Source of the DNA: Symbiodinium natans
Taxonomy: Eukaryota; Sar; Dinophyceae; Suessiales; Symbiodiniaceae
Direction of reading: 5' to 3'
DNA length: 64,000 nt
Assembly (NCBI GenBank): GCA_905221605.1
Contig: CAJNDS010002106.1
Coordinates: 479,501-543,500, forward strand
This document shows, piece by piece, positions 1-64,000 of this stretch; within the stretch, counting starts at the first letter, position 1, and every line of letters begins with the position of its first letter. A program made the position numbers and the translations under genes. Under the pieces are notes generated by a model. The model saw nothing but the letters and a program-made list of their open reading frames with translations. It did no database searches and had not been told where the DNA came from.

Positions 1-305
1 GTCCCTGGGCCAGAAGCCGGAATTTGCAATGAAGGCGAGGCCCTTTGTGCATCTGGGCTCGCCGCGACAGACAGAAGCACAACCCTAAACCCGAAACCCT
101 AGAACCCTAGAACCCTAGAACCCTAGAACCCTAAACCCTTAACCCTAAACCCAGAACCCTAAACCCAGAACCCTAAGCCTTTAAACCCCAAACCCTACAC
201 CCTAAACCCCAAACCCTAAACCCTAAACCCTACACCCTAAACCCTAAACCCTAAACCCAGAACCCTAGGCCTTTAAACCCCAAAACCCTACACCCTAAAC
301 CCTAC

Positions 306-369
306 CCCGCTCTGCCTGCCACGGGTTCGCACGTAGCAGCAGCACCAGCAGCCGCCGATTCTGACAAGA
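306..369 (-). CDS. Coding-like exon, gene unknown
   Basis: Acceptor CAAACAG and donor GTAGGG frame an open stretch reading SESAAAGAAATCEPVAGRA. Repeat flanks match the exon pattern: CCCTAAA below, TTTAGGG above. It lies downstream of the capping-enzyme stop, so it belongs to a different gene. Confidence 0.35.
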
Positions 370-1007
370 CTGTTTGGGGGGTTTTAGGGTTTAGGGTGGT
401 TTAGCGTTCAGGGCTTAGGGATTAGGGTGGTTTAGGGTTTAGGGCTTAGGGTTTAGGGCTTAGTAGCTTAGGGCTTGGGGCTGAGGGCTTAGGGCTTAGG
501 GCTTAAGGCTTGGAGCTTGGGGTTTAGGGTGGTTTAGGGTTTAGGGTGGTTTAGGGTTCAGGGTGGTGTACGGTTTGGGGCTTAGGGTTTAGGACTTAGG
601 GTTTAGTGCTTCGGGTTAAGGGTTTAGGGGCTTTTGATTGGGGGTGGGGGGTCGTGGTGCAGGGTCTTGGGGGATTGCGTGCGATTGAGGGTTTAGGATG
701 CGCGCGCATCGGCTTGCCGGGCATGGGGGCTTGGGGGGAGGGGGGAGGATTTACTGGTTTGTGCGAGTGAAACCTTGCCATTCTTGAAGTTTGAAGCACC
801 CTAATCCCAAACCCAAGCCTAAGCCCAACAGCCCCAAACCCCCCAAAAGCTCATAAACCCTAAACCCTAGAAACCCTAAAAACCACATTCCCCACGACCC
901 ACCAAAACCCCTAAACCTTAAATCCTTTTGCAACAGGCTTCGTACCTCGACTGGAGTCGGTCGCCCCTGAACCCCAAACCCCAAACCCCAAACCCCAAAC
1001 CCTAAAC

Positions 1008-1090
1008 CTGCCTTTCTCAGAGGTGATCTGGTGTGGCAGCTTCCCCTCGTCTTGTGGAGGAGGCGGTGGAGATGAATCGACAGGCCCTGG
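1008..1090 (-). CDS. Coding-like exon, proline-rich, gene unknown
   Basis: Reads PVDSSPPPPPQDEGKLPHQI then TSEKGR and ends at AAAGGCAG before GTTTAG. The plus strand is also open (EVIWCGSFPSS) with a good acceptor TTTCTCAG, so the strand is not certain. Confidence 0.3.
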
Positions 1091-1337
1091 ACCTGGCGCG
1101 GCGGGCATTAGGGCGCTTAGTTTGGTTTGGGTTTAGGGTTTAGGGTTTGGGGTTTAGGGTCTGGGGTTTAGGGTTTGGGCTTTGCGGTTTAGGGGGTTTA
1201 CCCTGCGGGCTCACTTCCTGTCGGTATTTGCAGCGGATGATGAGTGAGCAGGGTTCAGAATGCTGTCAAGAAGTAAGATTCTACAAAAAAGGATCAGCAA
1301 AGATAACCGGACATAGTCAGAGTGTGCAAGGTTTACG

Positions 1338-1445
1338 CTAGACCCACGAGTAACCGAGGAATGAAAGGTCACCCTTTTGGTTTAAAGGGCTTTTTGAGGG
1401 AACCTAAACCCGAAAAGAAAGGAATGAGAGATTCTGGGGCCAGGA
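1338..1445 (+). mobile_element. MITE family C, diverged
   Basis: CTAGACCCACGAGTAACCGA ... GAGATTCTGGGGCCAGG. Confidence 0.6.
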
Positions 1446-2116
1446 TAGCTGGATATAGTCGATAAGCCTAAACCCTAAACCCTAACGCCTAAACCCCTAA
1501 ACCATAAACCCTGCTATATCCCATTTTAGGGTTAGTCGCCTGCCTTATTGGCAGTGGCTGTTGGAAAGTGGTCTAGGGTTCAGGGTTCAGGGTCTGGGGT
1601 TGAGGGTTTGCGGTTTAGGGTTTATTAAACCCTTAACCCTAAATCCTAAAACCCCAAACCCTAAACCCTAAGCCCTAAACTCTAAGCCCCATACCCTTGG
1701 GGTCTGCAGGGTGTAGGGTTTTAGGGTGCTAGGGCTGTCGTAGGGTTTGGAGCCTTGTGGCGTTTAGGGTGCAAGGTTTCAGGTGCAGGGTCTTGGGGCC
1801 GAGGTTGATCTTTCGGGTTTAGGGTTTAGGGTTTATTTAGGGTTTAGAGCCCAAAGCCCACTGTGTATAGTAGGTTACCTAAGAATCCTATAAAGGGGCT
1901 TGACAGAAAGAGCCTCCAAAAAGAAAGAGTAGGTGTTGGGTAACCCTAAACCCTAAACCCTAGACCCTAAGCCCTAAACCCTAAACGCTAGGCTTTAGCG
2001 GTCTCTTAGGCCTCGTTCGCTACAGGTTTCATAGGTCATTGAGAGCCCTAGGCTGTACGGTAGGTTCCGGAAACAAGGGCTTACGAGGTTCAGGGATTTG
2101 TGCTAGCACCTAGTTG

Positions 2117-2283
2117 GGTTTGGGGTTTGGGGTTTAGGGGTTTAGGGGTTTAGGGGTGTAGGGGTTTAGGGGTTAGGGGTTAAGGGGTTTAGGGGTTTAG
2201 GGGTTTAGGGGTTTAGGGGTTTAGGGGTTTGGGGTTTAGGGGTTTAGGGGTTTAGGGGTTTAGGGGTTTCGGGGTTTAGGGGT
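2117..2283. repeat. TTTAGGGG octamer array
   Basis: About 19 units of an eight-base variant rather than the usual seven. Confidence 0.9.
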
Positions 2284-2507
2284 TGAAGCAGCCCACCATG
2301 CCACAGTGGCGCCTTACACCCACAACTAAATGCCCTGGAGAGGGAAGAACCATGAAGACTGAATTCCAAGAAGCCTGGTGTTCTTCAGGAGGGACTTGAC
2401 GCAAGCCCTAAACACAAGTGGGCTCCGGAAACCCAGCCCCTAAACTTTAGTCCTTGTGTGTTCGCAACCCTAAACCCTGAACCCTAAACCCTAAACCCTA
2501 AGGGGGT

Positions 2508-2592
2508 GTGCAAGGGCTGCTCGCTTCCTTTCCTGCGGCTATTGCTGTCGTGGCTGTCTCTGCGGCCAGGGCATCGCGTTCAGGCTCTAAAC
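2508..2592 (-). CDS. Coding-like exon, alanine-rich, gene unknown
   Basis: Open minus frame EPERDALAAETATTAIAAGK with GC-rich third positions, following the CCCTAAA run at 2465-2500. It could be an exon of the same unknown gene as the islands at 306-369 and 1008-1090. Confidence 0.35.
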
Positions 2593-2778
2593 GAGAGACC
2601 CTCATAAGGGACCTGAGGGGTTATTCAGGGGTTATGTAGCCTAAGTATATAGAGATTGTAGAAGGCATAAATAGGGGTTATATAGGGGAGTAAGATCAAG
2701 GGTCTGCTCTGGGGGTCTCTCCTTCAACCCGTTAAGTTTAGGGTTGAGGGTTTGCATACCCGAGGCCCTGTCCGAGGT

Positions 2779-2897
2779 CCTTGGGCGCCAAATGAATCCC
2801 AAAAAAAAGTAGTTTATCGTCCATATACCTTTAATGGGGATTATAGAAGTATAGGGGATATGATCCCCCAATTTCAGGGTTCATTTGGTCCTCAAGG
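2779..2897 (+). mobile_element. Family B MITE, diverged
   Basis: Ends CCTTGGGCGCCAAATGAATC and GGTTCATTTGGTCCTCAAGG enclose a typical interior (CATATACCTTTAATGGGGAT). Confidence 0.7.
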
Positions 2898-3750
2898 TAT
2901 AAGGAGGACCATACCTGTACGTCCTGTCTTGGCTTCCTGGACTGGAGTGTGGAAAATCCGCTTCTGTCCAGGGACAGTCATTTGGATATCCGCTCCGACT
3001 TCCGTTTGCGCGGAGGTTCAGCAACGTCATCGTTGGTGACCTCGCAGTCGGGTCGAGGGGTCCAGGGTTTGAGCGAAAGGGTCCGCAGGTCGGCGCGTCT
3101 ACTCTCTGAAGCTTCTTTGCTGGAGAAGTGAGGCGCTTAGTGTCCTGCTCAAGGCAACCATGAACCATACACAGCGCCTTTTACGGTCTTCCAAGTTCAT
3201 GGTTTTCTTTTACCGCTTAGGGAAGTTTAAAGTTCAGGGTTTAGAGTAGGGGTGGAGGGGTACCGAGAAATGAAAAGGATGCAGTAACAGTTTTTGTTTC
3301 ATGGGGCTTATGAGCCGCACCAGAGTCCTAGTCTACGTCGGGTTTTAGCGTTTAGCCCGAAACCCTAAAACCCCAAATAAAAGGTAAGACCCCAAACTCT
3401 ACACCCAGACCCCAATTCATCATGTCCAGCTCTGGGTCAGGCGTGGGTAGGTCTTTCGAGCCGAGGCCGAGTCTTAAAAAGTGGCAGGTGCCTTCGTCAG
3501 TCTTTCTACTACTCTATCCTTATGATTTCTTATCCTGCAATACTACTATACAACTTCTCGTATGCTGATATGTTTTTATTTTTTTTTTTTGGGGGGGGGG
3601 GGGGGGGGCTTTCGGGTTTAGGGTTTAAATTTCTCGCGCACAGACAAGCCACGGTTAAGGATTTAAGGTTCAGACTGCCCAACCCAGATCACCGAGGCTC
3701 GAGGGAATCCGCAGCACAGGAGACTAAGACCGAAACTCGCAAAACTACAG

Positions 3751-3842
3751 TTTGGGAAGTTTCCCCTTCTACTAACAGTCCTTAGTAGGGATTCTAATAG
3801 GGGCTACAAGAGTCCCTATTAAGGACTTAGGAGAAAGGGGGT
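3751..3842 (+). mobile_element. MITE family A relic
   Basis: TTGGGAAGTTTCCCC with the paired core TAACAGTCCTTAGTAGGGAT / AGTCCCTATTAAGGACTTA. Confidence 0.5.
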
Positions 3843-4156
3843 ACCACAAAGGATCCCAATTTTGAGAACCCACCCTATCATAGCCAAGAGAACAGCCTGG
3901 AGCGGATGAACCCTGAAATCTCGTACGTGCAAGAGCACTTCCCTAAACTTATAATTATAACAAATAGCCAAAGCACGATCATTAGATAGTTCGATGCTGA
4001 GTGGGAGCCATCGCCTACAGGTTACAACTGCCTTCGTCCGCACAGCAGAACAAACCTTCAGCGAGCCCAGCGAGCCCTAAGCCCCAAAGCCCTAAGAAGA
4101 CCCAGCGGAGGGTATTGCCATGGTCTTTTTTAAAACCCCAAGACAGGGTTTTGGGC

Positions 4157-4258
4157 ACTTGGAGGTTCGTGGGTAGATAGAAGCAGGGTTAGAAGTAAGG
4201 TTGCAATGTTTGGCATACGTACAAACCTACATTTTGATACCCATGAACCTCCAAGTAC
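4157..4258 (+). mobile_element. MITE family E
   Basis: ACTTGGAGGTTCGTGGGTA ... TACCCATGAACCTCCAAGTA. Confidence 0.7.
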
Positions 4259-4433
4259 AGGCGTTTGGAGAGCCTGGACCCTTCCTTCGATTGTTGTTGA
4301 GTGGAAGGGTGGCATAATTTCTGGCTACGGTTTTGGTTGTGCTTAGCTCAACCGGGTAAGGACCTACAGTTGAGGGTCTTGGCTTTGTAAAGGCAAAGCG
4401 CCCAACGTAACCCTAAACCCTACGCCCTAAACC

Positions 4434-7400
4434 CTAAACCCGATGTCGTGCCTCGTGCTCTGGTCGCCTGAAGACCAGCAGCGGTCGCTGGAAGTTCTTC
4501 GGAAGGTCCCCTGATCAACTGGCTGCTGTTTGGGGCTGTTTGTCCTCAAAAGGGTTACCTAACCTTGACAGTTTGAGGGATTCTTGTTTAAACGTGCTGA
4601 GCCTTAGTAAACCTCCTGCAGCAGGCTTGGCACACCACCCGCCGTTAACGCATGCCCTTAGCTTTCATAAAGCCCTAAACCCTCAACCCTGAGCCTTATG
4701 CCCAAAACTCTAAACCCTAAACCCTAATCCTAAACCCCAAACTCTCAACCCTAAACCCAAAACCCCAAACCCTGAATCCAGGCACACGTCCTGCCATCAG
4801 GCCTGGTGCTTCGATGGCCTCGACCTTTTCAAAGCCCAGGCCCACGAGATAGTCGGCAAAGTCCTCGTTTTACAAGGTTTAGGGGTTTAGGGATTAGGAG
4901 GTTCCCTACTACTAAAATACCCCGTACACCCCGCAAATTCAGGAATGTAACCCTGACTTTCCCAAAAACAAGGGAGTCCTTCGGATTTAAGACCTATATA
5001 TATATATATCTTGATTAAGGGGTATGGGGCTTTGTGGGGTAGGGTTTAGGCTTCCCGAAAATTTTCGGCTCTGCATTTTTTTAGGGTTTAGGGTTTATGT
5101 TCCTTTGCCACCCTGCCTGGCTGCACCTGTCGGGCGAAATGCAGGGCACGGGCACTCTTAAACCATCAGGGTTTAGGGATGTCATTGACAGTTCAGCGGA
5201 AACATGTGCCCATCCTCTCACGACAGCCGACTGCATCCCGTCAACTTAAATTACACAAACAAGCCGCCTTAACTCAGTAGCCCAGTAACCATATTCTAAC
5301 AAGGGAACCCTGAACCAAAAAAAGGGGCAAAAGGGTACCACTGGGCTACCAAGATAGCTAGGGTTGTTGGCGCCCGTGAGCACTGCTTCTGAGAGCCCAA
5401 ACACCAAGTTCTGATATTGGCACCCTCCTTGGGGTTGGTTACTTTAATTCTAACTAAGGCAACCTTGAACCCAAAAAGGGAAAAGGGCAAGTCCCAAACC
5501 CGAATTGAGCCCTGAACCCGAAACCTTTTTGTCCCTAACCCTAAACCCTAAACCCTAAACCCTGAACCCTAAACCTTAAACCCTAAACCCTAAACCCTTT
5601 TCAAACCCACGCCTCTGGGCGGATGTTGATGGACGCCACCGTGTCGCGGATGGCTCGCGTGATGTGGCGCTTCCTCGCTTGGCAAAGGGGCTTCCAGGGT
5701 GGGGGGGCCGTGTAAGAGCGTTTCATCCCGAGACCTTTAGGGGTTTAGGGGCTTAGGGATGTTTAGGGTTTAGGATTTAGAGTTTAGGGGTTAGGGTGTT
5801 TAGGGTTTACGGTTAGGGTTGCTCCCTGGCCTGCCGCCTAAACCCTGAGCACTGTGTCCCGGCCTCGTAGGGGGACTGCAGCCCTCTGAGAAGCCAGTGA
5901 AAACTCACACCCTACACCCTAAACCCTAAACCCAGAAGCCTCAACATCAGGCAAGGCTCTTCTTATAGCTGCTCCACCCCTGAGGCTCCAGGACGAAGAA
6001 GCCACCCGGTCTGATGGCAGAGGACTTAAGGCTTCACTGTCGGGCTTTCGCAGACGAACAACTTGGGCTAGGGGGTTGGGGTTTAGGGTTTGGGGTTTGG
6101 GGGTTTTGGGGTTTGGGGTTTGGGGTTTAGGGTTTAGGGTTTAGGGTTTAGGCTTAGCATCTGCCCGCAGGCCTGCAAGTGAAAGCAAAGAGCCCTTGCG
6201 GTGCATCAATTGTGGTGCATCAATTGTGGTGCATCAATGGCCTGCTTTGGGTAGCTGTGCATAGCCTGATCCCGATACAAGTTCATCTCGAGCCATGTGC
6301 ACACAAATACGGATGTACGCATGCACACATATAAACTCAAACATATGTGCATGCATGCAGAATGCATATACACATCTTCCGAAAAGCTATGGACATATGC
6401 ACCATAGAAAGTGCACATGTCTGTACATGTGTGCATGTCATGTGCTGGTGTATGTGCCTTATAACCATAAACACTCACCCGAAGGGTCCATGTACCTCAT
6501 TAATATTTGCTTGGGCCCTAAAGTCACTGAATAGGAGGTACTTTAAGGACCAAGTATAAAATAATTAGGTGCATGGACCCTTGAGTCATACACAACTTCA
6601 CGAACAAGGTCCCCGAGCCCCAGACGAAAGATCCTGGACTGCAACTCTAGGCAAAACGAAACTGTCCAGTAAGAATAGGGAAGGAACAAGAACAGGGGCA
6701 CACGTAATCATAAGGAAAAGAACAAGAACAAACCCTTCCTGTTCTCAGGCTCATTCTTCAGGCCACCTAAACTCTAAAACCTAAACCCCTAAACCCCAAG
6801 CCCTAAGCCCTAAGCCCTAAGCCCTAACCCTACCAACCTTGTCCTCTTGAAGCATCGCTTGAAGAGGTTGTGGATCCTGGGTTGCATATGGTCAGATCTG
6901 GGTGCCCCAACTAACATTGGCCGCCTTAGAATAAGGACCCCAAAAGGGACCATATTTTGGAGCAGTAACCATATGGTTCGGAGATTGCAGTAAGGTGTTG
7001 GCGGTAAGGTGATAGGGATTGTCAGCTTCAGATAGTTGCAAGGAAACCGAGCAACAGCATCACAATCTGAGGAGTGCCCGAGGATCCCTGTGTCTCCATG
7101 CGCAAAGTGAACCCACTTCGTCACAGACAGGCAGAGCACGACCTCAGCAATCGTCTCCATGAATTTATATACGGATAAAGCCGGCCGTCTACGCTTGAAT
7201 TGGGGTTGGTCGAGTCCATACAGGCGGCAGTGCTTGAAATGCATACATCGACACACACGCATCACCAAATTGCGAACAAGCGTACCTACATGAATGCAAG
7301 CATCAGTCCAAATAAACAACTGCACCTACATAAACATGCAATAAATGAGCATAGAATACATACATATATATATATATATAGTTATGCAATTAGTTTATAA

Positions 7401-10400
7401 TGAGAACATCCATATACACGTCTTTGTGTAGACCATCACATGATGACGAACGACATCGAGACCCAAAGATTATGTGTTCCTTGCGGGCGGCATCGAAGCG
7501 CTCAGGCATCGCCTTTCCCAGGGGCATGCACTGCAAACACATGGGGTCTAGGTTGGGATGTTCCCCCTATAGGGTTTCGGGTTCAGGGTTTAGGGTTCTA
7601 TGAAGTACTGTTGGCATCAGGGGGAACATCCCAAGGTTTAGGGCGTTTGCTTTTGGGTTTAAGGCTTAGGGGCGCGACATGAATTCTGACATGGGGATCA
7701 TAACATTCTATGCTACTATACTGCTATTTGCTTAAGAGCCCAATAAGAAGATAATAATCCCTGTATTGCCCTTGTAAGGAAAACGATGTGTTTTTTTTTT
7801 TTTTGGGGGGGGGGTTGGTCTTACGCAAAGAATTAGAAGTATCATCCTGTGAGAGGCTACTGTAGGCGAGAAACATGTAGCCGGTAGAGTGATGTTGATG
7901 GTCTGCCAGTCCGGCCGGGTAAACCCTAAACCCTAGACCGCAGGCGATGCCAACCCCGCCCTGTCGAAAAATCTGCACGCCCTGGAAGCCCTTCCTAAGG
8001 TTCAGTATCCCCTAAACTCTAAACCCTACACCCTAAATAACCCCAAACCCTAAACCCTATGAGGGGTGTAAGGGTGTCGGGGTGCCCTCCCCGCCTCGGC
8101 CCCGCGCTTGAGCGGGCAGCTGAGGATGTCTTCCCGGCGAAACTCCACGGCACCTTATGGGAGGAAACTCTCAAAACAGTGGGAACCCTAAACCCTAAAC
8201 CCCAAACCCTAAATCCGTCCCCCAAGCACTGGGCCTTTCAACGTGTCCATCTCGCAGGAGTAGTTGGCCTCGGCGGCTTCGATAAGATCGGCATCCAAGT
8301 CCATGCCAACCTTTGCAAGGTTTAGGGTTTAGGGTTTAGGGTTTAGGGTTTAGGGGTTTGGGGTTTGGGGTTTGGGGTTTAGGGTTGTGGGTTTTAAATT
8401 TCGGGGCTTAGAATCAGCGAGAGGGTTTAGGGTGTAGATTTCAGGGCTTAGGATCAACGGTTTAGGGTTTAGATTTCGGGACTTAGGATCAGCTATTAGG
8501 GTTTAGGGTTAACTGGGGGGTTGGAGGGTGTCAGGATCCAGATCCTACGGTGTTCTTCAGCATCATTCCAGGAGAGGGCATTCTTTTGGGAGTCTTAATC
8601 CAGATCTCCCCCCTTCCCCCCCCCCTCCCCCCCTAACACGCAAAACAAGGACCCCAATGAAAGAGCCTGCTTCGGGCGATGTGTGCCGCGGACCTTACAG
8701 GCTAAGTAGCATGGCCCTTAGAACCCTCGGAAAACTATTCCGAGATATGATCCTCTGGATACCCAATCGTAGAAGACGCAAAATATCCCAAGAGCCTACC
8801 TGAGTACTTCGGGGCAGAGGGTGTCAGGAAGCGGGCTTTACAAGGAAGCCTGTCTGCAACAATATTCTTCAAGAGTGGAGTGGGGAGACGATATTCTTAA
8901 AGACTCGTCTGGGGAGAGATTAGGCTCACCTTAAGCACCCAAAGCCTACCTTTTGGTAGGCTACCTAAAATCCCATAAGGGGCACTACAACAAGAACCTA
9001 CAAAAAAGTAGGTTTTGGGTTTTCAGGCAGAGATGAAGGCACCCAACCCACGCCCAGGCGTGTAGGTCAAGGCACTACTCGCTTGGCGTGGAACTCGCGC
9101 GCGATGGCCAACGACACGAGGCCGGCGTTGCCTAGGTTTAGGATTCGCAATACCTTCACCCCAAAACCCTACACCGCCTAAACCACCCTTAACTCGCCGG
9201 AATAGCCTTACTTGAACCATGATGCTCCTTCCAGGCGCTTGGTCACAGGCGAGACGTTGGGAGCTCAAGTAAACCCTAAACCCTAAACCCTAAACCCTAA
9301 ACCCTATAACCCTAAACCCTAAACCCTAAACCCTAACCCTAAACCCAAACCCTAAACCCTAAACCCTAAACCCTAAACCCTAAACCCTAAACCCTAAACC
9401 CTAAACCCTAAACCCTAAACCCTAAACCCTAAACCCTAAACCATCCCACCTCTCTACAAGCGCGACAAACCCAGGAGCTGGCGTTGCAGATTATTTAGTC
9501 ATTCAGTGGAATCAGAAACTTCAGCCTAGGGATTTGGGGGGTCCCCAAATAGTAGAATACCCTTACAATAAGGACCCCAATAAGGTACCCCAAATTTCGG
9601 CAACCCCTAAACCCTAAACCCCAAACCCCAAACCCTAAACCTTAAACCCTAACAGTCCAGGGGCAGCCAATGTCCAGGACCTCTTTCCGCTTGAAGAAGC
9701 TCCTGCCGAGCCTGTCTGGTAGACTCTTTCGAATCCCAAGCCCCCCCTGCCCGGAGTGCGGGATGTACTTTTGGGGTCGGAAGAATTTCGAATATTCTTC
9801 GGTTAGGGTCCCTTTATACTTCTACTATAACAAGCCCCAAATTCCTATTCTATGTATTCAGGCCCCTATTGCATTAGTAGCAACGTTTCGGTAAAATGCT
9901 TAGCTTAGACCCTCTCTTGAACCCAATGTCAAGCCCCACGGCTCTGTCACCAAGAAGATCCAAGAACTTGGGTGTCTGCGCTTGCCAGCTTGCCGATCTT
10001 CGCGAACCATAGGGTTTAGGTTTAGGGCTTATGGGTTAAGGGTTTAGGGTTTGGGGTTTATGGGCAGCCCCTTTCTTTCTAAAGGCGGGCCCTTTTTGGC
10101 CCCACATAGAAGATGCTACTTACGCACCAGCGAGACACAAGACCCAAGAGTAGCGTAGGAATGCAAAGTAGGCCACCCGTTGCTTCGTTTACAGGGGTTT
10201 ATAAGGGAACCTAAACCCGAACAAGAAGGGATCTCGGGCCGACTCTGTGTCCTAGTAGCCCTAAACCCTAAACCATGAAAAAGCCTAAACCCCAAAAAAG
10301 GTAATAACCCCAAACCCTGCACCCTAAAAGCACTAAACCCCAAAAAAGGGATCATGGGCCTACGTCCTAGGACAGCACGCCATGAACCCGTGCCTCTCAG

Positions 10401-11695
10401 TGAGGGCCACAAGGCGACGGTCGCTGTCGCCCCGTTCACCGGGAGCGTGCCGGTAACCGTAGTAGCCTTCAGGTTGCCGGATGTCTCTATAGGAGACATG
10501 GGGCTAGGGTTTAGGGTTTAGGGTTTAGGGTTTAGGGTTTAGGCGTTTCCGAAATTTGGTCCGAAATTTGGGGGGGGGAGGGGTTATCTTATTGGAAATC
10601 CTACTACTTGGGGTCAACTTTAGGGGTCCCCTATTGTCGTAGGCCCCCACATGGGGCCTATTCTTGAATCCTAAACCTTATAAGCCCTAAACCCCAAACC
10701 CCAAACCACCAAACCATGAAGACCTTTTTTAAAGCTGGACTTGCTGACTGCCAGACGCCCGCCTATCCTCGTCCCAAACCCTATGCATTAACCTAACAAT
10801 TCTCGGGTCCCGCCCTCAGTGGTCCCCGGTCCGGGGGTTTAGGGTTTAGGTCCACAATTTTCTTCAAGGGCATTTTGGCCTCAAGATAAGAACCCTGAAG
10901 CCGAAGCCTAAGCCCTATGAAGCCCAGCTCCATAACCCGAAGCCCTAAGCCCTAAACCCTCGACTCTTGCACCCTAAACTCTGATACTAACAGGGTTTAG
11001 GGTTTAGGGTTTAGGGTTTAGGGTTTAGGGGGGGGGGGGGGGTAACAGGTCCGAGGGCTGCTGTAGTTGCCGTGCTCAAAGAGGGGGCGTCCTTTCTTCC
11101 ACTTCGTGGCCCCGCGCACGACGCTGGGCTCCTGAGGTGAATGACCCCCCCACATATATCCAAGGAGCAAGCCGTGAAATAAAGTTTAGGGTCTCGGGTT
11201 TACAGGGTTCAGGGTTTTGGAGGGTTTTAGGTTTAGGGCTTAGGATTAGGGTTTAGGATTCAGGTTCAGGGTTTAGGTTTAGGGTTTAGGGTTAGGGCTT
11301 AGGATTTAGGGTTTGTGCTGTAGAGGTTGGTGCTTTTGAGAAGGGAGGGCATCAGAAGCCTCAGGACTCTTTGGGTGGGTAGGGGGAAGGAGGAGGTCGC
11401 ATGGCTCCGAGTCAGCGATTATGGGACTTTATCGAACACCCTTCTTGCAGTGGGACGAGCAGAATCTTTGACGGCGCGTCGGGTACAAGGTTTAGGGGGT
11501 TTAGGGTATAGAGCTTAGGGTACCCTACGGTAGGGATTTACAGTATCATGTACAGGGCATGCGACCCCAACTAAGTCCTTAGGGGTCAGGGTTTAGGGTT
11601 CATTGGGTCACCAGCACCATTCCGCGGCGCCACTTCAGAATCAAAACATGCCCCCCTCCCCCCGCCTCGCCCTGCTTCGCCTTCGGCTGCGACAT
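4434..11695 (-). CDS. MEPCE: Bin3/MePCE-type RNA 5'-methylphosphate capping methyltransferase, multi-exon
   Basis: SAM-dependent enzyme that methylates the 5' gamma-phosphate of small nuclear RNAs such as 7SK or U6 (family knowledge). Exons on the minus strand: 11648-11695 (putative ATG), 11062-11131, 10388-10484, 9665-9702, 9076-9131, 8235-8310, about 8100-8153, 7087-7142, 6838-6876, 5958-6010, 5613-5677, 4803-4863, 4434-4510. Motifs in order: FEHGNY, EGYYGYRHAPGERGDSDRRL, KRKEVLDIGC joined to NAGLVSLAIAREFHAKRV (SAM site), VGMDLDADLIEAA, AVEFRREDIL, VVLCLSVTKWVHFAHGDTG (Bin3 signature), NLFKRCFKRTRPGG, FFVLEPQGWSSYKK, RDTVASINIRPEDFADYL, NFQRPLLVFRRPEHEARHRV, stop. All joined phases agree except the link from the 8153 exon to the 7142 exon, where an exon end or a small exon (candidate 7945-7990) is unresolved. 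The start Met is the weakest part; 13728-13802 could instead be the first exon. The TAG stop lies in a telomere-type heptamer. Confidence 0.9.
5278..5351 (+). mobile_element. Inverted-repeat element (TAGCCCAGTAACC type)
   Basis: TAGCCCAGTAACC at left, GGGTACCACTGGGCTA at right. Related ends appear at 12507-12530 and 55745-55775. Lies in an intron of the capping-enzyme gene. Confidence 0.5.
6198..6242. repeat. Triplicated 14-mer
   Basis: GGTGCATCAATTGT repeats three times; followed by a CA/TG-rich tract (6290-6450) with no gene. Confidence 0.8.
7553..7634 (+). mobile_element. MITE family A with telomere-like interior
   Basis: Ends TTGGGATGTTCCCCCTAT and CAGGGGGAACATCCCAA enclose GGGTTTCGGGTTCAGGGTTT. 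Confidence 0.6.
7718..7838 (+). mobile_element. Element family Z with poly-T/poly-G terminus
   Basis: ATACTGCTATTTGCTTAAGA at left pairs with GGTCTTACGCAAAG...AGAAGTAT at right; a T15G10 compound homopolymer sits next to the right arm. Confidence 0.55.
8939..9020 (+). mobile_element. Inverted-repeat element family F
   Basis: CCAAAGCCTACCTTTTGGTA ... CTACAAAAAAGTAGGTTTTG inside an intron of the capping-enzyme gene. Confidence 0.6.
9270..9442. repeat. (CCCTAAA)n array, about 24 units
   Basis: Telomere-type heptamers inside an intron of the capping-enzyme gene; a few indel units near 9303 and 9337. Confidence 0.95.
10141..10255 (+). mobile_element. MITE family C, diverged
   Basis: GACCCAAGAGTAGCGTAGGA ... 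GCCGACTCTGTGTCCTAG in an intron of the capping-enzyme gene. Confidence 0.6.
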
Positions 11696-11937
11696 CTTGG
11701 CACTTGCCTGCTCTACCTCTTTGTCATTGTCGTCCTCAAGGGTTCAGGGTTTAGGGTTTAGGGTTCAAGGGTTTTGGGTTTAGTGTTTAGGTTTAGGGTT
11801 CAAGGGTTTAGGGTTTGGGGTTTAGGGTGTCATCCTCAGGCGAAGGCTTTTCGGGTCAGAGGTCTGCAGGGCTTTACAGCCTTAACTGCTGTACCCCCCT
11901 CTATACCCCCCCCCCCCCCCCCCCTCCTGAGGCTGGG

Positions 11938-12051
11938 GTTTAGGGTTTAGGGTTTAGGGTTTAGGGTTTAGGGTTTAGGGTTTAGGGTTTAGGGTTTAGG
12001 GTTTAGGGTTTAGGGTTTAGGGTTTAGGGTTTAGGGTTTAGGGTTTAGGGC
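11938..12051. repeat. (TTTAGGG)n array, about 16 units
   Basis: Perfect heptamers; another seven units follow at 12125-12175 after a coding-like island. Confidence 0.95.
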
Positions 12052-12056
12052 CCGTT

Positions 12057-12118
12057 CCTTCTTCAGCGGCTGCGTCGCCAGGCCCCCAGGAGGCACGAAG
12101 GACAGCACTCTCATGCCC
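12057..12118 (-). CDS. Coding-like exon, gene unknown
   Basis: Minus frame MRVLSFVPPGGLATQPLKKE with strong GC3, wedged between two (TTTAGGG)n arrays. May belong to the 5' part of the capping-enzyme gene or to its upstream neighbour. Confidence 0.35.
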
Positions 12119-12280
12119 CGGCCTGGTTTAGGGTTTAGGGTTTAGGGTTTAGGGTTTAGGGTTTAGGGTTTAGGGCTAGGGCGTTGAGGGTGTTTAGGGC
12201 GAAGGGTTTCCCTGAACACTTCCGGCGCTTTATCCGCCACTCACCCCGGGTGCAGACGAAAGCGGCAGGCCCACAGGTTA

Positions 12281-12428
12281 TATACTTGGAGGTTCATGGC
12301 ACTCATTCACCAATTAGAACTGTACTTATGACTGTGCTTATATCCATATTAGGGCACTCAAGGGGCTTATAAGCAGGTTTTTAGTACAGTTAGAATTGGT
12401 TAAAAAGTACCATGAACCTCCAAGTATA
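12281..12428 (+). mobile_element. MITE family E, longest copy
   Basis: TATACTTGGAGGTTCATGG ... CCATGAACCTCCAAGTATAG; arms also pair inside (CAATTAGAACTGTACTTA / AGTACAGTTAGAATTGG). On the plus strand it reads as an intron, CAG/GTTATA ... TATAG. Confidence 0.75.
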
Positions 12429-12547
12429 GAAGGTATGATGCAGGTTTTTTTTTGTGGCGCCCCCTCCGTAAGAGCACTGCAAGTGGACCCGCTGGATCTA
12501 CTTGGTAGCCCAGTAGCCATGTTATGATCAGGGCACCAAGGCTATAA

Positions 12548-12622
12548 CCATTGAAGAAATGCTCGATGCTGCCGCGGAACCATTCGCCACCCGTGGCTCC
12601 TTCAGTACGGGTCAGGGTCAAT
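12548..12622 (-). CDS. Coding-like exon, gene unknown
   Basis: Minus frame LTRTEGATGGEWFRGSIEHF ending before a GT donor (GTTATA). The segment next to it (12505-12540) carries a TAGCCCAGTAGCC motif also present in an inverted-repeat element at 5278-5351. Confidence 0.35.
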
Positions 12623-12993
12623 TCCTCTTCAACCCAGTATGACCATGTTTATGGTTAAGCGTGTAGGAAGATCTGTGTGGAGACACCAGTGGCGGGCTTT
12701 GCAGCCAACACATTGGCAAGAACAAAAACTATGAAGGGGCCGCATACATTGCCAGTTTTGGAAGCTGTAAGTGTGCGTAGGTAAGATTTTGCTGTGATTG
12801 CAGTTTCTGCAACTCCCTCATTAACTTTCCAAGTCTCATGAACTTTCCAAGTCACACAATGTTGTCTTGTTCGGCTACCCTTACACTTGCAAGGCTCCAA
12901 CAAAAAAAGTGACGCGGCAAGATTTGCATCCGTGAGGAAGGGGCAGGAGGAACACTGCTCTCCATGTCTGTCATTTACCTTTTGCTGATTTCG

Positions 12994-13121
12994 AAGGCCT
13001 TATACTTAACGGCTCTTAGTAGTGAATTGGGGAATCTAGGTGCCCTCAAGAAAAGACATGTAGGGGGAGATGAGGTACCGATTTTCCTCATTCCCAAAGT
13101 AGAACTAGCAAGTATAAGGCC
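12994..13121 (+). repeat. Inverted-repeat element, unnamed
   Basis: AAGGCCTTATACTTAACGG at left pairs with ACTAGCAAGTATAAGGCCT at right, 128 bp. No second copy noticed. Confidence 0.5.
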
Positions 13122-13727
13122 TCCCAAACCCGATTTGCTAAACCCTAAACCCTGAACCCTGAAACCTAAACCCTAAACCCTAAACCTTAAACCCTAAGCC
13201 CTGAAAACCCTAAGCCCTAAACCCTAAACCCCTACCCCCTAAACCCTTGAAGAAGTTGAAGTCTCAGGGCAGAGGCTCTGGAGGATCCACCTCCAGGCAA
13301 CTTTAACCCTGAAGCCCAGAGCCCTAGTATCCTGAAGCCCTAAACCCCGAACCCTTGTCAGGGTTCAGGGTTTAGGGTGTAGGGTTTTGGGTTTAGGGGT
13401 GCAGGGCTTAGGGTACAGGTTTTGGGCTTAGGCTTGTATACCGTTCGGGTTTAGGGAATCCGGATAAACGCGAGTTAGGGTTTAGGGTGTGTACCGTGAA
13501 AAGTTCTGCACCCTTCGGGTTTGGGGCTGTTATGTTGCAATCTGCCAAGCTGACACTCAGGACGCACTGCAGGGCAACACGCTGAACAAATCATAGCGCC
13601 TCCTTCGAAACCTAGCAGGACGAAAACATGTTTTTGGGCTTAGGGTTCATTAACCCTAAGCCCTAAGCCCTAAGCCCTAAGCCCTAAACCCTGAACCCTG
13701 AACCCTCAACCCTAAACCCTATTCTAC

Positions 13728-13802
13728 CTTCTGCCGAGGCGCCAGTGACCGCTCAAGCCACGCGGATGCCGGGGCGGTACGCTTCCGCCGACCACCAGCC
13801 AT
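13728..13802 (-). CDS. Probable first exon, basic N-terminus
   Basis: ATG at 13802-13800 opens 25 codons beginning MAGGRRKRTAPASAWLERSL and ending at a GT donor (GTAGAA). The island sits between a CCCTAAA tract and a TTTAGGG array, as real exons do here. It may be the start of the capping-enzyme gene downstream or of another minus-strand gene. Confidence 0.45.
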
Positions 13803-13837
13803 GGCGACACAGGCAGCACTATAACACAAAATGCTGG

Positions 13838-13960
13838 GGTTTAGGGTTTAGGGTTTAGGGTTTAGGGTTTAGGGTTTCGGGTTTAGGGTTTAGGGTTTAG
13901 GGTTTAGGGTTTAGGATAGTTTAGGGTTTAGGGTTCAGGGCTTAGGGTTTAGGGTTTAGG
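13838..13960. repeat. (TTTAGGG)n array with variants
   Basis: Heptamer tract immediately upstream (minus sense) of the probable first exon at 13728-13802. Confidence 0.9.
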
Positions 13961-14230
13961 GGGATGCCCAGTAGCCTAATTAGGTAGAACAAGGTGCCCT
14001 GTTTGTTTCACAGGCTTTAGGCGGCCTAGGGTTTAGGGTTTGGTCCTGTGAGAACCAAGTATGAGGCCCTTCATTCAGAGAACAAGGAACTGTGCACATT
14101 AAGGTAGGAGGCTGTAGCGCGGTGCACATTAAGGTCCTAAACCCTGAACCCTGAACCCTGAACCCTAAACCGTAAACCGTAAACCCTAAACCCTAAACCC
14201 TAAACCCTAAACCCTAAACCCTAAACCCGA

Positions 14231-14327
14231 GGCTGTAGGGTTGATGAAAGTGCGAGTGTTCCTTGCAGCTTTGGGGGTTCTCAAGGCCGTAGGAGTGTGG
14301 GCCGTTCAACAGGAACCGTCTATGGCG
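14231..14327 (-). CDS. Coding-like exon, gene unknown
   Basis: Minus frame RFLLNGPHSYGLENPQSCKE then HSHFHQPYSLG, GC3-rich, abutting the CCCTAAA array 14177-14228. The plus strand is also open here. Confidence 0.3.
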
Positions 14328-14999
14328 ACTGCAGCGCGTCTAGAAGGACCCCGAAGGCCTCGAAGTACATGCTTCAAACCCACAGAGAGAGAGAGAGAGA
14401 GAGAGAGAAAAAACAAAAAAAGAGAGAGATGGAGAGACCCACCTCACTATAGCAACGGCAACTATGCGGAGGGAACAGAGAACCTAAGGTATGCAACTCA
14501 TAATCCATTTGAGGCAAGGCCCTCATACCTCTACTTACAGCTAGCACAGGGGCCCCCTCGGTTGCCAACAAGGTCTTTCCTGAATCCGAACCCTCCTAAA
14601 CCATCCAAACCTAAACACCCTAAACCCTAAACCCCAAACCCCAAACCCTAAACCCTAAACCCCAAACCCTAAACCCCAAACCCTAACCCTAATCCCTAAA
14701 CCCAAAAAAAAACGACGGCCTTGCGGAGGTTGAGCCGCGCTCTTGGCCTCGCGTCCCGCACAGGGAGGTTTGATGGGGGAACATGGGCACCTTAAGCCCT
14801 ATTTTATGGTTGGGTTTGGGTTTAGGGTTTAGGGTTTAGGGTTTAGGGTTTGGGGTTTTGGGTTTGGGGTTTAGGGTTTGGGGTTTAGGGTTTAGGGTTT
14901 GGGGTTTGGGGTTTAGGGTTTAGGGCTTGGGGTTTAGGGTTTCGGGTTTGGGGTTTAGGGTTTCGGGGACTGTAGGGTCTATACCCTAAACCCTCAACC

Positions 15000-15196
15000 C
15001 CAGCCTCTGAAGAATTCTACTACGGGATAAAGGGCCCTCCAGCAAGGCACTCGAATAGATGGAACAAGCCACAGCTGTGCAGGTAAATGGACAGACGGAA
15101 CGGCGCATAGAAGGGGAGACAAACAGAGAAATCAGCATCCGACAAGCTCTTGCGCACGAGCACGACACCCAGTTCCCGATTTCCTTTTGTGGTCTC
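15000..15196 (-). CDS. Coding-like island, strand uncertain
   Basis: Minus frame is open for about 57 codons (KGNRELGVVLVRKSLSDADF, LPFYAPFRLSIYLHSCGLF). The plus strand also shows an exon-like frame (ASEEFYYGIKGPPARH) with acceptor CAACCCCAG and donor GTAAAT. I favour minus because the open stretch is continuous. Confidence 0.3.
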
Positions 15197-15201
15197 AAAC
15201 C

Positions 15202-15327
15202 CTAAACCCTAAACTAACCCTAAACCCTGAACCCTGAACCCTGAACCCTGAACCCTGAACCCTGAACCCTGAACCCTGAACCCTGAACCCTAAACCCTAA
15301 ACCCTAAACCCTAAACCCTAAACCCTA
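15202..15327. repeat. CCCTAAA array with a block of CCCTGAA
   Basis: About ten consecutive CCCTGAA units (15222-15291) are flanked by canonical units, showing local homogenisation of one variant. Confidence 0.92.
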
Positions 15328-15782
15328 CAGGAACGGAAGGGGGGCAGCTCAGCTCTCGGACGTTCAGGATGCAGAGTTTAGGGGGTTTGTCCGGAAGCAT
15401 GCTCAGGAAGGGCTCCTAAACCCTAAACCCTAAACCCTAAACACTAAACCCTAAACCCTAAACCCTAAAAGGCGAAGCTCCGCAGGCCTTCATTGCCCGA
15501 GTCAACCCCGAGCCGCTCCGCAGTACCGCTTGACCTTGATTCGGGTTTAGGGTTTAGGGTTTAGGGTTTGGGGTTTGGGGTTTGGGGTTTATGGTGTAGG
15601 GGTTTAGGGGTCCAGGGTTTTAGGGTCTTGGGGCTTAAGGGTTGAAGGGGGAATTTGAGGCGCTGTAAGATTGAATCCTTAGGGAGGAGGCTCTGGTTCA
15701 GGGGGTCTCAGGCCCAGCCAGGACTTGGGCGGTGTAAGGCCTAGACGTCCATGGGATGGAGCTGGCATCAAGGGAATCATAC

Positions 15783-15912
15783 TCGGAGCCCTGAGGATGT
15801 ACCCCTAAGGGGTTCCCTTAATGCACTCCTACTATGGCCCTTCTATTCCCTGAGAGGATCTTGAAAGAAACGGTCCCCAAACCCAAGGGTACAAGCTTAG
15901 GGGTCCAAGGGA
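15783..15912 (+). mobile_element. Repeat family H, copy 1
   Basis: Shares TACCCCTA-AG, CCCTTA, TATGGCCCT, CCTGAGAGGATCTT and GGTCCCCAAACCCAAGG with 20921-21041; ends in CTTAGGGGTCCAAG. Confidence 0.6.
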
Positions 15913-16028
15913 CCCTAAACCCTAAACCCTAAACCCTAAACCCTAAACCCTAAACCCTAAACCCTAAACCCTAAACCCTAAACCCTAAACCCTAAACCCT
16001 AAACCCTAAACCCTAAACCCTAAACCCT
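15912..16028. repeat. (CCCTAAA)n array, about 16 units
   Basis: Perfect heptamers directly after repeat family H copy 1. Confidence 0.95.
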
Positions 16029-16426
16029 GGCAAGGCTTCGGGGCTTCGGGGCCCGTGATCTCCGTCGGAGAAGACTTCCTGTAAGACCTGCCCTGAGCAG
16101 TCAAACTACCAACGACATCGAAAACACTACCCCCTAAACCCTAAACCCTAAAACCCTACACCCCTAAAACCCCAAAACCCCAAAACCCCCAAAAAAGCTT
16201 AAACCCCTACGCCCTGAGCCCTTTACACCCTGCACCCCTTTGTTGAATTCACCTTCCGCCCCCGCCTAGAACATCCCGGCCAAGTAGCCCGAAACCCTGA
16301 GCCCTAAACCCCAAACCCCAAACCCTAAACCCTAAACCCAAAAAAGCTCCGGCCAAGTAGCCCTAAACCCTAAACCCTAAACCCTAAACCCTAAACCCTA
16401 AACCCTAAACCCTAAACCCAGCAGAG

Positions 16427-16505
16427 CTCCGGCCAAGTAGCGGGAGCTGCTGAAAGCGACCACGCCCAAACCCCAAGCAATCACCAGGAGCTGCATGCCT
16501 TGGGG
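16427..16505 (-). CDS. Probable membrane-segment exon of a transporter-like gene
   Basis: Minus frame MQLLVIAWGLGVVAFSSSRY then LAGALLG has high GC3 and is one hydrophobic helix. Islands at 17066-17184 (QLAEAAVGTESIPWYCPLGF), 17600-17690 (GLVVLRFIMGILDVGPAP) and 18307-18372 (GYVFNWANLFTRSLWILTVP) lie upstream on the same strand. Together they suggest a multi-pass membrane protein, perhaps of the MFS type. The family is not secure. Confidence 0.4.
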
Positions 16506-17065
16506 AGGGTTTAGGGTTTAGGGTTAGGGTTTAGGGTTTAGGGTTTAGGGTTTAGGGTTTATAAGGCTTGGCGTTTAGGGTTTTGGGGATGTAGGGTTTC
16601 TAGGGGACGGGTGGTCGGTTGTCTATAATCTCTCAATTGAGTGAAGCCCCCCGCGCCCCGCCCCCGCCCCCCACCCCCCCCGCCTCAGCGACCTCTAATT
16701 TGCTTGATTCATGGGTTTAGAGACCTAAACCCCTGACCCCTTCTGGGCACTGGACTGACCCCAAACCCTATAGATCCTCAAGCCTCCCTCTCTTCCTCCC
16801 GTTTAGGGTCACGGGCTTAGGGTTTGGGGTTTTGGGTAACCTGAAACTCTACCGTCCCACCTCCCTTAAAGCCCTCAAGCTTACGGCCTACCCCCGCCCC
16901 CGCGCAACCTAGCGCTGCTGCACGAGTACATAGTCCAGGGTTGGGGTTACGAGTCTTAATCCCTTGACATAGGACGTCGATGCACTTGGTTCCCTCCCCG
17001 CAGCCTGCCAACCTCCTCTCCAGCCAAGCCAGCAACACCCAACACCCTAAACCCTAAACCCTAAA

Positions 17066-17184
17066 CCGCTGGCTTCAGGTTCCGGGTGCACAAGGCTTCC
17101 TCGTGCGAAGCCCAAGGGGCAGTACCAGGGAATCGACTCGGTACCCACCGCTGCCTCGGCCAGCTGCAGCTTCATCGGCTTGGG
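17066..17184 (-). CDS. Coding-like exon, likely same gene as 16427-16505
   Basis: Minus frame PMKLQLAEAAVGTESIPWYC then PLGFARGSLVHPEP, with GC3 well above background. Flanked by CCCTAAA below and a poly-G plus TTTAGGG tract above. Confidence 0.45.
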
Positions 17185-17599
17185 GGGGGGGGGGGGGGGT
17201 AGGGTTTAGGATTTAGGGTTTAGGGTTTTAGGGCAAAAACCCCAAACCCTACCCAGCGTAAGCTCTAATCTCAAACAGAAACATAACGGCTACTGTAAGT
17301 GTATAACACAAGATCAAAACCCTAGACCCTGCACTTCCCCCCCCCCCCCCCCTGTGAGCCCTAATTTGCAACCCTAGAATCCCCAGAAACCCTAGGAGGT
17401 CAGTATAAGCTTCCGTTTGCCACCCACCTAGCTTGAACTGATCGTGCACTTCGCCACTACGCAGGGAACCCACGTAACATTACGGAGCGGTGGGTTGAGG
17501 GGCTGGGGGGTCGTAAATCCTACGCCCTGGGTTTAGGGTTTAGGGTTTAACCCTAAACCGGAGGGGGGGGGGGGGGGGCAGAAGGGTGCCAGGCTTGCG

Positions 17600-17690
17600 G
17601 GTGAGGTGAGCTCTGATTTGCTGCAAGGCGCAGGACCAACATCGAGAATGCCCATGATGAACCTCAGCACAACAAGCCCCGGGAGGGGAA
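17600..17690 (-). CDS. Coding-like exon, hydrophobic, transporter-like
   Basis: Minus frame LPGLVVLRFIMGILDVGPAP resembles a membrane helix ending in a short loop, as in MFS carriers. Exon edges are not fixed. Confidence 0.35.
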
Positions 17691-18306
17691 ACTTTTTGGT
17701 TTAGGGTTTAGGGTTTAGAGTTTAGGGTTTAGGGTTTAGGATTAGACCTTATTTTTGGAGTGGCCATGGGGCTTAGGGTTCACCCTTGCCCCCGCCAAGC
17801 CACCTAAACCCCGACGGTACTTCATTAAAGTAAGGTGTATATGCGTTAGGGGAGGGTTTTAGGGTTTAGGGCTTAGGGCTGAAACCCCGGATTGCAGCCC
17901 TGAAAGCGGTATAGGGCCTACTTCACCGCCGCCCTGAAAGAGGAAAACGCCTCGCTGAAGTAGGGCTTCTGCGGGCAGCGCACTGCCCCCACCCTAAACC
18001 CTGAACCCTCTAACTCCCGAAATCCTCAACCCTAAGCTTGGCCCTAACCCCTAAAGCCGTTAAAGCCTCTACCCTCAATTCAATAGTTCACATGGCGGCT
18101 TCTGAATACCTCTTCTGGGATCCTTATCATAAGGGAATCGCACTATTTGTTGGGGTCGATAATGGGGTGTCCCTTATTTTCGCAACCCCGCACATGGCAA
18201 GAAGCATCCTGGACACCCCAATCTCTAAACCTTAAACCCGAAACCCTAAGCCCTCAACCCCAAACCCTGAACACTAAACCCCAAACCCGAAACCCTAAAC
18301 CAAGAA

Positions 18307-18372
18307 GCATGGGCACGGTGAGGATCCAGAGGCTCCGCGTGAAGAGGTTCGCCCAGTTAAAGACGTAGCCGA
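18307..18372 (-). CDS. Coding-like exon, hydrophobic
   Basis: Minus frame GEVGYVFNWANLFTRSLWIL then TVPMLLG, between CCCTAAA (18299) and TTTAGGG (18390). The donor would be the GTTTAG of the repeat itself. Confidence 0.42.
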
Positions 18373-19136
18373 CTTCGCCTTAAGGGGGACAGAGGGGGTT
18401 TAGGGTCTAGGGTTTGGGGTTTAGGATTTAGGGTTTGGGGTTTGGGGTTTAGGGTTTAGGGTTTGGGGGTTAGTGTTTGGGGTCTAGGGTGCTAGCCAGG
18501 GCTTTGCCCAGTTTGTTTAACAGCGAAAAGCCAAGTAGCGTAGGAAAAAAAGGCTGCCCTGTTTGGTTTAAAGGGGTGGGGTTAAGGATTGAGCATAAGG
18601 CTCAGAATTTGGTTGGGACTTAGAAGGCTAACTTTGCAGGGCTTAGGGTTTCAAGCGTGGAGGTTAGGGTTCAAAGTTGGGCTGTAGGATGCAGGCTTCA
18701 CGGGCTTTAGGAAACACTATAAGCCCTAAACCCTTCTTGCATTCTGTTGAAACCATTCTGACGCAGGAGCCCCTAGAAAAAAAGAAGCTTCAGTGTGCCG
18801 TCATGCTCATTCCTAACACCCTACAAAACACATAAGCTAAATCCTACCCTGGTTTAGGGTTCTTAGGGCTTCGGGACTCCACACCCTTGTGGATTTCTAT
18901 AAAACTACTGTCCAGGAATGGACAACAGAGACCCGCCCTCCCGCCCCCCCCCCTCCCCAGTCTCTTGAAAGGTGAGGATCCGAATCCCTTGGGGGTTTAG
19001 GGTTCAGGGGATGCGAAGCTCTAGAGGTCTTAGGATCTACGGGAGAAGGGTTAAGGGTTGAGGTTTAGGGTTTCGGGCTCTGGCAGATGTTCACGGCCCA
19101 GTTGCAACAGAAGGCTTCGAAGCTTAGGGTGTGTAG

Positions 19137-19234
19137 GGTTTAGGGTTTAGGGTTTAGGGTTTAGGGTTTAGGGTTTAGGGTTTAGGGTTTAGGGTTTAGG
19201 GTTTAGGGTTTAGGGTTTAGGGTTTAGGGTTTAG
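19137..19234. repeat. (TTTAGGG)n array, 14 units
   Basis: Perfect heptamers. Confidence 0.95.
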
Positions 19235-19916
19235 ACTTAAGGATCCGGCGCCCAACTTTGGGGGGGGGGGGGGGGGGGGAGGTGGTTGAGGGCTTGAGGG
19301 GGGTATTTGAGGGGTTCGAAATCGAGAGTTTGGCCTCTGTCTCTCCTGCATCCGACAGCTCAGGGCCTAAATCCTGAGCCCAACATCCTCAAAGTGAAAA
19401 CCCCATGTCCTAACCCAAAAACATACCCTTACGGGACAACACATATAGGTCGCCGGCCCCCACTGGGGTAGGTTTGGGGGGGCCCGAAAAAACAAAAAAT
19501 CTCAATGGCTTTAAATCAGGATTATATAGGGACTATATGGCGCAACAAAATCTAAGCAAATATGTTCAAACCTACCCTGGTCAGTTATCGTTCCAACGAG
19601 TACTCGAAACCCTACACCTCCAAAACCGCTCCCAAACCTCCCCAAAATTTAGGTCTTTTTTTTGTTTGTTTTATTTTTTTTTGGGGGGGGGTACAGTAGG
19701 GTTTAGGGTTTTTCGGGTTCAGGGTTTATGGTTCGGTAACCGCAGCGGGGGGGGGGGGGGGGCCGGGGGCCGGGGTCTAGGTAATCCTGCGCGAGCCAGG
19801 TTGCGACCATAGTGCTCCATGATGCACCTGTGGTTGTGAAACAAACCCTAAACCTTAAACCCTAAACCCTAAACCCTAAACCAAGTGATAAGAGCTCGAC
19901 ACTTCAGAGCTTCCTA

Positions 19917-19985
19917 CCTTGATGGCCAAATGAACCCTAAATTTGGGGGGCCATATACCCCATGCTACGAAAGTCCCCACAAAGG
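19917..19985 (+). mobile_element. Family B-related short element
   Basis: CTTGATGGCCAAATGAACCC to AAGTCCCCACAAAGG with the interior motif shared with 28387-28467. Confidence 0.45.
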
Positions 19986-20092
19986 TGTGTGGCCACTGTG
20001 TCCCCAGGGAAGGGTTGTGTGGTCAACAGCTTTCAGTGCCGGATGCGTTTGTAGCTTCAGGGCTTGATTTTTTGCAAGACTTGTATGAAGGG

Positions 20093-20193
20093 TTGGGATG
20101 CTCCCCCTAAAACGAGCCGTCCTTGATAGAAATTGTAACAGGGGGTACTATAATCCCTATTAAGGACTGTTAGTCTAAGGGAGAACATCCCAA
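20093..20193 (+). mobile_element. MITE family A
   Basis: TTGGGATGCTCCCCCT ... AAGGGAGAACATCCCAA with core TAAGGACTGTTAGTCTAAGG. Confidence 0.7.
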
Positions 20194-20920
20194 ATTCAGG
20201 GTCCTACGAGGATTCAGGGAAACGTCCTGAATCACACCGATCCGCTTTGGGACAGATCCCTCGACCACCCAAAGCCCTTCTGCGTCCCTAGTCGACCCTA
20301 AACCCTAAACCCTAAACCCGAATAGTGGGCTTCCTGTCGGTTTTCTGGGGGGCTTACTGGTCGCTGTAGGGTGCTATCGAGGCGCAAGGGAAGATGTGCT
20401 TTTTTGTCTCCCCCCTACATGGCATTGTTAAGGGCTAGAGAAGGTACCTAATTCCCTGATTGCCTACCAAGAGCCAGCAAGTGTAACATAGGGGGCCTTT
20501 TTTAGAAAGGGTGCTGTGGGTTCTTACAGGATATCTATATAGGGGCCATAAGGAATACCCGTAGTAAATATGCCGAACCTAAACCCTAAACCCTAAACCC
20601 TAAACCCTAAACCCTTATTGTGGCTTCTTTGCTCCCCAGGTGCCTCTCCACCACACCGCCAGTTGGAGGGGGAAGGAGGCGCAACGCCCACAAAGCCTCC
20701 ATCAAGCCCACGCAACTCGTGGTTTTTTATAAGCTCTATTGGCCTGTGGGATCCCTAAACCCTAAACCCTAAGCCCTAAACCCTAAACCCTAAACCCTAC
20801 TGGTGCATCTTCTCCGCATTCCTACAGGGCCACAAACCGGAACGTTTCGGGCTGCCTGGGTTGTCGCTTCTACTGGCTTCGGGCTCTTGGCGAATCAAGT
20901 GATTAAGATTCCTACCTCGA

Positions 20921-21041
20921 TCTAAGGTTGTACCCCTATAAGTCTCCCTTAACATGCGCTGAATATGGCCCTATCATTTTCTGAGGGATCTTTAACGAAG
21001 GGTCCCCAAAAACCCAAGGACACAACCTTAGGCTCCAAGAT
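20921..21041 (+). mobile_element. Repeat family H, copy 2
   Basis: Second copy in the same orientation (GTACCCCTATAAG, ATATGGCCCTATCA, GGGTCCCCAAAAACCCAAGG). Confidence 0.6.
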
Positions 21042-21377
21042 GCTGCCCCCATGAATCGTGGGCCTCTCCGCCCTGCAGCCTAAGCCCTGCACAGGTAGGT
21101 TGAGGTTGACATAAAGGCTTCAGGGGCTTTTAGGGCTTTTCGGGCTCAGAGGGTTATTCGGGCGTAGTTTCTCAGAGTTTTAGGGTTTTAGGGGTTTAGC
21201 CGGGGTGGTGCACGATCCTTGGCTGCAGACCCACGTGAAGGTCTCGCAAGTCATGCCGGTTTAGGGTTTAGGGTTCAGGGTTTAGGGTTTAGGGTTTAGG
21301 GTTTAGGGTTTAGGGCACCTTCCGCCAGATCGGAGCGTGCTTGTCTGACAACTCGCTCAAAACCTTGGCTGTGCTGG

Positions 21378-21380
21378 GTG

Positions 21381-21411
<31 letters not shown>

Positions 21412-21512
21412 GTATGTATTTGTGTGTATATATATATATATGTGTGTGTGTATATTTGTATATAAATATATATAAATATATATATAAATATATATATGTA
21501 AATGGATAGATA
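21378..21512. repeat. TA/TG/TAAA microsatellite
   Basis: Alternating TA, TGTA and TAAATA tracts; open frames through it are compositional artefacts. Confidence 0.9.
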
Positions 21513-21747
21513 GATAGGCTTTGGGCTTTGGCCACGCGTCGTCTGCGTGCCGTGCAAGAAACAAGCTCACTAGTCATGCATACCTGAGAACAACACATGA
21601 AACCTAAACACTAAGCCGGAAACCCTAACCCTAAACCCCGACGTTACTGCGCCAATCCTTCGAGGGCGTAGCTTGTCCCCGAGGCCCCAATGAAAAAGCA
21701 AAACACCCTGAGCCCTAAACCCTCAACTGGAACACCAAGCGATTCCA

Positions 21748-21882
21748 GACCCAGGTGTAGCCTAGGAATTAAAAGGGTACCCTAAACCCGAAACCCTAAG
21801 CCCTCAACCCCGAACCCTTCTTGGTTCAAAGGGGAACCTAGACCCTAACGACAAAAGGAATCAGGGCCTACTCTGGGTCCTT
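21748..21882 (+). mobile_element. MITE family C with telomere-like interior
   Basis: GACCCAGGTGTAGCCTAGGA ... GGGCCTACTCTGGGTCCTTG; the middle is replaced by degenerate CCCTAAA units. Confidence 0.6.
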
Positions 21883-22097
21883 GTTATTTTAAACGGTCTG
21901 AGTTTTAGAGACATTTGGTTGTAGTCATAACGCCCGCAATAACAAGAATGTTGCTGTATGGGGGTTGCGGAACATAGGGGTACCCTTTTGGGGGCCCTGA
22001 GGGGATTCTGTTCTATTTGGGGGTTACACCGATGTTGGGAAATACCCATATCCGGCTGCGGTTCGTTCGGTCCCGAGATCCTTTTGCCCCCCTAAGC

Positions 22098-22169
22098 TTG
22101 GGATGTTGCCCCCGTTAATTGTACCAACAGTCCTGAATGAGGATTCTAAAATTAGGGGGAGCATCCCAA
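22098..22169 (+). mobile_element. MITE family A, internally deleted
   Basis: TTGGGATGTTGCCCCCG ... AGGGGGAGCATCCCAA, 72 bp. Confidence 0.65.
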
Positions 22170-22349
22170 CCCCCCTAAACCCTAAACCCTAAACCCTAAA
22201 CCCTAAACCCTAAACCCTAAACCCTAAACCCTAAACCCTACATTACTAAACCCTCAACCCAAGGCCTCCTTAAGCTCTGGCCTCAAAGCTCGAAGATTCA
22301 CTCTTGGCGGGCCCCAAGACCCTACGAGAAAGGTTCCGAGGATTTTTTT

Positions 22350-22499
22350 CTAGGAGCCTAGGAATAAACGGGTATCCTTTTTGGCTAACAAAGGGCTTAT
22401 GACAGAACCTAAACTGGAAACAAAGGGAATACCCTAAACCCTAAAACCTGAAACCCTAAACACTAAACCCTAACAATGAGGGTCTACTCATGGTCCTAG
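22350..22499 (+). mobile_element. MITE family C with telomere-like interior
   Basis: CTAGGAGCCTAGGAATAAAC ... GGGTCTACTCATGGTCCTAG with about six CCCTAAA-like units near the right arm. Confidence 0.6.
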
Positions 22500-22934
22500 T
22501 TTTTGCTGAGCCCTGAGGGCCACACGATGGCGGAGGCGACATCGCCTTGGCTTGCAGCCAGAGTTGGCATGCGGTTTAGGGTTGAGGGTTCTGATTCAGT
22601 GTTTAGGGTTTAGGATTTTGGGTCCATAGAGTGTGCGTGTGTGTGTGCATTCGGTGAATCATGCTTGCTTGCCACGTTGTCTGCCGTGGGTTTCGGATGC
22701 GATTAAGGCCGCGGGGCGCGCAACAGGTGCGGGGGTTTAGGCTTTGGGGTTTAGGGTTTAGGGTTTGGGGTTTGGGGTTCAGGGTTTAGACGTCTGGTGC
22801 TGTGGCTTTGGGGGGGGGGGGGGGGGTCTGGGGCTTTGCCGAACGCTGAAGCCCATACACCTGCAAAACCACCCCCAGGGCGCAGTGACTTCCGAAATCC
22901 AAACCCATCACCCCATCACCCCATCACCCCATCA

Positions 22935-23096
22935 CCCTATAACCCTAAAACCCTAAAACCCTAAAACCCTACCACCCTAAAACCCTAAAACCCTAAAACC
23001 CTAAAACCCTAAACCCTAAACCCTAAACCCTAAACCCTAAACCCTAAACCCTAAACCCTAAACCCTAAACCCTAAACCCTAAACCCTAAACCCTGG
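22935..23096. repeat. CCCTAAAA octamers grading into CCCTAAA
   Basis: About nine CCCTAAAA-type units precede about 14 heptamers; CATCACC pentad repeats (22909-22935) precede both. Confidence 0.92.
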
Positions 23097-23097
23097 C

Positions 23098-23152
23098 CGA
23101 AGTGCTGTCGTGCAGTGGCCAGATCCAGGGGCCCACGGGAGCCCGAAAGTCC
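23098..23152 (-). CDS. Coding-like exon, gene unknown
   Basis: Acceptor ATTATCCCAG leads into EAMQDFRAPVGPWIWPLHDS then TSAR before GGTTTAGGG. Flanks are CCCTAAA below and TTTAGGG above. Confidence 0.4.
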
Positions 23153-23404
23153 TGCATTGCCTCCTGGGATAATTTGTTTAGGGTTTAGGGTTTAGGGTTT
23201 AGGGCTAGGGTTTAGGGTTTAGGGATAGTTTACTTTGGGCTTCTGGATTTTAGGGTTCCTGGGTTTTAGGGTTTAGGGCTTTAGGGGTTAGGGTTTCTGG
23301 GTTTTAGGGTTTCCGGATTTCTGGGTTTTAGGGTTTGGGGGTCTGGGGTTGGGGTTTAGGGTTTTAGGGTTTAGGGGTTTCGGGGTGTAGGGTTGAGGGT
23401 TCAG

Positions 23405-23515
23405 TTGTCCAGTATCCTAGCGGAACTACTAAAGGTCAACCTATGGGACTATACAGGAAGTATGATATCCGCCCAAAAAAAATCTAGGATACCCACTCTA
23501 GTGCTAAGTTGGTCT
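23405..23515 (+). mobile_element. Repeat family I, copy 1
   Basis: GTTGTCCAGTATCCTAG ... AGGATACCCACTCTAG; matches 27554-27650 (TTGTCCAGCAACCTGGGG ... GGTTGCCTACTCTACAAC). Confidence 0.5.
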
Positions 23516-24163
23516 TAAGGCTTGTAGGGTTACACTGGGCTCTTTGGGGTTTAGGGTTTAGGGCTACACCTGAACCCTAAAGCCGGTTGGTTTGGGGGCT
23601 TCCGGGGCTCCTGAGGTTGGGGTTCTTGATTGTTTGTGAGAGAGGCGGGTTCTGAGTCTTCTGCTGGGTTTAGGGCTCGTTTACGGTTTCGGGTTTGGGG
23701 GTGTAGGCCTCGAGACACCTCATACACCCCAAAAGGGATTAAAGGGTTTCAGGATTTTAGGATTTTGTGTTCCTTCCCAGCTTGCCTATACTCCTCGGGC
23801 AGGAAGCATACGAGCCGCCTGGGTCTGCACCTACGGTAGTTGGCAATTGTCTGGATTCCTTTGCTCTCACCTCCTACGGCAGGGTTTAGGGTTTAGGGTT
23901 TAGGGTTTAGGGTTTCAAGTAAATGCAGCTCCTCGTCTCACTAGTTGAATTCGGTGGAAAGTCCATGGTACAGAAATTCTGGAGTCCACCTAAACGTGTG
24001 ACAGAGCTGAGAGTACACTTGCTGTCCTGCTTGGACGAGGCTTCCCAATCCGAATATGTATAAAAGCCCCGAATGATTACACCCACAGTCCCAGTGCAGC
24101 CCCTATCTGCTGAACCGAAGGCTTCAATGCTGCAGAAGCCTTGTCTTTGAGGGTAGTTTCATG

Positions 24164-24288
24164 GCCCCTTAGCATGGGCCCTTAAAAGGGGCCCCCTTAT
24201 ATAACAATTTTTTCCCCTTTACAACCCAAGGGCCCATACTTCAGAACCCTTTAAAGGAGGCAAGGGACCATATTGAGGGCCCATGCCT
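24164..24288. repeat. Inverted-repeat element around GGGCCCATG
   Basis: TTAGCATGGGCCCTTAAAAG at left, GAGGGCCCATGCC at right with further nested GGGCCC pairs. Confidence 0.45.
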
Positions 24289-25632
24289 TAAACCCTAAAC
24301 CCTAAACCCTAAACCCTAAACCCTAAACCCTAAACCGCATCAGGACCAGAATCGCTCACGAGATTGACGAACTCGCTGAGATGCAGGGCAGGAGTGACCT
24401 AAGCGCACATTTTTCGGGGCTTTAGAGCATATTATAGGGGTTTAGGGTTTAGGGTTTAGGGGGGCCCACTCCCCCCCGGTTTAGGGTTTTTGTGTTTAGG
24501 GGTTTAGGGCTTAGGGAAGTTTAGGGTTTAGGGGTTTCGGGTTTAGGGTTTAGGGTTTGGGCGGGGGGGGGGGGGATCCCTATTTGGGGAAATTCCCAAA
24601 TGACGCCAGGGTCTCGCCCTGCAATGAGCACTCTAGCGCCCGCACGTCGCCCCCCCCAAACCCCTTGCGTCGAGGGAACTACACCCAGCTTGAACTGAGA
24701 TTGCATGTGCTCCTGGGTGTCAGTGTGAAAAGCATGCGCTCGGGCCTGTTCCTTTTATTTGCCACCTGCTGAAAAACCTTCGTGCGCCCTCAAGCGAGCC
24801 GACATGTCGGTTGCCAGTGCATTATGGTACCCAATTAGGAAAACCAGGGCTTTCGGGCTGCGCATCATCCAACAAGGCATCCCACGAAAAAGAGTCTACC
24901 TCCTATCGCAGAAAGGGTTTGGGATCTCACAACTCAAAGCCTGTGCTACATCTTTGCTTTTTTCATGTCAATCGCCGGCCTTAGAAGCCTAAACACACAC
25001 CGAAACGACGCAATGTAGAGCAAGCTGAATGTGCATGGGAATTTTCATAAAATACATAAATATATTGTACGTACAAATAAATAAATATATATAGATGAAA
25101 AATAAATAAATATATATATATATATGTAAACGTATATGTTCAGTGTTTAGGGGAGCTTACTAGCTGCAGCGTGGTGGCGGTGTCTTGCTTCTCGTCCGGA
25201 TCTCGGTCCTTATTTGGGAAACAAGTTTTCAGACTCCAGAACCCACCAAACCTGGCGGAGATCTCAGCCATACCTTATTTTTGCCCAAACCTATTTCGAA
25301 ACCTATTCCGAGCAACCATAAGCTCATCCATCGAGCTACCGGGCTTCTATGGTTTGTTTGGAGCTCTCTCACACAGCCCTCCCTAAACGGAGATGTCGCC
25401 GCGGACGTGGCTCGGGGCTGTGATGTTCGTGATCTACTCTTTGAGGCGGGGAGTGACGGATTCGTTGACTTTATCCCAAACACGCACCCCCCCCCCCCCC
25501 CCCCCCCCCCGGTTTAGGGTTTAGGGTTTAGGGTTTAGGGTTTAGGGTTTAGGCTCCCCCCCCCCCCCCACTGCTTTCAGCTTCACATCCTAACCCCCTG
25601 CCTACGTGGTAGCTCTCTAAGTCGTTAATGTT

Positions 25633-25860
25633 CCTTGAGGACGAAATGAACCGCCAAATTGCGGTCATATACCCCATACTACTATCATCTCTAGTAAAAC
25701 CCTTTTGGGGTTTAGGGTTAGGGTTTAGGGTTTAGGGTTTAGGGTTTAGGGTTTAGGGTTTAGGGTTTAGGGTTTAGGGTTTAGGGTTTAGGGTTTAGGG
25801 TTTAGGGTTTAGGGTTTAGGGTTTAGGGTTCAGAGTTTAGGGTTCATTTAGTCCCCAAGG
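25633..25860 (+). mobile_element. Family B MITE containing a (TTTAGGG)n array
   Basis: Left end CCTTGAGGACGAAATGAACC and right end GGTTCATTTAGTCCCCAAGG are intact with a TT duplication. The interior is replaced by about 17 heptamers (25706-25830), so the array grew or was inserted inside the element. Confidence 0.75.
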
Positions 25861-25934
25861 TTAGGGTCCCTTTTGGGGTTCGAGGGCGCGCTCTTTTGGA
25901 CTCGGGCCTTGTCCATACGCTTCTTTGGAAATAG

Positions 25935-26056
25935 GGTTTAGGGTTTAGGGTTTAGGGTCTAGGGTCTAGGGTTTAGGGTTTAGGGTTTAGGGTTTAGGGT
26001 TTAGGGTTTAGGGTTTAGGGTTTAGGGTTTAGGGTTTAGGGTTTAGGGTTTAGGGT
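25935..26056. repeat. (TTTAGGG)n array, about 17 units
   Basis: Perfect except for two TCTAGGG units. Confidence 0.95.
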
Positions 26057-26100
26057 AAAAGCTGGACGCGACTTCGCCCTAAGAGCCCAAGACCCTATGA

Positions 26101-26219
26101 CCCTCGGGACGGCATGAACCCAAAAAATGGGCTTACGGTTCATATACCTTAATAGGAATTAGAGTAGTATAAGTTCGATGACCCCAATATGAATTATTAG
26201 GGTTCATTTGGTTCAAGGT
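26101..26219 (+). mobile_element. Family B MITE, diverged
   Basis: Internal match to the 46408 copy (CATATACCTTAATAGGAATT) and right end GGTTCATTTGGTTCAAGG. Confidence 0.65.
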
Positions 26220-26396
26220 ATCGTTTAAGGCCTTTCATCTATTCTGGGGCCCAAGGGCCTTACTCTTCCCTACTTTGGATAAGTAGCTAGTAATAGGAAC
26301 CCTGAACCAACAGCAAGTAGTAAAGTATCGTACCCCAAAGCCCAGTTTAGGGGGCGTTCAGCATCACGCCCAAAACCCAAAACCCTAAACCCTAAA

Positions 26397-26462
26397 CCTA
26401 TATATATATATACCCATATATATATATATATATCCTATATATATATATATATATATTATACT
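26397..26462. repeat. TA microsatellite
   Basis: Three TA tracts separated by CCC or CC. Confidence 0.9.
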
Positions 26463-26515
26463 TATAGTACTCCAAAACCTAGTCATTTTAGGTCCTGGGC
26501 CCCTATGGTCAGCTA

Positions 26516-26577
26516 AGCATCCAGGATCCACAAGGTCCGTGGCCGGTTCAGGTAGGTCGTTCGCGCGGCAACCTCTA
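26516..26577 (-). CDS. Coding-like exon, gene unknown
   Basis: A strong acceptor (TTTTCCCGACAGCTCAG) precedes VEVAARTTYLNRPRTLWILD; a GC donor (GCTTAG) follows. The splice signals make the minus strand likely. Confidence 0.45.
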
Positions 26578-27087
26578 CCTGAGCTGTCGGGAAAAGGGTG
26601 CGGGTTTAGGGTTTTAGGGTTTAAGTTTAGGGTTTTAGGGTGTTAGGGTTTATAGGGTCAAAGGTCACTTCTGTTGAGGGGTCGGTTTGTGGGCTCATCC
26701 CCCCACACGCCTCCCCCCCCCCCCCAAAAAAAAAAAAAAAAGAAAACAACATGTCTTGGTGGCTTGGAACCCCCACGCCCTGAACGTCTCGAGGCACGGA
26801 AGTCCCGAAAACCCAAAACCCTCAGCCCAAAGCAACCGGAGCGAGCTGAAAGACTGAAAGCATGCAACATCTCGGCCAAGGGGGGCCTCTCCCTCCCCAA
26901 CTGCCCGTGAAAAGGCTGCGGGCTGTGGATTCAGGGGAAGAAGGTTAAAGCCCAGGAAGCCCTAAAAGCCCTAATTTAGGGTGTAGGGTTTAGGGCTAAA
27001 CCTTCAACCCTCAACCCGGGAAACATTTGACGGGGCACCCTGTTGGTAGGGGGGACCTATGACGCTTGGGGCACCCTACCTAGTGGC

Positions 27088-27191
27088 CCTAAACCCTAAA
27101 CCCTAAACCCTAAACCCTAACCCTAAACCCTAAACCCTAAACCCTAAACCCTAAACCCTAAACCCTATAAATCCTAACCCTAAACCCTAAA
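27088..27191. repeat. (CCCTAAA)n array, about 14 units
   Basis: Heptamers with a few shortened units. Confidence 0.93.
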
Positions 27192-27346
27192 CCCCCTCTG
27201 CCCCCCAGAGCTTAAGGGCGGAGGGTTATAGGGGATCGCAGGAGTGCTTCCGGAAGGGCAAAGAAGATAGGGCTTCAGGGCTTACCCCTTGAGATGTTTA
27301 GGGTTTAGGGTTTAGGGTTTAGGGTTTGGGGTTTAGGGTTTAGGGG

Positions 27347-27438
27347 CCACTTATGCTAATAGTCCTGAATAGGGGTTATGATAGGGGGTACTAAAAAATC
27401 CCTATTAAGGACTGCTAGCATGAGGGGGAACATCCCAA
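27347..27438 (+). mobile_element. MITE family A, left end replaced by heptamers
   Basis: Right end GAGGGGGAACATCCCAA is intact; the left terminal repeat is missing exactly where a TTTAGGG run begins. Confidence 0.6.
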
Positions 27439-27553
27439 CTGACCCCCCCCCGCAATCCGAAACCCAACAACCACACACCCCAAAACCCTAAACCCTAAAC
27501 CCTAAACCCTAAACCCTAAACCCTAACCCTATAAACACCCTACACCCAAACCT

Positions 27554-27650
27554 AGTTGTCCAGCAACCTGGGGAACTAAAGGTTATGCAGGGGCTTATAT
27601 TACACCAAAAAGGTTAAAGGTTGCCTACTCTACAACTAGGCAAATGGGCA
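27554..27650 (+). mobile_element. Repeat family I, copy 2
   Basis: Inverted ends AGTTGTCCAGCAACC and GGTTGCCTACTCTACAACT. Confidence 0.5.
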
Positions 27651-27777
27651 ACTGCCTACCAGGACGGGCTATTAGGCCCTTTAACCCCCGTAAAAGGCCC
27701 TGTATAGGGTTGATTATGCGGATTAAGGGCCTAGTATAAACCCCAATCCCTAAACCCTAAACCCTAAACCCTAAACC

Positions 27778-27862
27778 CCGGGGTCTCTGAGGTGTCTGCG
27801 TGCACCCGATCTTTCTCCATCATCCGAAGCGCCTCTGTGACCTGGCGCCGTCTCAACCTTTT
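27778..27862 (-). CDS. Coding-like exon, gene unknown
   Basis: Minus frame LRRRQVTEALRMMEKDRVHA then DTSETP, amphipathic and charged. It runs up to the CCCTAAA tract at 27750-27777. Confidence 0.38.
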
Positions 27863-28064
27863 TTCTGAGCCATTGCTTTGGGTTGTTTGGTTTGCAAGTG
27901 CTTCTTGTGATCGAGGTTGAGAGTATTTTGGGTTCAAGCCTTAAGCCCATTTTTTCATGCTGTGATGTCCTCAGACAAACCCTAAACCCCACACCCTAAA
28001 CCAACCCTCAACCCCACTGGGCACTGGGGGAGGGTGCGGGGGAGGGGGGGGGGCAAGGGGGGGG

Positions 28065-28066
<2 letters not shown>

Positions 28067-28115
<49 letters not shown>
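28067..28115. repeat. Poly-G run of 49
   Basis: Uninterrupted G tract preceded by shorter G tracts from 28026. Length should be treated with caution in any assembly. Confidence 0.9.
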
Positions 28116-28116
<1 letters not shown>

Positions 28117-28386
28117 ATCTCTATATCGCCTAACTACCCTGTACACCGTATAAACCCCTATAGCTCCATTAACCCTTAGACACCTTACGAAACCTATTCA
28201 ACTCCACAAGCATTGCAAACCCGATAAACCCTGCAAACCCCTAAAATTCCATCTCCGGGATGGCGCTAACCCCTTCAAGGTTTAGAGTTAAGGGTTTAGG
28301 GATTAGGGTTTAGGGTTTAGGGTTTGGGGTTTAGGCTAAATGGTGGAAGGAAGGTCTAAAGAAGATAAAAAAGAGATGGAATGAAT

Positions 28387-28467
28387 TTGGGGACCAAGTG
28401 AGCCCCATAATTTGGGGGTCCTATACCCCATACTACGAAATTGTCGGGTTCTTGTAGTCCCCAAGGA
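28387..28467 (+). mobile_element. Family B-related short element
   Basis: TTGGGGACCAAGTGAGCCCC ... TAGTCCCCAAGG; related to 19917-19985, which also reads TATACCCCAT-CTACGAAA inside. Confidence 0.55.
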
Positions 28468-29239
28468 AGAAGTCCTACTTGTAAGCTCTGTCTTCTCATG
28501 TTTTCGGTCTCTTCGCACCCAGATGCCTCTCGGTCGACTTCGGTGGGTAGGAGCATGGCCACTAGGGGGAGCTTCAGCAAGTTCTCCTGTGCAGGAAAGC
28601 GGGTTTGACCATAAACCCTAAACCGTAATTGTTTGTCGACTGAGCTACTTGGTGCTGCCAAGCCCCCTCGTTGAGGCTACTCTTGAGCTGTCATAAAATA
28701 AAAGTCCTTCAAACCTTAATTTTGATACTCACGTCCGAGAGCCCTATAGCTAAACCCTAAACCCTAGACCCTCCCCCACAAAACTAAACGCTCGCCCTAA
28801 ACCCTGTGCAGATTTGAGCTCCGGGAGGGGGTGGGTGGGCGACCCACTTCCCTGGCAAGTTTTCAAAAGACAACTTCAAGCTTGGGGCGCAGTAGAGTTT
28901 AGGGTTTGGGGTTTAGGGTGGGTTTAAGAGTTTAACGGTTGAGGGTTTAAGGGCTTTCGGGCTAGGGTTTTTGTTGCCACCCGCCCAGCACGCGAACGAA
29001 CACTGCGGGGACTACGTCAGAGGACTTTAGGATTTTGGGCTTAGGGCTTACGGGTTTAGGGGGATTGGGGGTGAGGGTTCCAAAGCTTCGGGTTTTAGGG
29101 TTTAGGCAATCTGAGCGTTTGGGGTTAGGGGCTGGTTGTAAGGTTCGAGAGATTGGGGCTTTCAGGGCGGGGGGGGGGGGGGGGGGGGGAGTGCATTCTG
29201 GGTAGCCCACTTTGAAACGATTGCAGGTCGTCCTAGTGG

Positions 29240-29362
29240 TTTCCTGTCAAGGTTTTGAGAAGTCGGGGAGCATACATGCGGCCTGCACCTCTGCCATATA
29301 GTCTTCCCAGGTGCCTGAGCGAGGTGAGGCGCGTCTCAATCAAGGAGGAAACTTTAGCCTGC
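29240..29362 (-). CDS. Coding-like exon, gene unknown
   Basis: Minus frame VQAKVSSLIETRLTSLRHLG then RLYGRGAGRMYAPRLL is open for over 40 codons. The plus strand carries stops. Exact splice sites not assigned. Confidence 0.42.
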
Positions 29363-30081
29363 ACCCTAAACCCTGAAAGGGTTTAAGGTTTAGGGTTTGG
29401 GGGTTGATCTGAACCCTGGGCCCTTTTTGGATTTCTAGCACTTGGTGCACACAATGTTGCTGAGTCTCCCGAAGGGAACCTTACACTGCAGGTCAAAACC
29501 CACACGAGCCGCCTGACCATTTTGGCCGGTAGCAACCGCATAACCATAACAGCTTTGTTAGCCCTTGCCCAGAATTTAACTCCTGCGTTTCATCTACCCC
29601 GGAAGTTTCAAACAAAATACCCACTGAGAAACTGACTTTTCCCCGCCCCCTCCCACACCCCTTCCCCAATACCCAGAACAAGTACTACAGCACGAAACAA
29701 AAACCATCAGTCCACAGGCATTGCCCTTTGGCATTCCCGACCCAAGGCACTGAATGGGAAACGGGAAAGAGGGTTGCTCCTATCCCTAAACCCTGAACCC
29801 TGTACCACGGGAGTGTTCCTTGATGGAGTCGCGGAACTTTAGGATGTAGGTTTTCGGGCCGTGTTGAGACAATATGCCCACATCTGCACTTCCTAAACTC
29901 TAGACGTTTGGTTGGAGGGTTTACGGTGCTTCACTCTTTACTTCCCAAAAAGTGTAAAGTGTACTCATTCAGCCACTAAGTGTAAGTCCATGAGAGTTGT
30001 AAGTTGGCGGCCTTGGGGTGGGAATGCCTGCAGACTAACGCGCGCTCACGCTTTTTTTTTGGCACGCCCTAAACCCCAAAC

Positions 30082-30186
30082 TTGGGATGTTCCCCCTGAC
30101 AGTCCTTAGAAGGGATTTCTAGTACCCCCTATACCTACTATAATCCCAATTAATAAGGAATGCTAGTATAAGGGGGGACATCCCAA
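30082..30186 (+). mobile_element. MITE family A
   Basis: TTGGGATGTTCCCCCT ... AAGGGGGGACATCCCAA; part of the left arm (TATACTAA) is deleted. Confidence 0.7.
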
Positions 30187-30431
30187 CCCCAAACCCTAAA
30201 ACGCCTAAAAACCCATGAGTGGAAACGCTCGCCAAAACCAGGTGGCTGTCGTTGTTGTCCATCACTTCGCCGGATCTTGTCGCCCCCCTGTAGCAGGAGC
30301 GCCCTTGAGTTTCTGCTGAGGCTTTAGTATTAGAGTTTTGGGTGTAAAACCCAAACCCCAAACCCCAAACCCTAAACCCTAAACCCTAAACCCCCTAAAC
30401 TCTTAGCCCTTAACCCAAGAAAGCAGCCTGA

Positions 30432-30505
30432 CGGGACTGAACGGCCCCTGGACCCCAAAGGGTGCAGCGGCTAAAAGACTCCAGAACAGCTTGTTCAGGG
30501 AATCT
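30432..30505 (-). CDS. Coding-like exon, hydrophobic
   Basis: Minus frame LNKLFWSLLAAAPFGVQGPF then SPVRLLSW between two CCCTAAA tracts. Family not recognised. Confidence 0.38.
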
Positions 30506-30999
30506 TGCTAAACCCTAAACCTAAACCCTACACCCTAAACCCTAAACCCTAATTAAACCCTAAACCCAAAAAAACCTAAACCCTAAACCCTAATTTAACA
30601 AAACGATGTAGGATCCCCATTCTGATTTGCTTAATGACAGGGTGATGGCACTGGGTATGGCCCCCTCCCCCCCCACCCCCCCAAGGTACAGGGATCATGA
30701 GCATTCATTAAGGAACGTGTTGAGTTGTAAAAGTCTGCAGCAGACTAGTTAGCTGTCACCTGTGCCTGTGATCTTTCAGATTCACAAGCTGTGGCCGCGA
30801 ACTAAACGGCTCGTACTGCTAAATCCCAAGCTATAACCACCCTAAACCCAAAAAACTACATCCTAAACCCTAAACCCTAAACCCTAAACCCCAAACCCTC
30901 TTGTTGGCTCCGAAACTGAGGCCCAAAACCCTAAAAACCCTAGCAGCTCTAAGACCGACTCCCTGGTTGGTGACTCCTTGGTGCTGAAGGCTTTTGGAA

Positions 31000-31089
31000 A
31001 GGTTTAGGGTTTAGGGTTTAGGGTTTAGGGTTTAGGGTTTAGGGTTTAGGGTTTAGGGTTTAGGGTTTAGGGTTTAGGGTTTAGGGTTG
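31000..31089. repeat. (TTTAGGG)n array, about 12 units
   Basis: Abuts the probable first exon 31090-31165. Confidence 0.95.
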
Positions 31090-31165
31090 AGGCTTCCGGC
31101 CTCTGTAAGGCGACCTCTGCACGCTCCTCCTCATGTTTGAGGTCCTCTTTCTCGGGGTCCGCCAT
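31090..31165 (-). CDS. Probable first exon, acidic N-terminus
   Basis: ATG at 31165-31163 opens MADPEKEDLKHEEERAEVAL then QRPEA with good codon bias. A GT donor lies after RAE. It abuts the (TTTAGGG)n array 31000-31089. Product unknown. Confidence 0.5.
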
Positions 31166-31570
31166 TATGCGAGATGGCACAGGCAGACTAGCCTTACGTC
31201 GTCCCAACGGCCCCAAAGAAGGATGGGCTATGAGGCCTTATCATCCCCATAATGAACCCAAAAAAGGGGCCTTTTAGGGGACTATAGGGTATAATTTATA
31301 GCCCATCCTGGAAATTCGCTGATTTGGGCAAAGGGGGGAAACGGTTCTTGCCTACAAAGGGGCCTTCGACGCAGCTAGAGCTTTAGAAGGATCTGCGACA
31401 TGCCGCCCATCGAACCCAGACCCATATGGGCATTTCCCAAATAGGGGGTGTACCCCTCGGGTGTACCCCTAATATGCCCCCCAAATGCTATAATCTTGAA
31501 TATGTAGGACCCCCCCGAAAAGGGAGACCCCTATCTTTGGAACCAAGACCATGTCCCCCTTCATCACCTG

Positions 31571-31643
31571 CAGCGTCGAAAGGGCCGAGCCAAGTCGAAA
31601 GCGGCGGGGGGCCGGAGACATGCTTCAGAAACCGACTAGTCTT
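31571..31643 (-). CDS. Coding-like exon, gene unknown
   Basis: Minus frame SRFLKHVSGPPPLSTWLGPF then DAA ends at a canonical donor (GCAG/GTGATG). The plus strand is interrupted. Confidence 0.45.
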
Positions 31644-32123
31644 CAGGGTCTAGGGTTTAGGGTTTAGGGTTTAGGGTTTAGGGTTTCGGTTTAGGTTTCA
31701 GAAAATCATCCATAGGATGTCGGTGCCCAGGGCTGTCCCACCTTCACCAACTCGCGAAGGGTAGGGTGCGGGGTTGCGGCATGATGCTGGTTCTCAGTTG
31801 GGTGGAGGACCTGCATAGGGTTTAGGGTCTACAGGTTTAGGGACTCTAGGGTTTAGGGTTTAGGGTTTAGGGCTTGGCACCATGACAGGGTCGCCCTGTT
31901 TCCTACAACCCTGAAATTTCAACACCTACGCCCCAAACCTGTTGAAGTCTAGGACTACAGGAAAAGTACCACAAGCCAGCAGCAAGTATTGGAGGGAAAT
32001 CCTACGATTTGGGGTCTCGAGTGGTCCCCAAATGTTGTATCCCCCCCCACATGGTGCTTAAGACTTCAGGTTGAGGGGGTTTAGGGTTTAGGGTTTTGCT
32101 AAATTTTAGGGGTCCCTTATTAT

Positions 32124-32380
32124 CAAACCCTAAACCCTAAACCCTAAACCCTAAACCCTAAACCCTAAACCCTAAACCCTAAACCCTAAACCCTAAACCC
32201 CCATTTAGCCCCGAAGGTGTGGGCCCTCAGTGGTCAATGGGTCTTGTCGGGGCGCACTTCGAGAGTAGGCTGGTGATCCATCTCCGGTCCCTGAGCCCAC
32301 AAACCCTCAACCGTGAAGGGTTTAGGGTTTAGGGTTTAGGGTTTAGGGTTTAGGGTTTAGGGTTTAGGGTTTAGGGTTTA
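32124..32380. repeat. CCCTAAA array and TTTAGGG array around a short island
   Basis: About 11 C-rich units (32124-32199) and nine G-rich units (32320-32380) enclose a GC-rich island that may be an exon (PEMDHQPTLEVRPDKTH, minus). Confidence 0.85.
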
Positions 32381-32670
32381 CGGATTAAACACAAGACTGT
32401 AACCCTACTACACCCGAACTAAACCCTTTTGCACGTGGAAGCCGCCTCCTGCCAGGAAGAAGCCCCACGCCCGATCAGCCCGCAACTCTAAACACAAACC
32501 CTAAACCCTAAACCCTAAACCCTAAACCCCAAACCCTAAACGCTCAAAATCTAAACGCAAACCCTCTAAGCCAGCACAGGAGGGGGGTAGGATGTCCTTG
32601 AGGCAGCCTGCTGCGCCTGCGCAGGTGCAGGCAACGAACTCCCTACAAGTACCCGTGGAACCCGTGACCC

Positions 32671-32799
32671 TATCATTGCTTAAGATCCCCCCCCTCCAAA
32701 AAAACTTTCTAAAGGCAATATAGGGACTATCATGTGTGTGTGTGTGTGTGTTTTTTTTGTGTGTGTGTGGGGGGGGGGTTCTTAATCAAACAGTAGAAC
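32671..32799 (+). mobile_element. Element family Z with homopolymer ends
   Basis: ATTGCTTAAGATCCCCCCCC at left, GGGGGGGGGTTCTTAATCAA at right, with TG repeats and a T run between. Confidence 0.55.
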
Positions 32800-33810
32800 C
32801 CTAAACCCAACCTGTTTGGGACCGGCAAGGTGTATCGAGGAGCCTGCTTGATTGACCAGGAACGCTCTCATACTCCCTCTAGCCTCTCCCGCTCTCCCCC
32901 TCTCCCTCTCTCACACACACACAGTCTAAACGCGCAAAGCCCTCAGCCCCTCAGCCGATGCAAAGTCGCCGCACGGAACTGGGGGCATTTCAAAAACTCT
33001 CCATTCCGGAAGCCCTAGAGAAAACCCTGTCTACCCGAAGTTCCTTTTCGGCTTTCGTCTTAGGGGACTCTAGTACACTAGCCTTAAAAAAGGAAGTGCC
33101 CGAAACCGCATGTACCCAAAAGCCCAAACCCTAAACCCAAAACCGTAAACAACCAAAGCAGAAGTTGAGGCACTGCATGCCCCAATGCTAGGAATGCCCC
33201 AAGCCTGACGATAGCTCTGTGGGTTGTAGGCCTGGGAGCACATGATTTCGGGATTGGGGGACATTGTTGCGTTCTAACAAGTCTGGGTTTAGGGAATTTA
33301 GGGTTTAGGGTTTAGGGTTTAGGGTTTAGGGTTTAGGGGTAGCTGAAGTTGCTAACCATCCTCCAAAAACCAAAGCACGTCGAGCCCTGATTAGGGAACA
33401 AGGCCCCCTGAGGGGGGCCACATGGAGCTTCATGAAACCAAGAAACATGTAAGGTTTAGGGTTTATGCGGTTTCGGGTTTAGGGGGCTTAGGGTTTAGGG
33501 TAGAGAGGTGTATGGTTCATAGATTCTAGTAGCATGGGTTATATGACCCCAGTTTTGAACCCTGCACCCTAAACCCTTACCCTCCACCCTGGCAGCTACC
33601 ATGGGCGACTCGACTTCTAGGGGGTCTAGGTTAGGGTTTAGGGTTTGTAGGGTTTAGAGTTTAGGGTTCAGGGTTTTAGGGTTTAGGGCAACCTTTGCCG
33701 AAGCCCTTTGTAGGCTTCAGGCTTGTGTTCAGGATTTAGGGTTTCAGCGCTTCAGGGGATTGAGGGTTTCAGGGCATAAGCCGCTTGCAGCAAGACCCAT
33801 TAAACCCTCG

Positions 33811-33816
33811 CTCTCG

Positions 33817-33864
<48 letters not shown>
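33811..33864. repeat. CT microsatellite
   Basis: About 25 CT units with one TTT interruption. Confidence 0.9.
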
Positions 33865-33868
<4 letters not shown>

Positions 33869-34332
33869 CCCTCACAGGCGCCCTAAACCCAAAGACCCCT
33901 AAGCATTCTTAAACCCGAAACCGCCCCTCCCCTCAACAAAGAAAAACCCAACCAAAAAACAAAATCAAAATCCCTAGAGCCTCTGTATCCCCCTAAACCC
34001 TAAACCCTAAACCCTAAACCCCTAAACCCTAAACAGCCACCCTGGAAGATCCGGGGTGCCGGGCCCCAGGTGTCTCCTGCGCCTGGGGTCCTGGCACGGT
34101 TGGAGGCTGCTTAGGGCATTTGGGGCTTCGGGTTTACTCGGTTTAGGGTTTAGGGTTTAGGGTTTAGGGGTCTTTAGGTTCTTGGGCCTTTCAATTCAAG
34201 GCGTTTAAGGGTTTTGATGGTTTTTAGGTTTTTTGGGTTTTAGGGCTTGAGGATTGAGCGTTTAGGGTGTTAGGGTGTTCGGGTAGGGATTTCGGATTAG
34301 GGGTTTCGGGAGTCAAGAACACGAAGCACTAC

Positions 34333-34441
34333 CCTTGGAGACTACATGAACCCTAAAAGGGGTCCATATACCTTAGCAGGGCTCACATCAGTAGAGGCCC
34401 AGATGATCCCGATTCTTGTGTTCATTTTCGTCCGCAAGGTA
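34333..34441 (+). mobile_element. Family B MITE acting as intron boundary
   Basis: Left end CCTTGGAGACTACATGAACC, right end GTTCATTTTCGTCCGCAAGG. The coding island 34442-34526 begins directly at its right end. Confidence 0.65.
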
Positions 34442-34526
34442 GACGAGCCCACACCGCCGGACATCCCCATCTGCCTTCATTTCCATCCTCAAGCTCTTTT
34501 GTCTACTTTTCCTGCGGGCTTCTACT
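34442..34526 (-). CDS. Coding-like exon squeezed between two introner elements
   Basis: Minus frame VEARRKSRQKSLRMEMKADG then DVRRCGL. It is bounded by the CTAG end of the element at 34525-34639 and by the GTCTAC donor next to the element at 34333-34441, so both neighbouring introns appear to be element-derived. Phase with the island at 34642-34706 was not reconciled. Confidence 0.45.
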
Positions 34527-34639
34527 AGGTTGCCCAGTAACCTAGGATTAAAAAGGGTGCCCTTTTTTTGCTTAAAGGGGTTTATAGGGGAACCTAGAGC
34601 CCCCAAAAAGGGAATAAGGGCACTACTGGGCATCCTAGT
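34525..34639 (+). mobile_element. MITE family C forming an intron
   Basis: CTAGGTTGCCCAGTAACCTA ... CACTACTGGGCATCCTAG. In minus sense the terminal CTAG provides the acceptor of the exon 34442-34526. Confidence 0.65.
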
Positions 34640-34794
34640 CTAGAACACCCTATGAGGAACTGGCTTGGGGAAGGGGCACAAGGTGAAGAAGCTATTCAAC
34701 AGAGGGTTTAGGCCTAACTAACCTTTTTTGGCATCCCTAGGCTTAATCCCTAAACCCTAAGCTAACTCCTAAACCATTCATCCGCACTACGAGC

Positions 34795-34888
34795 TCAGAG
34801 CTGCTCGTTGTCTGAGTCGTCGAGATCCGCAAAAGGATCCAACCTCGGCGCAACTTTTGGTTGCGGACATGGAGACTGGGCTTTTGCA
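34795..34888 (-). CDS. Probable last exon with acidic C-terminus
   Basis: Minus frame reads AKAQSPCPQPKVAPRLDPFA then DLDDSDNEQL and stops at TGA (34797-34795). The acidic tail directly before a stop is typical of a genuine C-terminus. Gene unknown; upstream exons probably include 35330-35400 and 35889-35984. Confidence 0.5.
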
Positions 34889-35329
34889 GGGTTTAGGGCT
34901 TGGTTTAGGGTTTAGGGTTTTAGGTTGCAGGGTTTTCAGGGGTTTCGGGAGTTTAGGGCTTCGGGTGAGGGTTTCAGGGGTTCGGATGCTTCACGCGGTT
35001 CAGGGCTTTAAGGGCTTAAGGGGGCTTGCGATTCAGGGCTTTTGGAGCTGAGGGCTGTTGCGGTTTAGGAGTCTAAGGTTCAAGGTTGAAGGGTTCAGCG
35101 ACTTCGGGTAAAGAGTGTTGGGAAATTGGGTTTAGGGTTACACGGTAGGGCTAGTTACCTCCAAATCCCAGATGCCAAGCCCTCAGAAACCTCAACCTAT
35201 ATACCAAAACCCCCGCTTTCAAGGACCCCAAAGTATGTAAAAATAGCTGAAAACGCAGAAAAAGTGCCATGATTGTACATACCTTGGGGGTTTAGGTAAG
35301 CCCTGAATCAAAAGTCCAACACCTCCTTG

Positions 35330-35400
35330 CTTCTGCCGCGAGGCTCCGGATAGTCGCCACAAACCTGAGCAGTGTCGCAGGCCCGAGAACATCCAGAAGA
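35330..35400 (-). CDS. Coding-like exon, gene unknown
   Basis: Minus frame LLDVLGPATLLRFVATIRSL then AAEAR, helical and GC3-rich, ending near a GT donor (GTGTTGG). Confidence 0.42.
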
Positions 35401-35429
35401 GTTTAGGGTTTAGTCCGGGTTTAGGGTTG

Positions 35430-35550
35430 GGGTTTAGGGTTTAGGGTTTAGGGTTTAGGGTTTAGGGTTTAGGGTCTAGGATCTAGGGTCTAGGGTCTAG
35501 GGTCTAGGGTCTAGGGTTTAGGGTTTAGGGTTTAGGGTTTAGGGTTTAGG
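35430..35550. repeat. TTTAGGG array with a TCTAGGG block
   Basis: A run of six TCTAGGG-type units lies in the middle of canonical units. Confidence 0.92.
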
Positions 35551-35751
35551 GATGCGAGAATACCCAGCTCCGAGCGAAACTAAGTCAAAAACCTCTTAGA
35601 ATAATAGAAATATTCACACCCAACCCTAAACCCCTGGCCCTAAACATCCTTTCTGCAGCAGTCATTGCAGCAGTCCTCGCCGGGATGAACATCCCCAAGC
35701 CCCAAACCTTAAACCCTAAACCCCAAACCCTAAACTGTAAACTGTAAACTG

Positions 35752-35891
35752 TAAACCCTAAACCCTAAACCCTAAACCCTAGACCCTAAACCCTAAACTG
35801 TAAACCCTAAACCCTAAACCCTAAACCCTAAACCCTAAACCCTAAACCCTAAACCCTAAACCCTAAACCCTAAACCCTAAACCCTAAACCC
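35752..35891. repeat. (CCCTAAA)n array, about 20 units
   Basis: Preceded by three ACTGTAA units; ends at the exon 35889-35984. Confidence 0.95.
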
Positions 35892-35984
35892 CGGAGCTTT
35901 CGGCCCTGAGGTGCCCACCACATCCTTGGGCGTCTTCCACACCACGGGCGCGTTGGGTCGAGAGGTGATGAAGTACTCCACTCC
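35889..35984 (-). CDS. Coding-like exon between two long telomere-type arrays
   Basis: A polypyrimidine acceptor (CCTCTTCCCGGGCTCAG) opens VEYFITSRPNAPVVWKTPKD then VVGTSGPKAPG. About two thirds of third positions are G or C. The donor is the GT of GGGTTTAGGG. Arrays lie immediately on both sides. Confidence 0.5.
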
Positions 35985-36016
35985 TGAGCCCGGGAAGAGG
36001 GGATCAGGAAAGGGTT

Positions 36017-36228
36017 AAGGGTTTAGGGTTTAGGGTTTAGGGTTTAGGGTTTAGGGTTTAGGGTTTAGGGTTTAGGGTTTAGGGTTTAGGGTTTAGGGTT
36101 TAAGGTTTAGGGTTTAGGGTTTAGGGTTTAGGGTTTAGGGTTTAAGGTTTAGGGCCAGTTTAGGGTTTAGGGTTAGGGTTTAGGGTTTAGGGCTTAGGGT
36201 TTAGGGTTTAGGGTTTAGGGTTTAGGGT

Positions 36229-36267
<39 letters not shown>

Positions 36268-36300
36268 GGTTTAGGGTTTAGGGTTTAGGGTTTAGGGTTT
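36017..36300. repeat. Longest TTTAGGG array, with TTGAGGG block
   Basis: About 40 units over 284 bp; seven successive TTGAGGG units at 36227-36270. Confidence 0.95.
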
Positions 36301-36450
36301 GTTGTTTTAGGGTTTAGGGTTTTGGGTTTGTGGTTCGTGGTCTGGGATTTGGGGTTTGGGGTGCTCTGAGCCCACCCTGAAACCAACCGGTCCTAGTGCT
36401 GATCTACTATTTGCTTAAGCAACCCCTACAAATCAATTATAATCATCCCT

Positions 36451-36554
36451 CCGACAGTAACCTAGGAATGAAAATGGTGCCCTTTTTGGTGTAAAGGGGC
36501 TTCTAAGGGAACCTAAACCCAAAAAAAGGAATAAGGGTTTACTCTGGGTCCTAG
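36451..36554 (+). mobile_element. MITE family C
   Basis: CCGACAGTAACCTAGGAATG ... TTTACTCTGGGTCCTAG. Confidence 0.7.
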
Positions 36555-36629
36555 CATAAGCTTGACCAGAGAAGGGGGCGGATAGAAAATGCAGAGTCGG
36601 GATTGTAAAGTTCTGGTTTAGGGTTTAGG

Positions 36630-36711
36630 TTGGGGTGTTCACCTTAGGGATTCTAATTGGGGGTTTTATGATCCCTATTTCGGACTGTTAGTATACCGGG
36701 GAACATCCGAA
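36630..36711 (+). mobile_element. MITE family A, diverged
   Basis: TTGGGGTGTTCACCTTA ... TACCGGGGAACATCCGAA. Confidence 0.55.
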
Positions 36712-36724
36712 GGTTTAGGGTTCA

Positions 36725-36771
36725 CCTGGCTCCAACAAAGGCAGGCTCAGTGCCGAACACCCTTTTGAGAC
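36725..36771 (-). CDS. Coding-like exon, gene unknown
   Basis: Minus frame LKRVFGTEPAFVGAR ends at a canonical donor (GCCAG/GTGAAC). Probably the same gene as 37100-37185 and 35889-35984. Confidence 0.42.
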
Positions 36772-37099
36772 CCTAAACCCTAAACCTTAAACCCGAAACC
36801 CCAAGCCCTAAACCCTAAACCCTAAACCTGAAACCCGAAACCCCAAGCCCTGTTTGCACCTGGACTTCTTGGACCCTCTGGGCCTATAACCCCTGGAAAA
36901 CCCCAAACCCGAAACCCAAAACCCCGAACCCTAAACCCTAAACCCTACTACCCTGAACTCTACAACCTGAAGCCTATAAACTCTGAACCCAAAACCCTGA
37001 ATTTTAAATATCCCAAAGCCTAAACCCTGAACCCCAAAGCCTAACCTTGAACCCCAAGAACTAAACCGTAAACCCGTTAAGGACCCTAAACCCCTTGAA

Positions 37100-37185
37100 T
37101 GCCAACTCGAAGTCCAAGATCAGAGGCGGCTTGGTTTGTGCACGAAACTTGAACTCTTCACCCAGATGAAGCTGCAAGCGCAGGG
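37100..37185 (-). CDS. Coding-like exon, gene unknown
   Basis: After an acceptor (GCGCTTGCAG) the minus frame reads LHLGEEFKFRAQTKPPLILD then FELAFKG. Family not recognised. Confidence 0.45.
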
Positions 37186-38224
37186 TTTAAGGTTGAGCTG
37201 CAAGCGCAGGGTTTAGAGTTCGGGTTTAGGGTTTGGGGTTTAGGGTGTCGGGGTTCCTACAAAGGGCTTGTAGGATTTAGGGTTGCTTTGCTTCCTACAA
37301 AGGAATTTTGCGACAGGGCACGGCCTCTGCCCCACCTTGCCCACCTTGAACCTCCCAGGCCCGAAACCCTTTTGCAACGAGCTTGTGTGTCCCGGCGCGG
37401 CTTAGGGCCCTAGACCCTAAACCCTAGACCCTAAACCCTAGACTCTAAACCCTAAACCCTAGACCCTAAACCCTAACCCTAAACCCTAAACCCTGAACCC
37501 TAAACCCCAGGGACGAGCTTCCGTCCAACCAGCAGCCGCCCATCTGCACATCTTCACCTTGGGGCCTCAGTGGAGTTACCCAGACCTACCTTTTTGCTTG
37601 TTGGGTTTGGGGTTTAGGGCTTAGGGCTTAGGGCTTAGGGTTTGGGGTTTGGGGTTTAGTAGAGACTCGGGGGTTCGAGATCAAGTTCCCCAGACATATT
37701 TTTGCTTAGTGGGTCTAGGATTTAGGGTTACCAATTTGCTTAAGACCCTCCCCCCCCCCCCCACAAAAAAATGTATTCCTCCTTATAAGCAACAAGACCA
37801 CCAATTTTCAGGACTGTACCTTGAACCATCCTTATTGAGGTTTTGGGTCTTTCAGGTTTTCTTGGGTTGAGGGTTAAGGGTCCGCTACCCTCAACCCTCA
37901 TCCCTCAACCCTAAGCCCTAAGGCCTACGCCCTAAACCCTAAACCCTAAACCCTAAACCCTAAACCCTAAACCCTAAACCCTAATCCCTAACCCCTCTTT
38001 GGGCAAAACTCAAGGGCTTTGGAGGCTTGGGCCTCTCTGGGAGGCAAGGCTGCGCCTTGAGAAGCACCCCTGCACAATGGCAAGGACGTGCTGTTAGAGT
38101 TGAGGGTTTAGGGTTTAGGGTTGAGGGTTTAGGGTTTAGGGCTTAGGCTTTAGGGTTTAGGTTTTAGGGTTTAGGGTTGAGGGTTGAGGGTTTAGGGTTT
38201 AAGCTTAGGGGTTAGTTAATCCCT

Positions 38225-38299
38225 TCTTGGAGGTTCACAGGTAGCTAAAGTTTGGGGTACTTGTAACCCTACTTAGAACTATCCATGAACCTCCAAGCA
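38225..38299 (+). mobile_element. MITE family E
   Basis: CTTGGAGGTTCACAGGTAG ... CCATGAACCTCCAAGCA, 75 bp. Confidence 0.7.
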
Positions 38300-38511
38300 T
38301 ACACCCCTTGTTGGGTGTGGGCTGCGGTACCCTAGACACCAAAAAATGGAATCAATTAGGGTTTAGGGTTTCGGCTGCCATGAGCAAGCTAATGGCTACA
38401 TGAAGGCGGTTCAGGGTTTAGGGTTTAGGGTTTAGGGTTTAGGGTTTAGGATTTAGGATTTAGGGTTTAGGGTTTAGGGTTTAGGGTTTAGGGTTCATGT
38501 CATCCCAAGGT

Positions 38512-38592
38512 CTGAGCGAAGGCCACCAAAGAACCCCCTGGAACCCCCGACGAGTCCAGCTCCACGGCGACCAAGGGCCGCGGAACGCCTGG
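38512..38592 (-). CDS. Coding-like exon, gene unknown
   Basis: Acceptor CCGCCCCCAG then VPRPLVAVELDSSGVPGGSL and VAFAQTLG, with strong GC3. The likely donor is GATGAC (GA type). Confidence 0.45.
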
Positions 38593-38608
38593 GGGCGGGA
38601 AAAACGGG

Positions 38609-38690
38609 GGTTTAGGGTTTAGGGTTTAGGGTTTAGGGTTTGGGGTTTGGGGTTTGGGGTTTGGGGTTTGGGGTTTGGGGTTTAGGGGCC
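38609..38690. repeat. TTTAGGG array with a TTTGGGG block
   Basis: Seven TTTGGGG units follow four canonical ones. Confidence 0.92.
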
Positions 38691-39393
38691 TGAAGTGAAC
38701 CTAATGGGGGTGTTAGATCTACAGATGTTACTGTAACTAAGAAGGATTACAGTATCTTGGGGTATATGACCCCAGTTTAGGCAACTCAAAAGTTCCCAGG
38801 GTTTGGGTACACAAACAAAGCTTCTAGTAAGGGCAAGGTGTTTGGATTTAAGCTTCTTGTCCCCTCTTGGCTGGCGCCCTAAACCCTAAACCCTCAACCC
38901 CAGAAACCCTAAATTTGCCCGTCCTGGACTTGCACAAGTCGGACAGAGTCTACCCATGGCGCACCGAAACCTGCATAAGGGTTTGTGCCACCTGCCTAGC
39001 AGCCTCGCAACCACACCGCAGGGATCAGGGTCACAGGGTTTAGGGTTTGAATCTATGTAATTGCCTAATTGGCTCGCGGTCCGTAGCCGACTTAGCCCAA
39101 AACCCTAATGTTTGCAGCGTTTTGCATGCTGGCGCAGCATACGGCACAAGGATATTTGATGCTTCTGGAACAGTTAAGATGCGCTGTCACAAGCATGGCA
39201 CTTACAGCAGGCTCTTGCCTCTTGGCAGCACATATACCTTGCCAGGATGTTTGACATTCCTGTAACAAGACGCGCTGTCACAAATCTTGATGCCCCTAAA
39301 CCCTAAACGCTAAAACCCCATAATTACCCTAAACCCTTCCTATAGAAGCCAGGCCTGCCAATTTGTTCGCGAGTTCTTTGTTTTTTATTATGA

Positions 39394-39480
39394 TTAGGGT
39401 TTAGGGTTTAGGGTTTAGGGTTTAGGGTTTAGGGTTTAGGGTTTAGGGTTTAGGGTTTAGGGTTTAGGGTTTAGGGTTTG
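39394..39480. repeat. (TTTAGGG)n array, 12 units
   Basis: Perfect heptamers. Confidence 0.95.
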
Positions 39481-39822
39481 TTCTTCTGTTGCGCTGCTAC
39501 GGACCGTCGTCAAGCTGCGTGGGCATTTCTGAATACTCAGGTAGATACACAGCTCTGAGGCAGTTCGGGGCTTTGTTGATATGTGCATTCATAAGGTTGG
39601 GCTACACGCATATCCAAGGGTTTAGGAAAATACATGATCATAAGCACCGTTTGGGGTTTTGGGGTTTAGGGTTTAGATTCACTGACCTAACCCCGCCGAT
39701 CCCTCCTGACGCTGTCTCAGTGGCCGCCCGGGCAGCCCACAAAGCGCACCACACCACGACGACCGCCCGGTGCCACCTGTCCACTTGGATCTATGCCGAG
39801 TGGTCCCGAAGTGCTACTTACC

Positions 39823-39919
39823 TTGGGATGTTCCCCCGAATACTAACAGTCCTTCATAGGGATTACAATAGGGGTTAGAATCCCTAATAAGGACTGTTAG
39901 TGTGAGGGGGAACATCCAA
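39823..39919 (+). mobile_element. MITE family A, intact
   Basis: TTGGGATGTTCCCCCGAATA ... GAGGGGGAACATCC with the conserved core CTAACAGTCCTT / AAGGACTGTTAG. Confidence 0.75.
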
Positions 39920-40312
39920 ACACTTACCCCTTTAGGTGCAAGAGCTGAAGAGTACTTGTGGGGACGCCGGAACCTGCAAACCCCAAGCCCTAAACTCCCA
40001 GAAGCCCTACAAAGATGTCATTGCAAAACTGTCCCCCCCCCACACACACAAAAAAAAGGCATAACTACAAATACATTCATATAGAATATATATATATATG
40101 TATAACATTAACAACAATAAAAAGGTACCAGCATGTAGAAAGCTAGAGACCTGTTTTGACAGCAGAGACTCGCCAAAACGCCCCATAACTAAGATCAGCC
40201 CGTGTAGCAAACAAGGCTCAGCAGTCTCTTCAGACCCTGGTGCCGACCCGCCCCCCCTCCAGCCTACTGTGGCAAAGCATGTTCCTGCTTGGGCCTAAGG
40301 ACCCTAAACCCT

Positions 40313-40470
40313 AAGCGCCCCTTAACCCTAAACCCGAACCCTAACCCCTAAACCCTAACCTAAACCCTAAACCCTAAACCCTAACCCCTAACCCCTAACC
40401 CCTAACCCCTAAACCCTAAACCCTAAACCCTAAACCCTAAACCCTAAACCCTAAACCCTAAACCCTAAAC
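40313..40470. repeat. CCCTAAA array with CCCCTAA block
   Basis: Four or five CCCCTAA units are embedded; the same variant block recurs at 42955-43000. Confidence 0.92.
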
Positions 40471-40763
40471 CCACGTGATTCTAGTTCAGTGGGGAAGGCG
40501 ATTGCAATCCTCGGGCTCGTTGAGTCTGCGGATGCCCAGATTGCCCCAGTACCCTTGCGTTGAAGGGTTTAGGGTTTAGGGTTTAGGGTTCATGGTTTAG
40601 GGTTAGACCCCCTTAAACGCTGTTAAGCTGTGGAGGGAAGCTTCTTCGGAATCGAAGTCTTTATGTCTGCTGTAGAGGGATCTTGATTATGAACCAAAGT
40701 CTCTTCATGCCTGTTGTGCCCAAGCCGTAACCCTAAACCCTAAACCTAAACCCTAAACTCTAA

Positions 40764-40862
40764 ACCCGAAAGGCCTCGCAACGCGCGGACATGGGGTGGC
40801 TGTCGAGGCGCACGGAGAAGGCGGAGGCACCGTCCTGCAACTCACAGGCAGGGTGGTTCGGG
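40764..40862 (-). CDS. Coding-like exon following an element-containing intron
   Basis: Acceptor GGGTTTTTTAG at the end of the inverted-repeat element 40866-40962 opens VDPNHPACELQDGASAFSVR then LDSHPMSARCEAF. High GC3 over 33 codons. Confidence 0.48.
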
Positions 40863-40865
40863 TCT

Positions 40866-40962
40866 ACCTAAAAAACCCAAAACCGACTTTTTTGTAGGTC
40901 CCTAAGAATCCAAAAAGGGGGAGTAGTACAGCAAGAATATACAAAAAAGTAGGTTTGGGGTT
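40866..40962 (+). mobile_element. Inverted-repeat element family F
   Basis: Arms AACCCAAAACCGACTTTTTT / AAAAAAGTAGGTTTGGGGTT. Related to 8939-9020, 1868-1940 and 51231-51330. Its minus-sense 3' end lies at the acceptor of exon 40764-40862. Confidence 0.6.
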
Positions 40963-41249
40963 CTGAAGCTAGGGTACAAAACGGTTCAAATAGACCTTCG
41001 TTTATAGTGAGGACCCTTATATGTAAAGGTTCAGAACCTGTTTGGCATCTACAGCAGTGAGCTCGGATATGGATGCCTGCACACGCTAGGCAACACCTCG
41101 CAACGAGAGATGAACTTAGGAAACCCAAAAAAAAGAGAGACAGACACACAGAGACACAGCAACTATTCGAACCCTAAACCCTAAACCCTAAACCCTAAAC
41201 CCTAAGCCCTGAACCCTGAACCCTAAACCCTGAACCCAAATCCCTAAAC

Positions 41250-41330
41250 CCCATAATGTGCATCATGGCGAAGCTGTGCCTGTGCGAGTGGCAGCTTCCA
41301 AGCAGAACACCCTGGCCTTTCTCCGGGTCC
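41250..41330 (-). CDS. Coding-like exon, gene unknown
   Basis: Minus frame LDPEKGQGVLLGSCHSHRHS then FAMMHIMG between CCCTAAA and TTTAGGG. Confidence 0.42.
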
Positions 41331-41399
41331 AGGTTTAGGGTTTAGGGTTTAGGGTTTAGGGTTTAGGGTTTAGGGTTTAGGGTTTAGGGTTTAGGGCAC

Positions 41400-41740
41400 C
41401 TAAGCCCTGAATCTCTTAACCCAGACAACACTCAACCCCAAGCTGAAAAAAAAACACCAACAAATGCCCTAAACTCTACTACAATATTCTACAAAAAGTA
41501 TTATGGACTACAACATACCATGATCAATCTACTGTACCCTTTTAACCTGAAGCCTTCAAACCTAAGCTCTAGCAACTTATACCGAATGCGCACCCCCAAC
41601 ACCCCCGGTGCCACAAAACCATAAGCAGCTACAATACACTATAACATACTGCAGTATGATAAACAAAAACCATCATGTACTACAACCACACTGTAGTACA
41701 TTGTGAAAGACCATGCTATAACATTTCGCAAAATCTTCTA
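41400..41740. other. Gene-free interval
   Basis: AT-richer sequence with scattered ACTACAA, CATACT and CTGTAGTA motifs. No exon, element or array seen. Confidence 0.5.
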
Positions 41741-42404
41741 ACCCTAAACCCTAAACCCTAAACCCTAAACCCTAAACCTCCCTTGGGGTGGCCTCGTCCT
41801 TGCCGCTTGCAGCGCCAGCTTGTGGGAGCTCCTGGACCGCTAGTAGCAGGGGGTTTAGGGTTGAGGGTTTAGGGTTTAGGGTTTAGGGTTTAGGGTTTAG
41901 GGTCCCACTCCTGTAAGCGGCACAGGAGATGTTTTACATTCATAAGTCACATTAGAAGCCTGAGGTTCTTTAGGGTTGTAGGGCCTTGGGGTTCTTTAGG
42001 TGTTTGGGTTTAGAGCTTCTTGGGCTTTTCTAAGGTTTTTGAGGCTAGGGCTGAAAGGGTTTTGAGGTTCTTTAGGGCCCTAGATATTCTTTTTGGATCG
42101 GTTAGGGGTTCTGGGGTTTCAGGATTTTGGGGGGGCTCTGGAGTTTTGAGGTTCTTCAGGGCTATTGTCACATGAAGGTTTAGGGTCTTATCATGGGTTC
42201 AACGGGTTCCCTTACTACCCCCCCCCCCCCCCTGGTCTGGGTTCCCTTCTTAAATCACCTAGGCTTAATTGAGATGACCGCGCCTGCCGTCTGCTCGGCT
42301 GTGGGATGCTGCCTCCCATCGTCCTCCCAGTTTCACGGACGTCGCCAGCGGAGGTGGAGCCATGTGCGGGGAGGCTGCGGAGCATTCCGGGATCTGCCTG
42401 GTCT

Positions 42405-42640
42405 GGAGGCTCGCTGGTAGGGCGTCCCTAAACCCTAAACCCTAAACCCTAAACCCTAAACCCTAAACCCTAAACCCTAAACCCTAAACCCTAAACCCTA
42501 AACCCTAAACCCTAAACCGTAGGAGGGTGTCCTGAAAGCTTGGCTGCTGCTGCTCCTGGTCGTTAGCGGGCGTCCCGGAAGCCTTGCTGCTGCTGCCGTT
42601 GGCTCACTGGCAGGGTGTCCCGACTTGCTGCTGCTGAGGC
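42405..42640. repeat. Minisatellite with GCTGCTGCTG core, split by heptamers
   Basis: Units of the form GGGYGTCCYGRAAGC-TTGCTGCTGCTG...CTCACTGG recur about three times; the first is separated from the rest by the array 42427-42518. Could encode QQQQ-rich protein in minus sense. Confidence 0.55.
42427..42518. repeat. (CCCTAAA)n array, 13 units
   Basis: Lies inside a GCTGCTG-rich minisatellite region. Confidence 0.95.
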
Positions 42641-43044
42641 CGGGGTAGTAGAGGGAACCTACGAGTTTAGGGTCTTAGGACAGCTTCGGGTTTAGGGTTT
42701 CAGGACTGTTTCGGAGTTGGGGGTTTCCGAAATTAGGGGCACCTTCTTGGGGGGTCCTTATTAAAGGGAATCCTACTATTTGCGGGGTTTACACTAGGGG
42801 TCCCTTATTTTCGTAAACCTCCATTTAGGGCTTTGAGGATCGTTTGCGTTGGAGTTCCTTTGTTTGCTTAACCAGGTTTAAGGTAAGGATGCTACAAGAG
42901 AGCAATTTGGGTAAGCCCCTAAGGGACCTACAATGGAGAGTATAGGTAGTTTACAACCCTAACCCCTAACCCCTAACCCCTAACCCCTAACCCCTAAACC
43001 CTAAACCCTAAACCCTAAACCCTAAACCCTAAACCGTGGATTGT

Positions 43045-43120
43045 CTAGGACTGCATAGGGTTGCCCCCACATTGGTGCTCCGATGCTAACTCGGAAAGGC
43101 AGTGGTCCAGGGCCTGTGAG
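43045..43120 (-). CDS. Coding-like exon, gene unknown
   Basis: Acceptor GAGCACTCACAG opens ALDHCLSELASEHQCGGNPM with high GC3 and a GT donor. A second frame (GPLPFRVSIGAPMWGQPYAV) is also open; GC3 favours the first. Confidence 0.4.
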
Positions 43121-43595
43121 TGCTCTGTTTGGGGTAGGTAATTTGTTTTGGTTTAGGGTTTAGGCCTATTTTGTGGGTAGGGAATTTTGTTTTGGTTTAG
43201 AGTTTATGGAATATTTGTTGTTGGCGCAGAGTTTAGGTTTTGGGTTTAACAAGATATGCCAGGTGGTCTAGAGCCTACAGGGTGGTTTGACGAAACGTCG
43301 TTAGGATAGATGGTTTAGGGTTTAGGGTTTAGGGTTTAGGGTTTAGGGTGATGGTTTTCTGAACCCTAACGACTGGGAATAAAGGGTACGACTGGGGGGA
43401 TTCAGGGTCCATAGGCTGTCTATAGGGTTTAGGGTTGTCAATAGCCTTGTGTGCTGTGTACACGGAACCTTTCCTGATGTAGAGGGTTCCCCCAAGTATG
43501 CTTCTCACGTGGTTTTTCCTCAAAACTGAGGTGCTGCTCCCCTCAAGATTACCACAACATGCTCTGGTCAGCTTTTTGTTTCGAATAGTCGACTA

Positions 43596-43710
43596 CTAGA
43601 CCCAGGAGTAAGCTAGGAATAAAAAAGGTGCCCTTTTTGGGTTTAAGGGGATTAGAAGGCAACCCCAAGGCTAAAAAAAAAAGGAAACAAGGGCCTACTC
43701 CGGGTTCTAG
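43596..43710 (+). mobile_element. MITE family C, intact
   Basis: CTAGACCCAGGAGTAAGCTA at left; GGCCTACTCCGGGTTCTAG at right; interior AAGGTGCCCTTTTTGGGTTT. Confidence 0.75.
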
Positions 43711-43799
43711 ACTACAGTCCCTTATCGGCAGTTCCTGCAGCTAAGACACCCGCACACAGGGGGTGCTCAGTTTTCAAATCTCCAAGGCCAAAGAAACAA

Positions 43800-44090
43800 C
43801 ACTAAACCCTAAACCCTAAAACCCCTAAACCCTAAAAACCCGAAAAACGACCTAAAAGCCCTAACTTAAACCCTTTGAACCCTTAAAACCCTATAAACCC
43901 TAAACGCCCCTAAAAACCCGAACTTAAACTGTAAAAGCCCTGAAAGCCCTGAAAAAGCCCTGAAAACCCGAACGTAAACCCTAAAAGCCCTGAAAACCCT
44001 AAGCAAAAAACTAAAACCACAAAAAAAACCCTAATCTAAATCCTGAAAACCCTAACTTGAACCCTAACAACCCAAAACCCCCCACGCGGT
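43800..44090. other. Degenerate AACCCTAAAA repeat, no gene
   Basis: Heavily diverged CCCTAAA/CCCGAAAA units over about 280 bp, apparently an old array. Confidence 0.6.
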
Positions 44091-46043
44091 CCTGAAGAGC
44101 TTCTCGTCGCTCCTCAGTTCTGCCGAGTTTTTGAGTTTAGGGTTTAGGGTTTAGGGTTGGGCTGAATCATCGGCCGCCTTTGGTTGGTATCCTGCATGGT
44201 GAGTAGAGTTCAGGGTTTTGGGGTTTACCCTAAACCAAGACCGGTACTGCAAACACAGGGCGTTTAGGTACCCAAGCAGGGTTCAGTAGGTCAAGCCCCA
44301 CGTGATATTTCTTGAAGTTTAGGAAACTGTCAATGTCCGTGTTTCGAGTTCTCTCCACCCTATCCTGGCTAAGGAGTTGCATTGTAGCCTCCTTAGAGGA
44401 CGTAGGGGGCTTAGAAGTGCAGCTTACTTGAGACTTCTACCCTGAACCCCCAAGTCGCAGAGTTTGTGAAGGCTTCCAACTTCTCTTATCATCGCCGTCT
44501 TCATAGTCACTCTTGTACGGGCGGCCTCTATGCAGAAACGTGAGGGGGCCCCCTAAACCCTAAACCCTGAACCCTAAACCCCAAACCCTAAACCCGAAAC
44601 CCTGGGCTGGATGGAGGGGGGGGGATGGAGGGAATCCATGCTTCGCTGAACCAGACAACCCTAAACCCTAAACCCTAAACCCTAAACCCTAAACCCTAAA
44701 CCCTAAACCCTAAATTAAAAGAGACTGCTGCTGAACCCACTGATTCCTCAACCCTACTGTACCACATCCTAAATGGTTAAATTGGCCTTGTGGCTATCAG
44801 CTCGCGCGTGGCCGCAGACACGCGCACCGTCGGCGGCAGGTCCATTGCTGCCCGTGCACAAAGCGTTGGGCTACAAACAACCTGCAAGCGACGCTTTGGT
44901 GCTTTTGGCTTCCAGGTTTCTTGTGGGGCGTGGAAACAGCAAATTGTAGCCTCGGGTCTGCAGGGTTGCGAGCTTAGGCTCCGGATAGATTGCAAGGTCA
45001 GTAACTACGAAGCTTGAGAGCGGGCCGTCATGACCTTACACACTCCAGCCTTGCCAAGTAGAGGTGTAGCTGTTCGGAATTCAAGACGGATGCTTTTAAT
45101 TTTTGGGCTCCCCTAAACCCTAAACTGCAGCTCTGAAAGGGGCTTAAAACATCCGACTCTGCAGTCCATCGCTCCAGACCCCTCTTGAGCAAAACTGCGG
45201 AGTGCCCATGCAACGACCTGCTGTCGCAGCGAAACCCTATCGACGGCCCCCAAGAGAGCTCCCACAAAAACACACACGAGACCCAGGAGTAAGCTAGGAA
45301 CCATACCAAAAACCCCCAAACCAACAGGGCAGCAGAATCCCTAGTAGGACCTGTGGGAGCCTCGAGCCTCTTTGCGATAACCAGGGTTTAGGGTTTAGGG
45401 TTTAGAGTTTAGGGTTTAGGGTTTAGGGTTTAGGGGCCATTGAGGCGCATCCGTGGGACTGTAAGTTGTCAAAGATGAAAGATGTAACCTGGCTTGCTTT
45501 CCCGAAGCCCTTCCGTTGGCACCCTCAGCTCTAAACAAACCCTAGAACTGACCGTGTGGCCAAGCCCAACACAAACCCACAGTTTGGGGTTTAGGGTTTA
45601 GGGTTTAGGGTTCGTCGGGTTTGGGGGTTTGACGGTTTAGGGAAGGCTCAATCTGAGTACTGGCTCTAGGTTTTAGGGTTAGGGTTTAGGGTTCTAGGCA
45701 ACAGAGTAGAAACACACGCATGCTGTGAGAATCCCAACTGCCACGCCCCATCCACCCCCTTATCCCGTCATAGGCTTTGCCTGTGGACGTTTTGAGGCTT
45801 GTGCCGAACCGAGCCCCCCCCCCTGAATTTCCATGGGGTATATACAGGGCAAAGGTATACAGGCACGTTCCCTGGGTTTCATGCCTTCTCCCCTAAACCC
45901 TAAACCCTAAACCCTAAACCCTACACCCTAAACCCTAAACCCTAAACCCACCCTGGGTTTTTATGTTAACAAAAAACAAGGCAGAATTCCTGAAGAAACT
46001 TTGGGAGACCTCAGAGGCCCTCTTGGGGAATGTGAAGCCCAGG

Positions 46044-46166
46044 TTGGGATGCCTTACCTTAAGAGGGAGTTTAGGGTTTAGGGTTTAGGGTTTAGGGTTT
46101 AGGGACTATATCAGGGGGTACTCTAATCTCTTTTCAGGCCTGTTAGTATAGGGATCAGCATCCCAA
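46044..46166 (+). mobile_element. MITE family A with internal heptamer array
   Basis: TTGGGATGCCTTACC at left, GATCAGCATCCCAA at right; about five TTTAGGG units sit inside the left arm (46070-46105). The coding island 45985-46050 may use its left end as coding sequence. Confidence 0.6.
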
Positions 46167-46235
46167 AGCCCAGGGTCGAAGGTCTAGGAAGCCTTACAGT
46201 CTTGGGATGTAGGGTCGGTTGTGTTTAGGGCTTTA

Positions 46236-46350
46236 CTTTGGGGACGAAATGAACCCCAAAAATTTGGGTCATATGCCCTATACTATGACATTTCCTACTA
46301 AGGGCATTTCGGAGCCATAAACCCTTGTAGGGTTCATTTCGTCCACAAGG
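46236..46350 (+). mobile_element. Introner-like MITE, family B
   Basis: Left end CTTTGGGGACGAAATGAACC, right end GGTTCATTTCGTCCACAAGG; more diverged than its two neighbours. Confidence 0.75.
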
Positions 46351-46407
46351 TAAAAAGGGGGGGGGGGGGGGGGCGCATTCGCGACCTAGTGGCCTAGTGA
46401 GTTCAAG

Positions 46408-46518
46408 CCTTGGGGACGAAATGAACCCTAAAAGGGTTTATGGCTCAGATACCTTAATAGGAATTATAGTAGTATAGGGTAGATGACCCCAGTTTTAAGG
46501 TTCGTTTGGTCCCCAAGG
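46408..46518 (+). mobile_element. Introner-like MITE, family B, intact, 2-bp target duplication
   Basis: Ends CCTTGGGGAC...GTCCCCAAGG flanked by AG duplication. In the minus sense, the target GCT gives a GC donor and splicing at CCAAG restores GAGTGCTTGAAC. Confidence 0.85.
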
Positions 46519-46889
46519 AGCACTCTCCCATTCCATCCTCCACTCTGCTGCTGCGGGCTGCCTGCAGGAGTCAGGAATGCACCCAGAACTGCGAGTTCCT
46601 TCTAGGTCCCTTTTTAATGTTTAGGGTTTAGGGTTTAGGGTTTGGGGTTTAGGGTTTAGGGTTTAGGGTTTGGGGTTTGGGGTTTAGGGTTAGGGTCCCA
46701 CCCACACAGCATGACTCGTCAAAACTGCAGGCCTCTCTACCTCTCTGAACCCGACAATGCTAAACCCTAAACCCTCAGCCCTAAACCCCCAACCCTAAAC
46801 CCTAAACCCTAAACCCTAAAGCTTGAACTCCCTGGTTCACATAGAACCGAAGCCCTCAACTCAGAAAAAAACGCTGTGCTAGGCCCTAT

Positions 46890-47000
46890 CCTTGGGGACC
46901 AAACGAACCTTAAAACTGGGGTCATCTACCCTATACGACTATAATTCCTATTAAGGTATCTGAACCATAAACCCTTTTAGGGTTCATTTCGTCCCCAAGG
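46890..47000 (-). mobile_element. Introner-like MITE, family B, intact, 2-bp target duplication
   Basis: Perfect ends CCTTGGGGAC...GTCCCCAAGG with AT on both sides. It is the reverse complement of the copy at 46408-46518 with two differences in 111 bp, so both moved recently. In the minus sense it splits a coding exon and carries usable GA donor and AAG acceptor. Confidence 0.85.
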
Positions 47001-47105
47001 ATCTCCACGGGCCTCCCAATGCATCTTCCAGCCAGGTGATGGTGTCTTTCCGCACCGGTGGCTGGCCAGGGAGGAGAATCCTACTTCTCTTAGCCCGCAT
47101 GGTTT
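47001..47105 (-). CDS. Coding-like exon interrupted by an introner
   Basis: Minus frame MRAKRSRILLPGQPPVRKDT then ITWLEDALGGPW runs into the element at 46890-47000. Splicing from GATCCT to CCCCAAG would restore the target exactly. The ATG could be a start codon or internal. Confidence 0.48.
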
Positions 47106-47277
47106 TAGGGCTTAGGGTTTGCATTCGAGAGTTGCCGGGTCAAGGGTTAAGGGTTAAGGGTTAAGGGTTAAGGGTTTAAGGTTTAGGGTTTAGGGCTACT
47201 TGAGGGACTTCCCTGGCAGCTGAACCAAGCAGAAGAACGGGTTCTAAGGCTAGACCGCCATACAGTGTTACAGTAAC

Positions 47278-47319
<42 letters not shown>

Positions 47320-47412
47320 TGTGTGTGTGTGTGTGTCTCTGCATAACCGAAATCTCATGACGCCACGATGATTGCTTCGGAGACCTAAGCTAACAGGGGG
47401 TCTTTCCGAGTC

Positions 47413-47530
47413 TACCAATAGTCTCCATTGTAGTTCCTGTTTTTTGGTTAACCACATCCTCCATTTTGGGATCCTACCCTTTAAGCTGGTTAACCAAAAA
47501 ACGGAACTCTAACGGAGACTGTCGGTAGGA
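47413..47530. repeat. Inverted repeat with about 43-bp arms
   Basis: CTACCAATAGTCTCCATTG ... TTTTTTGGTTAACCA is repeated in inverse after a 31-bp loop with roughly 80 percent identity. Confidence 0.65.
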
Positions 47531-47928
47531 TTGGATTCTTCTCATACAGATTCTCGTCCTCGGCGGGCCCCGCTTGGTGTCGCGATAGGGTGCGAACGCC
47601 CATGCGTGACGACAAGCGTAGACATGCCCGATCATTCAGGACACTTAAGGACATTCCTGTGAGTGTGTATAGAGTTTTTTTCCAGGTAACCAACCCTAAA
47701 CCCTAAACCCTAAACCCTAAACCCTAAACCCTAAACCCTTTTGAACCCGGGACTGAAGCCGGAAAGATGGAAGCCCTAAACCCAAAACCCTTTGAAGGAG
47801 AGAAGTCTGGGTTCAAAACCCGAAACCCTAACTAACCCTAAACCCTAAACCCTAAACCCTAAACCCTAAACCCTAAACCCTAAACCCTAAACCCTAAGCC
47901 CTAAGCCCTGAGCATATCGGGGGCCCTG

Positions 47929-48013
47929 TCAATTTCCGGCCTCGCTCTTCGCCCTCCGAACGGCTGGTGCCTTCGGTGAGACCTGGGCAGCAAGGGTGCG
48001 AAGAACCTTATGG
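47929..48013 (-). CDS. Probable last exon
   Basis: Minus frame VLRTLAAQVSPKAPAVRRAK then SEAGN and TGA (47931-47929). Acceptor CTCCATAAG. Family unknown. Confidence 0.48.
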
Positions 48014-48917
48014 AGCCCAATATTGGGTTTAGGGTTTAGGGTTTAGGGTCTAGGGTCTAGGGTTGAGGGTATTTCTTGAGGAATATCGGGTTGCACGGTT
48101 GAGGGTTTAGGGTAATCCGATAGTTGGGCGTCATATATACCCTATGCCATGATAATCCCGAGGTAAGGTACATGGACCATTTGAGGCTTTCCGAAAATAG
48201 GGGTACCCTTTTTGGGGTCCCCTTAAGGGGATTCTATTCTATTTGGGGCATAATAGGGGGTACCCCTAATATCGCAAACCCCCATTCAGTCCCCAAGGTC
48301 GTCATGGCTTAGTGCAAACAAGCTCAATGATTCCACTCTGCCTCAAAGGATGCAGGTCTTGTGAGAGGAAATTACGCAAACTTGTTTGCGTGATCCCTCA
48401 CTTACGCAAGAAGGCTGTCTTTAGCTAGCCCGAACCGCCCTAACCCCTAAATGCTAAAACCCGAAACCTAAACCAGTTCGGGGCCGCCAGGAAAGGGCTT
48501 GAGAAGCCGGATTTTACAGGGGAGGCAGGCTGGGGAGATCAAGAGGAGAAACATAACAACAGGTTTTAAACAAATATCAGTCGGCTTATGCCAAATAAAC
48601 CAACAGCACCACTCTCCCAGTATTCAGGCCAAGCCCACGCCCACGTCTACCCCTCCCTCCCCCCCCCCCCCTCCCCCTCCTCACCCCATCTCTTATTCCT
48701 CTCAGAAAGCATGACTGGCATGACTGCTGCCGTTCTTCAACCCCCCAAATCCCTGCTTGCCCACATCACACATAGCTGGGCGCAACCTCAAGCAGGTCCC
48801 TGCCTTACCCTAAACCCTAGTAATTGATCTAAAACCCTATAACCCTAAACCAATTGGCAACTCTCTAAAATAGGGTTTCCTTCTGGGTCCCCTCTTATGA
48901 AAAGGACACCCCCCCCC

Positions 48918-48963
<46 letters not shown>

Positions 48964-49465
48964 ACTACCCTCATAACCTAGTTTAAAGCCATGGGGGGTA
49001 ACTGAGAGCCTCTGAACTCTGAACCCTAAACCCTAAATCCGAAACCTCAAACCCTATACCTCAAATTCTAAACCCTGAGCCCTTTGCAACAGGCTTGCCA
49101 CTAAACCCTAAAGCCTGAACCAGAAGAACCCTAAACCCTAACCGTAGCACCCAAAGTAGCCTCGACTCGCCGAATCCTCTCTTCTTCGGCTTCGCGGTTT
49201 CTCTTGCCTCGACAAAATGGGTACTTCTTGAGACTCGGAGGGATTAGGGCATAGGATTCCCTTGTTGGTCCCATATGCAGTACGGCCACCCTTACAATAC
49301 GGACCCCTCCCCAAAAAAGAACACCCGAACTTGGAGAACTGTGTTGCCATACGTCACGCGGACTGCAGGCAGGCCCTCCTCCAATTATTTTGAGCTACGC
49401 AGTTTGACAAGTACCGCGTGCTTCGCGTGCTTAGCCTCCAATTCCCCAAGCAGCACTCCGGTTCA

Positions 49466-49690
49466 CCCTAAACCCTAAACCCTAAACCCTAAACCCTAAA
49501 CCCTAAACCCTAAACCCTAAACCCTAAACCCTAAACCCTAAACCCTAAACCCTAAACCCTAAACCCTAAACCCTGAACCCTGAACCCTGAACCCTGAACC
49601 CTGAACCCTGAACCCTGAACCCTGAACCCTGAACCCTAGACTAAACCCTAAACCCTAAACCCTTGACCCTAAACCCTAAACCCTACCCCC
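49466..49690. repeat. CCCTAAA array with CCCTGAA block
   Basis: About 15 canonical units, nine CCCTGAA units, then canonical units again. Confidence 0.95.
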
Positions 49691-50089
49691 CCCCCCCTCC
49701 ATCCACCAAAGGCCTTGCTCCATGGCCTGCATGAGGGGTAGGCAAATCACCGGGATCCTCGGAACGAGCCCCCAGAGCTCAGGATTTCAGAATCCCCAAA
49801 CTCTAAGGGTTTAGGGTTTAGGGTTTCGGGTTTAGGGGTTCGGGGTTAGGGTTAGGGGGTTTAGGGTTTAGGGCTTCGGGGTATGGGGTTTAGGGTTCCG
49901 AGTCCCCAAATAGGATTTAAGGGGTTTGGGGAGCTTCCCATGAAACTGCTTACCCCCCAGGCCCCCGCGCTACGAGAATCCGTTGGTCGGATTGAGGGCG
50001 TTGGGCTACAGGACGGCTACGCTGGACAACGGCCCGCCCCTTTTGGTGTTCATTTCGTCCCCAGGGTTCGGCTGGGTTCATTGCCCTCT

Positions 50090-50675
50090 AAAACCCTCAA
50101 CCTCAACCCTAAAACTCCTAAAAGCCCTACACCCTATGTACACCCTACAAACGCTTAAAAACCCTACAACCCCCCACAAAAAACTCGAAAACCCAACCCG
50201 AGAAGGCCTCCATCCGCCTAAACTCAAGGACTTTCAATACTTAGGGCACCATGGACCCTGAGAAGCCAAGACCTCATGGTGACAGAACCCTATAAACCCT
50301 ACAAACCCTACAAACCCCATGACAAACCCATGACAAACCCATGACAAATTGAAACTCATAAACCCTGCAACCCCATTAAACAAAAAGTGTGCAAAAGCCC
50401 TTAAAACCTTGCAACAACTCGACAAAAACCCTATATAAACCCTATAACTGCCTATAAACCCTTTCTGCCTTGTTTTCCTCTTCAGAGCAGAAGCCCTAAA
50501 AAAGAAGTATAAACAACTAAAAACAACCATCAACCCGTTCTGCCTTCTTTCCTCTTCAGAGCCTTCTGCCCTATTAAACAAAAAAACGGGGGACCCGTAA
50601 AAAATGCCCCGGACTCTTAAAAAAAGCTATGAGCAACTATAAACCCCTGCTGCCTCTTTTTCCTCTTCAGAGCGC
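50090..50675. repeat. Degenerate repeats with three splice-acceptor-like copies
   Basis: CTGCCTT-TTTTCCTCTTCAGAGC occurs at about 50465, 50540 and 50648, each after an AACCC/ACAAAC stretch; CAAACCCATGA units precede them. The copies may be duplicated intron ends. Confidence 0.5.
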
Positions 50676-50733
50676 CGCTCCTAGAGAAACCCTAAACCCT
50701 AAACCCTAAACCCTAAACCCTAAACCCTAAATC

Positions 50734-50835
50734 CTAGAGCTCACTTCGCCTCGCCCTCGTCGTCTGCTTGCGAAGGCCTTGGGGGAGCAGGTTGTGGTGG
50801 GAGGCGGCGAAGGAGATGCGAAAAAGCTGAGGGCC
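50734..50835 (-). CDS. Probable last exon
   Basis: Acceptor CGGCCCTCAG then LFRISFAASHHNLLPQGLRK, QTTRARRSEL and TAG (50736-50734). GC3 is above 80 percent in this frame, clearly better than the two alternatives. Confidence 0.5.
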   Translation of the reverse strand, partial: GPQLFRISFAASHHNLLPQGLRKQTTRARRSEL

Positions 50836-51509
50836 GGTAGGGTTTAGGGTTTAGGGTTTAGGGTTTAGGGTTTAGGGTTTAGGGTTTAGGGTTTAGGGTT
50901 TAGGGTTTAGGTTTAGGGTTCAGGGTTTAGGGTTCAGGGTTTAGGGGTTACCCAAAGGCTCCCATGTAGTACTTTTTGGGGTAGCATAGAACCTCCGATG
51001 GCTCACCCAAGAAGGAAGTACATTGGAGCCTTCAGGTAGGGTTTAGGGTTGTGCGCCCTTTGCCGTGCCAGCTTAAATCAGCCCTTTGGGGAGGTTGGGA
51101 ACGTCAAACCCTAAACCCTAAAACCTAAACCCTAAACCCTATAAGGGACGTGGAGCTAAGGGTTCATATAGAGGGCGCGAAGGAGGCTTAAAAAGCTGCA
51201 ACGCTCAACATCACTAGAAGCCTGCCTCAAGAACCCAAAACATGCCTCTTTGTGGGCTCAATGGGCTCTTATTCTGGACCCCCTTATCGGACACTTAGGG
51301 AACCTACAAAACAGCAGGTCTTGGGCTCTTATAAGGCAAAGTTTAGGGTCAAGGGATGCTTAGGGTTTAGGGTTTAGGGTTTAGGGTTTAGGGTTTAGGG
51401 TTTAGGGTTTAGGGTTTATGGTTTAGGGCGCAGGGTTCACAATCAGGTGGAGGGTTGAGGGTTCGCGGAAACATCCCTTCAAGCCATAACGCCAAATTAA
51501 GGCCTCTTG

Positions 51510-51608
51510 TTGGGATGTTCCCCCTTATACTTACAGTCTTTAAGAGGGTGTACAATAGAGGGTACTGGAATCCCTTTACGGACTGTTCGTACAAAGGGGG
51601 AATCCCAA
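51510..51608 (+). mobile_element. MITE family A
   Basis: TTGGGATGTTCCCCCTTATA at left; right end AAAGGGGGAATCCCAA lacks the ACA triplet. Confidence 0.7.
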
Positions 51609-51723
51609 ACCTCTTCAATTACGTTTGGCGCCCACTGGTGCCTGCCACAAGCGAAACCATAAGTTTGAATGCTCAGACGCAAGCCCCAGTTCCCGACCCC
51701 GTCTCCCCCTAAACCTGAAATCC

Positions 51724-51834
51724 TAAACCCTAAACCCTAAACCCTAAACCCTAAACCCTAAACCCTAAACCCTAAACCCTAAACCCTAAACCCTAAACCC
51801 TAAACCCTAAACCCTAAACCCTAAACCCTAAACC
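51724..51834. repeat. (CCCTAAA)n array, about 16 units
   Basis: Perfect heptamers. Confidence 0.95.
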
Positions 51835-51943
51835 TAGACTGCAACACGGCATGAGCCCGGCGGCGCGATTGGAGCGGCTGCGGATGCTGGAGTGCAGCGC
51901 GATGCCGCTCTGCAGTGTAGTACCTGAGTATGTTGAAATGACA

Positions 51944-52035
51944 GATTAGGGTTTAGGGTTTAGGGTTTAGGGTTTAGGGTTTAGGGTTTAGGGTTTAGGG
52001 CTTAGGGTTTAGGGTTTAGGGTTTAGGGTTTAGGA
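51944..52035. repeat. (TTTAGGG)n array flanked by a duplicated segment
   Basis: The sequence TGTAGTACCTGAGT...TTGAAATG occurs just before (51917) and just after (52037) the array. Confidence 0.9.
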
Positions 52036-52510
52036 TGTAGTACCTGAGTGAGGAATTTGAAATGCCGGATCAGGGGATCAGAGGTATAGGGCTTAAAGGT
52101 TTTGGGTTTAGGGTTAACATTTCGCACGAGTCCCGCGGGATTTACTGTTCCGATATCACTTAAGCCGCCCCACACGCAACCCCTATGACCCTGACCCCAG
52201 GAAATGCGAAGCTGTGCTACTGCCCTCAGTGCCCCAAACCTGATGAAACCCCATACAAGTAGCCCAAAAAGCCCCACAGACGCCCTAAAGCTAAAAACCC
52301 TCTACACCCTAAACCCTAAACCCTAAACCCTAAAACCTAAACCCTACACCCTTGAAACCCTAAGAACTCTATCGGCGCGATCAATCGCCCTCCAAATCCT
52401 GCAAACCCGAAACTCCCTACCATCGACCCTATAGACTCTAACCCCGAACACCAAACCCTCCCTGTCATGATGGGCTTAGGGTTTAGGGTTTAGGGTTTAG
52501 GGTTTAGGGT

Positions 52511-52610
52511 TCAGCGGTTGTTCGCTGGCCTGAGGCTCGTCAGGCTTGGCAGATACCGGTCGAAGACATCGGCGTCGTCGGCAATCTCCCCGGTGCTGTG
52601 CAGGTTAGCT
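52511..52610 (-). CDS. Probable last exon
   Basis: Minus frame LANLHSTGEIADDADVFDRY then LPSLTSLRPANNR and TGA (52513-52511), flanked by heptamer arrays. Family unknown. Confidence 0.5.
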
Positions 52611-53148
52611 AGACTCAGGGTCGGTTTTGGGTTTAGGGTTTAGGGTTTAGGGTTTGGGTCATCTTCATTCAAAAAAGTCATCATCTTATGCGCCCGGCGG
52701 ACACATCGTTTACGCGCCTATGTTTTCCTTCTTTCTTTACTGGGTCTTGTACCTATACGATGATGTGTACAGTGAAAACCCATAACGACCCTATAATATG
52801 CATGAATTTCACTGGGAGGTTCTTTAGAGAGTCTTTATTAAGCGTGTTTAACCTGGGAATAGAGGGGGGACCCTGTCCATACCGAAAACCCCAAAAAAAG
52901 TGAACAAGGGCCTACCCTGGGTCATAGGGATTAGGATGATTAGGGGTTGAAGGGCTTAAGGATTTTAAGTGCTGGTTTAGGGGTCTGGGGGGTTCGGGGT
53001 TTAGGGTTTAGGGTTTAGGGTTTAGGGTTCGGGGTTTGGGGTTTAGCTTAGGATTTGGGGCTTAGGGTTTGGGGTGGCGACGCGACCCGAAGGTCTCGGG
53101 CACTTATAAGTGAGGGTGAACATCCGGAAAAGACCTTGAGCCGTACCC

Positions 53149-53243
53149 CTAAACCCTAAACCCTAAACCCTAAACCCTAAACCCTAAACCCTAAACCCTA
53201 AACCCTAAACCCTAAACCCTAAACCCTAATCCCTAAACCCTAC
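53149..53243. repeat. (CCCTAAA)n array, 13 units
   Basis: Last large array before the AT-rich island. Confidence 0.95.
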
Positions 53244-53250
53244 AAGTTCC

Positions 53251-53362
53251 AAGACCCAAGAGTAACCTGGGAACAGAAAATGGGTTCCTTTGTTGATTTA
53301 AAGGGGCTTCTTGAGGGAACCCAAACCCTAAAAATGGGAATGAGGGCTTACTCTGGGTCCTA
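53251..53362 (+). mobile_element. MITE family C
   Basis: AAGACCCAAGAGTAACCTGG ... GGCTTACTCTGGGTCCTA. Confidence 0.7.
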
Positions 53363-53799
53363 ATAACCCAAAACCCAAAAGAAGGGCCTATTTTCGAGGC
53401 GCTTGAACTGTAAAATTCGGTCTACTCTAGATCCCCGGTTCTCTAAGGACTCTTTTGCGGTGAAGGCCCAGGAAGGGCTAGAAAAAGCCATCGAATATGT
53501 GGGAAAATGATGGCCTCGGAGTAAATGAGTTCAGGGACGCACACTGAACTACACACGCACATGTAAATAGTAGTCCGAATCTGAGATATGTATATAGATG
53601 CATATGCACATATATATATATATATGCTCACGCCCCCCCCCCCCCCATGATCCACGTTTCTGCTTCGAAACAGATGGATCTTGGGAGGAGAGGGGGCTAT
53701 GAGCTAGCGACAAAAACACCGACAGGGCCGATAAAAACCTATATCATTTCAAGTCAAGCAGGTCATTTACATCAACAAGGTAGAAAAATACCCGAAAAA

Positions 53800-54130
53800 A
53801 TCATGCCTTTTTAGAAAACTCGAGCCGGCTCGAATTTTCCAAAAAAAACTGACACAGTAGATTGCCGAAACACGACCAGGCTCGAATTTTCCAAAAAAAA
53901 ACCTTAAATTTCAGGATCTATGGCTCCAGCAGCCCGGTAGATCCTGAAAGTTAGGTTTTTTTTTGGAAAATTCGAGCCTGCTCGAGTTTCTGGGACCTAA
54001 AGCTTCACGAATTTTAGGAAAATTCGAGCCGGCTCGAATTTTCGAAAATTCGAACCTGCTCGAGTTGTGGTGACCTGGTGCCTGGAGATTTTTCGGAAAA
54101 TTCGAGCCGGCTCGAGTTTTCCCGAAATCT
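53800..54130. repeat. Cluster of GAGCCGGCTC-centred palindromes
   Basis: At least five related inverted segments of the form AATTCGAGCCGGCTCGAATT or a near variant (AATTCGAGCCTGCTCGAG) occur in 330 bp, separated by AT-rich spacers that are themselves repeated (AAAAAAAACC, GTGACCTGGTGCCTGG). They border the decayed reading frame and could be its terminal hairpins or an unrelated satellite. Confidence 0.7.
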
Positions 54131-55276
54131 CTTGATATTCTGACTGCGGTAATTGATACAATTAGTAGCATTAGTTACCAATTCTATTTCAATTGGTAAG
54201 TTTCCCATGTTTTTTGACGGCAAATATCTAAATTGTGAGAAGAGGCCACGCAATGGTTTAAATCCAACAATCGTTTTGGTCTTAAACCCTTGACAATTAA
54301 CATAAGAACTACCTTTGTGTCAAAGAAAACTTAAACTATCAATGAGGATATCTGCGGGACTAAAAGTTTCCATGATATATACATAGCATAGATAATTTGA
54401 TTACATATACATACCTTCAACTTGTATTCAATCAAGTAATTCAAAACTATATGAAGTGTCTTACTATTATTCTTCTTCCTACCTTTCACCTGCTTAACTG
54501 CTTCATCTACTTAATTATTCTCAACTAACTTTCTTATCTCTTCGTAAGCATGTTGTTTAAGTTGCTTCTCTATCTTCGATGTCTCTAGTTGTTCGTATGT
54601 TGTTGCTTTCTTATGAAATGATTATGGCATCAAACTGTTGTTAAAAACTCTTCTTCGGTTATAGGTAGATGTCCTGCTTTGTTTTTAATATTGCCGATAT
54701 CTTCATAAGGATGTTTTTGTAGAGGGTCTAATGTTGATTTCTTTGATGTTATACTTCCTTTTTCAAACATACTAACGGGGTCTTCTACTTTCCGTATTCA
54801 TATGTTTTGTCCCAGTGTCTTCTGGTCGTTGTCCTGATACATAAGGAGAACCATAGCTACGACTTCTGAATACATTCCCATAATCATTGTTTATTTGTTG
54901 TCCCGATGCTGAACCTAAACTGTGACTTACAATACCAGAAATTCCAGTTTCTTCTTTTCTTTAACCGTCTATTTCAATAAAACCATCTTGAATGAACTTC
55001 TCTACATCTTTATAACACTGAGTCAGTTGCGTCTTATATAAAGGAAGGTTTCAATCACCATAAACATCTCTACAGCTTTTAGTCCCAGCAATGTATAAAA
55101 TAGAACCATGTTTGATATGTCCCGTCAGGATTCTCATACGCTAATTTAAGTCCTTGCGTGTCCGTTAAGAATGTCTCTGTCTTTGCGAATTCGTCTCTAA
55201 CTTCATTATGTTGTCTGCTTCTTGTGTTAGGTGCTTTATTTGAAACCCCTTCATCTCTTCTTTTATGTTCATGCAT
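54014..55276 (-). pseudogene. Decayed lipase-like plus capsid-like coding relic
   Basis: AT-rich minus-strand reading begins at an ATG (55276) and then switches frame several times with in-frame stops. Early part: class-3-lipase-like features GTKSCRDVYGD (55040-55085), nucleophile elbow SHSLGSA (54908-54928; normally GHSLGG) and SYGSPYVSGQ (54834-54862). Middle: charged, helix-prone KATTYEQLETSKIEKQLKQ. End: LPSKNMGNLPIEIELV (54177-54222), reminiscent of a jelly-roll capsid strand of small DNA viruses. Order and composition suggest an old virus-like or virus-derived insertion. The lipase assignment is moderate, the capsid one weak. Breaks may be decay or assembly indels. Confidence 0.45.
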
Positions 55277-55474
55277 TATACAATGGTTTATAAGGTAATA
55301 TTTATCTAATCAATGAATATTGTTGAAGTTCAAGAAGGTGTATATTGGAAGCTACTATAGAGTGAATAACAGAGATTAGCAAACCACACAAAACCAAATC
55401 CAGAAACGGATTCTGTTTGTAGATTTCTGTTGTTTAAAAGTGTAGATAATCAATAGCAAGTTGTAGCTTCAGAC

Positions 55475-55620
55475 ATGGCAAGACACGAAAGTATCGTAAA
55501 TACCGGTGTTTTTTCACTTCAATCATATGTGCAAATAAGCACAGGTGCAGAAGGACAAGCAAGAAAAGGATACATATGGATCATGGGGGGGGGGTGTGTG
55601 ACCATATATATATATATATA
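55475..55620 (+). pseudogene. Short plus-strand reading frame facing away from the relic
   Basis: ATG at 55475 starts MARHESIVNTGVFSLQSYVQ then ISTGAEGQARKGYIWIM before running into a G tract and a TA repeat. It diverges from the minus-strand relic across about 200 bp of AT-rich spacer, as two genes of a small element might. Product unknown; truncated. Confidence 0.25.
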
Positions 55621-55978
55621 TATGTATGTACATATTATATGAAAAACACAGACGTTGCCAGTCATCCTGATGATATAACACAATGCTCAATGCTCAATGC
55701 TCACTCAAGAACCGTCACCCTGGCATGAGGGCAAAGGCGTGAGGGTTACCAGTGGGCTACGCGGTACCCCCAGCAAATGCTGGTAGGTCGTCATTGCGTC
55801 CCCTAAATAGCTTCAATGCAAATCACAATAAGATTGTACCCGCGAAAAGCAAACACCACGAAGGGAAAAGTGTAAAAAAAAAAAAAAAACACTGACCAAA
55901 TGCATCTCTCATTAGCAACGGGTTTTTGCAGCTGCAGGAGTTGCTTAAAACACGTAAACCCTGAACCCTTAAAACCCG

Positions 55979-56078
55979 TCGGGGCTCCTGGCCAGTGAGA
56001 AGCTGGACCACTCAGACGGAAACTTCTTGTCGGCTTTCCATGTGGCCATTGGGTGGAGGAAGACGTCCTCAGATTAGA
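55979..56078 (-). CDS. Coding-like exon, gene unknown
   Basis: Acceptor TCTAATCTGAG opens DVFLHPMATWKADKKFPSEW then SSFSLARSPDG, ending at GTTTTAAG. Clean codon bias. Confidence 0.45.
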
Positions 56079-56339
56079 CTTAGGCCCTCATACCAGCATC
56101 TCTACATTCCCCAGACACACTACTCAACCTTAAACCACTGAAACCCAAAACCTTAGGTCACTAACTAAGCGGTTGTGCCACATGTTCGCCATAGCTGGGT
56201 CTGTGTCACTCTGTGTCCAATTCGCCTAAACCCTAAACCCTAACCCTAAACCCTATCCCTAAACCCTGAACCCTGAACCCTGAACCCTAAACCCTAGACC
56301 CTAGACCCTAAACCCTAAACCCTACCTGTTAATCCTGGC

Positions 56340-56575
56340 GGTCAGAAATTTCTGTCCTTATGGCATTTTCTGGTTTTTTGCGTGCAAAAGCGAGGTGTTG
56401 GTGTTCTATTGGGATCGGGGAATACGATCAAAGCGGCTAAATTTTCGGAGTTCAGGGGAACCTTCCCGAGCCCTGTGCAGAGTCTTGTGCACCAAAGAAT
56501 AGGTGACCTGAGCAGAACACAAAAAAGCGTACTCTGAACCCAACGTTTTTTCAACATAATGTTGGTTTTTTTTTT

Positions 56576-56606
<31 letters not shown>

Positions 56607-56880
56607 AGCCCAAAAAAACGTAAACCGTACCGAATCCCTACTTTGTTGGAAAAATGCTGGGAAAATGTTGGGAAAAAAGTGTACCCCAAACCCAACGCAA
56701 ACCCAACAAGAGGACACTTTTTCTGAAAAGGCCACTTTTTCTGCAGAATTGTGTGGGTGTCTGGTTTCCACTTGGAAATAGGTTTCTGACCATCATTAAA
56801 GCGGACGGGTTTTTTGCGCGGCTGGATTTTTCCGGCCTCTTCAAAAGGACAGTTTTTTTATGGAACGGGGGATTGACAGG
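56340..56880. other. Segment without arrays or clear exons
   Basis: Holds a T23-G22 compound homopolymer at about 56562-56606 and TTCTGAAAAG/CTTTTTCTG inverted bits. Open frames exist on both strands but none shows codon bias or splice sites I trust. Confidence 0.4.
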
Positions 56881-57119
56881 TAAACCCTAAACCCTAAACC
56901 CTAACCCTAAACCCTGAACCCTAACCCTAAACCCTGAACCCTAAACCGTATATACCCTAGAGCAAGCACGACGCCACATGAGCGAAGACGGCGGTGAGGC
57001 TGGGAAGGATCAGCTCTTCCAGCCTTTGGCAGCAGGAGAGTTCTCTCTCTCTTCCTCTCTTTCGGGTTTAGGGTTTAGGGTTTTAGGGTTTAGGGTTTCG
57101 GGTTGTGGGTTTAGGGCTC

Positions 57120-57238
57120 TCTCTCGCTCCGCCCTCTTTCCTCTCTCGCGTTGACGCCACAACCTTGAAAATGGGTCTGACTGACATCCTGCCATCCGGA
57201 CCTGCTCGATCGCCAGGCGCAGGCCCGGAACCCTGGAC
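57120..57238 (-). CDS. Coding-like exon, basic
   Basis: Minus frame VPGLRLAIEQVRMAGCQSDP then FSRLWRQRERGKRAERERA. The charged tail partly overlaps a CT/GA-rich tract, so its end is uncertain. Confidence 0.35.
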
Positions 57239-57959
57239 CCCACATGAAACCTACAACCCCCTGAAGCCCTGCAAGGAACCTAGGTTTTAGGCTAAACCCT
57301 AAACCCCCTAAACCCTAAACCCCCCAAACCCTAACCTTAAACCCCCTAAACCCTAAACCCTAAACCCTAAACCCTAAACCCTAAACCCCCCCCCCCCCCC
57401 GCCCATGCGGGCTCAACATGGCAACCAACCCTACCCAAGACCCTACTACCCCCTGAACCCTAAACCCTAAATCCTAAACCCTAAACCCTGAAATCTCAAA
57501 CTTGGAGAAGTCGCAGCCAGCATTTCGCTCTTGTCCCGGACCGGGTTACTTCGGCCTGGGGCAGGGGCCCTAAACCCCCAACCCCTAAAACCCTAAACCC
57601 TAAACCCTAAACCTGGGTTTAGGGTCTGTTTAGTATGGGGGTTTGGGGTTTGGGGTCTGGGGTTTGGGGTTTGGGGATTTGGGGCCATAACCCCTAAAAC
57701 TCTTTTTGCGCAAGATTTGGTGTCTCGGTCGGTCTAGGGGTGTAGAGTTCGTAAATGGGCTTCAGGGTGAATGGAGAACAAGAGCCAGCGCGCGGGCAGT
57801 GCGGCCACAAACAACTCTCCGGTGACTTTTCGGGTCAGGGACTTCGGGATCGGGTGTTGATCCGCAACCCGGTGCTTTTGACAAAACTGCCCTTGACAAC
57901 GAAATTCAAAGGGGGGATTCAAATAAGAACATGCCCACCCTGGTCACCTCCAACATAGT

Positions 57960-58112
57960 AGACTCCTCCTTGAAGGGACCCTCTTGGAAGAGACCCGCCT
58001 GTCCCTCCTAAGAAAGGAGAACCCGCCCTTGAAACAAACCTGTCATATGGCCATGGAGCCCCTAGAGAGAAAAGAAGAAAAAGCGCTCATGGCTGTGCCA
58101 GCCGCAAACATA
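57960..58112 (-). CDS. Candidate 3' exons of the aminopropyltransferase gene
   Basis: After the introner 58114-58209 the minus strand shows MFAAGTAMSAF, a strong acceptor TTCTTTTCTCTCTAG with a micro-exon APWPYDR, and an island QEGPFKEESTMLEVTR ending at a GT donor. Placement in the gene upstream is by position only. Confidence 0.25.
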
Positions 58113-58113
58113 G

Positions 58114-58209
58114 CTAGACCAAAGAGTAACCTGGGAATAAACAGGGTGCCTGTTTGGGTTGTAAAGGGCTTCTAAGGGAACCCAAACCTGGGCCTACTCT
58201 GGGTCCTGG
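58114..58209 (+). mobile_element. MITE family C at an intron 3' end
   Basis: CTAGACCAAAGAGTAACCTG ... GGCCTACTCTGGGTCCTGG. In the minus sense its end TTTGGTCTAG supplies an AG acceptor. Confidence 0.7.
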
Positions 58210-58244
58210 ACAAGGGCTTCAGGGACCAACCGTCCGAGCGTCAC

Positions 58245-61200
58245 AGGGCCCACTCTGGGTCACGAGGACGCTCTTGTCGTGCATGTGTGACCGGCAGAGT
58301 TTGTAGAACTCTTTGCCTCGAGAAGCCAGGTTTCGGGGAGTGTTGGGAAGCCATGGAGAAGACGTGAGGTCTGCACCTCGATTAGGTGTTGTGCTTTGGG
58401 GGAGCAGGTGCGATTTTAGTCGCCCTAAACCCGAATTAAACCCTCAGCCCTACACCCCCCTAAACCCTAAATCCTGACCCCCAAGCCCCCAAACCCTAAA
58501 CCTAAACCCGACACCCTAAACCCTACCTACAACCTACACCACCAGTCTGGGCGCTGTAGAGCTTCTCCAGCTCCTTGCTATCAAAGGCATCTGGAAAGTC
58601 CAGGATCAGAATGTCAAATGTCTGATCCTCAGGGAGCTACTCTGTGTTCAGAGGACTGGTCTATACCTCTTAGGGTTTAGGATTTAGGGTTTAGTGTTTC
58701 GGATTGAGGACTACATGAACCCGAAAACTGGGCTCGGGTTTGGGGCTTAGGTTTTAGGGACCTGGGAGCATGGTGCTCGGAGAGTTCCCAGTGGGGACCC
58801 ACTCCTGCTAGAAACAAGCAAAGCAACCCCCGACTGGATTACACGCTAAACTCCTGAAATTTAATTCCCCAGGCCCTTAAAAAAAAACCCTAAAACCTAC
58901 ACCCTGATCCCAAACCGTAAACCCCCAAACCCTAAAAACACCCTAGCCCTAAACCCTAAATCCTGAACCCTAAACCCCAAACCCTAAACCCCAAACCCTA
59001 AAGCCCTGTCCTCGGGCATCTCCTTCAGGTGGATCCATGCATCGCCTGAGTCTTTTTCAGGCGCTCGCACGGGAAAAAAGGGGTTTAGGGTTTAGGGTTT
59101 AGAGACGTTAAACCCGCTGACTCTCGATATCAGGGGCACAGTCAGATTCCTGGTGAATCTGACCGTCTGACTGTCAGTAAGGTCCTCATAAAGCCAAGAA
59201 GGGCTTTGGCGGCTGAGACTTAAAGAAAAAAGCACTTTGTCCGGAGAAGCTTCGCTTAAATCAACAAGGGAATAAGCCCTGTGAACCCAGCGCAGCCAAT
59301 AAGCTCAGACATGTGTAAACCTGCTACCCTAAACCCTAAACCCCAAACCCCAAACCCCAAACCCTAAACCCTAAACCCTAAACCTCCCTCGCCCCCCCAA
59401 CATGAAGCCAGGAGCCGGTGATGAGGCGCAGCCTGGGATCCTCAAAGCTGCCGGAGGCGAAGCCGGGCACCCACTCGAGAGCAAATCGCGTCACCTTCCC
59501 AACAAAGCGGTTTTAGGGTTTAGGGTTTAGGGTTTAGGGCCTAAGGGTCTATTCGGGTGCCCTGATTTTGGGAAATAACCTTTTACTTGATGCTGACCCC
59601 TAGAAACCCACCGGTTCTACCGGCCTCATAGTCGATGTCCACCATGGTGACGTTGCTAAGGCTCTGCCTGACGTCCCAGATTTCTAGGGGGATCCAAAAA
59701 GTAGACCCCCCCGTAAATAGTACACCCTAACCCTAAACCCCAAACACTATATTACCATTAAGGATCATTCTTAGGAACCCTTAAGGGGGACCTACCTTTA
59801 GGAACCTCCCAAAGGGTCTGACCCTGTAGAAACCCTAAAGTTCAGGAGTCGCCTGGAAGCCAAACCCCCTTAACACCCCCATGCCGTGAATGGGTTTAGG
59901 GTTTAGGGTTTAGGGTTTAGGGTTTAGGGTTTAGGGTTTAGGGTTTAGGGTTTAGGGTTCAAGGTTTAGGGTTTTAAACGCCACAAACTCACACATCCCC
60001 AAATTGGGGTTTTACATCTTTGGGGCCTAGGCAAATATCCTAAGCCCATGGTGGAACCCTGGGCCCTCAACCCTCAACCCTCAACCCCAAACCTCTCACC
60101 ACCCTCTGAAGGCCTGGTGATTGCCAACCCCTCCGAGGATTTTAGGGCTTAGGGTTTGGAGCCCTGGATCCAGATAGCAGGGTGTCTTCTTTCGCAACAC
60201 AACTCTTGAAGCCCATTTGTGAACAGGAAAGGAAGCCATAGGCAAATAGGAGTTGCAGGCAAACCCTGAAGTCTCAGAAGCCTCTAAAACCCTGAACCCT
60301 AAACCCTAAACCCTAAACCTTGAAACTTGCGTCGTCTCCTAGACCCAGGAGTAACCTAGGAGTTTACATGGGCTTAAGAATGGAACCAAAGCCCTAAAAA
60401 CAAAGGGGAATGAGGGCCTACTCTGGGTCCTTGTCTCCTATAATGTTTAGGGTTTAGGGTTTAGGGTTTAGGGTTTAGGGTTTAGGGTTTAGGGTTCAGG
60501 GTTTAGGGCAATCCCTGCCCAGACCAGCGGAGCAGTTCCCGCGGCCCAGCGCCGTCGCCGCTGCCACCGAGGAAGACGCTGTGCGGTGGCCGCCCGGCCC
60601 TTACTTGAAGGTTCAGGGGTACTTAGAGGGTTTGGGGTTTAGGGTTTTGGGTTCAGTTCTAATCCACATATAAGCCCCTAATTAGGGTTACGAGTACAGG
60701 TATATTTGGGTTTCTGAGTAGCATGAACCTGCAAGTACTGAACAAAATGCTGAGCTTGTAAGCCCTGTGGATTAAGGGTGTAGGGTTTTAAGTTTTTCGG
60801 GGTTTTGTGGCTTCAGGCTCTGAACTAAGCCTGCAGCATCTCTGTCCGGTCTTGAGAAAGCCTTTTTTGTTCTTGCTGAGTTGCGGATGAAGCGGGCACA
60901 TCACTGAAGAGATGATCGATATTGCTCCAGGAAAGCAGTGCAAAGAGAAAAAGCTTTCATAGCGTTTGCTTCATGCCTTCAAAACGCTTTCTTCGTGCGT
61001 TTAGCGGCACGGGTTCTTCGCCATCGTAGATTGCACGGCTTTGGGAGTCTCTCTTGGTACAATCCGGTGCGACAAAGAACCAGCAAGGGCAGGTTGGATG
61101 TCCAGAAACCCTAAAAACCTGAACCCTGAACCCTAAACCCTAACCCTAAACCCTAAACCCTAATAAACCCTAAACCTATCACCTCCAAACAGAGTACATA

Positions 61201-62836
61201 AATCTGAAAGTTGAGAACGTGTCCGAAGCGTAGACTCCCAACACAATGCCTGCAATATACTTTCGAGCAATCTGGTGAACATCCATTCCCCTCCCCCTAA
61301 ACCCTAAACCCCGAACCCGAAACCCTAAACTCTAAACCCTGAACCCTAAGCCCTAAACCCTAAACCCCAAACCCTAGCTGCAACCTACGAACCTCCCAAC
61401 TCCCCAGCCCGAAAAGACCCGCGAAGCCCCCCCAAGGCACAGGGTGGCGAACGTCAGCAGGGCTGGGTGGACCATCCTTTTCAAGGGTCGGGGCTTCCGG
61501 TGGGGAGGGTTTAGGGTTTATAAGGTTTATGGGGTTTATAGGGTTTTTTGGGTTTATAGGGTTTATAGGGTTCATAGGGTTTAGGGTTTGGAGTTTACGA
61601 AGGTGGTTGCGAGGGGTGCTCATCAATTTTTTGGGCTGCTTTAGAGGGCACCCGACAATTCGAAGACAACGCAGAGTGGACAAAAAGGTATAGATTCCCT
61701 TTCTGTAAGGATTCCGCTGTTAAGTCACTCGTTTCCCAATGGCCTAGGCCTAAACCCTAAATGCGAAAACCCGAAATCCTCCTGCGGGTCAAAGGAGCAT
61801 CTCATGGTAGACGTGCTCATCCACGCTGTGGCCTGAACTTGCGAGTTCTTGAAGGGAATGAGGGGATTGGGTACCTTACATCCCCTATATGACTCTATGA
61901 GATCTTGTAGGGTTCGTTATACTCGAAACACCCGAAACCCTAAACCCTAAAAGGGAACTACAACGAAGGCAACCCTGCATCCTCCCAAACTGAGGGCTTC
62001 CAAGCCCCAAACCCTACACTCCGCAACTATACAACCTAAGCCCTAAACCCTATCCCTATATGTATTAAAAAATGAAGTCTGTACACACCCTAAGCCCTAA
62101 GCCCTAAACCCTAAGCGTGCCCCCTCTATCTATAAAAGAGCGCTAAACTCTATACTACAACCTAAGCCCTTAAGCCTAAGCCTCAGCCCCTCAATACACA
62201 AAAAACTCCACTGCCCTGAAGCCTTAAAAACCTCAAAGCCAAGCCTCAACCTTAGAGCTCTATGCCAAGGCGGGGGGGTGGGTCTAACATCATCTTACTT
62301 CTTCAATAACCAAGGGGGAAAAAGGTTAAACCTTTCTATTGCTACTAGATAAGGAAACCCAAAAAGTTTAAAGTTGAACTATTGGCCAGGTAAGTCATTC
62401 TTGAGCTTCAAATTGGGATTCTGAAGACAGCAGCTTTGTGGAAGAGGAGGTGTCCAACTTCTGGGGGGGGACCACTTGAATACCGTCTGAGCAATGCTTC
62501 AAAGGACTACTAATCGTTTCAAAAAAATCTTTCTTATACCGGTAATAGGGATATGTTTTTTTCTTGTTTTTTTGTTGGGAGGGGGGGGGGTCTTAAGAAG
62601 AATGAGTTAGGATGTTCCCCCTTATACTAGCAGTCCGTAACAGGAACTAGAATAGGGGGTACTTCAGTCCCTACTAAGGACTGTTAGTATAAGGGGGAAC
62701 ATCCCCTAAACCGTAAGCCCTAAACCCTAAACCCTAAACCCTAAATGGCTCTAAGGGTTTAGGTCTGCAATAGGGAACATCCCAAAGGACGAGGCACACT
62801 GCAGGAAGCCGCCCATCATCAAGAGGCGGTTGCCAC
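58245..62836 (-). CDS. Spermidine/thermospermine synthase-type aminopropyltransferase, multi-exon, partial
   Basis: Transfers an aminopropyl group from decarboxylated SAM to a polyamine (family knowledge). Exons on the minus strand: 62798-62836, 61802-61832, 61441-61476, 60525-60599, 59625-59667, 59416-59494, 59011-59045, 58555-58627, 58245-58316; every phase agrees. Motifs in order: NRLLMMGGFLQ, HSVDEHVYHEMVHPALL (DE..YHE..HP block), PHSVFLGGSGDGAGPREL (GGG.DG..RE loop), NVTMVDIDYE (acidic ligand of the methionine-derived moiety), FEDPRLRLITGDAWIHL (DA motif), TFDILILDFPDAFDSKEL (catalytic D..PD), EKLYSKEFYKL, VLVTQSGP. The FPDAFD and TQSGP forms fit either the thermospermine (ACL5) or the spermidine branch, so I give no symbol. 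The N-terminal beta domain and the C-terminus were not found; 62990-63410 and 57960-58112 hold candidate continuations. Donors are GT, GA, GT, GT, GC, GC, GA, GC, GT. Confidence 0.88.
59892..59970. repeat. (TTTAGGG)n array, about 10 units
   Basis: Inside an intron of the aminopropyltransferase gene. Confidence 0.95.
60339..60432 (+). mobile_element. MITE family C, shortened
   Basis: CTAGACCCAGGAGTAACCTA ... GGGCCTACTCTGGGTCCTT, inside an intron of the aminopropyltransferase gene. Confidence 0.7.
60602..60738 (+). mobile_element. MITE family E at an intron 3' end
   Basis: TACTTGAAGGTTCAGGGGTA ... TAGCATGAACCTGCAAGTA. In minus sense it ends CAAGTAAG exactly where exon 60525-60599 begins, so it supplies the acceptor. 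Confidence 0.75.
62607..62708 (+). mobile_element. MITE family A, nearly intact
   Basis: Ends TTAGGATGTTCCCCCTTATA and TATAAGGGGGAACATCCCCT; interior AGTCC...GGACT pairing. Lies in an intron of the aminopropyltransferase gene. A lone end (TAGGGAACATCCCAA) follows at 62771-62785. Confidence 0.75.
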
Positions 62837-62989
62837 CTCGAAGCGCACAGCTTCTGGGGGGGGTTGGGGGTTTAGGGTTTAGGGCTCAGGGTTCCGGGTT
62901 CAGGGTTTGGGGTGCTCGGGTTTCGGGCGTTTGTTGGCATTCAGGGTTTAGGGTCTAGGATTAGGGTTTAGGGAGTTTAGGGTTTTGGA

Positions 62990-63410
62990 CTTGATGCTTC
63001 AGCCAGAAACTCCTGCTCCCTTGCGAGCAGCTGCTCCTTCACCGCCACCACGTTTACCACACATGCGGTCTGCAGCAATTCGGTGTGCTTCCATCTCCGC
63101 ACGGTTGAGCACAAACACAGGTGCACGCAGACGGACACCCGAGAAATTCACATGTGCACCCTCACTTGGGCTGGCTTGTCTTGGTGCGGACCGAGGGCAC
63201 GAAGGGTCTCCAAAAGACTCATCTCCAAAGCTTCGTGGGCTTCCCCGCCCTTCTTGTAATCCGCTGGGACTTCGGCATTAACCCAGGACTTCACGGGTTC
63301 CTTCACCTCGCAGAAGCGCTTCAGCCGCATCCTCAAGGCATCCCGTGAGATGACCTGCCATCTGATTCGTGCTTCATGGATATGTTTTGGCTCAACTACA
63401 TCTTAAGCCG
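62990..63410 (-). CDS. Coding-like region, unnamed protein, possibly frameshifted
   Basis: One frame reads EPKHIHEARIRWQVISRDAL, RMRLKRFCEVKEPVKSWVNA and DYKKGGEAHEALEMSLLETL and meets a canonical donor (GTGAGG) near 63166. A second frame continues VRLRAPVFVLNRAEMEAHRI, AADRMCGKRGGGEGAAARKG to a stop near 63000. Either an intron or a frame break joins them. It could be the 5' part of the neighbouring aminopropyltransferase gene or a separate gene. Confidence 0.45.
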
Positions 63411-64000
63411 GCTAGAATCACACTGGAGCCGACGCCAAAAGTCAGTGTGCCTGCAGGGGGCAGGTCTGCCACAAAAGAAGGGGGAACAAAAAGACCTAGG
63501 AATATTCTTCGTTAAGGGGTATTGGATGGTATTGGGCTCTTTGGGTAGGGCTTGAAGCTTAATTGTGGGGTTTGCAACCCCCTTGAACCAAGGGGCTTGC
63601 AATTCTGCATAGGAAGACCTATGGCGACTGGGGATCAGTCTCCGGCGTAGCTGGACAACTCAACTTAGCATGGCTGCAAAGAGATTGATTTCGGGTTTAG
63701 GGTTCGAGGTTTGGCATTGGAGAATCAAAGTGCCTCCCGAAGAAAACCTGCCATTCGTGGGCAAATGTCGCCCTAAAATCCCCAACAAGCACCCCAAGCC
63801 CTCCAGCCTCAAACCCTAAAGCCCACAAAACCCTAAACCCTAAAACCCCCAAACAACCCTAAACCCTAAACCCTAAAGCCCCCAAATCTCTATAGCCCTA
63901 CCAGGACATGGAAACGCTTAGACCAGCCCGGGCTTGTTGGGGTTCTGGGGCGTAGGGTCTACAGGGAATAGGTCTTTAGGGTTCTAGATTTCAAGTTTTT

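Follow-up and report, generated by a model that had tools for sequence, protein, structure and literature searches.

The origin of introns is a long-standing question, and break repair and introner transposons are among the sources that have been proposed. Introners create introns in bulk, with insertion and target duplication supplying the splice sites, and they form families of similar elements, with target site duplications (TSDs) of 3-9 bp where they are DNA-transposon-like (PMC9860276, accessible part; Roy et al., 2023, as cited therein). In the same part, this survey states that low-complexity families were removed by design, and introns built from telomere repeats would therefore probably have been discarded. 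The dinoflagellate Amoebophrya has introns with ends that can pair via inverted repeats and with direct repeats at their borders; these inverted repeats are family-specific, 8-20 nt long and non-telomeric, and a telomere motif is reported at three scaffold ends (excerpts of PMC7789003). Mammalian chromosomes carry internal telomeric repeats as single insertions at double-strand breaks, at times with target duplication (6/130 rodent and 4/25 primate loci), and the available portion of that paper makes no link to splicing (PMC2246262). Plant telo boxes also place the telomere motif within or near genes, but they are short motifs in 5' gene regions with a part in expression activation (PMC3022908, accessible text).

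Here we describe introns of Symbiodinium natans that are edged by TTTAGGG, the dinoflagellate telomere repeat (PMC11453091, accessible text). They differ from introners in that the putative insert is the telomere repeat and the TSDs are longer and variable. Compared with the mammalian repeats, they comprise millions of repeat units, which are oriented, lie at exon edges and in one case form an intron. The sequence-only reading of this DNA knew of no described intron class with such an architecture, and the papers we searched describe none either. Neither "telomer" nor "TTTAGGG" occurs in the S. natans genome paper (main text).

The window, a 64-kb stretch of S. natans DNA, contains 601 copies of TTTAGGG and 595 of CCCTAAA. 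The two genes resolved in it are a Bin3/MePCE-type methyltransferase gene, assigned by Pfam Bin3 matches, MePCE chains and the reading frame, and speE, modelled on the annotated S. natans protein P0002. An Eimeria/apicomplexan origin of the DNA, considered in view of AAACCCT repeats, was abandoned once the S. natans protein had matched. A Pfam search of three minus-strand frames from 8 to 38 kb returned weak DUF3915 matches only and identified no gene in the middle of the window; Rfam gave no match at the gathering threshold, nor did PDB for one frame of 49-64 kb.

Both genes lie on the minus strand, and their heptamers are given in gene sense (T, TTTAGGG; C, CCCTAAA). The Bin3 junctions were read by eye with the earlier coordinates in view, and they agree with these. 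Three introns run from T to C: 4864..5612 (GC-AG, T x6 then C x5), 5678..5957 (GC-AG, T x2 then C x5) and 6011..6837 (GT-AG, T x2 then C x4). The fourth, 6877..7086 (GA-AG), has no heptamer, as had been claimed. In speE, the T-to-C order was found in 61477..61798 (T then C x2), 60600..61440 (T x10 then C), 59046..59415 (T x5 then C x2), 58628..59010 (GA-AG, T x7 then C x2) and 57024..57514 (T x12 then C x5). T alone occurs in 61833..62797, 58317..58554, 56508..56977 and 56068..56461, and C alone in 59495..59624. Contrary orders were seen in 59668..60524 (C x8, T x4, C x11, T x2), which had already been singled out as reversed at 60524, and in 57556..58242, where T and C are followed by T x5 reaching the 3' splice site. 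The alignment to P0002 gave 58628-59010 and 59046-59415 directly, without hand work and with the borders proposed before, while 61477-61798 was obtained after one short exon had been added by hand; here the start agrees with the earlier proposal, but the end lies at 61798 and not at 61801. The introns 56068-56461 and 56508-56977 come from the C-terminus of P0002, where the model is uncertain and orthologues disagree with it. Ten speE introns have GT, GC or GA to AG borders and a frame continuous with P0002. Our junction script prefers such borders, which are thus not independent evidence; frame continuity is. By borders and frame, the array-bearing introns would class as spliceosomal introns of the dinoflagellate type.

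Together with four introns of the kinesin gene KIF13B at another locus (L026), where one border pair (599 nt) joins two protein models, the 12 speE and 4 Bin3 introns form a sample of 20. Heptamers are present in 18 of them, the second heptamer-free case being a 169-nt KIF13B intron. Nine of these 18 run from T to C, five carry T only, two C only, and two are contrary; the heptamer closest to the 5' splice site is T in 15/18, and that closest to the 3' splice site is C in 11/18. The proposal that convergent heptamers bracket introns is borne out by these counts. It had also been suggested that the two intron ends could pair. Predicted folds of the introns alone, made with no shuffled control, indeed joined T to C heptamers in 8 of the 11 introns having both, but the seven single-orientation introns mean that such pairing cannot be required, and as a general rule it was unsupported.

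The orientation could also be followed independently of gene models. In a gene-free test we counted gaps of 60-180 bp running from CCCTAAA to TTTAGGG ("-" then "+") and compared them with strand-permuted arrays. The 189 arrays of the window enclose 38 such exon-sized gaps versus 23.2 after permutation (sd 3.6, P 0.0002), and the 99 arrays of 12 other loci enclose 29 versus 12.4 (sd 2.6, P 0.0002); plain strand alternation in the window gave a weaker signal (108/186 switches versus 93.6, P 0.02). This excess upholds the view that exons sit where CCCTAAA gives way to TTTAGGG. As far as the proposed refuting test can be run from sequence, orientation was tied to exon-sized gaps, and the arrays were clustered rather than evenly spread. 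Purity is also higher in arrays nearest an exon-like gap than in the following array inward (0.615 versus 0.465; 42 pairs, P 0.006), a gradient to be expected if insertions come in at exon edges, or if selection maintains purity. Between T and C arrays the interior has a median of 276 bp.

Orientation and placement are consistent with a splicing role, and together with the high purity next to exon-like gaps they count in favor of an origin without any insertion, in which heptamer-like G-rich and C-rich signals at intron ends were expanded by slippage while selection retained TTTAGGG by donors and CCCTAAA by acceptors. However, a heptamer identical with the telomere repeat of the species is not what selection for mere G-runs would produce, and exact (TTTAGGG)3 sites number 2.37 million genome-wide, compared with 74 for the reversed control.

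The arrays are spread unevenly. Seven of the 12 sampled loci have only 0-8 heptamers, and on the 3.4-Mb contig C1 the first plus-strand trimer among those listed lies at 235,651. Two kinesin genes (L034, L037) and a CCT gene (L038) are multi-exon genes without any heptamer, so not every intron in S. natans bears arrays. Such patchiness would suit a local or technical feature, with remnants of subtelomeric decay or an artefact of assembly that happen to lie near genes. Yet unrelated contigs show the same exon-sized spacing, a density of 3.1 trimers per kb, averaged over the 759-Mb genome, is too high for chromosome ends, and annotated S. natans proteins splice across arrays, which makes this explanation very improbable. 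A query with the translated repeat peptide was uninformative on the spread in dinoflagellates: among the 120 listed of 528 matches, those named by organism were 12 from Baffinella frigidus and one Burkholderia record, with no Symbiodinium.

We think that the key to the nature of the arrays is that some of them are insertions flanked by duplicated exon-edge sequence, a point that the sequence-only reading had missed. Flanks of 338 arrays were scanned for duplications at an alignment score of at least 12, with 60 shuffles of the flanks. Five arrays had target-site-like duplications, which were 17 to about 40 bp long (shuffled mean 0.60, maximum 4); of the 125 arrays with at least six copies, four had them (shuffled mean 0.20, maximum 1). 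The L026 array had been spotted by eye before the scan; without it, four of 338 remain, a number also reached among the 60 shuffles (maximum 4, mean 0.60). No flanking duplication at this score was seen at the other 333 arrays, a point in favor of slippage. The five are located at 51952 and 16302 of the window and at L007:7286, L012:3269 and L026. C precedes an acceptor at the first three, and T follows a donor at L012:3269 and L026; all five fit the orientation rule as far as exon edges can be read, these being protein-based for speE and KIF13B only and read by eye at the other three. The array at 51952..52028 (plus strand; CCCTAAA in gene sense) is flanked by two imperfectly matching copies of about 36-40 bp. 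Within this duplication lies ACTCAG·GTACTACA (the dot marks the splice border), the acceptor for the C-terminal speE exon, which P0008 places at 51857-51928. The CCCTAAA array at 16302..16416 (minus strand) adjoins what was judged by eye to be a probable exon on the plus strand; its duplication has an exact core of 13 bp and extends imperfectly over 24-28 bp, and the core recurs once more between two arrays. Duplication across whole introns was considered as a general feature and rejected: once KIF13B was excluded, the surroundings of donor and acceptor in 17 introns had a likeness of 7.65 versus 7.03 for shuffled pairs (P 0.13), which is not above the null.

The clearest case is KIF13B, where 28 bp of coding sequence occur twice, as exact copies, on either side of a 60-bp telomeric array. 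GC-AG splicing inside these copies would remove 88 bp at L026 980-1067, a length not divisible by three, and the unspliced frame contains stops. The predicted spliced product, EKEDALQNLAVSRWKFAQATLKNEARDE, is present in the annotated S. natans protein P0073, and both P0074 of Symbiodinium sp. CCMP2456 and P0077, which derives from a transcript, are uninterrupted at this position. P0073 is a truncated model of 405 aa that skips motor exons present in P0074 and P0077, and its end after the junction matches the orthologues weakly. This intron consists of array and duplication only, its removal restores the annotated protein, and it is the sole array-only intron found. A telomeric insertion thus appears, from the protein comparison, to have made a new intron in KIF13B. 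Set against mammalian break-repair sequences, flanks are duplicated at 5/338 arrays, and the ancestral site is represented only by the uninterrupted orthologous protein. Slippage would leave this exact coding duplication around an array-only intron, and the four further duplications, in need of an insertion or duplication event, and we regard it as unlikely.

Could the insertions be classical introners, in other words nonautonomous DNA transposons that end in telomere-like inverted repeats (TTTAGGG...CCCTAAA), enter genes and are spliced out? The convergent heptamers do resemble terminal inverted repeats (TIRs), Symbiodinium microadriaticum is reported to have introners with TIRs and 4-bp TSDs (PMC9860276, accessible part), the Amoebophrya inverted repeats offer a parallel (PMC7789003, excerpts), and a palindromic MITE-like family of ~100 bp is present in the window. 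However, once telomeric units had been masked, just 3,451 of the 64,000 bases of the window could be matched to other places in it or in the loci sampled by then, so the intron interiors hold no common element body in this sample, which is small relative to the 759-Mb genome. One element sequence common to many introns was accordingly not found there, and in place of short TSDs with TIRs we observed longer, variable duplications around single-orientation arrays, rather than 4 bp; the youngest intron holds an array alone. A classical introner origin is therefore a rather remote prospect. In the wide sense of an insertion with a target duplication that supplies splice sites, the term applies to one case, KIF13B.

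We favor the reading that telomere-repeat insertion at staggered breaks creates or extends introns and that splicing then filters orientation, to which we assign a probability of roughly 55%. The introns would be ordinary spliceosomal ones whose ends, and in the young case whose whole body, derive from insertions of the S. natans telomere repeat. A staggered double-strand break would occur in or beside an exon, and repair would add a (TTTAGGG)n tract, probably written by telomerase on the free 3' end, while fill-in would leave the target duplicated over 17 to about 40 bp. Where a splice site, or a proto-splice site of the form AG·G(C/T/A), falls within the duplicated stretch, the upstream copy of the stretch could serve as donor and the downstream copy as acceptor; exact removal of the insert would then give a new intron, or an existing intron would be lengthened at its end. 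Splicing may sort the arrays thereafter as a selective filter. CCCTAAA is AG-free, pyrimidine-rich and branch-point-like and would suit the acceptor side; TTTAGGG brings decoy acceptors (TTTAG·G), but its G triplets would suit the donor side. Repeated insertion would leave the pattern of C-array, exon and T-array, and the older T-to-C introns presumably arose or grew in this way. Counting against insertion, the T-to-C interiors are unexplained by a single event, two of 18 introns are contrary, C is nearest the 3' splice site in only 11, and several multi-exon genes are free of arrays.

These data point to telomere-repeat insertion as a route of intron making without a description in the papers searched. 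The broader proposition, that S. natans has run a telomere-driven intron factory in which telomerase-written repeats that entered genes at breaks created and lengthened introns across a large part of the genome and the splicing machinery sorted the repeats by orientation, is tentative and falls somewhat short of even odds. The comparison also exposes a blind spot, since the intron-gain survey, in its accessible part, left out low-complexity families (PMC9860276). Where one recognisable sequence of likely origin edges introns throughout a genome, intron birth, age and selection on orientation could be measured directly, and telomere repeat addition would be linked to gene architecture. If the broader proposition is true, these introns would constitute a new class of spliceosomal introns with a known sequence source, linking telomere maintenance directly to gene structure.

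The 759-Mb S. natans assembly that holds the window comprises 2,543 contigs; figures published for the species assembly are 762 Mb and an N50 of 610.5 kb (PMC11453091). The first gene of the window encodes a Bin3/MePCE-type methyltransferase (PF06859). The second is speE: a query joined from its exons matched the annotated S. natans protein P0002 (310 aa). From residue 87 on, this protein fits the window one exon after another, with residues 1-86 unplaced. A further speE exon at 51,857-51,928 was placed by the S. microadriaticum protein P0008, and its intron was left outside the 20 introns counted below. Between this exon and the one at 56.0 kb lies an AT-rich island (window 54001-56000; GC 0.372 versus about 0.5 elsewhere), which contains one heptamer and is possibly a foreign or mobile insert.

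The window carries 601 TTTAGGG and 595 CCCTAAA heptamers, and the sequence-only reading had proposed that most introns of both genes are edged by the former at the start and the latter at the end. Of its introns, two in speE emerged unaided from protein mapping, and a third, obtained once a short exon had been added by hand, differs by no more than 3 nt at one end; four Bin3 introns agree, their junctions having been read by eye with the earlier coordinates in view. We placed 20 introns, 12 in speE, four in Bin3 and four in the kinesin gene KIF13B (locus L026). The introns start with GT, GC or GA and end with AG, which is what review passages give for dinoflagellates. Since the junction script favours such borders, protein continuity is the independent evidence. 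Heptamers were present in 18 of the 20 introns. Read in gene sense, nine of these run from TTTAGGG to CCCTAAA, five contain TTTAGGG only (two of them resting on the P0002 C-terminus, which orthologues contradict), two contain CCCTAAA only and two are contrary; one KIF13B border pair (599 nt) joins two protein models. The heptamer nearest the 3' splice site was CCCTAAA in just 11 of the 18. As to the suggested pairing of intron ends, TTTAGGG and CCCTAAA heptamers are predicted to pair in eight of the 11 introns holding both types, an uncontrolled count.

If arrays bracket exons, gaps from CCCTAAA to TTTAGGG should be short and uniform. Indeed, among arrays of at least two copies in the window and five dense loci, these gaps had a median of 127 bp and 75 percent fell within 60-170 bp (89 gaps), whereas the 85 gaps from TTTAGGG to CCCTAAA had a median of 276 bp, and 26 percent of them fell within the same range. 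Exon-sized CCCTAAA-to-TTTAGGG gaps (60-180 bp) numbered 38 in the window versus 23.2 under strand permutation, and 29 versus 12.4 in 12 other loci, chosen by contig number and position, blind to content (20 were asked for, eight places being nonexistent). Within 70-170 bp, the 65 CCCTAAA-to-TTTAGGG gaps had a GC content of 0.618 and 3.66 open frames of six, compared to 0.538 and 2.27 for the 22 gaps of the other kind. Plain strand alternation was weakly above chance in the window (P 0.02); P values by locus were 0.60 (L001), 0.02 (L006), 0.004 (L007), 0.11 (L011) and 0.006 (L012). Array purity was higher nearest exon-like gaps than in the next array inward (42 pairs, P 0.006), which would fit either accretion at exon edges or selection.

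In KIF13B, two exact copies of the coding sequence AAGTTTGCCCAGGCGACCCTGAAGAATG enclose a 60-bp TTTAGGG array. Predicted splicing at AG|GC within both copies would remove 88 bp as a GC-AG intron and yield SRWKFAQATLKNEARDE, which P0073, an annotated protein of S. natans, contains. Two orthologues, P0074 from Symbiodinium sp. CCMP2456 and the transcript-derived P0077, read uninterrupted WKFAKATVKNELREE at this junction site, and the frame hits stops if the 88 bp are kept. P0073 is a truncated model with motor exons skipped, and its end past the junction resembles the orthologues weakly; the S. natans annotation is described as drawing on RNA-seq and Iso-Seq (PMC8045281). Judged from sequence, this putative duplication-plus-array intron is decisive in kind.

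Array flanks were scanned for direct repeats only after the KIF13B case had been spotted by eye. Exact flank repeats of at least 10 bp accompanied 10 of 316 arrays, compared to 1.9 in shuffled flanks (maximum 7). At a local alignment score of at least 12, duplications flanked 5 of 338 arrays (shuffled 0.60, maximum 4) and, among arrays with at least six copies, 4 of 125 (shuffled 0.20, maximum 1); with L026 left out, 4 of 338 equals the maximum of the null. No duplication at this score was seen at 333 of the 338 arrays, and donor-acceptor duplication was not found in the other 17 introns compared, KIF13B excluded (P 0.13). Besides KIF13B (L026 995-1049), the array at window 51952-52028 is flanked by an imperfect duplication (about 36-40 bp) that includes the acceptor used by the C-terminal exon of speE, and a decayed CCCTAAA array stands upstream of the older copy, as if insertion had happened repeatedly. 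In the other three cases the exon edges were read by eye: a duplication of at least 23 bp at L007 7286-7383 ends at the acceptor AAGAG|GCC, one at window 16302-16416 precedes a probable exon, and one of 17 bp at L012 3269-3303 follows a GTAAGT donor. At window 14080-14230, the 14-bp GTGCACATTAAGGT occurs twice beside a CCCTAAA array and GAGGCTGTAG flanks this array on both sides, perhaps a compound insertion.

Exact (TTTAGGG)3 occurs genome-wide at 1,185,204 plus 1,184,385 sites (reversed control 41 and 33), a density per kb of 3.1, compared to 6.6 in the window and 2.1 in the 12 loci. The spread over these loci is patchy, with 60-251 heptamers in five and 0-8 in seven (L005 and L011 include 3,673 and 3,333 N, respectively). 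Multi-exon genes at two kinesin loci (L034, L037) and the CCT locus L038 lack any heptamer, L035 has three and L036 twelve; several kinesin genes match most of the domain within a single open frame. On contig C1 (3.4 Mb), the first plus-strand (TTTAGGG)3 among the sites listed is at 235,651, after G000:C1:1-235650, and sites are dense from there on. From this distribution, arrays seem to be grouped in large domains.

Other repeats recur within the window. A palindromic MITE-like family of ~100 bp, TTGGGATGTTCCCCC ... GGGGGAACATCCCAA, has copies at 3751-3827, 20119-20193, 27347-27439, 30082-30186, 39823-39921 and 62606-62702. A second dispersed repeat (36456-36554, 43607-43664, 58125-58183) starts with AGTAACCTAGGAAT or similar, and its longest copy ends with TACTCTGGGTCCT. 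In the cryptophyte Baffinella frigidus, NPKP-type repeats occur in predicted proteins (P0152, P0157, P0199, P0204, P0210), some of them (P0152) as translation of CCCTAAA/CCCCAAA tracts would give; genes of this species, too, may be invaded by telomere-like repeats. A similar repeat peptide in the bacterial record P0169 (named Burkholderia RNA-binding protein, 43 member sequences) is probably unrelated low complexity.

We propose that staggered breaks would be repaired with addition of telomere repeats and duplication of the target; such insertions during break repair are reported from mammals (PMC2246262). A break inside an exon would be tolerated if the duplicated stretch contains AG|G, because the copies would serve as donor and acceptor. 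Insertion close to an existing border would duplicate the border and put the array onto the intron end. Orientation would afterwards be sorted by splicing: CCCTAAA is AG-free and resembles a pyrimidine tract plus branch point, while TTTAGGG would offer false acceptors, yet also G triplets, which are known as one type of enhancer on the donor side. The splicing filter, like the break and the enzyme supplying the repeats, is inferred. The interiors of TTTAGGG-to-CCCTAAA introns lack explanation unless old introns were lengthened at both ends.

Dinoflagellate introners have reportedly been described by Roy et al. in 2023. A survey of introners screened out low-complexity families (PMC9860276). 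In the paper on the S. natans genome, neither 'telomer' nor 'TTTAGGG' nor 'introner' appears in the main text, and the literature searched, with subscription journals mostly outside it, yielded no paper tying telomere repeats to intron creation. We rate telomere-repeat introns as a new form of intron gain by insertion. Should telomerase be proved and the scale be borne out, they would form a separate class.
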